Source: an uncultured Thiotrichales bacterium (GTDB lineage: Bacteria > Pseudomonadota > Gammaproteobacteria > CAZUMV01). From it: a stretch of DNA of 44,338 nucleotides. This document shows positions 1 through 44,338 of this stretch, one piece after another. Each line of letters opens with the position of its first letter. Positions within the stretch are counted from its first letter, which is position 1. The notes below the pieces were generated by a model that searched no databases, was not told where the DNA came from, and saw only the letters and a list, made by a program, of their open reading frames with translations. A program made the translations under genes and the position numbers. The stretch covers positions 1 through 44,338 of the forward strand of contig CALISW010000170.1 of the NCBI GenBank assembly GCA_938041655.1. Direction: 5' to 3'.

Positions 1-467
1 GCTTGTTGATTTCAACCGCGCGCTCTTATTTATTTAACCTCGTCATAAGTGATCGAATAGATAAAGGGTTTTGGTCCGAGGTTATCCCCGGTGATGTGAT
101 GAATCTTGATGGTAGTCATAGTGTTTTTATGCCGGATCAAATTGATGATGAACTCAAGCAGCGTTTGTCTTCCGGTGATGTTCACATTACCGGCCCACTT
201 TTTGGTGTCGGTGATTCTATGGTCTCAGAAGAAGCCAAGCTACTTGAGCAAGAAGTCTTTGCGGAAAACCCCGAATATACCGAGGGCTTGCTAAAGCTTA
301 AGGTAAAAGCATCACGCCGTTCCATTCGGTTAATACCCAAAGAACTGAGTTTTGAATGGTTGGATACAAAAACGCTCCGGCTGGAATTTTCTCTTCCGGC
401 CGGAGCGTATGCTACTTCAGTGTTACGTGAATTGGTCGACTATAGCGTCGCTCAACCTGCTACTTGA
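1..467 (+). CDS. truD: tRNA pseudouridine synthase D, C-terminal part (5' truncated by window edge)
   Basis: TruD isomerises uridine 13 of tRNA-Glu to pseudouridine in the cytoplasm. Only the last 154 residues or so are present; the frame is open to the left edge, so the gene begins outside the window. Recognisable TruD C-terminal signatures are the ARSYLFN segment near the left edge, TGPLFGVG, the RR-S-x-R-L segment, and the terminal PAGAYATSVLREL. In many gammaproteobacteria truD directly precedes surE; here two minus-strand genes lie between them. Its stop overlaps the end of the convergent FKBP gene by 8 bp. The 3' end of truD also holds a hairpin that fits a terminator for that convergent gene. 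Identification is firm; the catalytic Asp lies outside the window. Confidence 0.92.
   Translation, partial: LLISTARSYLFNLVISDRIDKGFWSEVIPGDVMNLDGSHSVFMPDQIDDELKQRLSSGDVHITGPLFGVGDSMVSEEAKLLEQEVFAENPEYTEGLLKLKVKASRRSIRLIPKELSFEWLDTKTLRLEFSLPAGAYATSVLRELVDYSVAQPAT
367..408 (-). terminator. Rho-independent terminator for the FKBP gene, embedded in truD coding sequence
   Basis: A 10-bp perfect inverted repeat (arms 372-381 and 399-408, loop 17 nt, GC-rich arm ACGCTCCGGC) is followed on the minus strand by a run of T (A at 368-372 on plus). It lies 52 bp past the FKBP stop, which is what an intrinsic terminator for that minus-strand gene would look like. It also encodes the conserved PAGAYAT region of TruD, so it may be partly coincidental. 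Confidence 0.55.
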
Positions 468-1224
468 TTTCGAGTAGCTCAACTGTAAACAACAAGACTG
501 AGTTCGGAGGGATGCTTGGGCGACCTTGTGGGCCATAAGCCAATTCACTCGGGATCGCAAAGTCAGTTTTGCCACCAACTTTCATTAACTGAACACCTTC
601 CGTCCAGCCTGGAATCACACCATTGAGTGGAAACTCAACCGGCTCTCCGCGCTCGTATGAACTATCGAACTGGGTGCCGTCTATAAGCGTTCCAGCGTAG
701 TGTACTTTTACAGTTTGGTCAGCAGTAGGTGATGGTCCGGTGCCTTCGGTAACTGTCTTGTACTGCAGGCCACTGGCGGTTTCTGTCCAGCCATCCTGGG
801 TTTTGTTTTGTGCCAGAAATGCTGTGCCGGCTTCAGCCATTTTTCCAGCTATTTCATTCGCCTCAGCTTCCTGACGCGTGCGTTCTGAATCCAACGCAGT
901 TTGAATTTCTTCTTCGCTCATTTTCAAATCTTTGTCGTTAACTGAATCGATTAAAGCACCAACTGCAATATTGCGGTCAATGTTTTCGCTATTAGCATCA
1001 AGCACTTGTTTCAACTGATTACTCAGAGCAACACCTAAAGCGTAACTAAACTTATCTTTATCTGTGCTTAAAGAGCTGTTTGCGGCACTGGGCATAGTGG
1101 TGGTCTCGGTAGTGGCTGCAGCGGCGGTGGTGTCAGCTGCTTCAGCGCCAGTTGATGTGGCTTGGTTACAGCCTACAATCAACAGGGCTGTCAATAATAT
1201 CAACGTACTCGTTCTGAGTGACAT
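460..1224 (-). CDS. FKBP-type peptidyl-prolyl isomerase lipoprotein (FkpA/Mip-like)
   Basis: Predicted periplasmic or membrane-anchored prolyl isomerase and chaperone. The 254-residue product starts with a lipoprotein signal (lipobox LIVGC, Cys19). A low-complexity Ala/Thr linker runs to about residue 50, followed by a helical FKBP_N dimerisation region (about 55-140, starting FSYALGVALS). A C-terminal FKBP domain (about 150-254) contains VHYAGTLIDGTQFDSSY, VIPGWTEGVQLM and the AYGP...IPPNS..F.VEL pattern typical of active FKBPs. ATG start with AGGAA upstream. It lies 83 bp downstream of the Smr gene on the same strand and could share its transcript. Its end overlaps truD by 8 bp. FkpA versus FklB/Mip naming cannot be decided here. 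Confidence 0.93.
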   Translation of the reverse strand: MSLRTSTLILLTALLIVGCNQATSTGAEAADTTAAAATTETTTMPSAANSSLSTDKDKFSYALGVALSNQLKQVLDANSENIDRNIAVGALIDSVNDKDLKMSEEEIQTALDSERTRQEAEANEIAGKMAEAGTAFLAQNKTQDGWTETASGLQYKTVTEGTGPSPTADQTVKVHYAGTLIDGTQFDSSYERGEPVEFPLNGVIPGWTEGVQLMKVGGKTDFAIPSELAYGPQGRPSIPPNSVLLFTVELLEIK

Positions 1225-1307
1225 AGGTAATTCCTGTAGTGATCTTCTTAAAGAGCAGCGATTCTAGCTAGATTGTGTCTTGCAAACAATGGTTGAGCGG
1301 CTAAAAC

Positions 1308-1853
1308 CTAGTCGTTCTTGGCTGATTTGACCAAAACATACACTGCTCCCGTACCCCCGGCCTCAGGAGGTGTGGAATGGAAGGCTAGGACATCATCACG
1401 TTGCCTTAGCCATTGATTCACCAGGCCTTTCAAGACCGGGCCTTTGTTGGATGAGCGAAGCCCCTTACCATGAATGACTCGAACACAGCGCCAACGCCGA
1501 TCTTTGGCTTTGGCAAGAAATTCCTGAATCGAGACTCTGGCATCTGTAGAACGCATACCGTGTAAGTCCAATTCAGCATCGATGCGATATTTTCCGGTAC
1601 GTAACTTTTTGAAGACTGTTTTCTGGATGCCCGGTTGCATGTAACTGAGTATGTCACCGGGTTGCAAATCAACGGTGTAGTGATCGCTCAGCATGTCTTC
1701 GAGCACTTGTTCTTCATCGGCAATCAGCTGTCGTGGAATCGGCTTAATGTCAGGTTTGGCTGGTGGTGTTTTGTCATCATCCATACGCCTGACTTTGCCG
1801 ACAGCCTGACGAAACAGGTCGCTATCGCTGGGTGGGTCTGATTCCTTACTCAT
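1308..1853 (-). CDS. Smr-domain protein (SmrA-like, putative nucleic-acid endonuclease)
   Basis: Cytoplasmic protein of 181 residues with a C-terminal Smr domain. The pattern DLHGMRSTDAR...FL, followed by RVIHGKGLRS and a GGTGAVYVLVK end, is the Smr signature (DxHG and GKG motifs). Smr domains nick or cleave nucleic acids; bacterial stand-alone Smr proteins have been linked to processing RNA of collided ribosomes, but no role is shown here. I chose the ATG at 1853 (MSKESDPPSD) because the 16 extra N-terminal residues of the longer frame, to 1901, do not look like this family. It is divergent from surE, leaving a 72-bp shared regulatory gap. Confidence 0.88.
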   Translation of the reverse strand: MSKESDPPSDSDLFRQAVGKVRRMDDDKTPPAKPDIKPIPRQLIADEEQVLEDMLSDHYTVDLQPGDILSYMQPGIQKTVFKKLRTGKYRIDAELDLHGMRSTDARVSIQEFLAKAKDRRWRCVRVIHGKGLRSSNKGPVLKGLVNQWLRQRDDVLAFHSTPPEAGGTGAVYVLVKSAKND

Positions 1854-1925
1854 CACTGTATATTGGCGTAATGGCCGAAGATTTCCAGTATCATAGCGCA
1901 AAATTGGAAATCAAAAGAGATCTGA

Positions 1926-2693
1926 ATGCATTTGTTAGTGAGTAATGATGACGGTTATTTGTCGCCGTGGCTGGAGTTGTTGGTAGAGGCGTTAGAGCCA
2001 TTTGGCAAGCTCAGCATTGTGGCGCCGGCACACGATCATAGTGGTGCCAGTAACTCATTGACTCTGGGTCGCCCGCTACGTGCGCTGACGATGCCGAATG
2101 GTTTTATACGCGTTGATGGTACGCCAACAGATTGTGTGCATTTGGGTATTACTGGCTTGCTCGATGAGATGCCAGACCTGGTCGTCTCGGGAATTAATAC
2201 TGGCGCCAACCTTGGCGACGATGTGTTGTACTCTGGCACGGTCGCAGCAGCAACGGAAGGACGTTTTCTTGGTCTACCGGCGATTGCATTTTCAATGACT
2301 CAATATATGCCAACACAAAAAGAAACCGCGATAGAAGTAGTGCGTACTATTATGAAGGGTTTGATAGACCAGCCACTGGTTCGCAACACCATTCTTAACG
2401 TTAATATTCCTGATGTTTCGCTAGCAGAATTGCAGGGCTATCAGACAACTCGTCTGGGCCATCGCCATCTAGCCGATCCATTGCATGAGATAGATGACCC
2501 TTATGGAAAACCGATCTACTGGATTGGGCCTGCTGGCGGTGCTAAGGATTCAGGGCCGGGTACAGACTTTCATGCGATTGAAAACAACTACGTTTCGGTG
2601 ACTCCCCTCCAAACAGATTTAACCCATCATGCCGAGTTGGAAAATGTTGGCGCATGGTTGACCCATGCCACTAGCGGAGACAAGGCTGAATGA
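1926..2693 (+). CDS. surE: 5'/3'-nucleotidase SurE
   Basis: Cytoplasmic metal-dependent phosphatase that dephosphorylates nucleoside monophosphates (survival protein E). Length 255 residues, normal for the family. Metal-site residues are visible: Asp8-Asp9 in SNDDGY, Ser39 in HDHSGASNSL and Asn91 in VVSGINTGANLGDDVLYSGT. ATG start with AGAG upstream. The stop overlaps the pcm start (ATGA at 2690), so surE, pcm, yqaA-like and nlpD form one translationally coupled operon, as in many gammaproteobacteria. The second family residue is Trp-rich (LSPWLELL) where APGI is common, a modest deviation. Confidence 0.97.
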   Translation: MHLLVSNDDGYLSPWLELLVEALEPFGKLSIVAPAHDHSGASNSLTLGRPLRALTMPNGFIRVDGTPTDCVHLGITGLLDEMPDLVVSGINTGANLGDDVLYSGTVAAATEGRFLGLPAIAFSMTQYMPTQKETAIEVVRTIMKGLIDQPLVRNTILNVNIPDVSLAELQGYQTTRLGHRHLADPLHEIDDPYGKPIYWIGPAGGAKDSGPGTDFHAIENNYVSVTPLQTDLTHHAELENVGAWLTHATSGDKAE

Positions 2694-3355
2694 CCCCGCA
2701 GCAGGGCGCGGGTCTAACCTCGCAAAAATCGAGGGATCGTCTGGTAGCAAATCTCAGAAACAAAGGTATTCAAAACGAACGAGTATTGGCAGCCATTGCG
2801 AAGGTGCCGCGTCATTTATTTGTCAGTGAAGCGTTATCAAAACGAGCCTATGAAGATACGGCGCTACCTATAGATGCCGGTCAGACCATTTCTCAGCCCT
2901 ATATCGTGGCGCGCATGACTGAACTGGTATTGGCGCAGGAAAATGTCACGCGCGTGCTCGAAGTGGGGACTGGTTCCGGTTACCAATGTGCAGTCTTGGC
3001 AGAATTAATGGATAGAGTTTACAGTGTAGAGCGAATCAAGCCATTGTTTAAGCAGGCGCATCGACGTTTGATTTCGGAATTGCGATATCGAAATATTCGC
3101 TTGCGCCACACTGATGGAACCTGGGGCTGGTCAGAGTCAGCACCATATGAGGTGATATTGGTGACGGCAGCGCCAGATGAAGTGCCGCAAGTTCTACTCG
3201 AGCAGTTGGCAGACAGAGGGCGGTTAATAATCCCTGTCGGTGAATATAAAACGACACAAAGGTTGTTGCTCATTACCAGGAAGGGCGACAGATTTCATGA
3301 ACAGGAGATTGAGAAGGTTCAATTTGTTCCAATGTTGAAAGGTCAAACGAAATGA
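2690..3355 (+). CDS. pcm: Protein-L-isoaspartate O-methyltransferase
   Basis: Uses S-adenosylmethionine to methylate isoaspartyl residues so that damaged proteins can be repaired. The 221-residue product has the usual N-terminal region (R..LV..L...GI.....L.AI..VPRHLFV), the QTISQPYIVA substrate region, SAM-binding motif I EVGTGSGYQ, and a C-terminal strand set ending LIIPVGE. Overlaps surE upstream and the DedA/YqaA-like gene downstream by 4-bp ATGA junctions. Together with surE this is a classic stationary-phase repair pair. Confidence 0.97.
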   Translation: MTPQQGAGLTSQKSRDRLVANLRNKGIQNERVLAAIAKVPRHLFVSEALSKRAYEDTALPIDAGQTISQPYIVARMTELVLAQENVTRVLEVGTGSGYQCAVLAELMDRVYSVERIKPLFKQAHRRLISELRYRNIRLRHTDGTWGWSESAPYEVILVTAAPDEVPQVLLEQLADRGRLIIPVGEYKTTQRLLLITRKGDRFHEQEIEKVQFVPMLKGQTK

Positions 3356-3927
3356 AGTTGTTCGGCAGCTTATACGACCGAGTTATGGGCTGGGCCAGGC
3401 ATCGTTATGCCGAACGCTATCTGGCGGCTGTCAGTTTTGCTGAATCCTTTTTCTTTCCCATACCGGTTGCCTTGATGTTGTTGCCGATGTGTCTGGCACA
3501 GCAAAAGCGTGCCTGGCGCTTGGCGTTTATTACATTAGTAGCATCAGTGCTGGGAGGTATTTTTGGATATCTGCTCGGCTGGGGAGCTTTTGAGGTTATT
3601 GAGCCTCATTTGCAGATGTATGCCAGTCAATTAGCACACGCCAAAGAATGGTTTGGCGAGTACGGCATCTGGATTATATTAATGGCAGGCTTTTCACCGG
3701 TCCCGTATAAGGCATTCACGATTACCGCAGGCAGTTTGTCTATGCCCTTTATTCCTTTTGTATTGGCATCTATTGTCGGGCGAGCTTCGCAATTTTATTT
3801 GATTGCTTTTTTGGCGAACAAGTTGGGTCCATCAATGGAACCGAAAATCAGACAGTATGTCGAAATACTCGGATGGCTCTGTGTGGCCTTGATAGTTGTA
3901 ATAGTGGCATGGTTAAACTTCAGATAA
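3352..3927 (+). CDS. YqaA-type membrane protein (DedA/VTT superfamily)
   Basis: Inner-membrane protein of 191 residues with about four to five hydrophobic segments. It carries the YqaA-type pattern: an early amphipathic stretch with SFAESFFFPIPVALMLLPM, a glycine-rich GGIFGYLLGWGAF, and FSPVPYKAFTITAGSLSMPFIPF with a following VGRASQFYLIAF. These match the VTT/SNARE-associated fold; DedA relatives move lipids such as undecaprenyl phosphate, but the substrate of YqaA proteins is not established. Coupled to pcm by ATGA and overlapping the nlpD start. Its position between pcm and nlpD is seen in several gammaproteobacteria. Confidence 0.85.
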   Translation: MKLFGSLYDRVMGWARHRYAERYLAAVSFAESFFFPIPVALMLLPMCLAQQKRAWRLAFITLVASVLGGIFGYLLGWGAFEVIEPHLQMYASQLAHAKEWFGEYGIWIILMAGFSPVPYKAFTITAGSLSMPFIPFVLASIVGRASQFYLIAFLANKLGPSMEPKIRQYVEILGWLCVALIVVIVAWLNFR

Positions 3928-4778
3928 TAAAAACGATAGGTATGACAGTGTTGGGTATTTGCGTGGCGTCATGCACGCTTACTTATCATGTGCCTCGTGA
4001 TCAAGTTCAAACGCAGCCTCAGTCTCAGACCAACACTAATACTAGCTCCCAAACCAGAAAGCCACCTGCAAGCAATCAAGCTGGACCCAAAGTACCAGTC
4101 TATCGAGTAGTGAGGGGGGATACATTGTATTCGATTGCCTGGCGCTATCGTCTGGATTACAAACAATTGGCATGGTGGAATCAAATAAATGCTCCTTACC
4201 TTATCAATGTTGGCCAATTAATTCGTTTGCAGCCTCAGCGCGGTCAAAGTGTTTCACCACCAACAGTCGTGGTGCAGGCGCCGCCATCTCGTCCTGTTGC
4301 TGCTACACCAAGACCACAAACTACGACTCGCCCGGTTGCACAACCAACGGCACCACCCAAGCCAGCAATTGTAAAGCCGGATGTTCCCAGCATAGAAACG
4401 CCGACCAAAGTAGAAGTCAAAACGCTCAGTTGGCGCTGGCCGGTTCGAGGACAATTACTGGATACTTTCGGTACTAACCCCGGTATTGATATTGCCGGTA
4501 AGTTCGGCCAAGCCGTTCTGGCAAGTGAGGCCGGTAAAGTGGTTTACAGCGGGAGCGGTCTTAAAGGCTATGGCGATTTAATTATCATCAAGCACGATGA
4601 CAAATTTTTATCCGCCTATGCACACAACAGTCGCTTAATGGTGAAAGAAGGTGATCAGGTGTTTTCAGGTCAAACCATTGCCCAGCTGGGTAAAGTGGCT
4701 GACATTTCATTATTACACTTTGAAATTCGTATTGACGGCACCCCGGTAGACCCGCAGCAATATCTACCCCGTCGCTAG
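3909..4778 (+). CDS. nlpD: NlpD-like lipoprotein: LysM plus degenerate LytM/M23 domain (amidase activator)
   Basis: Predicted outer-membrane lipoprotein that binds peptidoglycan and activates an N-acetylmuramoyl-L-alanine amidase during cell separation. From the ATG at 3909 the signal peptide ends at a lipobox (VASC). A Gln/Pro-rich linker precedes a LysM domain (VYRVVRGDTLYSIAWRY...INVGQLIRL, about 60-110), then a Thr/Pro linker and a C-terminal M23 domain (about 180-289). The zinc ligand His of the first motif is missing (NPGIDIAG) and the last motif reads LLHFE, so it is probably non-catalytic, as in E. coli NlpD. It overlaps the YqaA gene. rpoS, the usual next gene, is absent. Confidence 0.93.
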   Translation: MVKLQIIKTIGMTVLGICVASCTLTYHVPRDQVQTQPQSQTNTNTSSQTRKPPASNQAGPKVPVYRVVRGDTLYSIAWRYRLDYKQLAWWNQINAPYLINVGQLIRLQPQRGQSVSPPTVVVQAPPSRPVAATPRPQTTTRPVAQPTAPPKPAIVKPDVPSIETPTKVEVKTLSWRWPVRGQLLDTFGTNPGIDIAGKFGQAVLASEAGKVVYSGSGLKGYGDLIIIKHDDKFLSAYAHNSRLMVKEGDQVFSGQTIAQLGKVADISLLHFEIRIDGTPVDPQQYLPRR

Positions 4779-5152
4779 GGTATTTCTATCATTATGCAGG
4801 CGGCTACTCGTCTGCCTTCAGAGACTAACAAGTTAAAGGTGCGGCAGGCGGCAGCGGTACTCATGACTTCACAACCCGTACCTTGTTCCAGATAATGCGC
4901 CATGATTTTCATGTCAGGTATTCGATGAGCCAGCCCAGTCGATAACAAAATAACATCAACCTCACTGGTTTTAATTTTGCTCAGCTTGTCGAGGGAGAGT
5001 TGATCAACACTCGAGACCTCCCAGTTGGAAATAATTTCATCCGGTAAAATGATCAGGCTTTCTGTATAAACCTCACCGTTGATTGAGACTGACCGATCAT
5101 CGTGCGCGTTAATATAGTAACTATCCGGGTTTATTTCCTGAGTGAACTTCAC
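4775..5152 (-). CDS. Mth938-like (DUF498/NDUFAF3 fold) protein
   Basis: Small cytoplasmic protein, 125 residues, with the Mth938-like pattern: an early Y.I..HD..SV.INGEVYTESLII segment, a central VDVILLSTGLAHRIPD and the C-terminal MSTAAACRTFNLLVSEGRRVAACIMI. The family includes mitochondrial NDUFAF3, a complex I assembly factor; the bacterial role is not established. GTG start at 5152 preceded by GGAG. It is convergent with nlpD (4-bp overlap) and occupies the place where rpoS normally lies. Divergent from alaC across 147 bp. Confidence 0.85.
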   Translation of the reverse strand: MKFTQEINPDSYYINAHDDRSVSINGEVYTESLIILPDEIISNWEVSSVDQLSLDKLSKIKTSEVDVILLSTGLAHRIPDMKIMAHYLEQGTGCEVMSTAAACRTFNLLVSEGRRVAACIMIEIP

Positions 5153-5225
5153 TGCCAGCTCCAGCCATAGGTTGTGAACATGCTAGCATAATCGCTGCTC
5201 GTTTTTTGCTCAGTAAAGTTACTGA

Positions 5226-5254
5226 TTGACGCTTGTCAAACAGGTGGTTAAGCT
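5226..5254 (+). promoter_or_regulatory. Candidate alaC-hom promoter with overlapping TTGAC inverted repeat
   Basis: TTGACG at 5226-5231 is separated by 17 bp from a weak TAAGCT at 5249-5254, 45 bp before the alaC start. The -35 hexamer is part of a perfect inverted repeat, TTGAC-4 nt-GTCAA (5226-5239), which could be an operator. The -10 match is only 3 of 6, so this is tentative. Confidence 0.3.
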
Positions 5255-5299
5255 CAAATAAGAAAATCAGATTTAGTGGAATAAGGACGTTTAACCAAA

Positions 5300-6517
5300 A
5301 TGAATAATAACTTTCCTCGTATCGGACGATTGCCTCCCTACGTGTTTAATATCGTGAACGAGCTTAAAGCTCAGGCGCGCTCAAGAGGTGAGGATATTAT
5401 AGATTTTGGCATGGGTAATCCTGATCAGCCTACGCCTCCACATATTGTCGATAAGCTGGTTGAAGTGGCGCAGCGCAATGATACCCATCGATACTCTATG
5501 TCCAGAGGTATTCCACGCCTGCGTCGTGCCGTGTGTGGTTGGTACAAAACAAAATACGATGTTGATCTTGATCCCGAAACCGAAGCGATAGTAACTATCG
5601 GCTCAAAAGAGGGGCTCGCGCATTTATTATTGGCAACGCTCAGTTCTGGCGATGTCGTGTTGGTTCCTAATCCTGCTTATCCCATTCATCCTTATGGTTG
5701 CGTCATAGCTGGCGCTGATGTCCGGCATGTGCCGTTGACGCCAGATAATGATTTTTTTGCTGATCTGGAAAAAGCTATTCAGGATACGTGGCCGAAACCT
5801 AAAATGCTGATCATTAGTTTTCCAGCCAATCCAACCGGCGAGTGCGTTGAAGTAGAATTTTTCGAGCGTGTCATCAAGGTGGCTCGTGAGCATGGTATTT
5901 ATGTCGTCCATGATCTTGCTTATGCCGAGATTACTTTTGATGGTTATGAAGCGCCCTCTATCTTTCAGGTTGAAGGTGCCAAAGATATTGCGGTCGAATT
6001 CTATTCGTTATCAAAAACCTACAACATGCCTGGTTGGCGAGTTGGTTTTATGTGTGGCAACCCTGAATTGGTTGGCGCTCTGGCACGTTTAAAATCTTAT
6101 CTGGATTACGGTATGTTTACGCCGATCCAGGTAGCTGCGATTGAAGCTCTGGAAGGTGACCAAAGTTGTGTGCAGGAAATACGCGACATGTATTGCAGTC
6201 GACGCGATGTTCTATGTGAAGGTCTTACCGCACTAGGTTGGGATGTACCCAAGCCTAAAGCCACTATGTTTGTCTGGGCGAAGATACCGGAGCCCTATAA
6301 AGAGATGGGTTCGCTAGAGTTCTGTAAGAAAGTACTTGCTGACGCCAAGGTAGCGGTGTCACCAGGCATAGGATTTGGAAATTATGGTGATGAGTATGTT
6401 CGTTTTGGTTTAATTGAGAACGAGCATCGTACTCGCCAGGCAATCCGTGGTGTGAGAAAAATGTTTATCGATGATGGGCATGAAATACCACTGGCAGCTG
6501 CGGCAGGTGAATCATGA
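5300..6517 (+). CDS. alaC: Alanine-forming PLP aminotransferase (AlaC/YfdZ type)
   Basis: Class I/II pyridoxal-phosphate aminotransferase of 405 residues, cytoplasmic. It probably transfers amino groups between glutamate and pyruvate to make alanine. Seen: [12 protein letters not shown] start, [16 protein letters not shown], the SFPANPTGE segment, and the PLP lysine in [15 protein letters not shown] (Lys239, codon 6014-6016). AlaC is frequently encoded directly before homoserine dehydrogenase in proteobacteria, and here its stop overlaps the hom ATG (ATGA at 6514). Assignment to AlaC rather than to another aspartate-family aminotransferase rests on this neighbour and on the motif pattern. Confidence 0.9.
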
Positions 6518-7824
6518 GGCCAGTACAAATTGGTTTGTTAGGTCTGGGTACGGTTGGCGAAGGAACCGCCAGAGTATTATTTAAAAACGCTGAGGAAATA
6601 GCACGGCGTGCTGGGCGCGAAATTAATATCGCCCATTGCTGTAGTCGTAATCAGTCATTGGCTGCAGAGTTGTCACTTACAAATGTATTAACTGATGACC
6701 CGTTTGCAGTAGTGAATAACCCTGATATAGATATTGTGGTTGAATTGTTCGGTGGTGATGAGCCGGCGCGAGAGTTGGTCATAACGGCTTTGAACAACGG
6801 CAAGCACGTAGTGACAGCCAATAAAGCTCTGATTGCACTGCACGGTAATGAAATATTCAAGGCGGCTCAGGAACACGGCGTGACGGTTGGTTTTGAAGCG
6901 GGTGTAGCAGGCGGTATACCGATTATTAAAACACTGCGCGAAGGTCTGGCTGCCAACACCATTGAGTGGCTCGCCGGAATTATTAATGGCACCGCGAATT
7001 TCATACTGACCGAAATGCGCGAGAAGGGCAGCGATTTCAGCTCGGTGCTGAAGCAGGCGCAGGAACTTGGCTATGCAGAGGCTGACCCAACCTTTGATGT
7101 TGAAGGTATTGATGCGGCGCATAAGTTGACCATTCTGGCTTCAATAGCATTTGGTATTCCACTGCAATTTGAAAAAGTGTCTATTACCGGTATTACCGGG
7201 ATAACTCCTCAAGATATTGAGTATGCCAATGAGCTGGGTTACCGCTTTAAACATTTGGGCATCGCAAAACGTACCGACAAAGGACTTGAGTTAAGAGTGC
7301 ACCCAACCTTGATTCCTAAAAAGCGTTTGATCGCGCACGTCAATGGCGTGATGAATGCAGTGGTGATCAAAGGCGACGCCGTAGGTTCCACGCTGCATTA
7401 TGGTGCCGGTGCCGGCTCACTAGCGACAGCCTCCTCTGTGGTTGCAGATTTGGTGGACATTACTCGTGCTCTGACTACAGATTCAGAAAACAGAGTGCCA
7501 CATTTAGCGTTTCAGCCTGATGCTTTGTCTGATTTACCCATTGTTGCTGAGGACGAAGTTGCGTCAGCCTTTTATTTGCGGTTGCGCGCGACCGATGAGT
7601 CTGGAGTATTAGCCAAGATTACTGGTGCGCTGGCAGATCGAGATATCAGTATTGAAGCATTTCTGCAAAAAGAGCCAGTCCAAGTCGGTGACGATGTCGA
7701 TATCATTGTCTTGACGAATAAGATCCAGCAACAGCAAATCAAGGCGGCCATCGCAGAGCTCTCCGGTCTTGATGTGATTACCGAAGATATAACCTGCTTC
7801 CATGTAGAAATGTTTAATGACTAG
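6514..7824 (+). CDS. hom: Homoserine dehydrogenase with C-terminal ACT domain
   Basis: Reduces aspartate semialdehyde to homoserine, the branch point to threonine and methionine. The monofunctional form has 436 residues. The NAD(P) site is [11 protein letters not shown] near the start. [40 protein letters not shown] and [17 protein letters not shown] form the catalytic core. An ACT domain (about 350-430, [26 protein letters not shown]) suggests feedback control by an amino acid such as threonine. thrC, the frequent next gene, is absent; a strong terminator follows. Co-translated with alaC. Confidence 0.96.
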
Positions 7825-7840
7825 CGTTCAGTAACTGGCA

Positions 7841-7879
7841 CCCATAAAAAAAGACGCAGCAGCGTCTTTTTTTTATGGG
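7841..7879. terminator. Bidirectional Rho-independent terminator between hom and gltA
   Basis: The core stem GACGC (7853-7857), loop AGCA and GCGTC (7862-7866) is followed by eight T on plus and, on minus, by seven T. The arms extend through the A/T tracts to CCCAT (7841-7845) and ATGGG (7875-7879). It sits 16 bp after the hom stop and 11 bp from the end of gltA, so it can end transcription in both directions. Confidence 0.93.
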
Positions 7880-7890
7880 TCGGTTATGCT

Positions 7891-9183
7891 TTATCTTTTG
7901 CTGATATCGACATAATCTCGCATGCCACTGCCTTCATAGACTTGTCGTGGTCGCCCGATTCTAAACTCATCATCACGTAACATTTCACGCCAGTGTGAGA
8001 CCCAGCCAACGGTTCTTGCCATAGCGAAAATTACAGTGAACATATTTAGCGGAATACCGAGGCGTCGTAAAATAATACCTGAATAGAAATCCACGTTCGG
8101 GTAGAGTTTTCTTTCAATGAAATAATCATCTTCAAGTGCGATACGCTCCAGCTCCATCGCGGTATCCAGTAACGGGCTTGAGCCACCCATTTCTTTTAGC
8201 AGCTTGTGGCACATGTCACGAATCAAACTGGCGCGTGGGTCAAAGTTCTTGTAGACACGATGCCCAAAGCCCATCAGTCGCACGCCGCTATTTTTGTCTT
8301 TGGCTAACTCGACGTAGTCCTGTACGGTTTTGTCTGACTCGGTAATGTCGGTCAACATGCGAATAACCTTTTCGTTAGCACCACCGTGTGAAGGACCCCA
8401 TAGGGATGAGATGCCAGCAGAAATAGCCGCATAGGGATTTGCTTCTGAGCTACCCGCCAATCTAACGGTAGAGGTAGACGCGTTTTGCTCATGATCCGCA
8501 TGGAGAATCAACATCAGATCCAGTGCTTTTACATGCAAAGGATCAGGTGTGTAATCTTCGGTCGGGAAAGCGAACATCATTTGTAGAAAGTTCTCTACAT
8601 AGCTCAATGAATTTTGTGGGTAAATGAACGGTAGACCTTTGGAGTGTTTATAACTCCACGCGGCTATGGTTGGCATTTTCGCCAATAGACGGTAGGCCGC
8701 TTTATCTTGTACGCCATGGTCGTGCACATTACTGGCGCTGGGATAAAATGCAGACAGAGCACCAACCGATCCAACCATCATCGCCATCGGATGTGCATCG
8801 TGGTTGAAGCCATTTATAAATCGACGCATACCTTCGTGTAACAGGGTGTGGTCGGTAATATTATGATTGAAGTCATCCAGTTGATTGCTATCTGGTAATT
8901 CACCGTGCAGTAACAGGTAGCAAACCTCGGTAAAGGTACTGTGTTCTGCCAGTTGCTCAATCGGAATACCACGATAGCGAAGAATGCCTTTGCCACCATC
9001 AATGAAGGTGATATCGCTGGCGCAACTACAAGTGCCTAAAAAGCCTGGATCATAGGTATACATACCCAGCTCTTTGTGCAAGGTTTTAATATTGATGCCA
9101 TGTGAGCCTTCTTTTGCTTCTCGCACCGGGAAATCCGCTTTATTGCCGGTCTCGTTATCAGTAATCGTTACAGTTCTGGTCAA
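7891..9183 (-). CDS. gltA: Citrate synthase (type II, hexameric)
   Basis: Condenses acetyl-CoA and oxaloacetate to citrate, the entry step of the TCA cycle. The 430-residue product has the type II layout: an N-terminal beta domain, TYDPGF...CASDITFIDG, LHADHEQNASTSTVR, the GPSHGGANE active-site His, FGHRVYKNFDPRA and the Asp in YPNVDFYSG. The start is a TTG at 9183 with AGGAG seven bases upstream. An ATG five bases further upstream opens only a two-codon frame (ATG GCT TGA) whose stop overlaps the TTG. No sdh genes lie upstream, unlike the usual gltA-sdh arrangement. It has its own promoter (9262-9290). Confidence 0.97.
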   Translation of the reverse strand: MTRTVTITDNETGNKADFPVREAKEGSHGINIKTLHKELGMYTYDPGFLGTCSCASDITFIDGGKGILRYRGIPIEQLAEHSTFTEVCYLLLHGELPDSNQLDDFNHNITDHTLLHEGMRRFINGFNHDAHPMAMMVGSVGALSAFYPSASNVHDHGVQDKAAYRLLAKMPTIAAWSYKHSKGLPFIYPQNSLSYVENFLQMMFAFPTEDYTPDPLHVKALDLMLILHADHEQNASTSTVRLAGSSEANPYAAISAGISSLWGPSHGGANEKVIRMLTDITESDKTVQDYVELAKDKNSGVRLMGFGHRVYKNFDPRASLIRDMCHKLLKEMGGSSPLLDTAMELERIALEDDYFIERKLYPNVDFYSGIILRRLGIPLNMFTVIFAMARTVGWVSHWREMLRDDEFRIGRPRQVYEGSGMRDYVDISKR

Positions 9184-9261
9184 GCCATTTCTCCTTATTA
9201 TTCGAAGCTTTAATATCAGCTACAGCTATAATCACCTTGATTTTAAGGGATTTATGCTCAA

Positions 9262-9290
9262 AATATTGTAATCCATCCGCACTATGTCAA
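9262..9290 (-). promoter_or_regulatory. gltA sigma70-type promoter
   Basis: On the minus strand TTGACA (9290-9285) is followed after 17 bp by AATATT (9267-9262), 4 of 6 to the -10 consensus. This places transcription start about 70 bp before the gltA TTG codon. Confidence 0.5.
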
Positions 9291-9308
9291 ATTTTTGTGA
9301 AAAATTTG
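9288..9308. promoter_or_regulatory. A/T-rich 9-bp palindrome abutting the gltA -35 box (candidate operator or UP element)
   Basis: Perfect arms CAAATTTTT (9288-9296) and AAAAATTTG (9300-9308) flank a 3-bp centre and overlap the first bases of the gltA -35 hexamer. An UP element or a repressor/activator site are both possible. Confidence 0.4.
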
Positions 9309-9561
9309 CCCATAAATGTCTCAGCAGATTAAAATAGAGACATAAGCTAAGCCGATAGAGTAGCTATTATAGCTTGAGAGCAGTTTTCTCTCTACAACAA
9401 AACGGCGGCAGGCTGAAGAATTCAGCAACGAAATCTCCCAATTGTGTTCCATCAAGGCCGCTATATATGCCTCTTATCCATATATGTCTGGCTGAAAATA
9501 TGAACTGTTTGTCATTATGGCGCTCAGAAGTAAGAGGATTGAATGTTGCAAACGGATTTAA

Positions 9562-10587
9562 ATGTTAATTAGAATTTTAATCACTCTGTTGGTTTTAAGT
9601 TCTCCTGTTACTCAGGCTGGCTGGTATGAAGTTGATACCACGCTGATGGGAACAGACGTGCATGTCTCTGCCTGGCACAAGCATGATCAACAGGCGCAGA
9701 AAGCAGTCGAGAGCGCGTTAACAGAAATGCGTCGGATCAATGCCTTGATGAGCACCTATGAATCCAGTTCTGAATTGTCCTTACTCAATCGAGAAGCCTC
9801 TCAGCAGGCAACCGTTGTATCTGACGAATTGTTGCAATTGATCAACCGCTCTCTTGAGATTTCAAAAAGTACCCATGGTGCTTTTGATGTGACCTATGCA
9901 TCAATAGGCTATTTGTATGATTACCGGGCCGGTACCAAACCCGAAGACAAACGCATTCAGGCGCAATTACCTGCTGTAAACTACGAGCACGTTGTAATCG
10001 ATGAGCAGGCAAACACGGTTGCTTATTCACATCCAGGCGTTCGAGTGGATCTGGGTGGTATTGCCAAGGGCTATGCGGTTGATCGATCGATTGAGATCAT
10101 CAAGCAGCACGGGATAGAAAATGCAATCGTAACGGCTGGTGGCGATACGCGTGTCTTGGGTAAAAAACTGGATCGTCCGTGGGTGGTTGGCATACAAAAC
10201 CCGCGTTCCGAGAAAGATGTAGTTGCCGTTATTCCATTGGTGAATGAATCTATTTCTACCTCGGGTGATTATGAGCGTTATTTTGATGATGAGGGTATAC
10301 GCTACCATCATATTATCGATCCCCAAACCGGTGACTCAGCCCGCGAGGTTAGAAGTGTCTCTATTCTCGGGAAAGAAAGTACCTACGCCGATGCATTGTC
10401 GACCAGCCTGTTTGTGTTGGGTCTGGATTCGGGGATGCAGTTAATTAATACAATTCATGGCTATGAAGCCATTCTGGTTGACCAGGAAGGTCGACTTCAT
10501 TATTCAAGAGGTCTGCAGCAATTTGCTGAGCAAGACCAACAACACGATGCGCTGGCCGGGAAGGTTAGTCAACTCGTTAATCAGTGA
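9562..10587 (+). CDS. apbE: FAD:protein FMN transferase (ApbE), exported
   Basis: Transfers FMN from FAD to a Ser/Thr of target proteins in the periplasm, making covalently flavinylated redox proteins. 341 residues with a cleavable signal peptide (cut after SPVTQA) and no lipobox Cys, so probably soluble. Family motifs present: TLMGTDVHV, the MSTYESSSELSLLN segment, VDLGGIAKGYAVD, GGDTRVLG, HHIIDPQTGDSA and the metal-site region STYADALSTSLFVLG. First gene of the long operon; the ATG at 9562 has only a weak ribosome site. Its target is probably another operon product; the DUF3570 protein carries the best-matching motif seen. Confidence 0.94.
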   Translation: MLIRILITLLVLSSPVTQAGWYEVDTTLMGTDVHVSAWHKHDQQAQKAVESALTEMRRINALMSTYESSSELSLLNREASQQATVVSDELLQLINRSLEISKSTHGAFDVTYASIGYLYDYRAGTKPEDKRIQAQLPAVNYEHVVIDEQANTVAYSHPGVRVDLGGIAKGYAVDRSIEIIKQHGIENAIVTAGGDTRVLGKKLDRPWVVGIQNPRSEKDVVAVIPLVNESISTSGDYERYFDDEGIRYHHIIDPQTGDSAREVRSVSILGKESTYADALSTSLFVLGLDSGMQLINTIHGYEAILVDQEGRLHYSRGLQQFAEQDQQHDALAGKVSQLVNQ

Positions 10588-10603
10588 GATGGTGGTATTA
10601 GAT

Positions 10604-13411
10604 ATGAAAGCATTAAACAATAAAATTAAAACGTTGAGCCTGTTGGTACTAGTCACTTTGCTGGCTGCTTGTTACGGCGGTTCAGGTGACGGAAATGGAA
10701 ACGAAGTAGCACTCGATGGCAGTACTGTGGGTGAAAGTGACACTGATAGTGGTTCACTGGTGAATGCCGACTTCTCGATTGCCTATGTAGACAGATCAGT
10801 AGAGTCTGCTGGTAACCCAACTGATGGCATTATCTTTAACCCGGGTGGTGATCTGTTTGTGAAAGATTTGTCATCGCCGAATGCCACTGAAAAAAATATA
10901 ACTGGCGAATACACGCAAGGTGAAGGCGATGTCTCTGACCCTGAAGTGTCTTATGACGCGAAAACCTTGTTGTTCAGTATGCGTGGCGCTGAGGATGAGA
11001 CCTGGAATTTGTGGGAGTATGAGCTTGAAACCGAAGAGCTGACTCGGGTCATTGCTGATGATTTGCTGGCCGACGAAGGCGATGATGTTGATGCCGCCTA
11101 TTTGCCGGATGGTCGAATCGTGTTCAGCTCCAATCGCCAGGAAAAAAGCAAACAAATGCTGGCGGCAGAAAATAAAGAAACCTATGCCTATCTCGATGAA
11201 TATGAGCGAGAGCGAACGATCGCCTTGCACGTAGTTAATCAGGGACGTGATCAGGTAAAGCAAATCTCTTTTAACCAGAGCCATGATCGTAACCCGACCG
11301 TCTTGAGCAGTGGCGAGATCATGTACTCACGTTGGGATCATGTTGGTAACCGTAATCACTTCCCGTTATTTTTTACCAACCCTGACGGCACCAGTATGTT
11401 TGTCTTGTATGGTTCTTTCAGTCCGGGTAATTCTTTTCTGCATCCGCGTGAAATGCCGGACGGCAAAGTTATTTCGTCTTTGATGCCGTTATCAGGTACG
11501 GGCGAGGGTGGTGCGTTAGTGATCATCGATGTCGATAACTTTTCTGAAAATAATGAACCTTCACCTGAATATACCGGTGAAGACGAGCAAGGTCAGGTAA
11601 GCGCTACCTTGAATGAAATACCGATTGGTGAAGAAACCTCCGAATTCGGTCGTTACTCAACACCTTATCCATTATGGGATGGCACCAATCGAGTGCTGGT
11701 CTCATGGACTGCGGCGCAAGAGCCGGATGAAGATGACATGATGATGGGTGAAGATGGGCCGCCACGTTACGGCATCCATATGCTTAATCTCGATGACACT
11801 TCACTTCGTCCTATCGCGCTCGCTGCAGAAGGACGAATCCTGACTGACCCAATCGCCATATTCCCACGTGACTTACCCAATGTGGTAGCGGACAAAACTC
11901 TTGATGCTGACTTGATCGCCGAGAACGCAGGAATTCTTAATGTAAAAAGTGTCTACGACACAGACTTCCTCGACATCATGGGTGATCGGGTACTGACCAG
12001 TAGTGAAGTTATTCCTAAAGCTGATGATGTGGCCGACTTGTTAACTCTCAAGCAAGCGAGTGCCGCGTCAAGACCCGCCAGATTTGTTCGCGTCAGTCGC
12101 GCAGTACCAACACCACCAGGTGTAATGACCGAAGATGTTGGTAACAATGAGATGGAGATGCAGGAAATTCTTGGCTACAGCACGGTTGAACCGGATGGTT
12201 CGTTGCGCATAAAAGTACCGGCTGATACGCCACTGGCACTAGCAGTAGTCGATGCCAAAGGTCGTGCTTTACAATCACACACCAACTGGTTGCAAGTGCG
12301 TCCCGGTGAAACCAGAACCTGCAATGGCTGTCATTCGCCACGTCGTGGCAGCGCAATCAACAGTGCTCCGATCGCGGGCGACCATAGCGGCACCAATTTT
12401 GCCGGCATGGAAGCCTTGGGTGAGACTATGGCTGAAACCCGCACTCGACTCGATGTTGATAGTATGGCGTTGAAAGCGGATATCGAATACGAAGATATTT
12501 GGACTATGGCCGCGGATGTTCCGGATTTGGCCTTTAGTATCACGTATGCAAATCTGCAAACACCAGCGCCCGCTAACGGCATTATTAATTATGTCGATCA
12601 TATTCAACCGATTTGGGATTTACACAACTGTGGTGGTTGTCATACCGGCGCAAATGGTACCTTGGATTTAAACAGCACGACCTCGGCAACTGGCAGACTG
12701 GCTTCCTTTGAGCAATTAACTCTGGGTGTACCGGAGCTGGATGAGGATGGCTTACCTCTGACGCGAATCGAAGAAGGCGAAATCATGGTGGTGCGTGCAC
12801 CGGCATTGGTGGAAATGGGCTCTTCTGATGAAAGTTCGCGTACCAGTCATTTGATCGAAAAACTCTATCAAACCGAGCTGCGTGCGGAACAAGCGCTAAC
12901 CGCTACTACGGTGAATCATTCGGGTATCTTGAATGATTCAGAATTGCGCCTGGTACAGGAATGGATCGATATTGGCGCGCAGTATTACAACAGTCCCTAT
13001 GAGGACGATGCCGGTAATGACAATTTTTATGCGCTCAATGAGATACGTAACTTCCCGGTCGGGCTGGATGAAGATGTGTTCGAGTCAGCGGTGCAGCCGG
13101 TGTTACTCAATCGTTGTGGTGGTTGCCATAGTGCTGTGGGTAGTGAAGGCGAACAAAATACAAATTTCTCGGCGCGCAAATTTGTGCTGACCGGTAGCGT
13201 CGAAGGAGATTTCAACATCACCCGTTCTTTGGTGAATGATATTTGTAATCCACAAAACTCACAGTTGTTGATTATGCCGACTATCATTCAGCAGGGTATT
13301 CTTGTGCATCCTGCGGTGGAAGGTGCACCTGTGCTATCAAGCAACGAAAATGATTACCAGACAATTCTGGCATGGATAGAAGATGCAGCTGCGCTCAATA
13401 ATTGTCCTTAG
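10604..13411 (+). CDS. Tri-haem PD40/beta-propeller lipoprotein resembling hydrazine synthase alpha subunit
   Basis: A 935-residue exported protein. From the ATG at 10604 a signal peptide ends in lipobox LLAAC, followed by a Gly/Asp-rich spacer. Residues about 50-400 hold TolB/PD40-type repeats (SYDAKTLLFSMR, YLPDGRIVFSSNR, LSSGEIMYSRW). Three CxxCH haem c sites follow at residues about 573, 676 and 838 (12320-12334, 12629-12643, 13115-13129). The first lies in the PGETRTCNGCH context typical of hydrazine-synthase-alpha-like proteins. That resemblance indicates fold and haem attachment, not hydrazine chemistry. Likely an outer-membrane or periplasmic electron carrier or oxidoreductase. The frame extends upstream to 10457, but that part overlaps apbE and lacks a signal peptide. 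Confidence 0.82.
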   Translation: MKALNNKIKTLSLLVLVTLLAACYGGSGDGNGNEVALDGSTVGESDTDSGSLVNADFSIAYVDRSVESAGNPTDGIIFNPGGDLFVKDLSSPNATEKNITGEYTQGEGDVSDPEVSYDAKTLLFSMRGAEDETWNLWEYELETEELTRVIADDLLADEGDDVDAAYLPDGRIVFSSNRQEKSKQMLAAENKETYAYLDEYERERTIALHVVNQGRDQVKQISFNQSHDRNPTVLSSGEIMYSRWDHVGNRNHFPLFFTNPDGTSMFVLYGSFSPGNSFLHPREMPDGKVISSLMPLSGTGEGGALVIIDVDNFSENNEPSPEYTGEDEQGQVSATLNEIPIGEETSEFGRYSTPYPLWDGTNRVLVSWTAAQEPDEDDMMMGEDGPPRYGIHMLNLDDTSLRPIALAAEGRILTDPIAIFPRDLPNVVADKTLDADLIAENAGILNVKSVYDTDFLDIMGDRVLTSSEVIPKADDVADLLTLKQASAASRPARFVRVSRAVPTPPGVMTEDVGNNEMEMQEILGYSTVEPDGSLRIKVPADTPLALAVVDAKGRALQSHTNWLQVRPGETRTCNGCHSPRRGSAINSAPIAGDHSGTNFAGMEALGETMAETRTRLDVDSMALKADIEYEDIWTMAADVPDLAFSITYANLQTPAPANGIINYVDHIQPIWDLHNCGGCHTGANGTLDLNSTTSATGRLASFEQLTLGVPELDEDGLPLTRIEEGEIMVVRAPALVEMGSSDESSRTSHLIEKLYQTELRAEQALTATTVNHSGILNDSELRLVQEWIDIGAQYYNSPYEDDAGNDNFYALNEIRNFPVGLDEDVFESAVQPVLLNRCGGCHSAVGSEGEQNTNFSARKFVLTGSVEGDFNITRSLVNDICNPQNSQLLIMPTIIQQGILVHPAVEGAPVLSSNENDYQTILAWIEDAAALNNCP

Positions 13412-13901
13412 TATAAGTCTGTTTTTTGCCGCCTGTGAGGTGGTAGATTCAGTTGATGAGAATCTGGCTGTTACCGGACGCAGTTTGTGTTTGAGTGATT
13501 ATCAGATGTGCATTGATCCGATTTTTCATGCCAACCTGTTGGGTAGTAGCGGCATTATCAATTGTTCATCCAGTGGTTGTCATGACACTGGTGCTGGTTC
13601 GGGTGGTGGCTTTAAATTACACCCAACTCCGGCATTAAATTCCGAGCAAATGCGGTCCAATTTCTTTACCGCACAAGCGTTTGCCAATTTTACTGCGGCG
13701 GGTGATTCAAAGCTGGTGCTGGAGCCTCTGACCGGGACTTTTTCGATTACAGGTAGTCATGCTGGAGGAGATATTTTTATTGATCAGACCGATCCATGCT
13801 ACATCGCAATCATCGACTGGGTCTCAAAACAGGTGGCTGATGAAAATAGTGCTGCCTGCGGTGCCTGTACTCCACCGGTTCTCAGCGCCTGCGGCTACTA
13901 G
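13383..13901 (+). CDS. Small lipoprotein with a CX4CH haem-like motif
   Basis: 172-residue lipoprotein (lipobox FFAAC) starting 29 bp inside the end of the PD40 gene, so the two are translationally coupled. It contains one C-S-S-S-G-C-H motif (13563-13583), i.e. four residues between the cysteines rather than two. A CX4CH haem site is known in some multihaem cytochromes. Several more Cys (SLCLSDYQMCIDP, CYIAIIDWV, CGACTPPVLSACGY) could form disulfides. The end pattern DPCYIAIIDWV resembles the terminal segment of cytochrome-like domains in the preceding protein. Function unknown; it probably works with that protein. Confidence 0.75.
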   Translation: MQLRSIIVLSISLFFAACEVVDSVDENLAVTGRSLCLSDYQMCIDPIFHANLLGSSGIINCSSSGCHDTGAGSGGGFKLHPTPALNSEQMRSNFFTAQAFANFTAAGDSKLVLEPLTGTFSITGSHAGGDIFIDQTDPCYIAIIDWVSKQVADENSAACGACTPPVLSACGY

Positions 13902-13937
13902 TTAGCCTGCTTATCAAGTAGAATCTAGGCACTCTAA

Positions 13938-14705
13938 ATGGACTTGAGATCTGTGGTCAGACTGATACAGCCAACAATATTTCTATTGTTGATCTTCATG
14001 CTTAATGTAGGTGCCGCCAATGCGGCTGAAGATCAGTATTTGCGCGTGCAAGTGACAGAGCCCTATCTGGAAATGTATACCGGCCCCGGGCGTGGCTTTC
14101 CGCGTTTCTATTCGGTAGAACGTGGTGAGTGGGTAGAAGTTATCAGCCGCAAGACAGACTGGTTTCAGGTCAGAACCCGCAAAGGTAAAAAGGGTTGGGT
14201 AAAAAGAGCTGAGTTGGAAAAAGCTCGGTCAATGAGTGGCTCACAGCTGGTCTTTGGTGGTAGTGGCGATGGCGACTTCCTGGGCCGTCGCATCGAACTG
14301 GGTTTTGTTACCGGTGTTTTGGAGGACGACCCGTTAATAGGTTTGCGAGCTGCCTGGTATTTGACTGATGGCATCGCACTGGAAGGTGCTTTTTCACATG
14401 TGCCGGGAGAATTCTCACGCTCATTTATTTATTCTGCCAATGTGGTGATGCAGCCCTATCCAGAGTGGAAATATTCTCCTTATGTCTCATTGGGTGCTGG
14501 CACCATAGAAAACGAGCCTAAAGCCACCTTGATTGGTGTGCGTGATACAGACGCTACAGTCTGGAGTGCAGCGCTAGGGGTGCGACGACAAATCTCTGGC
14601 AAGTTTATGTTCAGGCTTGAGGTCAGGGACCACCAGGCGCTGGTGAATTCATTCAATAATCAAAACCTGCTGGAGATCACAGCCGGTGTTTCATTCTTTT
14701 ATTAA
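13938..14705 (+). CDS. Outer-membrane beta-barrel protein with N-terminal SH3 domain
   Basis: 255 residues with a signal peptide (cut near ANAAEDQ). Residues about 35-95 form a bacterial SH3 domain (VTEPYLEMYTGPGRGFPRFYSVERGEWVEV..., then TDWFQVRTRKGKKGWV), often a peptidoglycan- or peptide-binding module. The rest (about 105-255) alternates polar and hydrophobic residues in strands and ends SFFY, fitting an eight-strand OM barrel of the kind shared by myxobacteria and gammaproteobacteria. It precedes a second barrel by 9 bp. The SH3 would lie in the periplasm and could tie the barrel to the wall or to the TPR scaffold. Confidence 0.78.
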   Translation: MDLRSVVRLIQPTIFLLLIFMLNVGAANAAEDQYLRVQVTEPYLEMYTGPGRGFPRFYSVERGEWVEVISRKTDWFQVRTRKGKKGWVKRAELEKARSMSGSQLVFGGSGDGDFLGRRIELGFVTGVLEDDPLIGLRAAWYLTDGIALEGAFSHVPGEFSRSFIYSANVVMQPYPEWKYSPYVSLGAGTIENEPKATLIGVRDTDATVWSAALGVRRQISGKFMFRLEVRDHQALVNSFNNQNLLEITAGVSFFY

Positions 14706-14714
14706 GGTGCTCAA

Positions 14715-15377
14715 ATGATAATAACTACAATCAGGCATGGGGTCGTTTCATTATTGCTGTTGATTTTGTGCTCACCCGTAGCTGTAGTCGCTGCAGAAGA
14801 GATAGAAGATTCACTCGAGGATGTCGAGCAAGTTGTCGTGCCTGAAATTTACCGGCGCGATGTTAAAGCCCCCAAAATTGATGCACGTGATTTCGAAGTA
14901 ACGGCTTATGTGGGTATTTTAAATATGGAGGATTTTGGCGCTAACGCAGTCGGTGGCTTACGCCTTGCTTATCATATTACTGAAGACTTTTTTATGGAGG
15001 CTGGCTTTGGCGCCTCTGAAATCAATGATGATTCGTTTCGACAATTTGGACTCAATGTTTTTCCATCATCACAAGAGTCACTTACTTATTACGATCTGAT
15101 GGTTGGCTACAACGTCTTGCCAGGTGAGTTTTTCTGGGGTGAAAATTATTCTATTCCCAGTGCGCTTTATGTCAGCGCTGGTGCCGGAAGTATGACTTTC
15201 GTGGATGAGGATTTTTTCACTGCCAATTTTGGTTTTGGCGTGCGTGCCCTGATTACCCAGGCGATCAGCGTGCATATAGATTTACGTGATCGGGTGATTT
15301 TTGATTCGGCCATTTTAGGTGATGAAAAAATCACCAATAATCTTGAGTTTACGATCGGTCTGGGCGTGTTTTTCTAG
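14715..15377 (+). CDS. Outer-membrane beta-barrel domain protein
   Basis: 220 residues: signal peptide (cut near VVAAEE), a short acidic stretch, then a barrel-like region from about residue 58 (FEVTAYVGILNMEDFGANAVGGLRLAYHITEDFFMEAGFGAS) to a terminal GVFF with aromatic final residue. The pattern matches the small OM barrels found beside AgmX/PglI-type proteins. It is a paralogue in shape to the preceding SH3-barrel. In the Agl/Glt comparison these two would take the place of GltA/GltB-type barrels; that is inference from context, not from sequence identity I can measure. Confidence 0.75.
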   Translation: MIITTIRHGVVSLLLLILCSPVAVVAAEEIEDSLEDVEQVVVPEIYRRDVKAPKIDARDFEVTAYVGILNMEDFGANAVGGLRLAYHITEDFFMEAGFGASEINDDSFRQFGLNVFPSSQESLTYYDLMVGYNVLPGEFFWGENYSIPSALYVSAGAGSMTFVDEDFFTANFGFGVRALITQAISVHIDLRDRVIFDSAILGDEKITNNLEFTIGLGVFF

Positions 15378-15389
15378 GAGGCCATACTT

Positions 15390-15917
15390 ATGAAAAAATT
15401 TACATTGAAACCAGCGTTACTTAAATACGGTTTATTGGTAATTATTTTACTGGCCCCAGCTATTGTTGCCGGAAAGTCATCTATGGTTGGTAAAGTCGGA
15501 CCTGATTTTGCAGGTTTAAGTTTTGACGGGTATTCACATCGTCTTGATGAGTTTAAAGGCAAAGTGATCATGATTAATTTTTGGGCCAGTTGGTGCGGCC
15601 CCTGCCGTCAGGAAATGCCGCCGCTGGAGCAACTTTATCAGCAGTATCGCAGCCTGGGCTTTGTGATTGTTGGCGTCAATGTCGATGAGAAGCTGGAGCC
15701 GGCAAAGAAAATGCTCGACAAGCTCGGTATTACTTATCCCAATGTTTTTGATAGCGATAATAATATTAGTAAAGGCTATAACGTTAGCGCCATGCCGATG
15801 ACAGTGATTATGGATACCACGGGAACAATCCGTTACGTCCATTACGGCTTCAAATCTGGTTACATGGATAAATACAGCCGCGAAGTGCGCCAGCTGTTAA
15901 CGGAGGCGCAACAATGA
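15390..15917 (+). CDS. TlpA/ResA-like periplasmic thiol-disulfide oxidoreductase
   Basis: 175-residue thioredoxin-fold protein with an N-terminal signal peptide or anchor (about 12-28). The active site WCGPC is at 15591-15605, cis-Pro in the AMPMTVIMD segment, and the preceding FKGKVIMINFWASW is typical of TlpA/ResA. It would reduce or exchange disulfides in the periplasm, e.g. keep haem-binding Cys of c-type cytochromes or the Cys tail of the next gene's product reduced. Excellent AGGAGG ribosome site at about 15376-15381. Overlaps the DUF4266 gene by 4 bp. Confidence 0.92.
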   Translation: MKKFTLKPALLKYGLLVIILLAPAIVAGKSSMVGKVGPDFAGLSFDGYSHRLDEFKGKVIMINFWASWCGPCRQEMPPLEQLYQQYRSLGFVIVGVNVDEKLEPAKKMLDKLGITYPNVFDSDNNISKGYNVSAMPMTVIMDTTGTIRYVHYGFKSGYMDKYSREVRQLLTEAQQ

Positions 15918-16150
15918 AGAAACTTTTTATAATAATTTGTCTGGGCCTGTTGGGCGGTTGTTCAAGTGTTGAGAAAGTACTTTCGCCAGAACCGTGGGTC
16001 ATGCCGTATGAGCGTGGTGAGTTGGCACAACCCATTATGCAGTTTAGTCGCAATCCGCTTTCCGACAAATTCAGGCAACACGTGTTTGATACCCGTGAAG
16101 GTGCACGTGGCGCCGGCGTAACCCAGGGTGGTGGTTGTGGCTGTAATTAG
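15914..16150 (+). CDS. DUF4266 lipoprotein with C-terminal Cys-Gly-Cys tail
   Basis: A 78-residue lipoprotein: signal peptide with lipobox LLGGC (Cys16), a PEPWVMPYERGELAQPIM core, SDKFRQHVFDTREGARGA, and a tail GGGCGCN whose two Cys codons are 16136-16138 and 16142-16144. The pattern fits the DUF4266 family; function unknown. The exposed CGC tail immediately after a TlpA-like gene suggests a thiol, metal or cofactor role. From memory, DUF4266 and DUF3570 genes commonly sit together near apbE; I could not check this. Its end overlaps the DUF3570 start. Confidence 0.82.
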   Translation: MKKLFIIICLGLLGGCSSVEKVLSPEPWVMPYERGELAQPIMQFSRNPLSDKFRQHVFDTREGARGAGVTQGGGCGCN

Positions 16151-17231
16151 ACACAGCAGTGTTATTTTGTTGTTGATGTTGCTCAACCTGGCAACAGCTG
16201 AAACCCTGCCAGAAGACATGGTGCAGTTGATGTACCACAGTTACGACGGTGGTGGTGTTGAAGTGAACGGGCCTGCCTTATTGGTACGCAAAGAATTCAA
16301 AGATCAGTTTTCGGTAAACGCCGGTTACTATCAGGATTCAATCAGCGGCGCTTCGCCAGATGTGATCGCTTCTGCCAGTCCTTATTCTGAAACACGTGAT
16401 GAATTCTCGCTGGGTGTTGATGCGCTGCTGGGAAACAGCCTGGTTTCATTGGGTTATATCAATAGTGATGAAGATGATTATGAAGGGAATAATTTCAGTT
16501 TTGGAATTTCACAAAGTTTCTTTGCGCAGATGACCACAATGAGTCTGGGTTATACGGTAGGACAGGATACGGTCAAGCGAGTAGATAACGACTTCGCTGA
16601 AGATATTGATCGTTATCAATTTAGCGTTGGTCTCACTCAGGTGCTTACCAGCACCATGCTGATGAACCTGACCGCGGAAGGTATTACCGAAGAAGGTTAC
16701 TTAAGTAATCCTTATCGCTCCAAACGGGTGTTTGGCACATTTGCCGGCTCCGAAATTTACCCGCGTACCCGCACCAGTACAGCTTTCGCGGTGCGACTGA
16801 AGAAATTACTCTGGAGCGACGATGCGGCATCAATCAGCTATCGCTATTTTGATGACAGCTGGGATATCGTCTCACACACACTCGAGTTGGGATTCACCAG
16901 AACCTTGAATAATCGCTCGGTCGCCGATCTGGTCTATAGATACTACGACCAAAGCGGTGCTTCATTCTTTAGCAGTGATTTTCAGGGATTGTTTCAATTT
17001 ATGGCGAGTGACAAGGAGCTCAGTACCTATCAAAGTCATACGATAGGATTGAATCTCACTTATGAGTTATTTAACGATTATTTATATGGCTTTGACCGTG
17101 GTGAGCTTGGTTTCGCCTATGATTTTAGAATGAACGAGTACGAAGATTATTTCGCGCCTAATTCTAGTAGCACAGAACCATACGAATTCGATGCAAATGT
17201 ATTCAATATAAATCTGTCACTATTTTACTGA
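16137..17231 (+). CDS. DUF3570 outer-membrane barrel with an ApbE-site-like motif
   Basis: Exported protein of 364 residues, rich in amphipathic strands and ending NINLSLFY with an OM-type terminal aromatic. I chose the GTG at 16137 (preceded by AGGGTGG), which gives a normal signal peptide cut before ETLPEDM; it overlaps the DUF4266 gene by 14 bp. Near the N-terminus YYQDSISGASPD contains D-x-x-S-G-A-S (16335-16355), close to the ApbE modification consensus D-x-x-[ST]-G-A-[ST]. A second SGAS follows a tyrosine-rich segment later (DQSGASFF). Function unknown. A flavin-bearing barrel is an inference to be tested. Confidence 0.8.
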   Translation: MAVIRHSSVILLLMLLNLATAETLPEDMVQLMYHSYDGGGVEVNGPALLVRKEFKDQFSVNAGYYQDSISGASPDVIASASPYSETRDEFSLGVDALLGNSLVSLGYINSDEDDYEGNNFSFGISQSFFAQMTTMSLGYTVGQDTVKRVDNDFAEDIDRYQFSVGLTQVLTSTMLMNLTAEGITEEGYLSNPYRSKRVFGTFAGSEIYPRTRTSTAFAVRLKKLLWSDDAASISYRYFDDSWDIVSHTLELGFTRTLNNRSVADLVYRYYDQSGASFFSSDFQGLFQFMASDKELSTYQSHTIGLNLTYELFNDYLYGFDRGELGFAYDFRMNEYEDYFAPNSSSTEPYEFDANVFNINLSLFY

Positions 17232-17249
17232 CAGAGCAGGAGACGAACA

Positions 17250-17975
17250 ATGGATGTTGTGAAAACATATCTTTCGCTATTACTGTGGGTGCTCATCCTA
17301 AGCACACCATTAGTAGCAGAGGAAGCCGCTGAAATAGATGATCCTGAGGCAGGCACGTATTTAATCGATGAGTCTGAATCGCAGGTTATTCTGGATGGAG
17401 AGTTAACCCCTGAAGGACAGCGTGCAATGCAAGAGGCGCGTGAAAGGGGTGAGTTACCAAACACAAATGCGGAGACTGTCGAGACCAATGCCGCTGATGC
17501 CAAATTAATGGATGAGATGCCGGAACTGGCTGCGCGCGGTCTGGATGAAGAAGTGCAGTCACTTAAGGAAGAAGTGCTGATTCTTAATCGCGAGTTGTTT
17601 TCGCTGGAAGAAGAATTGCTGTTTCCATCCAATACCCAGTTTGCCGTCTATGTTTCGGTAGACGTTGGCGAATTTTTTGACATGGAGTCGGTGCGCGTAT
17701 TAATGGATAACAAACCGATTGCCAGCTATCTCTACACCAAGCGTGAATCAGATGCCTTGATGCGTGGTGGCGTGCACCGGATTTATATAGGCAACCTGAC
17801 GGCGGGTAGTCATGAACTGGTTGCGTTTTATACCGGTCGTGGTCCACGTGGTCGTGATTTCAAACGGGCGACCAAGCGCACTGTCAATAAAGAGCTTGGC
17901 CCCAAGTACGTTGAACTAAAAATTGCCGATAACCAGGGCAAAAAACAAGCAGGATTTGAAGTTAAGGAATGGTAG
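17250..17975 (+). CDS. Periplasmic coiled-coil protein of unknown function
   Basis: 241 residues with a signal peptide (cut near LVAEE). An acidic region (about 24-90) precedes a heptad-like coiled coil (about 98-124, EEVQSLKEEVLILNREL...). The C-terminal domain (about 128-235) is beta-rich, with AVYVSVDVGEFFDMESVRVLMD, a basic RGPRGRDFKRATKR segment and a final VELKIAD strand pair, looking like an Ig- or carbohydrate-module-like fold. I do not recognise a named family. Starts 18 bp after DUF3570 and ends 16 bp before the first TPR gene. Position between barrels and TPR scaffold suggests a linker or adaptor. Confidence 0.7.
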   Translation: MDVVKTYLSLLLWVLILSTPLVAEEAAEIDDPEAGTYLIDESESQVILDGELTPEGQRAMQEARERGELPNTNAETVETNAADAKLMDEMPELAARGLDEEVQSLKEEVLILNRELFSLEEELLFPSNTQFAVYVSVDVGEFFDMESVRVLMDNKPIASYLYTKRESDALMRGGVHRIYIGNLTAGSHELVAFYTGRGPRGRDFKRATKRTVNKELGPKYVELKIADNQGKKQAGFEVKEW

Positions 17976-17991
17976 CCGCCATTTAGCCACT

Positions 17992-19890
17992 ATGAGATTT
18001 ACACGCCAACTTTTGTTGCTTGCAACATGCGTGCTGTTCAGTGCAGCCGCATCTGCAGCAGATGAGCCGGGACCAGAAGACATCATTCTGGATTTACCCT
18101 ATGGCGTAGTTTTGTTTGATTTTTATCAGCAAAATTATTTCACTTCGCTGGTTAACCTGATCAAAGCTCAGAAAGATGACACAGTGCCACAGCACGAAGC
18201 TGAAGCAGAATTGCTGCGCGGCGGTTTATATCTTTCTTATGGTATGCGCGGGCGCGCCGAAGAGATTTTTAAAAATGTTCTTGATATAGAGCCACGTCAG
18301 GACGTCAAGAATAGAGCCTGGTACTACTTGGCGCGTATCGCGTATCAGCGTGGCCTGCCAGAAAATGCACTGTCTTATCTGAGCAAAATCAGAGGTGAGT
18401 TGCCCGATACTCTGGTGGGTCGTGACCAGTTAATGGCGGCGATCATCAATATTCAGCAAGGCGACTTTCTGGACGCCTACAGTGGTTTATCAGACTGGGA
18501 AGGTGAGACCGATATTAAACACTACGTGGAATATAACCGCGGGGTGGCAGCACTAAGACTTGGTGATACTGATAAAGGCACCGACATACTCGATCTGTTA
18601 GGCCGTCAAAAATTCGGCAGTGAAGAATTTGAATTACTGGCATTGAAAGACCGAGCCAATCTCGCGGTAGGGATGCACTTGCTGCGTGAAGAGAGCCCGG
18701 AAAAAGCGCGTTTTTATCTGGACCGCGTACGTCTTAACGGGCCTTTTGCCAATGAGGCTTTGTTGGCAGCGGGTTGGGCTGATGCGCGCAATGAATTCTA
18801 TCAACCGGCGATGATTCCATGGAATGAACTGGCCAGTCGTAATGTACTCGACCCGGCGGTGCAGGAATCCTTATTTGCTATTCCTTATGCAATGGCTAAA
18901 GCAGGTGGTTTTGCACAAGCGGCGGCGGGTTATCAGCAAGCGCTGGATATTTTCCGAGCCGAGCAAGAAAAACTCAAAGCCGGAATTGAGCTGGTAAAAG
19001 AGGGCGGTTATCTGGACGATTTGCTGAGCAGTGCCGAAAAAATTGAAATGGGTTGGCTGCGCGAACTGAAGGTTGTAAATGAGGCACCTCAGCCGTGGTA
19101 CCTGGATGAACTGTTGTCCTCGCATCGGGTACAAGAGTCATTGAAGAATTATCGTGATCTGTTGTTTCTGGATTACAATCTGACAACCTGGGATGAGTCG
19201 ATCGATAGTTTTGATGAAATGCTGACTTTGCGAGAACGTCGATTTGAGACGGTAGTACCCTCGGCGCAGACAAAGTTATCGGATAACGAGCAGGAAAACC
19301 TGCAAAACAAGTTTGCACTATTGAACCAGCTGTATCTGAGTGCCTCTGAAAAAGAGAAGTTACGTTTGCTGGCAACGCCGGCCGAGTTAAAGAAGTTGCA
19401 GCGCTTGGATAAATTACAGCAATTGATTTCAAAACACCCCAATGCAAGAGCGCACGCTTACTTGTTGGGTAGGGTGGATTTTCTGAAGGGAATACTATTT
19501 TGGGATATCTACAACACCCTTGAAAAGCGGGAAAGAAAATCCGGCCGTGCATTGCAGGACCTTGAAACAGAGTTTGAGCAAAGCAGGGAGTTTATCGCAA
19601 GCATCAATCGTTTGATGGCAGATCTGCCTGCCGGGTTCGAAGGTTTTGCAGAAAAAATCCAGGCCAAGCGCTCAGATTTAAGTGGTGCGCGTGAAAAGCT
19701 GGAGACTGTTACGCAAAAGCAAAAAGCACAATTGACCGAGGTTGTGGTGGGTGAGTTGGAGCAACATGTCGCCAGAATTGATGAATTGAAATTACAGGCG
19801 GCTTTTGCATTAGCACAGATCTATGATCAGGATAGTGAAAAAGAAGAGGATGATGACAAGCCTCAAAATAACCGTGGAGTAGCCAGATGA
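17992..19890 (+). CDS. Exported TPR-repeat scaffold protein 1
   Basis: 632 residues. From the ATG at 17992 a signal peptide is cut near ASAADEP; the frame extends upstream to 17923 but overlaps the previous gene and would bury the signal. TPR-like helical repeats are clear at about 65-170 (AEAELLRGGLYLSYGMRGRAEEIFKNVL, AWYYLARIAYQRGLPENALSYLSKI) and around 290-330. The C-terminal 150 residues are coiled-coil-like, ending QAAFALAQIYDQDSEKEE. Probably periplasmic. In the Agl/Glt comparison it would correspond to a GltC/GltD-type TPR protein. Stop overlaps the next ATGATG. Confidence 0.8.
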   Translation: MRFTRQLLLLATCVLFSAAASAADEPGPEDIILDLPYGVVLFDFYQQNYFTSLVNLIKAQKDDTVPQHEAEAELLRGGLYLSYGMRGRAEEIFKNVLDIEPRQDVKNRAWYYLARIAYQRGLPENALSYLSKIRGELPDTLVGRDQLMAAIINIQQGDFLDAYSGLSDWEGETDIKHYVEYNRGVAALRLGDTDKGTDILDLLGRQKFGSEEFELLALKDRANLAVGMHLLREESPEKARFYLDRVRLNGPFANEALLAAGWADARNEFYQPAMIPWNELASRNVLDPAVQESLFAIPYAMAKAGGFAQAAAGYQQALDIFRAEQEKLKAGIELVKEGGYLDDLLSSAEKIEMGWLRELKVVNEAPQPWYLDELLSSHRVQESLKNYRDLLFLDYNLTTWDESIDSFDEMLTLRERRFETVVPSAQTKLSDNEQENLQNKFALLNQLYLSASEKEKLRLLATPAELKKLQRLDKLQQLISKHPNARAHAYLLGRVDFLKGILFWDIYNTLEKRERKSGRALQDLETEFEQSREFIASINRLMADLPAGFEGFAEKIQAKRSDLSGAREKLETVTQKQKAQLTEVVVGELEQHVARIDELKLQAAFALAQIYDQDSEKEEDDDKPQNNRGVAR

Positions 19891-22679
19891 TGAATTTGCT
19901 ACGACACGCGTTAGTGGTGCTCATCCTGTCTTTGACGCTTTCCGCCTGCGGCACCATGAGCAATATGATAGCCAAGGGTGATAAGTCGCCAACCTTGAGT
20001 GATCTGTATGATCGCCCGGTCCCGGTGATCGATGAACAGCCCATCGCCAAAAGTCGTGAGCTGGCAGAGCAATCTTACCGGCAAATGCTGGATCTGGATG
20101 AAGGTTCAGCCATGCGCCCGGAAGCGTTGCGTCGTCTGGCTGATATATTGTCTGACGTTAATGCGATCATGAATGATGATGATGAGCTGGATGAGGTAGC
20201 GCTGGCTGAGGCGACCGGTTTGTACAATGAAGCGCTGGAAAAATATCCTGACTATCGTTCGCGCGACAAAATTCTCTATCAACTCGCTCGAATTAATGAT
20301 CAAAATGGCGATCCGGATAAATCACACCAGTATTTGAACGATTTGGTCGAGCAGTATCCGGAATCCGAATACTTACAAGAAGCCCAGTTCCGACGTGGCG
20401 AGTACCTGTTCATTGAAAAAGAATATACCAGTGCACAAAACGCCTATGAGTCGGTGATTGAGATCGATACGAAAACAAAATTCTACGAGCCGGCGCTCTA
20501 TAAAAAGGGCTGGGCATTGTTCAAGCAGAATGAATATGAACTGGCGGTAAATGAGTTCACTACGATACTGGACCGGCGTGTAGCCAATGGTCAACGTGAT
20601 CTGGAAAAATTATCCCGTCCACAACGCGAGCGTATTGAAGATTCGCTGCGAGCGATCAGCTTAAGCTTCGTCTATCAGGAAGGCGCTGACACCGCGCTGG
20701 AATATTTCACCAAATACGGCGCCAAAAAATATGAGGAGCTGGTGTACGTCAAGCTGGCAGAATATTACATTGATAAAGAACGCTATACCGATGGTGCGGA
20801 AACATACGCAGGCTTCCTGCAGCGTAATCCCTGGCATGAAAATGCGGCTGATTTTCAGGCACAGGTTATAGCGACCCTCAAAGAAGGCAATTTCCCGACC
20901 TTGGAACTGGAGGCTCGTAAAGAGTTTGTCACCTTGTTTGATGTGGAGTCAGAGTATTGGGAATATTATCCGATAGGCGATAATGATCACATTGTGGATG
21001 AAGTGAAAACCAATATTGTTGATTTGGCGAATCATTATCAATCACTGGCACAAAAAGACAGTAACAACGAAGACTATCTGGAAGCCGAGACTTGGTACAA
21101 ACGCTTCCTGAGTTCATTTCCCAAAGACGAAAAAGCACCCGAAATAAATTATTTGCTGGCTGAATCGTATTACCAGAACGAACGTTATCTGGAGTCAGCG
21201 CAGGCGTATGAGCAGGTTGCCTATGAGTATGAAGCGCACCCGAAAGCATCTGAAGCAGGTTATGCAGCCTTGTTGGCCTATCAGGAAGTGGCCAAGTCGA
21301 ATACCAGCGCGTCAGATCCAAAAGTCGGTGATGCTTTTGCTGCCAGCGCCATACGTTTCGAAAAAGCATTCCCTGGTCATCCCAAGGCTGATGAGGTTTT
21401 GGTTAGTGTGGCACAGACCCAGTTTGATGAGCGTAATTATGATCAGGCGATGAAGATTGCGGAACGCTTGTTGAATAAAGATCCAAAGCCAAGTGCGGAA
21501 AATCGCAAAATCGTCTGGACCATTGCTGCCAATACCCAGTTTGAGCGTAAAGCTTATGAAGAGGCTGAAATTGGTTATAGCCAGGCCATAGCCCTGATGG
21601 AGCCGACCGACCCGCTAAAATCAGATTTGACCGAAAACCTGTCGATTGCCGTGTACCGTCAGGGTGAAGCGGCGCGTGATGCTGGTAAAACCCAGGCGGC
21701 TATTGATGCCTTCCTGCGTGTTGCTGCTGTCGCTCCGGGTACTGAAGCGGCGGTCACCGGACAATATGATGCGGCGGTGATATATATAGGTGACAAGAAA
21801 TGGCGCGAAGCAATTCCGATCATGGAATCTTTCCGGGTCAGTTATCCGGGTCATGAGTTGCAGACTGAAGTCGATAAAAATCTGGCTACGGCGTATCTTG
21901 AAACCGACCAGCCAGTTAAGGCTGCGGCCGAGTTCCAGCGTCTGGCACAAACCGGTGAAACAGAAGAGATCCGGCGAGAGGCAATTTTGCAGGCCTCGGA
22001 TTTGTACGCCGAAGGTGGGGAGAACAACCGCTCCATCGCCATGCTTGAACAGTTTGTTAATGACTTCCCAACTCCGGCAGAGCCTGCGATGGAAGCAGCC
22101 TCAAAACTGGCGACTCATTATGAGAAATTATTTGGTCCTCAAGGTGCTTATACCTGGCATGAAAAAGTGCTTGAGTTGAACCGTGGCGGCGGTGCCAATG
22201 ATAGAACTCGTTATTTAGCGGCTAAGTCTACCCTAGCACTGGTTAAGCCAGCGGTAGATGCCTATCAGAGCGTTGCACTAGTGGCGCCATTGAAAGACAC
22301 ATTGCGCCAGAAAAAAGAATTGATGGAAGCGGCGCTGGCAAAATATGCAGATCTTTCGAGTTTTGGAATAGCCGAGATATCAACCGAAGCGGCTTATCAG
22401 ACAGGATTTATCTACGATGATTTCTCGGAAGCCATCATGGACTCGGAACGTCCTGCCAATCTTGATGCTGACGCGCTTGAAGAATACGAGATATTGCTGG
22501 AAGAGCAAGCCGATCCGTTTCTGGAAAATGCTATTGAAGCGCATGAGGTTAACGTCGGTCGTATCAATGAAAATATTTATGATGAGTGGGTCAAAAAGAG
22601 TTTGGCGGATTTGAAAAAGTTATTGCCCGCCCGTTACAACAAAGAGGAGCGAACCAGTGCCGTTATCCGTGTTCACTAA
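19887..22679 (+). CDS. Large TPR-repeat lipoprotein 2
   Basis: 930-residue lipoprotein (lipobox LSAC after a 20-residue signal). Repeats of TPR/BamD-YbgF type run through most of the chain: YNEALEKYPDYRSRDKILYQLARI, KSHQYLNDLVEQYPES, AQNAYESVIEI, AETWYKRFLSSFPKDEKAPEINYLLAESYYQ, and later AIDAFLRVAAVAPGT. It therefore forms a long superhelical periplasmic scaffold, most likely held at the outer membrane. Starts by overlap with TPR1 and overlaps the next gene by 23 bp. Giant TPR proteins (GltD/AgmU, GltI/AgmK) are part of the Myxococcus gliding machine, which is the closest functional comparison. Confidence 0.85.
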   Translation: MMNLLRHALVVLILSLTLSACGTMSNMIAKGDKSPTLSDLYDRPVPVIDEQPIAKSRELAEQSYRQMLDLDEGSAMRPEALRRLADILSDVNAIMNDDDELDEVALAEATGLYNEALEKYPDYRSRDKILYQLARINDQNGDPDKSHQYLNDLVEQYPESEYLQEAQFRRGEYLFIEKEYTSAQNAYESVIEIDTKTKFYEPALYKKGWALFKQNEYELAVNEFTTILDRRVANGQRDLEKLSRPQRERIEDSLRAISLSFVYQEGADTALEYFTKYGAKKYEELVYVKLAEYYIDKERYTDGAETYAGFLQRNPWHENAADFQAQVIATLKEGNFPTLELEARKEFVTLFDVESEYWEYYPIGDNDHIVDEVKTNIVDLANHYQSLAQKDSNNEDYLEAETWYKRFLSSFPKDEKAPEINYLLAESYYQNERYLESAQAYEQVAYEYEAHPKASEAGYAALLAYQEVAKSNTSASDPKVGDAFAASAIRFEKAFPGHPKADEVLVSVAQTQFDERNYDQAMKIAERLLNKDPKPSAENRKIVWTIAANTQFERKAYEEAEIGYSQAIALMEPTDPLKSDLTENLSIAVYRQGEAARDAGKTQAAIDAFLRVAAVAPGTEAAVTGQYDAAVIYIGDKKWREAIPIMESFRVSYPGHELQTEVDKNLATAYLETDQPVKAAAEFQRLAQTGETEEIRREAILQASDLYAEGGENNRSIAMLEQFVNDFPTPAEPAMEAASKLATHYEKLFGPQGAYTWHEKVLELNRGGGANDRTRYLAAKSTLALVKPAVDAYQSVALVAPLKDTLRQKKELMEAALAKYADLSSFGIAEISTEAAYQTGFIYDDFSEAIMDSERPANLDADALEEYEILLEEQADPFLENAIEAHEVNVGRINENIYDEWVKKSLADLKKLLPARYNKEERTSAVIRVH

Positions 22680-23292
22680 AGTTTGTCTCGCTTTGACGCT
22701 GTTTTTTTTGGTAGCTTGTGAAAGCATGCCTTCGTTACCGGGGTCTGGTGGTAATAAAGAAAGTACGGTCAAAATACCTGGTGGGGTTAAGTCTCCACTC
22801 GGTGATGAAGCGACGCTGACGCCAGCTGATCAAGCCATCATGCTCAGGGCAGTGGCAGCTATGGATGCAGGTAATTACGCGGTCGCCATAACTGAATTTA
22901 AAGCACTGTCGGTCAGTAATCCGAAACTGGCAATGCCTTATATCAACCTGGCTATCGCTTATCGTACGCAAGCAGATAGTGATGCGGCGGTGCGCTCAAT
23001 TGCGCAAGCCTTGAAGTTGTCACCGAACAGTCCGGAAGCAAACAATATTCGCGGTGTGCTGTGGCGTGATGCGGGAGAATTTACCAAAGCCAGAGATAGT
23101 TACGCCAAAGCGATTGGCGCCAATGAAGCCTATCTGGATGCCCAGCTGAATCTGGGGATATTGTGTGATTTATATCTACAAGATCTGGCCTGTGCAAAAA
23201 AACACTATGAAAATTACCAGTCCGGAAGTAGTACCGAAGACCGCACGGTTAAAGGGTGGTTGATAGAACTTGAACGCAGGATGAAAAAATAA
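22657..23292 (+). CDS. TPR lipoprotein 3 (GltE/AglT-sized)
   Basis: 211-residue lipoprotein (lipobox LVAC) with three to four TPR units between about 60 and 185 (MDAGNYAVAITEFKALSVSNPKLAMPY, AVRSIAQALKLSPNSPEAN, KARDSYAKAIGANEAYLDAQLNLGIL). It has the GTG start at 22657 with a good AGAGGAG ribosome site, lying 23 bp inside the end of TPR2. Its size and design match small TPR lipoproteins such as GltE/AglT or PilF; PilF is less likely because no pilus genes are near. Its stop shares a base with the next ATG. Confidence 0.82.
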   Translation: MPLSVFTKVCLALTLFFLVACESMPSLPGSGGNKESTVKIPGGVKSPLGDEATLTPADQAIMLRAVAAMDAGNYAVAITEFKALSVSNPKLAMPYINLAIAYRTQADSDAAVRSIAQALKLSPNSPEANNIRGVLWRDAGEFTKARDSYAKAIGANEAYLDAQLNLGILCDLYLQDLACAKKHYENYQSGSSTEDRTVKGWLIELERRMKK

Positions 23293-23651
23293 TGGTTTTC
23301 AGAACCGTATTACAGTTTTTAGCACGATTGAGCTGTTTAATTATGCTCGGCTTACCGATAATATGCGTCGCTGCAGAAGAAGAGCCTGATGACAACCCGG
23401 CTCAGACAGAATATTTTGAAGAAGATGCTGTCCTGAATATGGATGGTATGGCTGTAACCGGTAATCAGGAATTGCCGAAATCTCTGATGATTGTGCCCTG
23501 GCAAGAGCCCGGTGCCGGAGATTTATTTGCAGGTGAATTTGAAAGCTTGATTGATCGGGATCCAGCTACGATTGATCGTACAGAATTTGTAAGAGAACTG
23601 GATTATTACCGCCTGCGTAAAGGTGAGTTTTTAGACCCCGAGAGAGATTAG
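23292..23651 (+). CDS. Small periplasmic protein of unknown function
   Basis: 119 residues with a signal peptide (cut near CVAAEEE), acidic N-terminal part, then VTGNQELPKSLMIVPWQEP and a C-terminal helix-rich RTEFVRELDYYRLRKGEF. No family recognised with confidence. The compact motif ELPKSLMIVPW looks like the conserved core of such a family. It lies between the TPR lipoprotein and the ExbB gene, the same place and size class as GltF in Myxococcus; that is a positional comparison only. Translationally coupled (1-bp overlap) to TPR3. Confidence 0.7.
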   Translation: MVFRTVLQFLARLSCLIMLGLPIICVAAEEEPDDNPAQTEYFEEDAVLNMDGMAVTGNQELPKSLMIVPWQEPGAGDLFAGEFESLIDRDPATIDRTEFVRELDYYRLRKGEFLDPERD

Positions 23652-23692
23652 TTGTAGCGGTAACACGAATAAGAGAATGGAGAACAAGAAAA

Positions 23693-24337
23693 ATGATTGA
23701 TACGGTATTTAAATTTTTTCAGGATGGTGGAGCATTTATGTTTCCAATCGCCATCGTACTTGCACTTGGCTTGGCTATTGCCGTAGAGCGCTGGATTTAT
23801 CTGACCCGCGCACGAGTCAGTAACTTGTTGCGCTGGCGTAAATTACAGCCGATGCTGGAGAAGGGTGAATTACGCTCAGCGTTAAATACTTCCAGTGGTT
23901 CAAACTCGGCAATTGATAAAATCCTCACCTACGGTTTGTCGCGTGCAGCCAATTCAACCAGCAGCGCTGAAGTAGAGATGGCGATGGAAGAGGGCTTGAT
24001 GGAAGTCATGCCGCGTTTGGAAAAAAGAACGCATTATCTTGCCACGCTGGCGAATATTGCGACCCTGCTAGGCCTATTGGGAACCATCATAGGTTTGATT
24101 AAAGCCTTTACCGCCGTGGGTGAAGCGAACCCGGCTGACAAGGCTGATTTATTATCAGCTAGTATATCGGTAGCGATGAACACTACCGCCTTCGGTCTGA
24201 TGGCGGGTATTCCGTTATTGTTATTACATGCCTTGCTCACGACCAAGACCACCACCGTAGTTGATAGTCTGGAAATGGCGACGGTCAGAATTATGAACAT
24301 GATCACTGGCCACTCTGCCAAAGCCAAGCAACAGTAA
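23693..24337 (+). CDS. MotA/TolQ/ExbB proton-channel protein
   Basis: Inner-membrane subunit of a proton-driven motor, 214 residues with three TM helices (about 14-35, 117-141, 155-183). Family motifs are clear: ERWIYL after TM1, LATLANIATLLGLLGTIIGLIKAF in TM2 and SISVAMNTTAFGLMAGIPLLLLH in TM3. It would form the ring around the ExbD dimer. AATGGAGA ribosome site. It is followed by two ExbD genes and a TonB-like gene, so all parts of an energised transmembrane motor are encoded together. AglR of Myxococcus is the best functional comparison; ExbB of iron transport is less likely because no TonB-dependent receptor is near. Confidence 0.93.
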   Translation: MIDTVFKFFQDGGAFMFPIAIVLALGLAIAVERWIYLTRARVSNLLRWRKLQPMLEKGELRSALNTSSGSNSAIDKILTYGLSRAANSTSSAEVEMAMEEGLMEVMPRLEKRTHYLATLANIATLLGLLGTIIGLIKAFTAVGEANPADKADLLSASISVAMNTTAFGLMAGIPLLLLHALLTTKTTTVVDSLEMATVRIMNMITGHSAKAKQQ

Positions 24338-24342
24338 TAAAT

Positions 24343-24897
24343 ATGTCACGACGTCGCAGGCATTCCCGCTACAAGCCGGATACCGAGCTTAACATTACCG
24401 CCTTTATGAACTTGATGGTGGTGCTAGTGCCATTCCTGTTATTGATGGCGGTGTTTACGCGCCTGACAGTCATAGAACTGGCGTTGCCTGGACCGTTGAC
24501 CGATGCAGAGCCTCCGGAAGATCCACCGATTGAGCTGGAACTCGTGATTCGTGAAAACCGTATCGATATTCAAGACCGAGGGTCAGCCTTGTTAGGAGAG
24601 TATCCCAGGGTTGATGGTAAGGATGACTTCAAACCTGTCATAGAGAAATTGCGTCAGGTAAAATCACAGTTCCCTGAGATCGTGACTGCCTCCATTCTGG
24701 CGGAAGACGATGTTCCTTATGACCGCATAGTCCAAGTCATGGAGGTCATGCGTAGCTACAATACTGAAGGGGAAGAGGGCATCATTCAGGAAGAGCTGTT
24801 TCCTGAAATCTCTTTAGGAAAAGCGACGGTGCTTGATTTGCCTGAAGGTGCTCGAGAAATTGTTCAGCCTTACGATACGAGTGAGGCGAGCCAATAA
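24343..24897 (+). CDS. ExbD/TolR-like protein 1 with Asn in place of the TM aspartate
   Basis: 184 residues: short basic cytoplasmic start (MSRRRRHSRY), one TM helix (about 20-44) and a periplasmic domain. Aligning NITAFMNLMVVLVPFLL with the E. coli ExbD segment VTPFIDVMLVLL puts Asn23 (codon AAC, 24409-24411) where ExbD has its essential proton-carrying Asp25. The periplasmic part begins ELALPGP and contains IQDRG...DDFKPVIEKLRQVKSQFPE and a VPYDRIVQVMEVMR helix typical of the family. The substitution suggests that this copy cannot carry protons and pairs with ExbD 2. Separated by 5 bp from ExbB. Confidence 0.9.
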   Translation: MSRRRRHSRYKPDTELNITAFMNLMVVLVPFLLLMAVFTRLTVIELALPGPLTDAEPPEDPPIELELVIRENRIDIQDRGSALLGEYPRVDGKDDFKPVIEKLRQVKSQFPEIVTASILAEDDVPYDRIVQVMEVMRSYNTEGEEGIIQEELFPEISLGKATVLDLPEGAREIVQPYDTSEASQ

Positions 24898-25403
24898 TGC
24901 GACAGTCCAGACGCGCCCGCCGTATGAGCATGCATCATGCTCGAGGAAAAAAGACCCCGGGTTTCAATCTGGTTTCTTTAATGGATATATTTACCATTCT
25001 GGTTTTCTTCTTGTTGGTTAACTCGCAGGAAGTACAAAAAATCCCACCGAACAAAGCCGTGCAGCTTCCAGAATCGAGTATCGATAATAAAACCGACGAT
25101 AGTCTGGTTATTACGATTACTAAAGATGCGTTGCTGGTTGATGGTGATCAAATCGCTACCCTGGAAGAGATTAAGGCTAGCGACTCGTTCGATATTCCTC
25201 AGCTGGTTGCTGCGATGGAAAGCGAGTATGGCAAAAAGCTGATAGCTACCGGTGAAGGCGATAAAACGCCGAAAGTCACCGTCATGGGTGACGGTAGTAC
25301 ACCCTATAATATGTTGCATCGTATTATGCAGTCATTCTCCGGTGTTGATGTAGAAAAGATTTCTATGGCGGTTATTCAGAAAGCTCCCGAGGCTAGCGAA
25401 TGA
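24897..25403 (+). CDS. ExbD/TolR-like protein 2 with conserved TM aspartate
   Basis: 168 residues with a long basic N-terminus (MRQSRRARRMSMHHARGKK), then GFNLVSLMDIFTILVFFLL, where Asp30 (24984-24986) matches ExbD Asp25. The periplasmic domain has VQLPES, a LVITITKDALLVDGDQIA strand pair and YNMLHRIMQSF. Overlaps ExbD 1 by one base and the TonB-like gene by 4 bp. As the only copy with the acidic residue, it is the likely proton acceptor of the motor. Confidence 0.92.
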   Translation: MRQSRRARRMSMHHARGKKTPGFNLVSLMDIFTILVFFLLVNSQEVQKIPPNKAVQLPESSIDNKTDDSLVITITKDALLVDGDQIATLEEIKASDSFDIPQLVAAMESEYGKKLIATGEGDKTPKVTVMGDGSTPYNMLHRIMQSFSGVDVEKISMAVIQKAPEASE

Positions 25404-26386
25404 CAGCAATAGCGTTACAACGACAATCCCTGCCTTGGGATATATCGACAGAAGATGAAGTCCTGCTGCGCAAGCTGGTCAGTATCTTTCTGGCGATCGT
25501 TGTATTGTTTACCTTGTTGTTTATGTTAATAACGCTCCCGGAAAAAGAAAAGCCACCAGAAGCAGTACCTGAAAATCTGGTGAAAATTATTCTTGAAAAA
25601 CAAGTGCGGCCGCCACCACCAAAACCCGAGCCCAAGCCGGTGGAGCAGCCAAAACCTGAGCCCAAGCCCAAGCCGGAACCCAAACCTGAGCCGAAGCCAC
25701 AGCCCAAGCCGCCACCAAAGCCGGTTGAGCGCCCCAAGCCTGTGCCGACACCTGCACCAACGCCAGCGCCACCATCGGCGCGGCAGCAGGCAGAGAGCGC
25801 TATTTCGGTGTTTGAAGAACTGAATGATATGCGTAACGATAATGTACGAGCCAGCATTGATAATGATATTAATGCGAATGCTGGTACTGCAGCCGGTAGT
25901 AATGAGCGCAGTATGATTACCTCGGCGGCAGGTCGTGCCAGTGGCGGCATCAATAATGCTGAATACAGCCGTGGCACCGGTGGTGGTGGAAGTTTAAGTG
26001 GTTCTGCCGGCAGTAGTCGGGTGGAAAGTAATATCGGTGGCAGCGGCGGTGGAGGCAGTAATAAAGGTTCCGGTGGTTCTGGTTCCGACAGGAAATTCAA
26101 GCGCAGCGAAGAAGAAGTGCAGATCGTATTCGACAGGAATCGTGGTTCCTTTGATCGAACTTACGCACGGGCTTTAAGAGATGATCCGGCCTTGCAAGGC
26201 AAGGTAGTCTTTACCCTTACCATTGAGCCTAACGGCTCTGTATCCAGTTGTACTATCGCATCGAGTGAGCTAAGGAACCCTGAGCTTGAACGCAAATTGG
26301 TCGTGAAAGTGAAGCAATTGAAGTTCGCGAGTAAGGATGTGTTGAGAACTACAGTTAATTATCCCATAGATTTTTTCCCTTCTTGA
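25400..26386 (+). CDS. TonB-like energy transducer with AgmX/PglI C-terminal domain
   Basis: 328 residues: cytoplasmic start, one TM helix (about 26-46), a Pro/Lys/Glu-rich spacer (about 70-125, KPEP and KP repeats), a Gly/Ser-rich linker (about 190-230) and a folded C-terminal domain (about 232-328) with VQIVFDRNRGSFDRTYARALRDDPALQGKV, FTLTIEPNGSVSSCTIASSEL and a final VNYPIDF. This is the AgmX/PglI (GltJ/GltG) type of TonB-like end. The spacer can cross the periplasm, so the protein probably passes motor force from ExbB/ExbD to outer-membrane partners encoded in the operon. Last gene of the unit. Overlapping frames on both strands here are low-complexity shadows. Confidence 0.88.
   Translation: MTAIALQRQSLPWDISTEDEVLLRKLVSIFLAIVVLFTLLFMLITLPEKEKPPEAVPENLVKIILEKQVRPPPPKPEPKPVEQPKPEPKPKPEPKPEPKPQPKPPPKPVERPKPVPTPAPTPAPPSARQQAESAISVFEELNDMRNDNVRASIDNDINANAGTAAGSNERSMITSAAGRASGGINNAEYSRGTGGGGSLSGSAGSSRVESNIGGSGGGGSNKGSGGSGSDRKFKRSEEEVQIVFDRNRGSFDRTYARALRDDPALQGKVVFTLTIEPNGSVSSCTIASSELRNPELERKLVVKVKQLKFASKDVLRTTVNYPIDFFPS
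25606..25775 (+). repeat. Pro/Lys/Glu codon repeats in the TonB-like gene
   Basis: Imperfect tandem units coding for KPEP and KP(K/Q)P, made of AAGCC/CCNAAG/GAGCC words. They form the periplasm-crossing rod and are likely length-variable by slippage. Confidence 0.7.
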
Positions 26387-26447
26387 TTATGTAAAAGGCG
26401 TGATCTGGTCAGGATTTTTGCTTTCAGATCCATGCTAGCCTGACGTT

Positions 26448-26816
26448 ATGAGTGCAAATCAAAGCGATAAAAAGTTACAAGGCATGCCCTGCGTAAAGTG
26501 TTTCATGGGTGTTATGCGTGAGCACACTATGGAGCGTTCCGGTGTGACCATTGATCAATGTCATAAATGTGGTGGCATCTGGTTTGACCCGGATGAGCTT
26601 GAAACGATTCTTGGAGATAAGGCAGTCCAGCCTTTCTTTATTTCTCCTGCTGCCAACGTTAACGATGAATACCAGTGCCCTCGCTGTAAAGTGGGTATGC
26701 ACGAATTTCGCTATCCTGGCACAGCGGTCGAGATTGACGCCTGCGAAAAATGCCACGGGATCTGGCTCGATCATAAAGAATGGTCACAGATCAGCAAGGC
26801 TCGTGGCGGTAAGTAA
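26448..26816 (+). CDS. Two-ribbon zf-TFIIB-type zinc protein
   Basis: Cytoplasmic 122-residue protein with two copies of the zf-TFIIB pattern: CVKC...CHKCGGIWFDPDELE (residues about 15-60) and CPRC...CEKCHGIWLDHKEW (about 77-115). Each ribbon keeps CxxC plus CxxC. The family is widespread and its function is unclear. It follows the envelope operon by 61 bp and could be read through, but an inverted repeat GATCTG/CAGATC (26402-26407, 26425-26430) with a 17-nt loop lies in the gap. No T-run follows it, so termination there is uncertain. Confidence 0.85.
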   Translation: MSANQSDKKLQGMPCVKCFMGVMREHTMERSGVTIDQCHKCGGIWFDPDELETILGDKAVQPFFISPAANVNDEYQCPRCKVGMHEFRYPGTAVEIDACEKCHGIWLDHKEWSQISKARGGK

Positions 26817-26880
26817 ACTCTAACCTGTTTCACAAAAAAACAAGCTGTTTCGCCATTCATCCCTCTCCAGATTGAATTTA

Positions 26881-26904
26881 TCCTTAACTGGCATCGTTTA
26901 AGGA
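26881..26904. promoter_or_regulatory. 7-bp inverted repeat before the rhomboid-like gene
   Basis: TCCTTAA (26881-26887) and TTAAGGA (26898-26904) flank a 10-bp centre, about 90 bp before the start codon of the rhomboid-like gene. Operator-like geometry; no known motif recognised. Confidence 0.3.
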
Positions 26905-26990
26905 ACTTGATTGTTACAATTTGAACTGAGTTAGGGTTTTTCTGAGAAAGACCTCAATTCGATCTTTTAAGTATTTAGACGTACAGGACT

Positions 26991-28427
26991 ATGTTTTTAA
27001 ATCCAGTAAAGAATCCGCCCGAAGAACAGCGCTTACCAGTCTTGACTGGAGGCCTGGTGTTATTGCTGATTGCTCTTTGGGGCTTATGCAGTATGCTCGA
27101 TAAAGGTGCTCTCGATAAAGCTCATGACTATTATCAGTCATCAGTTTTAGCCAAGCTGGAAGTGCCGTTATATCAACAACAAAACGCACAAGCGGCGATG
27201 TCTGCTACACCATTAAGCAAGGCCAATTGGCTAACCATTCAAACAGATGCCGATTTTGTAAACGCTCTTGATCGCAATAAACTCATCACGCCAAGTAATC
27301 CACAGTATCCGGAATGGAAAGATGCCCGTGAAAGGCACTCACAACTGCTGGCTAAAGCAATTGGTTGGGAATATGGCTTCATTAGCAGTCGGCCAACAGC
27401 TGTCTCCTCACTTTCGCACATGTTTATACATCCTGGTCTAGTATTGCTATTGGTAAATATTGTTTTTCTCTTGCTGTTTGGATCTATGCTGGAAGGCATT
27501 CTGGGGCGATCAGTCACGGCGATGTTGATCGTATTCTCTGCTGTTTCTTCAAGTTGGTTGGTGGCTTCGATCATGGGCTCCAGCTTGTTGCCATACACCG
27601 GCATAAGCGCTTTGTTGGCTTGTTTTGCGGCTTTCATTTCGAGCTGTTATCGCTCCAATAAATTGAAAACACAAATCCCGGGATTACCGGCTTTGCCAGC
27701 GTATCAATATGCCGTGTTATGGTTAGTGACTACTCTCGCAGCATTTTTTCTGACACCATTTTTTAATGGCAATCCTCTGTTTTTAGTAGCGCCAATTGCG
27801 ATTGGTGCAGTGGCAGGTTTACTCGCTAGAAGCAGACTGGTAGAAGAAGAGCCAGAAGATATAGCTGAAGATTTAAGTGAAGAAGAAGTTGATGGTTTAC
27901 TGCGGCAACAATTATCAGAAGTCGCTACGATGTGCGATGAAGGTAAATACGCAGATGCTCTGCCTATCTTGCAGAAGCTTGAAACACAGCATCCACGTGA
28001 ACATGAAGTCGCCTATCGTCTTCAACAATGTGCTCGACGTGATAGCAATAGCGAGGAATATCATCAATACAGCCTTAAAGTCTTGCGCTATCAGGCTCGG
28101 GATGAACGTGTACATGAAATGGTGCGAGAAACATTTATGCACTACATCACCAATGCCCGGCCATCGCGTCTTAACAAGGCGACCATTGTCAGCCTTGCAG
28201 AGCGCTTTTTGCGGGTAGGGAATCTCGTTGAGGCGGAATATCTGATCAAAGTATTGCTGAAAAAACCGCCTATTACTGATGAGGTGGGTCAATTAATTGA
28301 GAAATTGTCCAATTTGCTGGCTGCCGATGGCCAGGACAAGAAAGCTCGAATCTACCGCATGGGATTAGCAAAAGTGATGTCTGACAATGCCCCGGTAGAT
28401 ACAATGATTCTGGACTCCTACCGCTAG
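26991..28427 (+). CDS. Rhomboid-like membrane protein, catalytic His missing, with C-terminal helical-repeat domain
   Basis: 478 residues. After TM1 (about 16-34) and a roughly 110-residue periplasmic loop comes a rhomboid-like core: SHMFIHPGLVLLLVNIVFLLLFGSMLE (about 142-168; His143, His147 and Asn156 match the family's HMFxH...N) and PYTGISALLACF (Ser206 in the Gly-x-Ser position). The last core helix, where rhomboids carry AHxxG, reads VAPIAIGAVAG with no His, so the Ser-His dyad is broken and the protein is probably a pseudoprotease. A cytoplasmic acidic linker (about 283-300) leads to a TPR-like helical region (about 300-460). Client proteins unknown. Preceding gap 174 bp. Confidence 0.72.
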   Translation: MFLNPVKNPPEEQRLPVLTGGLVLLLIALWGLCSMLDKGALDKAHDYYQSSVLAKLEVPLYQQQNAQAAMSATPLSKANWLTIQTDADFVNALDRNKLITPSNPQYPEWKDARERHSQLLAKAIGWEYGFISSRPTAVSSLSHMFIHPGLVLLLVNIVFLLLFGSMLEGILGRSVTAMLIVFSAVSSSWLVASIMGSSLLPYTGISALLACFAAFISSCYRSNKLKTQIPGLPALPAYQYAVLWLVTTLAAFFLTPFFNGNPLFLVAPIAIGAVAGLLARSRLVEEEPEDIAEDLSEEEVDGLLRQQLSEVATMCDEGKYADALPILQKLETQHPREHEVAYRLQQCARRDSNSEEYHQYSLKVLRYQARDERVHEMVRETFMHYITNARPSRLNKATIVSLAERFLRVGNLVEAEYLIKVLLKKPPITDEVGQLIEKLSNLLAADGQDKKARIYRMGLAKVMSDNAPVDTMILDSYR

Positions 28428-28510
28428 TAAGAAATAATCCGTAGATTGGTAGAGACATGCTGCTCTGCTGCTGTAGAATCCTGTTCTGGGGTTCAAGAAA
28501 AAAAGAAACA

Positions 28511-29107
28511 ATGAATCGAAATAGATTGATCTTCGTGATGGCATTCATCATGGGCTTTGTCATTATGAGCGTAGAAATGCTCGGAGGTAGAATTCTGGCT
28601 CCATATTTTGGGGGCAGCATTCATATCTGGGGCAGTATTATCACGGTATTCATGTTGGCCCTGGCAATCGGCTATGCTCTGGGTGGTCTTTATTCGAGGC
28701 GTCGGCCCGACATTAGAAAGTATGGTGTGTTGTTTATTGCTGCTGCTTTACTACTTTGGATTATTATTTTCTTTAGCGAATCACTGGGTGATTTTGTATT
28801 TCTCAAAATCGAAGATGAACGAGCTGGGTCCTTGGTATATTGCATACTGATTTTCTTTTTGCCGACTACGGTGATGGGTTTTGCTTCTCCTTATGCAGTG
28901 AGTTTAATAACGACCAGTAAAGAGACAAGCGGTGTGTCAGCGGGTTTCCTGTACTTTCTATCAACTATCGGCAGTGCTCTGGGAACCTTGATAACATCAT
29001 TTTATTTGGTTGAATACTTTGAAACCAATACGATTATTAAATTTTGCAGTGGCATTTTGTTGGTGCTGGGTATCGCAGCAATACTGCAACACAGGAAAAA
29101 CGCGTGA
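28511..29107 (+). CDS. Membrane half of a fused-type spermidine-synthase family protein
   Basis: 198 residues with about six TM helices (FVMAFIMGFVIMSVEMLGGRILAPYFG first). The ATG at 28511 follows AAAGAAA; the frame runs upstream to 28457 without a plausible start region. The SVEMLGGRILAPYFG opening and LPTTVMGFASPYAVSL segment are characteristic of the membrane domain of fused MFS/spermidine synthase proteins. Here that domain is a separate gene, and the synthase-like domain is the next gene, overlapped by GTGA at 29104. The role of the membrane domain, transport or anchoring, is not established. Confidence 0.82.
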   Translation: MNRNRLIFVMAFIMGFVIMSVEMLGGRILAPYFGGSIHIWGSIITVFMLALAIGYALGGLYSRRRPDIRKYGVLFIAAALLLWIIIFFSESLGDFVFLKIEDERAGSLVYCILIFFLPTTVMGFASPYAVSLITTSKETSGVSAGFLYFLSTIGSALGTLITSFYLVEYFETNTIIKFCSGILLVLGIAAILQHRKNA

Positions 29108-29997
29108 AAAAAATTCTGCTGGTCATAGTGTTATTGCAACTGAGTGTCGTAGTAGATGCCAAAGAGTTATATCGGGCTAAATCACTCTATCGAGATATTT
29201 ATGTGGTAGAGAAAAATGACCTGTTGTGTTTGAAGTTTTCTATTCCACGCCGTGAAGATACCAGCCAATCATGTATGGATCGTAAAAATCCGTTGAGAAT
29301 GGTGTTTAATTACACCCGTATGATGATGGCTAGTGTATTGGTCAATCCGGAGCCGCAGTCAATTCTGATTGTTGGCCTTGGTGGAGGTACCTTGCCGACA
29401 GCATTTAATGATATGTACCCGAATGCAGAAATCACTAATGTTGAAATTGATCCGGCGGTTGCTAAAGTGGCGCGCAAATATTTTGACTTTAATGAGACAG
29501 AAAAAAATCAGGTGGTGATTAAAGACGCGCGCTTGCATATCAAGCGTCAGGCCTTGAAGAATAAAAAATACGATCTGATTATCCTGGATGCTTTTGGTTC
29601 TGATTATATTCCAGAGCATTTAACCACGGTGGAGTTCCTGCAGGAGGTTAAGCAGGTATTGTCACCTCAAGGCGTGCTTGCCTCGAACACGTTTTCGAGT
29701 AGCAAATATTATCACCATGAGTCTTCTACCTACGCTGAAGTATTTGGCAAGTTTTTTGTCATGCAGACTAACGCCGGTAGTAATCGTGTCATCCTATATT
29801 CTGAGGATGATACATTGCTCAACATAAAAAACATCGAAAACAATGTGAAGGCACTGGGTGAAACTCTTGAAAAATATGATGTGGATGCCGAATTAATGCT
29901 GCGTTCGATCAATACCATGCCAATGTGGAATGAGTCTGCGCGTCCATTGACGGATCAGTATTCACCAGCCAATATTCTAAACGCCAAAGAAAAATAA
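29104..29997 (+). CDS. Spermidine-synthase-like protein with N-terminal signal or anchor
   Basis: 297 residues. Starting at the GTG at 29104, the first 20 residues (KKILLVIVLLQLSVVVDA) form a signal peptide or TM anchor. The body is a class I methyltransferase/spermidine-synthase fold: ILIVGLGGGTLP (AdoMet-type loop), ITNVEIDPAVAKVARKYF, VVIKDARLHIK and DLIILDAFGSDYIPEHL, the place of the catalytic Asp region. If the N-terminus is a signal, the enzyme is periplasmic, where its usual substrates (decarboxylated AdoMet, putrescine) are not expected. It may instead be a pseudo-enzyme or sensor. Overlaps the membrane half and is followed after 2 bp by the exporter. Confidence 0.82.
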   Translation: MKKILLVIVLLQLSVVVDAKELYRAKSLYRDIYVVEKNDLLCLKFSIPRREDTSQSCMDRKNPLRMVFNYTRMMMASVLVNPEPQSILIVGLGGGTLPTAFNDMYPNAEITNVEIDPAVAKVARKYFDFNETEKNQVVIKDARLHIKRQALKNKKYDLIILDAFGSDYIPEHLTTVEFLQEVKQVLSPQGVLASNTFSSSKYYHHESSTYAEVFGKFFVMQTNAGSNRVILYSEDDTLLNIKNIENNVKALGETLEKYDVDAELMLRSINTMPMWNESARPLTDQYSPANILNAKEK

Positions 29998-29999
29998 CA

Positions 30000-30869
30000 G
30001 TGTCTAATCTTTGGCTTTATGTCATTACTGTCCTGATTTGGGGTACAACCTGGTTCGCGATTCGATTTCAGTTGGGTGTGGTAGCTGTTGAAGTCTCTGT
30101 ATTTTATCGTTACGTACTGGCTACCACGGTACTGTTGTTTGTATGTTTGCTGAGAAAACAAACCCTTAAGTATTCATTGTACTCGCATATGTTCATGGCA
30201 TTACAGGGTGTTTTTCTATTCTCTATCAATTACATCCTTTTTTATTACGCGTCGTACGAACTGGCTACCGGCCTGGTATCAGTTATGTTTTCTACGGTAG
30301 TGCTGATGAACGTCTTGAATGGACGTATATTCGCCAACCAGGAAATCAAGCTGATGGTAGTAGTCGGTGGTGTTTTGGGTTTGCTGGGTCTGACGCTTAT
30401 TTTTATTCCGGAACTACAAGCCATGGAGAATAGTGCCAAGGTTAAATTCAGCATCTTTCTCTGTGTGCTGGCAACGTTGTCGGCCTCATTTGGCAACGTC
30501 CTGACCTTAAAGAATAAAGCCAATGGCGTATCTGTCGTACCGGCGACGACCTGGGGCATGTTCTATGGAACCGTGGCAACCTTGATCTATCTACTCTTCA
30601 AGGGTGTGCCTTTTAACTTTGATCTTTCGTTGTCTTACGTCAGTTCTTTAACCTACCTGGCTGTGTTCGGCAGCGCCATCGCGTTTTTGTGCTATTTGAC
30701 CCTGATCGAAAATATCGGTGCAGACAAGGCTTCTTACTCAAGCGTCATGTTTCCGGCTGTCGCATTGCTAATGTCGACTTTATTTGAAGGCTACCAATGG
30801 ACCTGGCTCGCCATGCTCGGCATGTCACTGGTTATGTGTGGTAACTTCCTGGTACTAAAGACAGATTAA
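30000..30869 (+). CDS. EamA/DMT-family transporter
   Basis: 289-residue inner-membrane protein with about ten TM helices in two EamA halves (WGTTWFAIRFQLGVVAVEVSVFYRY at the start, typical of RhaT/YdcZ-like DMT exporters, and a second half around 150-285). GTG start at 30000. Substrate unknown; DMT family members export amino acids, nucleosides or other small metabolites. It forms a three-gene unit with the spermidine-synthase-like pair. Its stop is 3 bp from the convergent amidohydrolase gene. Confidence 0.88.
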   Translation: MSNLWLYVITVLIWGTTWFAIRFQLGVVAVEVSVFYRYVLATTVLLFVCLLRKQTLKYSLYSHMFMALQGVFLFSINYILFYYASYELATGLVSVMFSTVVLMNVLNGRIFANQEIKLMVVVGGVLGLLGLTLIFIPELQAMENSAKVKFSIFLCVLATLSASFGNVLTLKNKANGVSVVPATTWGMFYGTVATLIYLLFKGVPFNFDLSLSYVSSLTYLAVFGSAIAFLCYLTLIENIGADKASYSSVMFPAVALLMSTLFEGYQWTWLAMLGMSLVMCGNFLVLKTD

Positions 30870-30872
30870 GTA

Positions 30873-32162
30873 CTAACGATACTTTTCACTAAAGCGTTGA
30901 AATAATTCCTGTTGCATCGCCTCCAGCTCAATCTTCCTGCCTTCAATCCAGGCCATGGTCAGTTGTTGACCACGCATGTCCAGAGCGTCTCCTTTGGAAA
31001 TAAATAGAGTGGCATCTTTGCCGACTTCCAACGAACCGACCCGATCTGCAATACCCAGTATTTCAGCATTACTCAAGGTAATCATACGTAATGCCTGATC
31101 TTTAGGCATACCATAAGCAGCAGCCGAACCGGCGTTGAATGCCAGATTTCTGGTACTCATTAGCCAGCTGTTATTGCTCAGGCCGACGCGAATGCCGCGT
31201 GCTTGTAATTCCTGCGGTAAGCGAAATACTTGGTCAATATCATGATGATCCTCGCCAGGCAGGTTATGCAGGGTGTCGATGATCACTGGAATATTGTGTT
31301 GCTGCAGTATCTCGGCTGCCAGTAACGCCCCGGAGCCTGTTTTGAGTACCAGTCGTTTTACACCGGCTTGCTTTAGTAATGTGACAGCCTCAATAATAGT
31401 GTTGGGCTTGTCAGCATAGAGATAAAGTGTCTGCGAGCCATCAAAAAGGCCGGCCAAGGCTTTGAGTTTCAGGTTGTTGGTATCTTGGTTGACGGCTGCA
31501 TCTTTAAACATGGTTGTCAGTGCGCTACGCTCGTCGGCGTAACTTTTGTTCGGTTCAAGCACTACCGAGTCACTCGTGTCATCATATTTATAGTAACTCT
31601 TGGCAGGCCAATTGATATGGATACCATCATCGGTTTTTAAGGCAGCATCTTCCCAATTCCAGGCATCCAGCTGCACAATAGAAGAGGTGCCGGACACAAG
31701 ACCACCAACTGGCGCGATTTGTGCGATCAGGATGCCGTTAAAGCGCATGGTAGGGATAAGTTCGGAATCGGTATTAAACGAGGTCAGGGTTCGCACACTT
31801 GGATTCAAGTCACCACGTTCACGAAAGTCTCGTGTATGCCGAAGCGCGTCGACTTCTACCAGCCCCAATTGTGAATCAGGCATGATAAAGCCGGGATAAA
31901 CATGCTGACCCTCGGCATTAATAGTTTGGTAACCGGTTAGATCGATCCCGCCAGCTTGATGCACACCGGTGATTTTTCCATTCTCGAAGGTCAAAATCCC
32001 GTTTTCGATAACGCCATTACTAACGGTATGCAGAGTAGCACCGTTTATTGCCACCTTACTGCTAGTCAGTGCTGCTGGTTCCGGTGTAACCGCCAGCGTT
32101 GGTGTTAACAAAAGAACATTGCAGATTAATATAATTACAAAAGCCTGGATTTTAATTTTCAT
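30873..32162 (-). CDS. Exported amidohydrolase-family protein lacking HxH metal ligands
   Basis: 429 residues, signal peptide cut near TLAVTP. An amidohydrolase frame is visible: N-terminal beta region (INGATLHTVSNGVIENGILTFENGKITGV, then GQHVYPGFIMPDSQLG) and the C-terminal PKDQALRMITLSNAEILGIADRVGSLEVGKDATLFI. Where active members have HxH after the PGFID strand, this one has D-S-Q, and the late catalytic Asp region reads GLSNNS. It is therefore probably not a metal hydrolase on its own and may be a partner of the larger protein upstream, whose gene it overlaps by 4 bp (ATGA). Confidence 0.85.
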   Translation of the reverse strand: MKIKIQAFVIILICNVLLLTPTLAVTPEPAALTSSKVAINGATLHTVSNGVIENGILTFENGKITGVHQAGGIDLTGYQTINAEGQHVYPGFIMPDSQLGLVEVDALRHTRDFRERGDLNPSVRTLTSFNTDSELIPTMRFNGILIAQIAPVGGLVSGTSSIVQLDAWNWEDAALKTDDGIHINWPAKSYYKYDDTSDSVVLEPNKSYADERSALTTMFKDAAVNQDTNNLKLKALAGLFDGSQTLYLYADKPNTIIEAVTLLKQAGVKRLVLKTGSGALLAAEILQQHNIPVIIDTLHNLPGEDHHDIDQVFRLPQELQARGIRVGLSNNSWLMSTRNLAFNAGSAAAYGMPKDQALRMITLSNAEILGIADRVGSLEVGKDATLFISKGDALDMRGQQLTMAWIEGRKIELEAMQQELFQRFSEKYR

Positions 32163-35161
32163 TGTATTGCTCCTGTCAGGTATTCATAACCATGCAAACT
32201 GTCACAGTGCCAGTCCGGTTCAGGTTTTGGTTTGTGCTCGGCTTTGTCACCGCCTGCATTGGCTTGGTGTAACTTATTGATCAGACGCATGCGTTCCTGA
32301 TTAACTTGTGTTCGTGCCTGCATGTCTTTTGCACGTGAATAGTAAATTTTTCCGTCAACCAGTGTCATATCAGCAATGGCATAAATGGATAAAGGATTCT
32401 CATTCCAGACCACAATGTCTGCATCTTTGCCCGCCTTGATTGAACCCATGCGATCATCCAGATGCAACAGTTTGGCGGGGTTAAGTGTGACCATTTTCCA
32501 CGCTTCTTCCTCTGACATGCCACCATATTTAATCGATTTGGCGGCTTCTTGATTGAGACGGCGAGACATCTCTCTGTCATCTGAGTTGATTGCTACGGTT
32601 ACACCGGCTTGTGTCATCAAGGCGGCGTTGTAAGGAATGGCGTAGCGCACTTCCCACTTATAGGCCCACCAGTCTGAAAAGGTTGAGCCACCTGCACCAT
32701 GAGCTGCCATTTTATCGGCCACTTTGTAGCCTTCAAGGATATGGGTGAAAGTATTGATGTTAAAGTCGTATTGTTCGGCCACTTTCATCAGCATGTTGAT
32801 TTCTGACTGGACGTAAGAATGACAGGTGATAAATCGTTCGCCATCGAGTATTTCTGAAATAGTGTCCATAGCCAGATCACGACGTTTGTTTTTACCAGCT
32901 TTTTGATAGCTCTGGGCGCGTGAGAAGCTGTCATGGAACACCTGTTCAACACCCATTCGGGTTTGCGGATAACGAACCGATTTTGAATTACTGGAGCGCT
33001 TGACGTTTTCACCCAGCGCAAACTTAATAAAGCCGTCAGCACCCTTGATTTTCATTTGCTCGGGTGTTGCACCCCAGCGATATTTTATTAATGCAGACTG
33101 GCCACCAATCGGATTGGCTGAGCCATGTAGCAACTGACCTGCCGTTACACCGCCCGATAAATTTCTATAGATGTTGATGTCTTCGGAGTTGATTACATCA
33201 TTCATGCGGACCATAGAAGAATTGGTGGCGACATCATTAACTGCAGAAAGCGCAATGTGAGAATGCTCGTCAATTATTCCGCTAGTGATGTGCATCCCTG
33301 TGGCGTCGTAACTGCTTGCTCCAGAGGCTTTAAGGTTTTTACCGACAGCGGCTATTTTCCCTTTCTTGATCAAGACGTCGGTATTTTCAAGTATGCCTTC
33401 ATCTTCGTTGGTCCAGACGGTTGCATTTTTAAGCAACAGGTTTTGTTGAGCGGGTGGGTTTTGTACCCCATAGGCTGTAAAAGGGTAGATGACTTGGCCC
33501 AGATCAAGTTCACTCTCCGGTTCCTCGTCTTTAGTTTCTGTATCGAGTTCGCCAGTACGTCTGGCATTCCAGTTAGTCCACTGGCCATCAGCCAGCTGTC
33601 CTTTGCCGTTCCAGGTGCCGTTGCCTGGGGTGCCACTCAGACGTATAGGTGGGTTATCTTCAGCAGTAGCGAAGCTGATCAGGATTTGTTCTGGTGAATA
33701 GCTGAAGTTCACCTTGGGGTTTTTATTCTCTTTATCATCCTTGAGGTAGAGTGCAATGCTCGCCTTGTGTTTACCCGCTGAACTGGAGATTTCCAGCGGG
33801 TAGTTCTGTTGGTTCACGGTCAATTGATATTTTCCGCTTAAGTCTGGTTGGTGTTCAGCCAGTTTGTATCGATGCCCGTTAACCCAGTTTTCTTCGATTA
33901 CCATATTCTCGTCGAATAGCTCGGTGGACGTAATAATAAAGTTGGCTATCGAGCCAGGCTTTAGTTGGCCCAGTTGTTTTTCGACACCGAGTATTTTTGC
34001 TGGTGTGGTTGTGAGCGCTGCCAGTGCTTGTTCTTCACTCAAGCCGTGCTTGATTGCTTTGCGCAGGTTTTTCCAAAAAGTCTTTTCCGGATTTTCAGCA
34101 ACGGTAGTAATAGCAAAAGGTATCCCTTGTTTTGCCAGCACGGCCGGGTTAGTAGGGGCCAGCTCCCAGTGCAACATGTCTGACAACGCAATTTGATCTG
34201 TTTGTAGCGGGTCGCTAACGTCCATAGCTTGAGGAAAATTGATGGGTACGATTAATGTCGCCTTGGTATTGGCGACTGCATTGATTCTTTGGTATTCGTC
34301 ACCCGCACTACGGATGACGTATTGGGTTTTAAATTCGTCACCAACGGTGTCAGCTCGCAACAAGCTTAGCCAGTCTTTCCTGGCATCAAATATTTGCGGT
34401 AGCTGCTGACTATCTGTCCATGCTTCCAGAGATAGGTCAGTAAAAGCCGGATTTTTTTGTTTGCTGTACCACTGTGCATCGTAATAAGTTTGTCGCAAGA
34501 CCGCCATAAAGCCCATCGGTGAGCGTGGGTAGGTTTGTTTTGAGCTGCCTTTCTCGAGCGAATAATGTGCACTGGCATTCGCTTTAATGATCAGCTCCTG
34601 ATCGTATTGATCTCCCAGGGTAACCAGCGCACCAGTCCCTCGAGCGAGCCCGTCGTGTTGATGGGTCAACACCGCGCCGAAACCTAGGGCGCGATATTTT
34701 TCAGCATCGTCTTCGGCATGTGAAAAGTGATCAGCGGCATTAAAGCTGGATTTAATCGCTTCATTGGCATTATATGCACCGGGCGTTTTGCTTTTGGTGA
34801 CTTCTGGCGAGCTCCAGCTGTATTTGGATTTCTCCGCCGCAGCTGGTAAGCCATATGATGAGTCTAATTCGATTAAACCCGGGTAGATAAAGCGTCCACT
34901 TAGGTCATAGCTCGCATAGTCAGCTGGAATTTTGACATTAGCGCCTGCTTTGACAACTTTGCCAGCACGTATCAGCAATGTGGCGTTTTGAATTTGTTGT
35001 TGCGGGTTAACCTGAATAGTGGCGTTAGTAAATGCATAAGAACCCGCTCTCTCATCATAAATATCATTCGGAGTGATAGTGGCAGGTTTTGCATAGGCTG
35101 TACTTAGTGTAAGCAAGCTGAGCAGTACTACGAGTGCCGAGCGGCAAGAATAAAAGATCAA
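32159..35161 (-). CDS. Tandem (two-domain) exported amidohydrolase
   Basis: 1000 residues with a signal peptide (cut near AYAKP). The first half (about 30-445) is an amidohydrolase domain ending in KILGVEKQLGQLKPGSIANFII but lacking HxH (YPGLIELDSSYG). A beta-rich insert (about 450-560) follows. The second half (about 575-960) is a full domain with SGIIDEHSHIAL (HxH), ITCHSYVQSEI, TFTHILEGYK and VAINSDDREMSRR (late Asp), ending AKLLHLDDRMGSIKAGKDADIVVWNENP. So one active and one degenerate domain are fused, and the next gene adds a third degenerate one. Such pairs occur in Bacteroidetes and gammaproteobacteria; the substrate (peptide, cyclic amide or other) is unknown. Confidence 0.9.
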   Translation of the reverse strand: MIFYSCRSALVVLLSLLTLSTAYAKPATITPNDIYDERAGSYAFTNATIQVNPQQQIQNATLLIRAGKVVKAGANVKIPADYASYDLSGRFIYPGLIELDSSYGLPAAAEKSKYSWSSPEVTKSKTPGAYNANEAIKSSFNAADHFSHAEDDAEKYRALGFGAVLTHQHDGLARGTGALVTLGDQYDQELIIKANASAHYSLEKGSSKQTYPRSPMGFMAVLRQTYYDAQWYSKQKNPAFTDLSLEAWTDSQQLPQIFDARKDWLSLLRADTVGDEFKTQYVIRSAGDEYQRINAVANTKATLIVPINFPQAMDVSDPLQTDQIALSDMLHWELAPTNPAVLAKQGIPFAITTVAENPEKTFWKNLRKAIKHGLSEEQALAALTTTPAKILGVEKQLGQLKPGSIANFIITSTELFDENMVIEENWVNGHRYKLAEHQPDLSGKYQLTVNQQNYPLEISSSAGKHKASIALYLKDDKENKNPKVNFSYSPEQILISFATAEDNPPIRLSGTPGNGTWNGKGQLADGQWTNWNARRTGELDTETKDEEPESELDLGQVIYPFTAYGVQNPPAQQNLLLKNATVWTNEDEGILENTDVLIKKGKIAAVGKNLKASGASSYDATGMHITSGIIDEHSHIALSAVNDVATNSSMVRMNDVINSEDINIYRNLSGGVTAGQLLHGSANPIGGQSALIKYRWGATPEQMKIKGADGFIKFALGENVKRSSNSKSVRYPQTRMGVEQVFHDSFSRAQSYQKAGKNKRRDLAMDTISEILDGERFITCHSYVQSEINMLMKVAEQYDFNINTFTHILEGYKVADKMAAHGAGGSTFSDWWAYKWEVRYAIPYNAALMTQAGVTVAINSDDREMSRRLNQEAAKSIKYGGMSEEEAWKMVTLNPAKLLHLDDRMGSIKAGKDADIVVWNENPLSIYAIADMTLVDGKIYYSRAKDMQARTQVNQERMRLINKLHQANAGGDKAEHKPKPEPDWHCDSLHGYEYLTGAIQ

Positions 35162-35261
35162 GTCTAACTCCTGTGTTCTTGGGTATTGTTATCGCGCTAT
35201 TCTAGCATTGCTATCAATCTGTGTGGCTGGAATATGTGCTTCGCGCTATAGTCATCACGCT

Positions 35262-35696
35262 ATGAATGTATGTAGAATTTCTGTTGAGGAAACCTGGCCT
35301 GTTCGCAATGAAATTTTGCGACCGGGCTTGCCGCTGGCAACCTGTCAGTTTGAGGAAGACAGTTTGCCCGGCGCGACCCATTTTGGATCGTTTGCGGAAA
35401 ATGAACTAACCGGCATTGTTTCTGTTTATCAAATTAACCCTGCGCATGAGGCCAAAGCCGATGGCTGGCAATTTCGAGCGATGGCAACTCGAGAGCATGT
35501 TCGGGGCGAAGGACATGGGAAAGCGTTGATAGCCGCAATGGAAGATTTCCTTCTCGAGCGGGACGCGGATTTGTGTTGGTGTAATGCCCGCGAAAGTGCG
35601 AGCGATTTCTATCATAAACTGGGTTATACAAGACATGGTGAGATCTATGATATTGCCGGTGTTGGTCCACATTGGTTGATGCAGAAGAGATTGTAG
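35262..35696 (+). CDS. GNAT-family N-acetyltransferase
   Basis: 144 residues, cytoplasmic. GNAT pattern: an early EETWPVRNEILRPGLPL, a central WQFRAMATREHVRGEGHGKALI where VRGEGHG is the acetyl-CoA pyrophosphate loop (R/QxxGxG/A), and CNARESASDFYHKLGYTRHGE, the typical FYxKLGF end. I chose the ATG at 35262; the upstream extension to 35208 lacks family similarity. Substrate unknown. Its end overlaps the longer TTG-initiated frame of relA, whose more likely GTG start lies 2 bp after the GNAT stop, so the two are probably co-transcribed. Confidence 0.88.
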   Translation: MNVCRISVEETWPVRNEILRPGLPLATCQFEEDSLPGATHFGSFAENELTGIVSVYQINPAHEAKADGWQFRAMATREHVRGEGHGKALIAAMEDFLLERDADLCWCNARESASDFYHKLGYTRHGEIYDIAGVGPHWLMQKRL

Positions 35697-35698
35697 CG

Positions 35699-37747
35699 GT
35701 GTCTCAATATTACAAGGAAGCTTGCGAATTGCTCCAGCAATTACCCGCAGCTGAGAACACCCGGCCTTCAGGTCTGGAAGTTGCGGAGATTCTAAAAGAC
35801 CTGCATGTTGATGACGAAACGCTAGCCGCTGCCGTGTTGGCTGACCACCGCTTGTTGGAAGACTGGTCTGTAGGGAAATTTAAAAAGCAGTTTTCATCTG
35901 AGGTAGCGACACTGGTTGAGAATGTACGTCACTTAAATGGTTTCAAGCCATTTCTTACTGATGATATGCATAGCGATGAAAACAGTGAGCGCTTACGCCG
36001 CTTCGTGTTGTCAATGGTCAACGATATTCGAGCCATGTTGATCCGTCTCGCCTACCGGGTATCACGTTTGCGCAATATTAAAAAAGGCGATCCGCGTCGC
36101 GATATTATCTCGCGCGAAACCCTGGACATTTATGCGCCACTGGCAAACCGCCTGGGTATTGCACAGCTGAAGTGGGAAATGGAAGATCTGGCTTTTCGAT
36201 TCATCGAGCCGAAAATTTACAAGTCGCTGGCAAAAAAACTGGAAGAGAAGCGCGTCGAACGTGAAGATTATGTACTTAAGTTCGCTAACCATTTAAACCA
36301 GATACTGGATGGTGAGGAGATCAAGTCCGAGATTAGCGGTCGACCAAAACACATTTACAGTATTTGGAAAAAGCTGCAGAAAAAAGATATCGATATTGAC
36401 GAGCTTTATGATTTACGCGCGCTGCGGGTGATCGTGGCTGACATAGCCGAGTGTTATATGGTGCTGGGGATAATCAATACCAACTGGAATACCATAAAAA
36501 AAGAGTTTGACGATTATATTGCGCACCCCAAACCAAATGGTTATCAGTCACTACATGCAGTAGTGATTGGTCCGCAAAAGAAGTTGGTAGAAATCCAGAT
36601 TCGGTCCAAGCAAATGCATGAGTTTGCGGAGCTGGGTTATGCAGCACACTGGCGTTATAAAGAGGGCGGCGCTCAAGATGATGCGATGGAACAGGTGATC
36701 CTGTCCATGCGTAACTTGATGGAGGACAGTGAGCAGGAGAATGTCTTTGAAAACTTCAGTGCCGAGCTTTTTCCAGACAAGGTTTTCGTGCTGACTCCTC
36801 AAGGTGACGCGGTAGAATTGCGCAAAGGCTCAACACCACTGGATTTCGCTTACAACATACACACGAATCTTGGCCATCGTACCCGGGGTGCCAAAGTAGA
36901 TGGCAAAATTGTGCCACTGACCTATGAATTGCAGCAACATCAATCAGTGGAGATTTTGACTGCCAAGCAAACACGTCCCAGTCGTGACTGGATGAACCCG
37001 AATGCAGGCTATCTGGTTTCAGCACGATCACGCAGCAAAGTCAGGCGCTGGTTTCATGAGCAGGATAGAGAAGAGAATCTTGAGGCGGGGGAGCGTGTAC
37101 TGGAGCAGACCTTAAAACGCTGGAATATTCGCGACGATGAAATACTCGAGAAACTGACCAAGCATTTTCATCAGTCAGGTGAACACGCTACCTTGATAGG
37201 CATTGGGCGCGGCGAAATCCGGCAGACCCAGCTGGATGGTTATTTTCAACCTGAAGCTGCTCCCAAGCGGATCAAAAAGATAAGCCCGACAGTCACCACT
37301 GGTCAACAGAGTGAAGTCATGGGTGTGGGTAATTTACTGACCAAGATTGCCAAGTGCTGCAAGCCAATTCCGGGCGATCAGGTGGTTGGTTATATCACTG
37401 TCGGCGCAGGCATCACTATTCACCGCAAAGACTGCTCGAATATTATTAATTTGCGCTCAGAGCGTCGTGATCGCGTCGTTGCTGTAGACTGGGGGCGTGA
37501 AACCAAGGCCTATACAGTCGATATCGAGATAGAAGCATTTGATCGCACTGGTTTACTGAACGACGTCACCAATAAGCTGGTATCACTCAATGTTCCGATT
37601 GTCCGTATAGACAGTCATACTGATTATGATACCCAGGAAGTGTTAATGAAGTTGACCTTGCAGCTGGAAGAGGCGGGTCAGTTAGTGGTAATACTTAACC
37701 GACTGACGCAGATTGAAAATGTGCGTCAGGTAAGACGAGCCAACTGA
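35699..37747 (+). CDS. relA: (p)ppGpp synthetase RelA (monofunctional)
   Basis: Makes the alarmone (p)ppGpp from ATP and GTP/GDP on stalled ribosomes. 682 residues from the GTG at 35699 (AGAAGAGA upstream); a longer TTG start at 35672 is possible. The N-terminal hydrolase domain is degenerate: VLADHRLLEDW replaces the catalytic HD. The synthetase domain has GRPKHIYSIWKKLQKK, YDLRALRVIV, HPKPNGYQSLH and VEIQIRSKQMHEFAELGYAAHWRYKEG, and the acidic EFDDY motif that marks RelA rather than SpoT (RxKD). TGS (DKVFVLTPQGDAVELRKGSTPLDFAY), zinc-finger (KCCKPIPGD) and ACT domains follow. No second synthetase gene (spoT) is in the window. Confidence 0.95.
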   Translation: MSQYYKEACELLQQLPAAENTRPSGLEVAEILKDLHVDDETLAAAVLADHRLLEDWSVGKFKKQFSSEVATLVENVRHLNGFKPFLTDDMHSDENSERLRRFVLSMVNDIRAMLIRLAYRVSRLRNIKKGDPRRDIISRETLDIYAPLANRLGIAQLKWEMEDLAFRFIEPKIYKSLAKKLEEKRVEREDYVLKFANHLNQILDGEEIKSEISGRPKHIYSIWKKLQKKDIDIDELYDLRALRVIVADIAECYMVLGIINTNWNTIKKEFDDYIAHPKPNGYQSLHAVVIGPQKKLVEIQIRSKQMHEFAELGYAAHWRYKEGGAQDDAMEQVILSMRNLMEDSEQENVFENFSAELFPDKVFVLTPQGDAVELRKGSTPLDFAYNIHTNLGHRTRGAKVDGKIVPLTYELQQHQSVEILTAKQTRPSRDWMNPNAGYLVSARSRSKVRRWFHEQDREENLEAGERVLEQTLKRWNIRDDEILEKLTKHFHQSGEHATLIGIGRGEIRQTQLDGYFQPEAAPKRIKKISPTVTTGQQSEVMGVGNLLTKIAKCCKPIPGDQVVGYITVGAGITIHRKDCSNIINLRSERRDRVVAVDWGRETKAYTVDIEIEAFDRTGLLNDVTNKLVSLNVPIVRIDSHTDYDTQEVLMKLTLQLEEAGQLVVILNRLTQIENVRQVRRAN

Positions 37748-37757
37748 GAATACTGTA

Positions 37758-39050
37758 TTGAATGAAATCAACACCACTTCGTCCTTCATAAATAAGAAGT
37801 CATTGTCTTGGGCGATGTATGACTGGGCGAACTCGGTTTTCACACTGGTGGTAATTACCGGTTTTTATCCGGTAATTTATGGCACTTACTGGGCAGCCAG
37901 CCAGAGCAGTGAGGCGGTTACTTTTCAGCTAGGTACCGCGAATTCTCTTGCCAGTATAGTGATAGTGTTGGCAGCACCTGTGCTCGGTGCATTCGCTGAC
38001 CGTAGTGGCGCCAAGAAACGTTTATTAGCGCTGTTTGCCTGGCTGGGGATTCTCATGACCTGCAGCCTGTATTGGGTGCAGGCGGGTGGTTGGCAGGTTA
38101 GCCTGGTCTTATTCACTCTCGGCGTTGTGTCGTATATGGCGGCGAATGTTATGTACGATGCTTTACTGGTTAACGTCAGCACCTCAGGCAACCTCGATAT
38201 GACGTCCTCGCTGGGCTATTCGCTTGGGTATATTGGTTCCGCCTTGATGTTTGTTTTTTGTTACTGGATGACCCAGCAGCCTGAACGTTTCGGGCTTGAA
38301 AACGGGATAGAGGCAATCCGTGTTTCCTTTTTACTAGTGGCATTATGGTGGGCATTATTCAGTATCCCGATTTTGCTATTTGTGGGTGAAGCTCCTGGTA
38401 AAAAAATGTCATTGAGCAAGGCCATTGTGTCAGGTTTTCAAGAAGTAGTTTCTACCTTGAAATCAATTCGCCAGCATCGTTCGGTAGCTATTTTTTTACT
38501 CGCCTACTTTCTCTATATAGACGGCGTAGATACCATTATTAGAATGGCGATTGATTATGGTCGTGCGCTCGAGTTCGACACCAGTTCTATGTTAACGGCG
38601 CTATTACTGACTCAATTTGTCGCTTTTCCTGCAACACTTGTTTTTGGTTGGCTAGGTAAACGATATGGCACCCGGCCGATGTTACTGGTTGGCATAGGTG
38701 TGTATATGATAGTGACGATATGGGCTTCGTTGATTCGTACTGAACAAGAGTTTTACTATATCGCCATTATGATCGGGTTGGTGCAGGGTGGCGTGCAGTC
38801 CTTGTCACGCGCGTTGTATACGCGTTTGATTCCTGCAGATCGGGTTGCCGAGTTTTTTGGTTTCTATAATATTATGGGCAAATCGGCGGTATTTCTGGGT
38901 CCGTTATTGATGGGAATCGTTACCGTCGCAACGGGCTCTCATCGCTTGGGTATTCTTGTCATTCTGGTGTTTTTTATTGCAGGGGCAGTGGTGTTACTCA
39001 AAGTACCCATGCCAACAACGGGGGAGGGGTCTGATGCAGTTACCGAGTAG
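37758..39050 (+). CDS. MFS transporter, UMF1 (Atg22-like) family
   Basis: 430 residues, 12 TM helices. The opening SLSWAMYDWANSVFTLVVITGFYPVI is the UMF1 signature; other conserved segments are GAFADRSGAKKR, FLYIDGVDTIIRMA and LVQGGVQSLSRALYTRLIPADRVAEFFGFYN. Substrate unknown; the family is distantly related to yeast vacuolar amino-acid effluxer Atg22. TTG start at 37758; an ATG four bases later is out of frame. Follows relA by 10 bp and overlaps the sulfurtransferase gene by 17 bp. Confidence 0.87.
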   Translation: MNEINTTSSFINKKSLSWAMYDWANSVFTLVVITGFYPVIYGTYWAASQSSEAVTFQLGTANSLASIVIVLAAPVLGAFADRSGAKKRLLALFAWLGILMTCSLYWVQAGGWQVSLVLFTLGVVSYMAANVMYDALLVNVSTSGNLDMTSSLGYSLGYIGSALMFVFCYWMTQQPERFGLENGIEAIRVSFLLVALWWALFSIPILLFVGEAPGKKMSLSKAIVSGFQEVVSTLKSIRQHRSVAIFLLAYFLYIDGVDTIIRMAIDYGRALEFDTSSMLTALLLTQFVAFPATLVFGWLGKRYGTRPMLLVGIGVYMIVTIWASLIRTEQEFYYIAIMIGLVQGGVQSLSRALYTRLIPADRVAEFFGFYNIMGKSAVFLGPLLMGIVTVATGSHRLGILVILVFFIAGAVVLLKVPMPTTGEGSDAVTE

Positions 39051-39879
39051 TTTGGTTAGCGTTGAATGGTTGCATGAAAATATTGATCAGCCACAGCTGG
39101 TGATTTTAGATGCGTCCTGGCACATGCCGGCAGAAAATCGTAATGGGCATGAGGAGTTTCTAGACAAACGGATTGCGGGGGCACGGTTTTTTGATTTTGA
39201 TGGCCGGGTGTGTGATCAGGATTCAAGCTTGCCGCATATGTTGCCTTCGGCCGATTTATTTACCACTGAAGCTCGTCGTTTGGGGATCAATCAGGATAGT
39301 TTGATAGTGGTTTATGACTCTTTTGGTATTCGCTCCAGTGCCAGAGTATGGTGGATGTTCCGGGCGATGGGGCATCAGGATGTGGCAGTGCTGGATGGTG
39401 GCCTTCCAGCGTGGTTAGAGGCCGGGCATGCGTGTAATTCCGGAGAGTTGGAGTTGGCTGAGTCAGGCGACTTTGTGGCAGATCTACAGCCCGAACTCGT
39501 TAAAGACAAGCTGCAAGTGCAGGCTTCAATTCACAGTTCCCGGGCGACAGTGGTTGATGCACGTTCGCAAGGTCGATTTGAGGCGACTGCCCCCGAGCCA
39601 CGGCCAGAATTACGCGGTGGTCATATTCCAGGTTCGTCATGTTTACCTTTTGAGTTGCTGGTTGGTGATGGTCACATGATCGCGCAATCAAAATTGGAAT
39701 TGTTGTTTGATGAGCGAGTTGAAGGTGATCAGCAAATGATCTTTAGCTGTGGCTCAGGAGTTACAGCGGCGATTCTTGCACTGGGAGCAGAATTGATTGG
39801 TCGAACGGATTATGCAGTGTATGACGGCTCGTGGAGTGAATGGGGTTTGCCCGAGCTTGAATTACCTATTGATCCGTAG
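39034..39879 (+). CDS. sseA: 3-mercaptopyruvate sulfurtransferase (SseA-type, two rhodanese domains)
   Basis: 281 residues with two rhodanese domains. The first, inactive one includes DASWHMPAENR and GARFFDFDGRVCDQDSSLPHMLP, then YDSFGIRSSARVWWMFRAMGH and VLDGGLPAWLEAG. The second has VVDARSQGRFE, GGHIPGS and the active-site loop SCGSGVTA, whose CGSGVT pattern is that of 3-mercaptopyruvate sulfurtransferases; thiosulfate sulfurtransferases usually read CRKGVT. The ATG at 39034 lies 17 bp inside the MFS gene and has GGGGAGG upstream. Cytoplasmic, 10 bp from the convergent adaptor gene. Confidence 0.93.
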   Translation: MQLPSSLVSVEWLHENIDQPQLVILDASWHMPAENRNGHEEFLDKRIAGARFFDFDGRVCDQDSSLPHMLPSADLFTTEARRLGINQDSLIVVYDSFGIRSSARVWWMFRAMGHQDVAVLDGGLPAWLEAGHACNSGELELAESGDFVADLQPELVKDKLQVQASIHSSRATVVDARSQGRFEATAPEPRPELRGGHIPGSSCLPFELLVGDGHMIAQSKLELLFDERVEGDQQMIFSCGSGVTAAILALGAELIGRTDYAVYDGSWSEWGLPELELPIDP

Positions 39880-39889
39880 GTTGATTACA

Positions 39890-40933
39890 TCAGGCGGGGT
39901 TGATGACCCTGACCGAATCACCATCATTCAGTGTTTCAGCACCGCGTGTCACTACCGTATCACCGGCTGAGATATTACCGTTTACTGCAATCCAGTCCTG
40001 GTCGCTGTCACCCAGAGAAACGGTCACTCGTCGTGCCAGTTCATTTTCAATCACAAATACATATATACCGTCATTGCGTAAGATCAGGGCATCACGTGGT
40101 ACGGCGATTCGTTCGGTTTTGTTATTCACCGGAATGGCGACACTAACGAGCTGACCAACCGGCCAAATTTTTTCACCCGTTTTATTGAGATCAATGCGTG
40201 CTTCAAAAGTTTGTGAACGCACATCGCCGGCTGGTATCTGGGTGCGAATTTTACCTCGATGTCGCTGATTATTTAGAATCACGTCTAGCTCGGTTCCTTG
40301 CATGCTGTTTTCGAGGTACTTTAACGGAACAAAAGCCCGAACCTCCAGGGTTTCAGTATCTGTCACACGCGCTAGTATCTGACCGCGCGCAACATCTTCG
40401 CCTGCGCGATGCATTCGTTCAGTGACGATGCCGTTAAAATCAGCTTGCGAGTAGGTTCGTTTAATCTGTTCATCTATTTGTTCGACCCGAACCTTGATGA
40501 TGTCCTGTTCTGTTTTAGCAAGGTCTCGCAGGGCGCGTACATTATCCAGCTGGAATTCTGAGACTGCCTTTGAGTCACTGAGTTTTTTCAGGCGGTCAAA
40601 TTCCAGTTGTTGTCGACGTAATTCTACGTCAGCACGTTTTAATAATGCCTGTTGTTCTCTTTTTTGCAGTTGCAGAGTGCTGTCATCAATGCGAGCTACT
40701 GGCTCACCTTGTTTAATGACTGTGCCTGGCTCATGCACCATCAACAGACGTCCATTCACTCCGGCCGTGAGTTGGACTTCATTGCGGGTGTGGACTGTAC
40801 CCGGTACTGCTATGGTTTCTTCAATCAGTCTCGCTGCTGCTGCAACAGTTTCGACAGTTTTCGTATTGTCTCTGGCAGCAAGGGTCATCTGGCTCAGGCT
40901 CAGCAGAACAATAATTAGTAGGTTACGTTTCAT
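39890..40933 (-). CDS. RND efflux periplasmic adaptor (HlyD/MFP family)
   Basis: 347 residues with signal peptide (cut near TLAARDN). Adaptor layout: the barrel-sandwich half-motif VPGTVHTRNEVQLTAGVNGRLLMVHEPGTVIKQGEPVARIDD, a coiled-coil hairpin (about 85-150), the second half FNGIVTERMHRAGEDVARGQILARV, then a beta-barrel and membrane-proximal region (VPRDALILRNDGIYVFVI). It bridges an RND pump to an outer-membrane channel. Its ATG is inside the end of the permease gene (11-bp overlap), so permease precedes adaptor, the reverse of acrAB order. No outer-membrane factor gene is in the window. Confidence 0.92.
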   Translation of the reverse strand: MKRNLLIIVLLSLSQMTLAARDNTKTVETVAAAARLIEETIAVPGTVHTRNEVQLTAGVNGRLLMVHEPGTVIKQGEPVARIDDSTLQLQKREQQALLKRADVELRRQQLEFDRLKKLSDSKAVSEFQLDNVRALRDLAKTEQDIIKVRVEQIDEQIKRTYSQADFNGIVTERMHRAGEDVARGQILARVTDTETLEVRAFVPLKYLENSMQGTELDVILNNQRHRGKIRTQIPAGDVRSQTFEARIDLNKTGEKIWPVGQLVSVAIPVNNKTERIAVPRDALILRNDGIYVFVIENELARRVTVSLGDSDQDWIAVNGNISAGDTVVTRGAETLNDGDSVRVINPA

Positions 40934-43900
40934 GTGAAGATATCGCAGTGAATTTAGTAAATGAAGGGAATTCCAGTTTCAACAAGGCGGGTAATAACAC
41001 CAGTGTTAATAGAGCGCTTAAGGTCATGCCGCCGATAATTACCGCTGCCAGCCCCCGGTAAATTTCAGAGCCAAGCCCGGGAGTTAACATCAACGGCAGC
41101 ATACCAAAGATACTGGTCAGAGTGCTCATGTAGATAGGTCTTGCTCGTACTCTTACGGCCTCTTTCACAGCAGTCGCTCGATCCAGGCCTTCTGCTTCAC
41201 CGGCACGTGTTTGTAGTACCAGTAATATGGCATTGTTGACAACCAGTCCAAGCAGGATGACAAAGCCAATCATTGTGAGTAAGTCCAGCGGCTGATTACT
41301 GAACACATTTAATAGTCGTAGCGATAATATTCCGCCAGCCAGTGCCATTGGCATTGCCAGTAATACAAGCAAACTGTCCCGAATGGATCTGAACATGGCA
41401 GCCATAATGAAGAACAGAATTATGATTGCCAGCATGATATTTTTGCCCATTTCGCTCAAGGCTTTTTCAAGTTGATCGGCCGTGCCCCGATAATTGATTT
41501 TGACGTCCTTGCTTATGGCAGTCTGAATTTCCGGACCTGCCTGATCACGGATGATCTCGAGCGCTTCTTCAACGGACATCTGGTCCGGAGGAGTAACGCT
41601 GAGCGTTATGGTTCTTCTTCCATCAAAACGAAATAACTGGGTTGGTCCTACCGTGCGTTCAATGCTGGTAAGTTCGCCGATAGTTTGAATGCCTGCTAAT
41701 GGTGTGGCGATTGGCGTGGCGGCCAGTTGTTCCGGTGAGTTCCAGCTTGGGCCTCGCAGAATAATATCCATGCGTTCATTACCATCAAATGTTTCTCCAA
41801 TGAAGGTGCCACTGGTCAGGGTTCTAATAGCTTGTGCAACCGCATTTCTATCCATACCCGCTGCTGTTAAACGACGATCATCCGGCTTTAGCTGGATTTC
41901 AGGTTCTGCAATTTGCAAGCCGGGAATAGGGCGTATCATTGCCTCGGGCAGCAGTCGTCGAAGAATGGGTTGTGCCGTACTGGCTGCTTCAGCAAGCTGT
42001 TCAATATTCGGTCCCTGAAAATCAACATTGATACTGCGGCCGCCGTCAAAGTCAAAATTGATTAAACTGGATTGACTGACATAAGCAGTAACATCTGGCA
42101 TATCTCGCAAAGTTTCTGTTTGTACTATCTCGATCATCTCGTCAATTTTATTAGGGTCTGATGGATACAAAAACATGCCATTAAAAGTATTAAATGCCGA
42201 CAGGTTGTAGCCACGTATGTGAGGCTCTTTTTTGTGCTCCATGTAAGGTTTTAATCGACTCGATATCGTCTGGCCAAATTCTCCTTCGAGGATGTCAACA
42301 GTCGTGCCGGGAGGAAGCTGAAAAAAGGCATTCAGAGAATCTGATTTTGCATTAGGTAATAGATTGGCTTTGGGAAGCATAGTGGTGATCACCAGTAGTG
42401 ATGTAATCAAAATGCTGCCTATCCAGAACAGACAAAGTGCTTTGTTACCGGTGAGTTTATGCACCAGTGCACTGATATTGTTCCACCACGATGCGCATGG
42501 ATCTTTTTTATCGGTACCGGTCAGGAATTTTCTGGCAACCACTGGCAAAATGGTGACTGCGATAAAAAATGAAGCACAAACGGCGACGGCCAAGGTTAGT
42601 GCCAGATCTCTGAATAATTGCCCTTCAATGCCGCGCATAAAAAATACCGGCAAGAATATAGCGACACTGGTCGCTGTGGATGCAAATAAGGCGCCGCTTA
42701 TTTGATGAGTACCCATACGAATAGCGGTCTCAGTATCTTTGCCTTTTTGTTTTAAACGAGTGATGTTCTCTAGTGTGATGATGGCCGCGTCCATCACCAG
42801 CCCAACGGCAAATGCGAGCCCAGCTAAAGAAATGACATTGAGGGTTTTATTGAACATGGATAACGCGATGAAAGCGACCAATAAACTCATTGGAACCGTC
42901 ACTGCTATCAAAGCGATCGCACGTCGACTGCGCATAAAGAAATACAGAATACTCAAGGCCAATAACAGTCCGATACCAAGATTACCGCGCACCAAAGAGA
43001 TAGCACGTCTAATATGTATGCTGGAGTCGAAACTCAGATCTATGGCAAGCCCGGCTTGTTTGAGTGGGCCGGCGTTCAGTTCTTTAATGGCTTGATTCAC
43101 GCCGTCTAGAATTTCAACACTATTGGATTCGTATTCCCGTTCTAAAGTTATGTAGTAGGCAGGGTAGCCATTACGTAATGAAAACCCCTGTCGTTCGGCA
43201 AAGTCGATTTCTATTTCGGCAACTTCGTGCAGATAGACCGGACGCTCATTACTCCAGCCCACGATCATTTGTCTGAAGTTGTCCAGATCAAATTGACCGA
43301 TAAAGCGCACCGTGTATTGTCGTCGACCGACATCTGCAAAACCACCGGATAAATCACTGGCACGACCGATTACAGCATTAATGTCCTGAATTGAAATCCC
43401 CAGCGCTGCTGCTCTGTGGGCGTCGAAATTCACAATGAGTTGTCGATCCAGCTGTCCAGCTAGATTGACTGATGATACGCCAGGAATTCTACTCAGCCTG
43501 GGTTCAACAGCTTGGTCGATTAATTCTTGATAGGCCGCTACATTTTTTTCAGGATTGCCGGGCAGGGTGCGAATTAACAATGATGCCAGGTTCGGTGTGT
43601 TACCACCTTGACCACCACTGGAGACGGCTGGCTCATTCGCGTCGCGCGGCAGGTTTTGTACCTGACTCATTCTGTTGATTACATCCAGCTTGGCGCGATC
43701 TATATTGGTGCCTAACTCAAAGGTCAGATTAATCCAGCCACCACCTCGACTGATCCAGGAATTCATATCCTGAAGACCAGGGATATTTCTAACCACATCC
43801 TCGATCGGTTCTACGATGTCTGATTCGAGCTCTTCCGGGGCGGCGGCGCGCCAGAAGGTCGCTATCGATATTTGCGGGCGCTCAATTCTGGGGAGCATTT

Positions 43901-44003
43901 CTATCGGCAGGCGCAACATAGAAAGTACACCGAATAGCACAATGAGTGCCATGATCACGCAGATTGCGGGCCATTGTTTGAGACTGAGTTCGGTTAGATT
44001 CAC
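40923..44003 (-). CDS. RND efflux permease (AcrB/HAE-like)
   Basis: 1026 residues, 12 TM helices with two large periplasmic loops (about 40-340 and 560-860). Conserved: a short Trp-containing N-terminus, LPIEMLPRIERPQISI, the TM4 segment FAVGLVMDAAIITLENI and the TM10-11 region GFVILLGLVVNNAILLVL. In TM4 AcrB has two Asp (407/408); this protein has Asp405 followed by Ala406, so only one acidic residue of the pair remains. GTG start with GGAAG upstream. Substrate unknown. With the adaptor it forms a two-gene operon reading away from the 44004-44338 gap. Confidence 0.93.
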   Translation of the reverse strand: MNLTELSLKQWPAICVIMALIVLFGVLSMLRLPIEMLPRIERPQISIATFWRAAAPEELESDIVEPIEDVVRNIPGLQDMNSWISRGGGWINLTFELGTNIDRAKLDVINRMSQVQNLPRDANEPAVSSGGQGGNTPNLASLLIRTLPGNPEKNVAAYQELIDQAVEPRLSRIPGVSSVNLAGQLDRQLIVNFDAHRAAALGISIQDINAVIGRASDLSGGFADVGRRQYTVRFIGQFDLDNFRQMIVGWSNERPVYLHEVAEIEIDFAERQGFSLRNGYPAYYITLEREYESNSVEILDGVNQAIKELNAGPLKQAGLAIDLSFDSSIHIRRAISLVRGNLGIGLLLALSILYFFMRSRRAIALIAVTVPMSLLVAFIALSMFNKTLNVISLAGLAFAVGLVMDAAIITLENITRLKQKGKDTETAIRMGTHQISGALFASTATSVAIFLPVFFMRGIEGQLFRDLALTLAVAVCASFFIAVTILPVVARKFLTGTDKKDPCASWWNNISALVHKLTGNKALCLFWIGSILITSLLVITTMLPKANLLPNAKSDSLNAFFQLPPGTTVDILEGEFGQTISSRLKPYMEHKKEPHIRGYNLSAFNTFNGMFLYPSDPNKIDEMIEIVQTETLRDMPDVTAYVSQSSLINFDFDGGRSINVDFQGPNIEQLAEAASTAQPILRRLLPEAMIRPIPGLQIAEPEIQLKPDDRRLTAAGMDRNAVAQAIRTLTSGTFIGETFDGNERMDIILRGPSWNSPEQLAATPIATPLAGIQTIGELTSIERTVGPTQLFRFDGRRTITLSVTPPDQMSVEEALEIIRDQAGPEIQTAISKDVKINYRGTADQLEKALSEMGKNIMLAIIILFFIMAAMFRSIRDSLLVLLAMPMALAGGILSLRLLNVFSNQPLDLLTMIGFVILLGLVVNNAILLVLQTRAGEAEGLDRATAVKEAVRVRARPIYMSTLTSIFGMLPLMLTPGLGSEIYRGLAAVIIGGMTLSALLTLVLLPALLKLEFPSFTKFTAISSHET

Positions 44004-44338
44004 CTGCTAGCTTCCAATTATTATTATTTTGCTGTTTTTATAGAGTCTGATTAAGGCGTTTAGTTGTCTCTAATATGATTTTTTCCGACTATCTTACGCC
44101 TAAATGCAAGATGAGCAATCGATAAGAATAGAAACGAAGAATATGTGAATAGCGGGCTGAGATTGAAATTTTATGTCATTAGAGCTTAATTTAGTGTAAT
44201 CCTGTCAAACATTGACGGATAGCCATAGTAAGTCCTTAAGTTAACCGATAAAATATCGCGCCTCAGTGGGCTAATAGTACCCACCTACCAGTTTCTTTTA
44301 AGCATGTTGGAGTACACAAAGCCTATGGCTTCCACGAC
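44004..44338. other. 335-bp region upstream of the RND permease, ending in a possible gene start
   Basis: AT-rich and without a supported complete gene. A perfect GTCAA-3-TTGAC inverted repeat lies at 44204-44216. Near the right edge an ATG at 44325 (or in-frame ATG at 44304) opens a plus-strand frame to the end; TTGGAGT at 44307-44313 could be its ribosome site. Only 14-35 bases of that frame are present, so its identity cannot be told. The RND promoter is not obvious. Confidence 0.4.

Follow-up and report, generated by a model that had tools for sequence, protein, structure and literature searches.

A gliding-motor-like envelope core adjoining a flavin/haem/thiol redox module in gammaproteobacteria

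Many gammaproteobacteria carry a gliding-motor-like machine side by side with flavin, haem and thiol proteins of the outer membrane. In the 44,338-nucleotide stretch of DNA analysed here (the window), one operon-like run combines a flavin/haem/thiol set with an envelope-spanning motor of the TolQ/TolR type and its TonB-like transducer, an arrangement that the initial annotation had pointed out and that stands. The 17 genes of the run form two conserved modules, a redox module (g2 to g8 plus ApbE, g1) and a motor module (g9 to g17), and because the gene order recurs in more than 20 family-level groups, it is far beyond chance. The motor core and the ApbE/DUF3570/DUF4266/thioredoxin cluster are each known already (PMC3169522; PMC8238504), and it is their coupling that appears to be new. 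Text searches of the main texts of openly accessible papers found none that joins the motor core and the flavinylation set, and neither flavin nor cytochrome comes up in a survey of force transducers from 2025 (PMC12204202). Our best explanation, offered tentatively and with somewhat less than even confidence, is a composite of two evolutionary modules, in which an envelope machine driven by the proton motive force would act on a flavin/haem outer-membrane complex. The tight and widely conserved partnership gives motor and redox set each a testable partner, and if the explanation is true, gliding-related force-transducing motors serve electron transfer at the outer membrane, of which there is no report in the literature searched.

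Layout of the locus

The series of open reading frames between 9562 and 26386 is unbroken, with all 17 on the + strand and overlapping or at most 41 bp apart (ORF listing), which agrees with the close-packed, single-stranded run described earlier. The listed starts of g2 and g10 are too far upstream, and by inspection they are likely near 10604 and 17992. Within the run, a promoter scan gave nothing convincing (28 promoter-like sites, 27.2 expected), and a terminator scan gave 26 terminator-like sites (16.8 expected) with no strong match at a + strand gene gap. No family match in Pfam or NCBIfam was obtained for g3, g9 and g13. The genes are as follows.

9562..10587, + strand: g1, ApbE, periplasmic FAD:protein FMN transferase (PF02424, 288.7 bits; signal-peptide-like N-terminus)
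10604..13411, + strand: g2, haem lipoprotein (lipobox LAAC) carrying three CxxCH and, in its middle, a hydrazine-synthase-alpha domain (PF18582, HZS_alpha, 70.4 bits; PDB 5c2v_A, E 5.7e-13; start by inspection)
13383..13901, + strand: g3, small lipoprotein whose single haem-type motif, CX4CH, is kept in most homologues (sequence; no Pfam match)
13938..14705, + strand: g4, SH3 domain plus outer-membrane barrel (PF08239, SH3_3, 36.1 bits; weak OMP_b-brl; weak TIGR04565)
14715..15377, + strand: g5, outer-membrane barrel OMP_myx_plus (TIGR04565, 132.6 bits, cut-off 60)
15390..15917, + strand: g6, TlpA/ResA-like thiol-disulfide protein with WCGPC (PF00578, AhpC-TSA, 90.3 bits; ResA model 113.6)
15914..16150, + strand: g7, DUF4266 lipoprotein with C-terminus GGGCGCN (PF14086, 79.0 bits; C-terminal CGC conserved)
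16128..17231, + strand: g8, DUF3570, predicted outer-membrane barrel of 16 strands bearing SGAS at residues 73-76 and 276-279 (PF12094, 144.8 bits; model pLDDT 89.8)
17250..17975, + strand: g9, start of the motor module, a periplasmic protein with a coiled coil and a beta-sandwich (conserved in 93 loci; model pLDDT 84.5)
17992..19890, + strand: g10, TPR protein (TPR matches, alignment; start by inspection)
19887..22679, + strand: g11, large TPR lipoprotein with lipobox LSAC (TPR_6, 79.0 bits; YbgF-type TPR model 137.7)
22657..23292, + strand: g12, small TPR lipoprotein with lipobox LVAC (TPR_16, 45.8 bits; GltE only 32.3 of 225)
23292..23651, + strand: g13, small secreted protein with motif GNxELPKxLxIVPWK (alignment)
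23693..24337, + strand: g14, ExbB/TolQ-type motor subunit (PF01618, MotA_ExbB, 97.1 bits)
24343..24897, + strand: g15, ExbD/TolR-type subunit 1 (PF02472, 54.2 bits)
24897..25403, + strand: g16, ExbD/TolR-type subunit 2 (PF02472, 51.4 bits)
25400..26386, + strand: g17, TonB-like transducer with AgmX/PglI C-terminal domain (NF033768, 66.3 bits, cut-off 40; TonB_Cterm 27.9, cut-off 27.1)

The 5' neighbours of the locus belong to ordinary metabolism (citrate synthase, homoserine dehydrogenase, aminotransferase). On the 3' side lie a zinc-ribbon protein and a rhomboid-TPR protein, the latter (26991-28427) with a rhomboid protease domain and a C-terminal TPR-like part.

The motor core and its relatives

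The motor module opens with the coiled-coil/beta-sandwich protein g9, followed by three TPR proteins and a small protein; one ExbB, two ExbD and the TonB-like protein, which bears an AgmX/PglI tail, complete it. The matches listed above bear out the initial annotation with regard to one TolQ/ExbB and two TolR/ExbD, three TPR proteins (two of them, g11 and g12, lipoproteins by their lipobox) and the AgmX/PglI character of g17, which rests on NCBIfam. An ExbB scan yielded 80 loci, almost all of them under a gammaproteobacterial label, in which the nine-gene block g9-TPR-TPR-TPR-g13-ExbB-ExbD-ExbD-TonB is kept almost wherever the sequence extends. The model of g9 combines a helix with a beta-sandwich, for which a fold search against the PDB gave no relative with E below 0.001. 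On g17, plain TonB models are much weaker than the AgmX/PglI model, and the Pfam TonB_C match is sub-threshold. As for Tol-Pal, the TolQ equivalog model scores 56.6 of the 221 required, and TolB and Pal are absent among the 17 products.

Because of its AgmX/PglI tail, g17 is tied to the Glt/Agl transducer family. The window resembles Agl/Glt and Nfs of Myxococcus in this tail and in motor composition (one TolQ, two TolR), but differs from them in that its transducer has no FHA domain and no Group A parts are recognised. The one-to-one mapping onto Glt parts drawn in the initial annotation had to be abandoned, as no equivalog cut-off is reached in NCBIfam: g17 scores 36.6 of 450 with GltJ and 22.5 of 650 with GltG, generic TPR models (PilW, Tgl) score higher on g12 than GltE does, and g4, g5, g8, g9 and g13 match none of the Group A models GltA, GltB, GltF and GltH. 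The three barrel-like proteins do look like barrels, but they are part of the redox module; when the modules separate, both small barrels go with the redox module rather than with the motor. These scores and the movement of the small barrels speak against the part-by-part mapping, and at the level of sequence the name 'Glt-like core' is fair while 'Glt machine' is not.

By composition only, seven genes are of the right kinds for Luciano Group B (gltC, D, E, G; aglR, Q, S) and stand in one conserved cluster; as in the Luciano core complex, one TolQ-type, two TolR-type, one TonB-like and three TPR genes are found together with extras. That core has been reported as widespread in gammaproteobacteria, often with several paralogues per genome and with no function assigned (Luciano et al. 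2011, PMC3169522), so that its occurrence alone in this class is, as the initial annotation noted, not new. It has also been described as insufficient for motility, with Glt and Nfs as its specialisations in Myxococcus (PMC3169522). The core in the window differs in being joined to a flavin/haem/thiol outer-membrane module.

The motor core is a module that can be reused, and linkage to the redox set is one of its specialisations, because 14 of 81 motor loci (most of them read only a few kb upstream) have no redox neighbour and because paralogues lie by housekeeping genes, genomes with a redox-linked copy often holding such a second copy. Since stand-alone cores and paralogues occur, the core does not depend on the redox set. 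Three paralogues (L123, L124 and L132) are preceded by TlpA plus phosphoribulokinase-like and sulfite reductase-like genes (sequence start only), and others adjoin PNPase/IF2-like or topoisomerase-like genes. In a plasmid search, g11 gave no match and DUF3570 only distant Hymenobacter matches.

The redox module and its predicted flavin barrel

The redox module contains an HZS-alpha-like haem lipoprotein, a cytochrome lipoprotein, two small barrels, TlpA, DUF4266 and DUF3570, plus ApbE. In long stretches of other genomes, the order is HZS-lipoprotein, (cytochrome lipoprotein), SH3-barrel, OMP_myx_plus barrel, TlpA, DUF4266 and DUF3570. As in the published ApbE-DUF3570-DUF4266-thioredoxin clusters, ApbE, an SGAS-bearing DUF3570, a DUF4266 protein with a C-terminal CxC and a thioredoxin-like protein occur together, whereas the HZS-alpha-like haem lipoprotein, the two small barrels and the motor are additions of the window, and its DUF3570 is of a divergent subtype that has no N-terminal Pfam match. 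In the paper on those clusters, the main text says nothing of ExbB, TPR or gliding genes (PMC8238504). DsbD is part of some published clusters; in the source genome it is a single gene on another contig (C84), with none in the locus. It is not required, as 316 published ApbE/DUF3570/DUF4266 clusters are without it (PMC8238504, eLife 2021). The locus holds no inner-membrane electron donor, which counts against the explanation that we favour.

The HZS-like lipoprotein resembles hydrazine synthase alpha around its haem (PDB 5c2v profile match), sharing the middle haem domain and traces of the propeller and the C-terminal domain. It differs in being a lipoprotein with a third haem motif and in reaching 64.5 bits where the equivalog model requires 800, and neither beta nor gamma subunits of hydrazine synthase are found among the 17 products. 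Two to three haem motifs are present in 28 of 28 hits of this family. Beside it, a divergent trio, u1-u2-u3, occurs in L083, L089, L103 and L153-L168, composed of a TAT-signal protein (u1), a CxxCH lipoprotein with a LamG domain (u2) and a CxxCH protein with a weak DUF1585 match (u3). The trio and the CX4CH cytochrome lipoprotein are rarely in the same locus (a single case, L110), which suggests that they replace one another. In L026, from Alkalilimnicola ehrlichii AK92, the HZS-lipoprotein and both small barrels adjoin the motor in a genome (G008) that gives no DUF3570 match in a PF12094 search.

For DUF3570 (g8), structure prediction gives the 16-strand barrel listed above, in which both SGAS motifs lie in loops, after strands 3 and 13 (the first loop with pLDDT near 70), and hence on the same face. 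The N- and C-termini of such barrels are, as a rule, both periplasmic, so in the model the SGAS-bearing face is probably the outer one. Both sites, at 73 and 276, agree with the flavinylation motif [S/T]GA[S/T], and covalent FMN at SGAS, attached by ApbE, is predicted from sequence. In Chlorobium luteolum, flavinylation of a DUF3570 protein by ApbE has been demonstrated experimentally (PMC8238504). Across homologues, site 1 has the strict form in 10 of 44 and an SxAS-like form in 41 of 44; the motif glycine is mostly serine (SSAS 26/44, SGAS 9/44), and site 2 is poorly conserved, both of which count against our explanation. The strict SGAS of the second site is kept in the window's DUF3570 (16128-17231) and mostly not in relatives. 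Fold comparison was rejected as a guide to function: the best PDB match is the PelB exopolysaccharide pore (E 1.7e-9), with a TM of ~0.5 and hundreds of barrels scoring alike. In a sequence search against the PDB, the DUF3570 and g9 profiles gave no meaningful match.

Linkage of the modules and its interpretation

The initial annotation staked its reading of a shared machine in part on the two halves occurring together in other genomes, and they do. In an even sample of 321 genomes from across the Gammaproteobacteria, the motor marker (g10 family, at least 60 bits) is present in 74 and DUF3570 in 85; 63 have both, 11 the motor only, 22 DUF3570 only and 225 neither (odds ratio 59; Fisher p 3e-36, a value that overstates independence, as genomes share ancestry, so that family spread is the better measure). 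In 39 genomes DUF3570 lies within 30 kb of the motor, in 28 of them on the same strand and at most ~2 kb upstream, and in 9 upstream on the opposite strand; the 37 genomes with DUF3570 upstream within 30 kb span 22 family codes (counted by hand). ApbE alone, being present in 231 of the 321 genomes, is uninformative.

The association is strongest in the short DUF3570 subtype (Pfam match starting at position 93 or later), where 50 of 53 cases come from genomes that also have the motor marker, and only mild in the long classical subtype (25/45). Among the three exceptions, one genome (G173) proves to contain the complete locus, its TPR gene having diverged, another (G170) lacks DUF3570 in a re-scan, and the third (G090) has a weak, different-looking DUF3570 set. 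In G090 (L144, L145) this weak set includes DUF4266 and TlpA, and the motor is not seen in the stretches read. On the g10 tree, 5 changes suffice to explain the redox/no-redox label, compared with 13.1 after shuffling, and none of 500 shuffles gave so few; the details of the tree are uncertain because of its long branches. For many loci the sequence was read no further than ~4 kb upstream of g10, so a label of none may mean outside reach.

The redox module lies in some genomes fused to the 5' side of the motor, in others divergent from it, and in others again at a separate site. When it is separate, HZS-lipoprotein, barrels, DUF4266 and DUF3570 remain one unit, while ApbE and usually TlpA stay by the motor. 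In the nearest relative (L083, same family), the redox module is divergent, that is inverted, yet still adjoins the motor. Against the favoured explanation stand the 11 motor-marker genomes without DUF3570 and the Woeseiaceae-type genomes, in which the modules are sometimes on different contigs.

Because the two modules co-occur so faithfully, they probably constitute one surface redox device. The inner-membrane part, one ExbB and two ExbD, would draw on the proton motive force, and the TonB-like protein together with the periplasmic coiled-coil, TPR and small proteins would transmit movement across the periplasm. ApbE would attach FMN covalently to loops of the DUF3570 barrel that lie on a single, probably outer, face. 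This barrel may form an outer-membrane redox assembly with the multihaem HZS-alpha-like lipoprotein, the small cytochrome lipoprotein, the two small barrels and the TlpA/DUF4266 thiol pair, which could be fed by DsbD; electrons would pass from DsbD to TlpA and on to DUF4266, or via the haems, to the flavin barrel. Membrane placement, contact between the modules and direction of electron flow are thus parts of what we infer, and the least supported step is the action of the motor, which would most likely gate, position or refresh the electron-transfer assembly for exchange with something at or outside the cell surface.

It is possible, if rather doubtful, that the locus encodes two separate systems, one an envelope-force machine of a generic kind and the other transferring electrons by flavin and haem, which are merely co-regulated from a common promoter because both are needed under the same condition. 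Motor cores standing alone at many sites and redox modules located elsewhere would fit this. However, adjacency survives inversion in L083, so contiguity is not explained by a shared promoter alone; moreover, genomes lacking the core hardly ever carry the short DUF3570 subtype, and ApbE, which DUF3570 needs, remains by the motor even when DUF3570 has moved away.

The ExbB/ExbD/TonB-like logic would also fit energised uptake, in which motor and transducer drive import of a metal or other ligand through an outer-membrane barrel, the ligand being released by reduction at the surface through the flavin/haem/thiol set, and a VIT1 iron transporter in some published DUF3570 clusters (PMC8238504) accords with it. 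This is unlikely, as neither a TonB-dependent receptor nor a plug domain (Pfam) nor an inner-membrane transporter is found among the 17 products, and the transducer tail is of the AgmX/PglI type rather than plain TonB. We consider quite improbable a surface transport like that of Agl/Glt or Nfs, with an outer-membrane assembly or polymer moved along or around the cell and the redox proteins as cargo or attachment: the AgmX/PglI tail, one TolQ with two TolR, three TPR proteins and the PelB fold match speak for it, but Glt equivalogs and myxobacterial Group A parts are unmatched, the PelB match is generic barrel similarity, and the same kind of core is described as insufficient for motility (PMC3169522). 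Within the composite that we favour, a more far-reaching proposal, which we regard as rather unlikely, is a proton-driven, rotary-type Agl/Exb motor on a flavin-haem conduit, such that proton motive force and mechanical work would directly control electron exchange across the outer membrane, making it a motor-coupled extracellular redox machine, widespread in gammaproteobacteria. In a phylum-wide sample, the nine genomes with a match all belong to one class, Gammaproteobacteria.

Follow-up and report, generated by a model that had tools for sequence, protein, structure and literature searches.

The locus

The window (the whole 44,338-nucleotide stretch of DNA analysed here, a contig of an uncultured Thiotrichales bacterium) contains a run of 17 genes, all on the forward strand (Table 1), to which a pair of putative haem lipoproteins belongs. 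The larger of the two, HzsAL, resembles the alpha subunit of hydrazine synthase (HZS), and the smaller carries a CX4CH motif. The run also brings together ApbE, a DUF3570 protein, a DUF4266 protein and a thioredoxin-like protein, and ends in an AglRQS-type motor set of one MotA/ExbB and two ExbD proteins followed by a GltG-type TonB-like transducer, which is above cut-off for NF033768 and below it for both GltJ (NF033761, E 2.9e-9) and the GltG equivalog. The candidate counterparts of GltC, GltD and GltE are TPR proteins, with the GltE model match below cut-off. These genes also lie together in named isolates, among them Panacagrimonas perspica DSM 26377, Thioalkalivibrio sp. XN8 and strains of Rhizobacter and Methylibium.

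Table 1. Genes of the 17-gene run, in window coordinates
Product	Coordinates	Strand	Evidence
ApbE, FAD:protein FMN transferase with signal peptide	9562..10587	+	PF02424 E 5.8e-86
HzsAL, HZS-alpha-like three-haem lipoprotein	10604..13411	+	PF18582, motifs, alignment, fold match
CX4CH lipoprotein, monohaem homologue of HzsAL third haem domain	13383..13901	+	Motif, conservation, profile comparison
SH3 domain and predicted outer-membrane beta-barrel	13938..14705	+	PF08239 E 7.3e-9; barrel PF13505, TIGR04565 below cut-off
Predicted outer-membrane beta-barrel, OMP_myx_plus	14715..15377	+	TIGR04565 E 1.3e-38, above cut-off
TlpA/ResA-like thioredoxin, WCGPC	15390..15917	+	PF00578 E 1.2e-25
DUF4266 small lipoprotein, C-terminal GGGCGCN	15914..16150	+	PF14086 E 5.2e-22
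DUF3570 protein, flavinylation motif SGAS at residues 73-76	16128..17231	+	PF12094 E 4.2e-42
Gene 17250, without Pfam or NCBIfam family, marker for motor core	17250..17975	+	
Secreted motor-core protein, weak TPR matches	17992..19890	+	
TPR lipoprotein with tol_pal_ybgF repeats, resembling GltD in size and position only	19887..22679	+	TIGR02795 E 2.7e-40, above cut-off
TPR lipoprotein, GltE-like	22657..23292	+	NF033758 GltE E 5.1e-8, below cut-off
Small conserved core protein, without Pfam family	23292..23651	+	
AglR-like MotA/TolQ/ExbB motor protein	23693..24337	+	PF01618 E 8.6e-28
ExbD/TolR-like motor protein	24343..24897	+	PF02472 E 2e-14
Second ExbD/TolR-like motor protein	24897..25403	+	PF02472 E 1.4e-13
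TonB-like transducer, AgmX/PglI C-terminal domain (GltG/GltJ-like)	25400..26386	+	NF033768 E 1.9e-18, above cut-off

HzsAL and the hydrazine synthase alpha subunit

The original prediction, made from this DNA alone, described the larger product as an HZS-alpha-like lipoprotein with three CxxCH sites, and our analysis bears this out. Read from an ATG at 10604, HzsAL has 935 residues, with a predicted lipobox cysteine (Cys23) and three CxxCH motifs, at residues 573, 676 and 838, and no other CX2-4CH. PF18582 (HZS_alpha) matches residues 506-577 (E 1.9e-19, 70.5 bits against a gathering cut-off of 26.6), and the best fold match of the predicted model is HZS alpha itself (PDB 5c2v; residues 55-817, Z 34.5, rmsd 3.4, 592 aligned), with TolB next (Z 27.5). 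The PD40 repeats that had also been proposed fall below the cut-off of 20.9 bits (19.3 bits, E 0.0011), but the propeller they implied is supported by the predicted model.

The candidate haem ligands are strongly conserved. Our alignment of 101 HzsAL rows comprises the window, 76 of the 80 named loci (the best 80 of 344, found through HzsAL) with open reading frames longer than 800 residues, leaving out L083, L140, L143 and L148, and 24 of the 25 regions of a two-haem group, leaving out L060; regions L031-L038 are absent from it. The residues that may serve haem I (C573, C576, H577 and H559) and haem II (C676, C679, H680 and H772) are invariant in all 101 rows. Those proposed for haem III are C838, C841, H842 and H902, the last kept in 74 of 77 rows; the three rows without it are L149, of the two-haem type, and L133 and L141, whose genes are cut by contig ends. 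Smaller alignments covered 37 of the 80 named loci and 17 of 33 larger regions, each together with the window. On residue shuffling, three CxxCH motifs arose in none of 20,000 trials for HzsAL and a CX4CH motif in 189 of 20,000 for the small protein, and for both proteins conservation is far stronger evidence than these odds.

HzsAL shares with HZS alpha from Kuenenia (5c2v; PF18582) the propeller, the middle domain with haem I and the second haem with its distal histidine. His772 of HZS haem alpha-II aligns to H772 of the window protein (numbering offset 27; 101/101 rows), which HzsAL thus keeps, unlike the clade I homologues described in PMC12758564. HzsAL differs from HZS alpha in being a lipoprotein, in its extra third haem domain and in its active site. 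Tyr591, the iron ligand of haem alpha-I according to the same source, is replaced by arginine in the alignment to 5c2v; the zinc ligand Cys303 is not kept, in a stretch where this alignment is weak; and the invariant H559 stands where HZS has alanine. Pfam scans of the operon products found no HZS beta- or gamma-like gene. On the replaced active-site residues and the lack of a beta/gamma match in the operon, we reject hydrazine synthesis by HzsAL. That the protein is a true hydrazine synthase of a new lineage, as its PF18582 match might suggest, is exceedingly improbable given these same features and a score of 64.4 bits against the cut-off of 800 for the HZS-alpha equivalog NF052339.

The CX4CH lipoprotein

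The second gene had been described as encoding a CX4CH lipoprotein and overlapping the first by 29 bp, as we find it (overlap 13383-13411, predicted lipobox cysteine at Cys18, CSSSGCH at residues 61-67). Within its family C66 and H67 are present in 74/74 rows, the likely distal H126 in 72/74 and C61 in 71/74, the remaining three rows having CxxCH at that place. The other well-kept cysteines, C43 (71/74) and C170 (68/74), could form a disulfide, and C36 (24/74), C139 (20/74), C159 (18/74) and C162 (17/74) are poorly kept. A motif that serves only in disulfides, the finding that would have spoken against haem binding, is disfavoured by the natural CxxCH replacements and by the loss of the latter four cysteines in most rows; C66 is the sole invariant cysteine. 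Another alignment of this protein held 64 of 73 named relatives plus the window.

Comparison of profiles with hhalign matched the CX4CH protein to the third haem domain of HzsAL at 97.0% probability (E 1e-10), against 24.8, 5.7 and 0.06% for controls, and we conclude from these profiles that it is a free-standing homologue of that domain. This homology had no place in the original prediction, which also did not include the replaced HZS residues or the continuation of the operon into the motor core. Its AlphaFold model (pLDDT 83.9) matched no solved fold in Foldseek, a PDB profile search returned only matches of E 0.96 or worse, and no Pfam family covers it, 65 members yielding two single weak matches. 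All-against-all clustering of unassigned open reading frames was confounded by reverse-frame ones. Altogether, the conserved motifs give HzsAL and the small lipoprotein the appearance of genuine haem proteins, and their predicted lipoboxes indicate that both are probably lipid-anchored.

Gene linkage across genomes

We followed the operon in the named loci and in 33 larger regions, which represent 32 of the 38 class genomes with HzsAL (outside the set are G067, G076, G186, G193 and G244, plus the window's own genome); the two collections overlap, some loci appearing to be the same contigs by their identical lengths (231244, 144405 and 75309, among others). Among the best 80 of 344 loci, 55 include 9 kb downstream of HzsAL, and the CX4CH lipoprotein, both barrel proteins, DUF4266, DUF3570 and gene 17250 are found in all 55 and TlpA in 54; ApbE lies upstream of HzsAL in 67/73 named loci of the same best 80. 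In the larger regions the SH3/barrel gene is present in 32/33, DUF4266 in 31/33 (tblastn) and ApbE in only 11/33 as fetched. Of the 38 class genomes with HzsAL, 37 have DUF3570 and 37 have gene 17250, counts that are not corrected for relatedness; the exception, G034 (L060), retains just two pieces of the propeller part, neither with CxxCH. Gene 17250 lies beyond the fetched stretch in 13/33 regions and is found without HzsAL (E 1e-10) in 22 genomes.

The two haem lipoproteins are not obligate partners, since HzsAL occurs without the CX4CH protein in 25/33 class regions and genome G035 has the CX4CH lipoprotein with no HzsAL detected. Seven of the 80 named loci lack a CX4CH gene: four run into the edge of their contig, L149 belongs to the two-haem type, and L108 and L143 retain sequence behind HzsAL with no CX4CH match in it. 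In genome G017, where no haem-motif open reading frame is in view, the two barrels, TlpA, DUF3570 and core genes are all retained.

Flavin and thiol genes and the candidate electron donor

The pair had been predicted to sit where flavins and thiols of the same operon act, and the presence of ApbE, TlpA, DUF4266 and DUF3570 in the run agrees with this placement. The DUF3570 protein has two SGAS sequences, which fit the flavinylation site [S/T]GA[S/T]. Across 93 aligned rows D70 is kept in 91, A75 in 91 and S76 in 90, with G74 in only 20, so that relatives mostly have S-x-A-S rather than strict SGAS; the second SGAS is not conserved. According to PMC8238504 (eLife 2021), DUF3570 flavinylation was shown for Chlorobium luteolum, and the flavinylation clusters described there have all four components and the DUF3570 flavin motif in common with the window. 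They differ in naming PF13899 for the thioredoxin, which is PF00578 here; the window cluster has no DsbD beside it and adds the haem lipoproteins, two more barrels and the motor core. The main text of that paper makes no mention of hydrazine, PD40, AglR, gliding or ExbB.

The absence of an inner-membrane electron donor nearby was likewise borne out, Pfam scans of the 38 window products giving no NapC- or DsbD-type match. Elsewhere in the organism's own genome, the ccm genes proposed as a check are represented by matches to the Cytochrom_C_asm family. The accompanying search for quinol dehydrogenases found none of the NapC/NirT type, rejected here as donor, in this 84.6%-complete genome, but a DsbD gene lies on another contig and is a candidate electron source.

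TlpA could instead be merely a maturation factor of the CcmG/ResA type for the operon's apocytochromes, its thiols standing outside the electron path. Its best NCBIfam match is indeed ResA (E 9.3e-33; 113.6 bits, cut-off 170), but TlpA is kept in the L064 cluster with no haem-motif open reading frame in view, and some published DUF3570 clusters (PMC8238504) include a DsbD paired with the thioredoxin. We regard this role as unlikely. It would leave most of the main reading set out below intact.

A proposed electron-transfer module

From the haem motifs, conserved candidate ligands, haem-domain homology and gene linkage established above at the level of sequence, we infer, with somewhat better than even confidence, that the pair acts as the electron-transfer module of a flavin/thiol redox system that also has a motor. 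We envision a scenario in which HzsAL and the CX4CH lipoprotein bind haem as outer-membrane-anchored c-type cytochromes and supply the haems of a dedicated system for extracytoplasmic electron transfer, encoded in one 17-gene run. HzsAL would be a propeller with three haems; these are probably all bis-His coordinated and would for that reason relay electrons, so that electron movement is a more probable function of the protein than hydrazine production. The CX4CH monohaem protein, with its two extra residues between the haem-site cysteines, could extend this relay. ApbE-flavinylated DUF3570 would be the partner at the membrane, the thiols of TlpA and DUF4266 could provide a second input or output, and the Glt/Agl-like proton motor with its TPR scaffold may span the envelope and, on contact, power or position the assembly.

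HzsAL might alternatively be an enzyme in which haem I is catalytic, of a peroxidase or N-oxide type, and is fed by haems II and III and the CX4CH haem, H559 being the catalytic residue on its distal side. The retained HZS-alpha architecture and the invariant pocket region would suit such a role, and one group has suggested that other substrates may be used by proteins resembling HZS (PMC10732223). Nevertheless, neither Tyr591 nor, in the weakly aligned stretch, Cys303 of HZS is kept, the invariant H559 would fit a sixth ligand, and Pfam finds no beta/gamma-like gene in the operon; we give an enzymatic function a limited chance. A role of the haem proteins as sensors or structural elements of the Glt/Agl-like machine, in which haem would serve signalling or stability and pass no electrons to flavin, seems quite improbable to us. 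TolB, a Tol-system partner, ranks second among the propeller's fold matches, and the cluster has a motor of the TolQR kind and a TonB-like transducer, but the presence of ApbE, TlpA and DUF4266 in the operon points to redox traffic, and three to four haems would be many for a sensor.

The electron-transfer reading, which we favor, bears on the motor core as well. Luciano et al. 2011 (PMC3169522) described Glt/Agl cores of gammaproteobacteria that, as in the window, bring together in a single cluster MotA/ExbB, two ExbD, a TonB-like transducer and TPR proteins, and they called the function of these cores unknown; the main text makes no mention of cytochrome, thioredoxin, thiol or redox. No link between the haem lipoprotein pair and the motor core was found in the literature, judged mostly from listings. 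We tentatively speculate that the gamma- and betaproteobacterial Glt/Agl-like core is a proton-driven machine dedicated to extracytoplasmic electron transfer, in which the motor would act on an outer-membrane assembly of flavinylated DUF3570, barrels and haem lipoproteins, moving, extending or opening it for electron exchange with an outside partner. Such a system would join three open questions: the role of HZS-alpha-like proteins outside anammox, the use of DUF3570 flavinylation, and the Glt/Agl core in bacteria not known to glide.

Spacing of the haem-site cysteines

The spacing between the haem-site cysteines varies among these related domains. Plain CxxCH stands at the CX4CH site in 3/73 small-protein relatives, CX3CH is the third motif in 25/80 HzsAL proteins (the best 80 of 344 loci), and the second HzsAL motif is CX4CH in L042 and CxxCH in L044 of the same genus. 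CX4CH is also found as a haem motif in Desulfovibrio cytochrome c3 and in c-type cytochromes with the TIGR01904 domain, which is of Geobacter origin. The CX4CH lipoprotein shares this rare spacing and belongs to a different family, of monohaem lipoproteins with two or four residues between the site cysteines. Related domains with two, three or four residues at this place form a natural series for work on cytochrome c maturation, one that also serves the counting of haem motifs in genomes.

The predicted haem lipoprotein pair and its operon

The prediction of a hydrazine synthase (HZS)-alpha-like lipoprotein with three CxxCH sites (HzsAL) paired with an overlapping CX4CH lipoprotein was borne out by the lipoboxes, the PF18582 match (residues 506-577, E 1.9e-19, Pfam scan), the haem motifs and the 29 bp common to both genes. 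Three CxxCH motifs arose in 0 of 20,000 shufflings of HzsAL residues, and one CX4CH in 189 of 20,000 shufflings of the smaller protein. No Pfam or NCBIfam family covers the window's CX4CH protein, and a Pfam scan of 65 relatives returned two single weak matches. Both genes belong to a run of 17 genes on one strand (9562-26386) whose intergenic gaps, computed from gene coordinates, are at most 41 bp. That no inner-membrane electron donor is encoded nearby also held, with neither NapC nor DsbD found in Pfam scans of 38 window products.

Genes of the 17-gene run, with other minus-strand genes of the window
Feature	Gene in run	Window position	Length (aa)	Remarks
ApbE	1
HzsAL	2	10604-13411	935	lipobox C23; PF18582 HZS_alpha; CxxCH at 573, 676, 838
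CX4CH protein	3	13383-13901	172	lipobox C18; CSSSGCH at 61-67
SH3 protein with predicted barrel	4
OMP_myx_plus barrel	5			TIGR04565 above cut-off
TlpA/ResA-like thioredoxin	6
DUF4266	7			C-terminal end GGGCGCN
DUF3570	8	16128-17231		SGAS at 73 and 276
Unannotated protein (gene 17250)	9	17250-17975
Three proteins with TPR matches	10-12
Small protein	13
MotA/ExbB protein	14
Two ExbD proteins	15-16
TonB-like protein	17			AgmX C-terminal domain above cut-off
Two adjacent amidohydrolase-family proteins		30873-35161, minus	429 and 1000
AcrB-type RND efflux pump and HlyD-type adaptor		39890-44003, minus

Conservation of the haem sites

Conservation across aligned relatives strengthens the haem reading of the pair. 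Eight HzsAL residues (H559, C573, C576, H577, C676, C679, H680 and H772) are invariant in 101 aligned rows. Of the third-domain residues, C838 is kept in 76, C841 and H842 each in 75 and H902 in 74 of 77 rows (the window and 76 named relatives), the exceptions being L149, which is of the two-haem type that lacks the third motif, and L141 and L133, where the gene meets a contig end; all four residues are absent from the 24 two-haem rows. Among 74 rows of the CX4CH protein, C66 and H67 are invariant, H126 is present in 72 and C61 in 71, and the three rows without C61 (L088, L091, L094) carry CxxCH at that site. Motif spacing is CX4CH in 70 and CX2CH in 3 of 73 named CX4CH proteins, while the best 80 of at least 344 named HzsAL show the pattern 2-2-2 in 49 cases, 2-2-3 in 25 and others in 6. 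Within one genus, the second HzsAL motif reads CSQSQCH (CX4CH) in one species (L042:3394-6009) but CSLCH (CxxCH) in another (L044:13369-15966).

The CX4CH-family profile aligns to the third domain of HzsAL at 97.0% (E 1e-10); two extra residues fall within the motif, and H126 pairs with H902 and W146 with W924. Against the same profile, the second haem domain reaches 24.8%, the first 5.7% and the propeller 0.06%. Because this alignment joins the two, we read the CX4CH protein and the third domain as probable free and fused versions of one haem domain.

Comparison with hydrazine synthase

Structure prediction, proposed as a check, gave an HzsAL model (pLDDT 81.0, pTM 0.84) whose top structural match is the HZS alpha subunit in 5c2v (Foldseek E 9.5e-32; Z 34.5, rmsd 3.4, 592 aligned), followed by TolB (Z 27.5). 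The window protein was aligned to 5c2v with a numbering offset of 27 derived from the published His587 and His772 (PMC12758564), onto which window H577 and H772 fall. In that paper, His772 is the distal ligand of haem alpha-II, and the iron of haem alpha-I is bound by Tyr591. With the window protein alone aligned, Tyr591 meets Arg and window H559 sits opposite an Ala of HZS; Cys303 is opposite a Glu, where the alignment scores weakly. The same paper describes clade I homologues as lacking His772, whereas the HzsAL family retains the His. HzsAL also falls far short of the NCBIfam HZS-alpha equivalog cut-off. The proposed relationship to HZS alpha therefore stands for shared fold and ancestry but does not extend to the active site: with 5c2v as best match and these residues replaced, HzsAL is predicted to adopt the HZS-alpha fold without the published active-site residues. 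Haem I would be bis-His, via H559.

Distribution and gene neighbourhood

At a threshold of E 1e-10, 38 of the 274 class genomes contain an HzsAL match. Of 33 larger regions, eight (L031-L038) form one group, with three haem motifs in HzsAL and a CX4CH gene following it. The other 25 make up a second group with neither the third motif nor the CX4CH gene; it includes L060, which holds only pieces of the propeller part. Counts over the 33 regions are 32 for each of the SH3 protein, second barrel and DUF3570, 31 for DUF4266, 30 for TlpA, 20 for gene 17250 and 11 for ApbE. The CX4CH-family profile has matches in 15 of the 274 genomes, and its 11 best (E below 1e-30) all adjoin HzsAL.

Scanning named genomes with eight aligned HzsAL as query confirmed at least 344 stretches. 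The best 80, retrieved via HzsAL and skewed to the window's own type, lie in Gammaproteobacteria and Burkholderiales and include the isolates Thioalkalivibrio sp. XN8, Panacagrimonas perspica, Ideonella alba, Caldimonas caldifontis, Rhizobacter and Methylibium. Within these best 80 of at least 344, 55 loci have 9 kb downstream. All 55 contain the CX4CH protein, the two barrel proteins, DUF4266, DUF3570, gene 17250 and the first TPR gene; TlpA and the second TPR gene each occur in 54. ApbE lies upstream of HzsAL in 67 of the 73 loci with 2.5 kb upstream. The CX4CH gene was detected in 73 of the same 80. Among the other seven, a contig edge cuts off four and L149 belongs to the two-haem type; in L108 and L143 the sequence continues past HzsAL and gives no CX4CH match there.

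A module that may be exchanged

Around HzsAL in the 25 regions without CX4CH, 21 have a LamG-type gene (of these 21, 18 encode two CxxCH, one encodes three and two encode none) and 20 a PSD2-type gene with one CxxCH, both divergent from HzsAL in the regions inspected; Pfam confirmed LamG in 3 of 3 cases and PSD2 in 1 of 2. In the two-haem group, then, different haem partners seem to stand in for the CX4CH protein. At L051:16045-19707 and its equivalents, a PSD2-type (DUF1585) monohaem protein of ~410 aa and a LamG lipoprotein of ~840 aa lie upstream.

DUF3570 (71 of 274 genomes) and gene 17250 (59 of 274) each accompany HzsAL in 37 of its 38 genomes (Fisher p 7.6e-25 and 3.5e-29, genome kinship ignored). 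The exception, G034, has two separate ORFs matching HzsAL residues 51-443 only, without any CxxCH. These propeller-only ORFs (L060:12938-14827) lie in a single-contig genome without DUF3570 or gene 17250 matches, which suggests loss of the system.

The association is not reciprocal, as gene 17250 is present in 22 genomes that give no HzsAL match at E 1e-10. Five of these were inspected (L064-L069). In G017 no haem-motif ORF lies within view of the barrels, TlpA, DUF3570 and core genes; in G035 a CX4CH lipoprotein (CSRSGCH) is present and HzsAL was not detected; G178 has a CAEPGCH protein close to the contig start; G048 has an HzsAL piece at the contig start, below detection at the threshold; and the G093 contig stops within the barrel gene. 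Because of this non-reciprocity and cases such as G017 and G035, the haem part appears to be an interchangeable unit attached to a flavin/thiol/motor base.

Motor, electron source and flavin side

The gene content points to a putative redox module of flavin, thiol and haem parts, carried on a Glt/Agl-like motor, as the main interest of the operon; a literature search of limited depth found no published report of one. Luciano et al. (PMC3169522) describe a core of gltC/D/E/G plus aglRQS in gammaproteobacteria, with function unknown. The motor and transducer genes of the window agree with that core, and its TPR proteins are candidate counterparts. Gene 17250, which has no Pfam or NCBIfam family, tracks the motor core in its 59 genomes and may be the extra core gene noted by Luciano et al.

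A search for ccm genes elsewhere in the genome was answered by Cytochrom_C_asm (CcmC/CcmF-type) genes; the parallel search for a quinol dehydrogenase gave no NapC/NirT match in the same genome (84.6% complete), where DsbD is present. By analogy with published clusters, the simplest inner-membrane link would run from DsbD to TlpA.

At the first SGAS site of DUF3570, D70 and A75 are each conserved in 91 of 93 rows and S76 in 90, but just 20 rows keep G74. The window's second SGAS is not conserved in these rows. The flavin motif here is mostly S-N-A-S or S-S-A-S (60 of 93 rows) rather than S-G-A-S.

Follow-up and report, generated by a model that had tools for sequence, protein, structure and literature searches.

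The closest described counterpart of the protein examined here is the DUF3570 protein of Chlorobium luteolum (ABB24424.1), which is flavinylated by its ApbE and for which covalent FMN has been proven (Meheust et al. 2021, eLife; PMC8238504). According to the same study, the DUF3570 proteins associated with ApbE carry two conserved [S/T]GA[S/T] motifs, the flavinylation of the C. luteolum protein is abolished only by Ser-to-Ala substitutions at both of them, and the genes occur in clusters that combine ApbE, thioredoxin, DUF4266, and DUF3570. Our literature search found DUF3570 or DUF4266 named nowhere besides this study, and a search on flavinylation together with outer-membrane barrels returned nothing.

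The motif recognized by ApbE is given in one review as D-x-x-[S/T]-G-A-[S/T], and the part of that review consulted here also describes a Gly-to-Ala change in fumarate reductase after which ~50% of the flavinylation remains (PMC12052999). To this extent, the published evidence allows relaxed ApbE motifs, and no report of a Gly-to-Ser change was found in the same part of the review. The NqrC/RnfG proteins with an FMN-binding domain share the enzyme family and the acceptor motif with the protein studied here, but have the PF04205 fold, whereas the latter is a beta-barrel without that domain. One other relevant system is the Glt/Agl core complex, the function of which in Gammaproteobacteria was unknown as of 2011 (Luciano et al. 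2011; PMC3169522).

The window, i.e., the whole stretch of DNA analyzed, comprises 44,338 nucleotides from an uncultured Thiotrichales bacterium. The DUF3570 matches found in its class fall into a full-length group (A) and a divergent group (B), which scores ~80-150 bits over profile positions ~100-385. Type A genes are arranged in a compact TlpA-DUF4266-DUF3570-ApbE operon, and type B genes, including those of the window, follow the order HZS-alpha-like, OMP1, OMP2, TlpA, DUF4266, and DUF3570, often then a TPR/ExbB/ExbD/TonB block; both DUF3570 types co-occur in some genomes. On sequence grounds, subfamily B is a divergent gammaproteobacterial branch of DUF3570 that has been little noticed so far, with named relatives that include Thiodiazotropha, Sedimenticola, tubeworm symbionts, Thioalkalivibrio, and Halothiobacillaceae. 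The features of the window are as follows.

9562..10587, + strand: apbE, FAD:protein FMN transferase of the B-type clade (PF02424, 288.7 bits)
10457..13411, + strand: HZS-alpha-like lipoprotein, three CxxCH motifs for haem binding (PF18582, 70.4 bits)
13383..13901, + strand: small exported protein containing CSSSGCH (ORF and motif; kept in part of the B operons)
13938..14705, + strand: OMP1, small outer-membrane barrel together with an SH3 domain (PF08239; TIGR04565/PF13505 below cut-off)
14715..15377, + strand: OMP2, OMP_myx_plus-type outer-membrane barrel (TIGR04565, 132.6 bits, cut-off 60)
15390..15917, + strand: TlpA/ResA-like periplasmic thioredoxin with WCGPC (PF00578, 90.3 bits)
15914..16150, + strand: DUF4266 small lipoprotein with C-terminal GGGCGCN (PF14086, 79 bits)
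16128..17231, + strand: DUF3570 of subfamily B, 16-strand outer-membrane beta-barrel and predicted ApbE substrate (PF12094, 144.8 bits)
16335..16355, + strand: site 1, DSISGAS, predicted FMN acceptor Ser76 (codon TCG, 16353-16355)
16359..16379, + strand: site 2, DVIASAS, with Ser84 (codon 16377-16379) as a candidate for the second FMN acceptor (conservation)
16953..16964, + strand: later SGAS (in DQSGASFF), outside the site, residues 276-279, chance match
17250..26386, + strand: p17250, three TPR proteins, p23292, ExbB, two ExbD, and a TonB-like protein, resembling a Glt/Agl core (profiles)

Like the clusters of Meheust et al. (PMC8238504), the window brings together ApbE, a thioredoxin-like protein, DUF3570, and a DUF4266 protein with a C-terminal CxC as partners, and, by published description, its DUF3570 resembles that of C. 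luteolum in belonging to the same Pfam family and having two acceptor motifs. Unlike the C. luteolum protein, that of the window belongs to the divergent subfamily B, with sites eight residues apart and a Gly that is often Ser in its relatives. Unlike the described clusters, the window has an ApbE of a separate clade and additional genes for an HZS-alpha-like protein and for barrels, and its run contains no DsbD; the genome has a single DsbD_TM gene at another location.

The CxxCH motifs of the HZS-alpha-like lipoprotein lie at residues 622, 725, and 887, where most relatives have two such motifs, the WCxPC of the thioredoxin is retained across the loci, and the CGC near the C-terminus of DUF4266 is found in 135/135 copies; OMP1 is also conserved across B operons. 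The CSSSGCH of the small protein next to the HZS-alpha-like lipoprotein was observed to be of the CxxxxCH type.

The downstream half of the run resembles the Glt/Agl core as described in PMC3169522, given that TPR proteins, a TolQ/TolR-like trio, and a TonB/GltG-like (or AgmX-like) protein are found in a single run, although the text of that account names neither a thioredoxin nor a cytochrome. The AgmX/PglI C-terminal domain (NF033768) scored 66.3 bits here (cut-off 40), and the GltE and GltJ models scored below cut-off. Such a block, with its genes in the same order, was found in about half of the B loci (37 of the 73 with sufficient flank), which include 22 of the 23 local apbE genes, and no earlier report linking a flavin barrel to Glt/Agl was found by a search of article texts, among them those of PMC8238504 and PMC3169522.

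The DUF3570 protein of the window passes the PF12094 gathering score of 25, matching mainly profile positions 104-383, and carries, as judged by eye, a signal peptide for export. Positions 16335-16355 (+) read GATTCAATCAGCGGCGCTTCG and encode D-S-I-S-G-A-S, residues 70-76 of the ORF at 16128-17231, so that translation confirms both the motif and the acceptor codon (16353-16355) which a sequence-only reading of this DNA had proposed. That reading had also placed apbE upstream, which agrees with the ApbE encoded on the same strand at 9562-10587, and had considered the DUF3570 protein the best match among the operon products. This protein indeed has the only full D-x-x-[ST]-G-A-[ST] in the 16 products downstream of apbE, none of the others scanned having one, where composition alone would give 0.03 matches in the 5,301 aa involved and 0.004 in the DUF3570 protein.

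A second SGAS, in DQSGASFF, had been pointed out as well, and is present at residues 276-279, but was ruled out as a second acceptor, given that S276, G277, and S279 vary among the homologues, unlike A278 and Q275, which are invariant. Of the loci inspected, just two, those of the window and of its genus mate, have the exact SGAS, which is a chance match, given the lack of conservation at the Gly and at both Ser positions. The second site that is conserved is the adjacent D78-VIASA-S84.

The conservation of both sites was assessed in 111 distinct subfamily B proteins, 110 of which were scored at site 1. In the latter, D70 (107/110), [ST]73 (108/110), A75 (107/110), and [ST]76 (108/110) are near-invariant, and residue 74 is Ser in 78 proteins, Gly in 26, and Ala in four, so that the invariance suggested as a check on the motif holds for the Asp, the Ala, and the final Ser, but not for the Gly, which is kept in only 26/110. 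Site 2 (D-x5-S, Asp78...Ser84) begins eight residues after site 1 and is conserved to at least an equal degree (D78 in 111/111, [AG]83 in 111/111, and S84 in 110/111). The window thus has one conserved canonical motif, with DVIASAS as the second conserved site, rather than two canonical [S/T]GA[S/T] motifs.

In a few loci, site 2 reads as TGAS or SGAS through a one-residue insertion (L067, L060, and L174) or as LGAS through a two-residue insertion (L088), and these insertions bring it near or back to the canonical acceptor motif. Site 1 was lost only in L083, L091, and L095, which represent two lineages; these loci have no DUF4266 ORF and their genomes (G019, G194, and G058) have no B-type ApbE.

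ApbE was present in all 39 B genomes searched. In a maximum-likelihood tree, all 30 ApbEs of B operons fell into one clade of 47 rows (SH-aLRT 99), the other 17 rows of which come from genomes where the B-type ApbE lies elsewhere, and this clade was separate from both the ApbEs of A operons and the remaining ApbEs, which are taken to be of the RNF/NQR type. ApbE proteins typically carry a lipoprotein signal; the N-terminus of the ApbE of the window reads as a Sec signal peptide with no lipobox cysteine, and B-type ApbEs generally seem to begin with a plain Sec signal peptide.

When a profile of the B-type ApbE was run on 274 genomes, with calls made at >=430 bits (the next score down being 364), 30 genomes were positive, 29 of them with a B DUF3570, one of which (G264) has its DUF3570 interrupted by a frame break. 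The B-type enzyme is found in 29/40 genomes with a B DUF3570 versus 1/234 without it (Fisher p ~6e-29, uncorrected for relatedness). The sole exception is G036, a complete genome with a B-type ApbE (L276, 9751-10812), no DUF3570, and no B-operon genes within ~10 kb.

The 11 B genomes without a B-type ApbE comprise three that are motif-less, one that is only 71% complete, and seven with an SSAS or SSAT motif. No fewer than seven genomes of fair completeness (G066, G079, G130, G180, G198, G205, and G207) thus keep the motif without this enzyme, and another ApbE would have to act there. The co-occurrence of the motif with apbE, which had been proposed as a check, was therefore found in the form of an ApbE in every subfamily B genome searched, mostly of the dedicated clade, with the loss of the motif tracking that of the clade and of DUF4266. 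Gly74 at first seemed to go together with a local apbE (11/15 against 12/58, Fisher p 0.0002), but this association was dropped, as it vanishes once relatedness is considered; the link is not claimed because independent pairs on the tree, of which there are only four, show no trend.

An AlphaFold2 model built from 46 B sequences predicts a 16-strand barrel (pLDDT 91.4, pTM 0.84), whose Foldseek matches are outer-membrane barrels (including PelB, PgaA, FadL, and OmpG), as expected of an outer-membrane beta-barrel protein. In this model, residues 70-74 close strand 3 and residues 75-86 form the loop between strands 3 and 4, so that the burial of the site in a strand, which would have spoken against flavinylation, is not predicted, with Asp70-Gly74 at the strand end and Ala75-Ser76 in the loop. 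The near-invariant residues of the loops and turns number 29 at the odd-even pole and 0 at the even-odd pole, and further invariant loops, NPYR (194-197) and DKELS (295-299), are found at the former.

As both termini of outer-membrane barrels are usually periplasmic, the odd-even pole would be extracellular, and both serines would thus lie in a conserved outward-facing loop at one end of the modeled barrel. Given that ApbE is periplasmic, either the flavin must be attached before the barrel is inserted or the topology must be unusual.

Taken as a whole, the near-invariant Asp, Ala, and final Ser, the matched ApbE, and the non-buried site support the earlier proposal of flavinylation, and DSISGAS is very probably a genuine ApbE flavinylation site within an operon-specific ApbE/DUF3570 scheme, with Ser76 as the likely acceptor and Ser84 a plausible one, at roughly even chances. 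Flavinylated DUF3570 proteins have been known since 2021, and the case is no new discovery in kind, since it was shown for a homologue in that year. What is established here, at the level of sequence and model, is the presence and conservation of the motif, the ApbE clade that goes with it, and the predicted barrel, and we infer the flavinylation of this protein, its electron partners, the direction of flow, and the side of the membrane.

In the proposed mechanism, the exported operon-specific ApbE would split FAD and attach its FMN half to Ser76 of the DUF3570 barrel, and Ser84 of the tandem copy DVIASAS would probably also take FMN, most likely before barrel insertion, because the loop would face outward while ApbE is periplasmic. 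Loop 3-4 would then hold one or two flavins at the conserved barrel pole, next to the NPYR and DKELS loops, where they may swap electrons with TlpA and the CGC tail of DUF4266, as thiol partners, and with the HZS-alpha-like haem lipoprotein. The DsbD_TM gene found elsewhere in the genome could supply TlpA.

Several observations count against flavinylation, namely that residue 74 is mostly Ser, that the seven genomes named above keep the motif without a B-type ApbE, that the loop would face away from a periplasmic ApbE, and that site 2 mostly lacks a canonical [ST]GA[ST]. The last of these, which applies to the window as well as to most members, favors a version in which Ser76 alone is flavinylated and the D78...S84 copy is structural, e.g., supporting the loop or binding the flavin phosphate. 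This is a real possibility, to which we give somewhat less than even chances, given that the conservation of site 2 equals or exceeds that of site 1, that four members have TGAS, SGAS, or LGAS there, and that the C. luteolum DUF3570 has two modified sites. The unconserved Gly74, together with the retention of the loop in some genomes without a dedicated ApbE, would also fit a conserved loop that is simply a structural or ligand-binding element, with the operon ApbE acting on something else. This appears improbable, as the motif is absent from all other products of the run, a DUF3570 homologue is an experimentally proven ApbE substrate, and the B-type ApbE is lost along with the motif.

It is also conceivable, if doubtful, that the D-x-x-S-S-A-S members without a B-type ApbE have lost flavinylation, which would then hold for the protein of the window and similar ones rather than throughout the subfamily. 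Within the class sample, a B-type ApbE is present in all genomes that keep Gly74 save one that is 71% complete, and the other motif-bearing genomes without this enzyme all have SSAS or SSAT; against this, the constraint on the Asp, the Ala, and the final Ser is the same, and the association of the Gly with a local ApbE disappears when relatedness is considered. That the match arose by chance in a Ser/Gly-rich barrel, as the other SGAS of the same protein indeed did, has practically no probability left, with 0.004 matches expected in this protein and near-invariance in 111 homologues; this explanation is refuted because the motif is conserved across them.

Compared with the homologue of 2021, what is new in subfamily B is a dedicated ApbE of its own, the tandem arrangement of its two sites, and a gene neighborhood that was not expected. 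A matched ApbE clade accompanies the subfamily, which would offer two separately mutable acceptors, and the natural Gly/Ser series at the motif could test the strictness of the ApbE motif. A flavin bound covalently to an outer-membrane barrel would place a redox cofactor at the boundary of the cell surface, with no multihaem conduit needed, and this redox module is genetically tied to the orphan Glt/Agl core of Gammaproteobacteria, a link seen, among others, in lineages named for sulphur oxidizers and in animal symbionts. On a more speculative level, and rather unlikely as a whole, subfamily B might form a trans-envelope redox machine in which the dedicated ApbE puts two close FMNs on the outward pole of the barrel and in which TlpA, the CGC lipoprotein DUF4266, and the haem lipoprotein feed the system, with coupling, in about half of the bearers, to a proton-driven Glt/Agl core.

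Finally, two loci (L068 and L077, in genomes G158 and G268) have an intermediate type of DUF3570, with an ApbE that branches beside the B-type clade and a DUF4266 that ends in CGCY, not CGCN.
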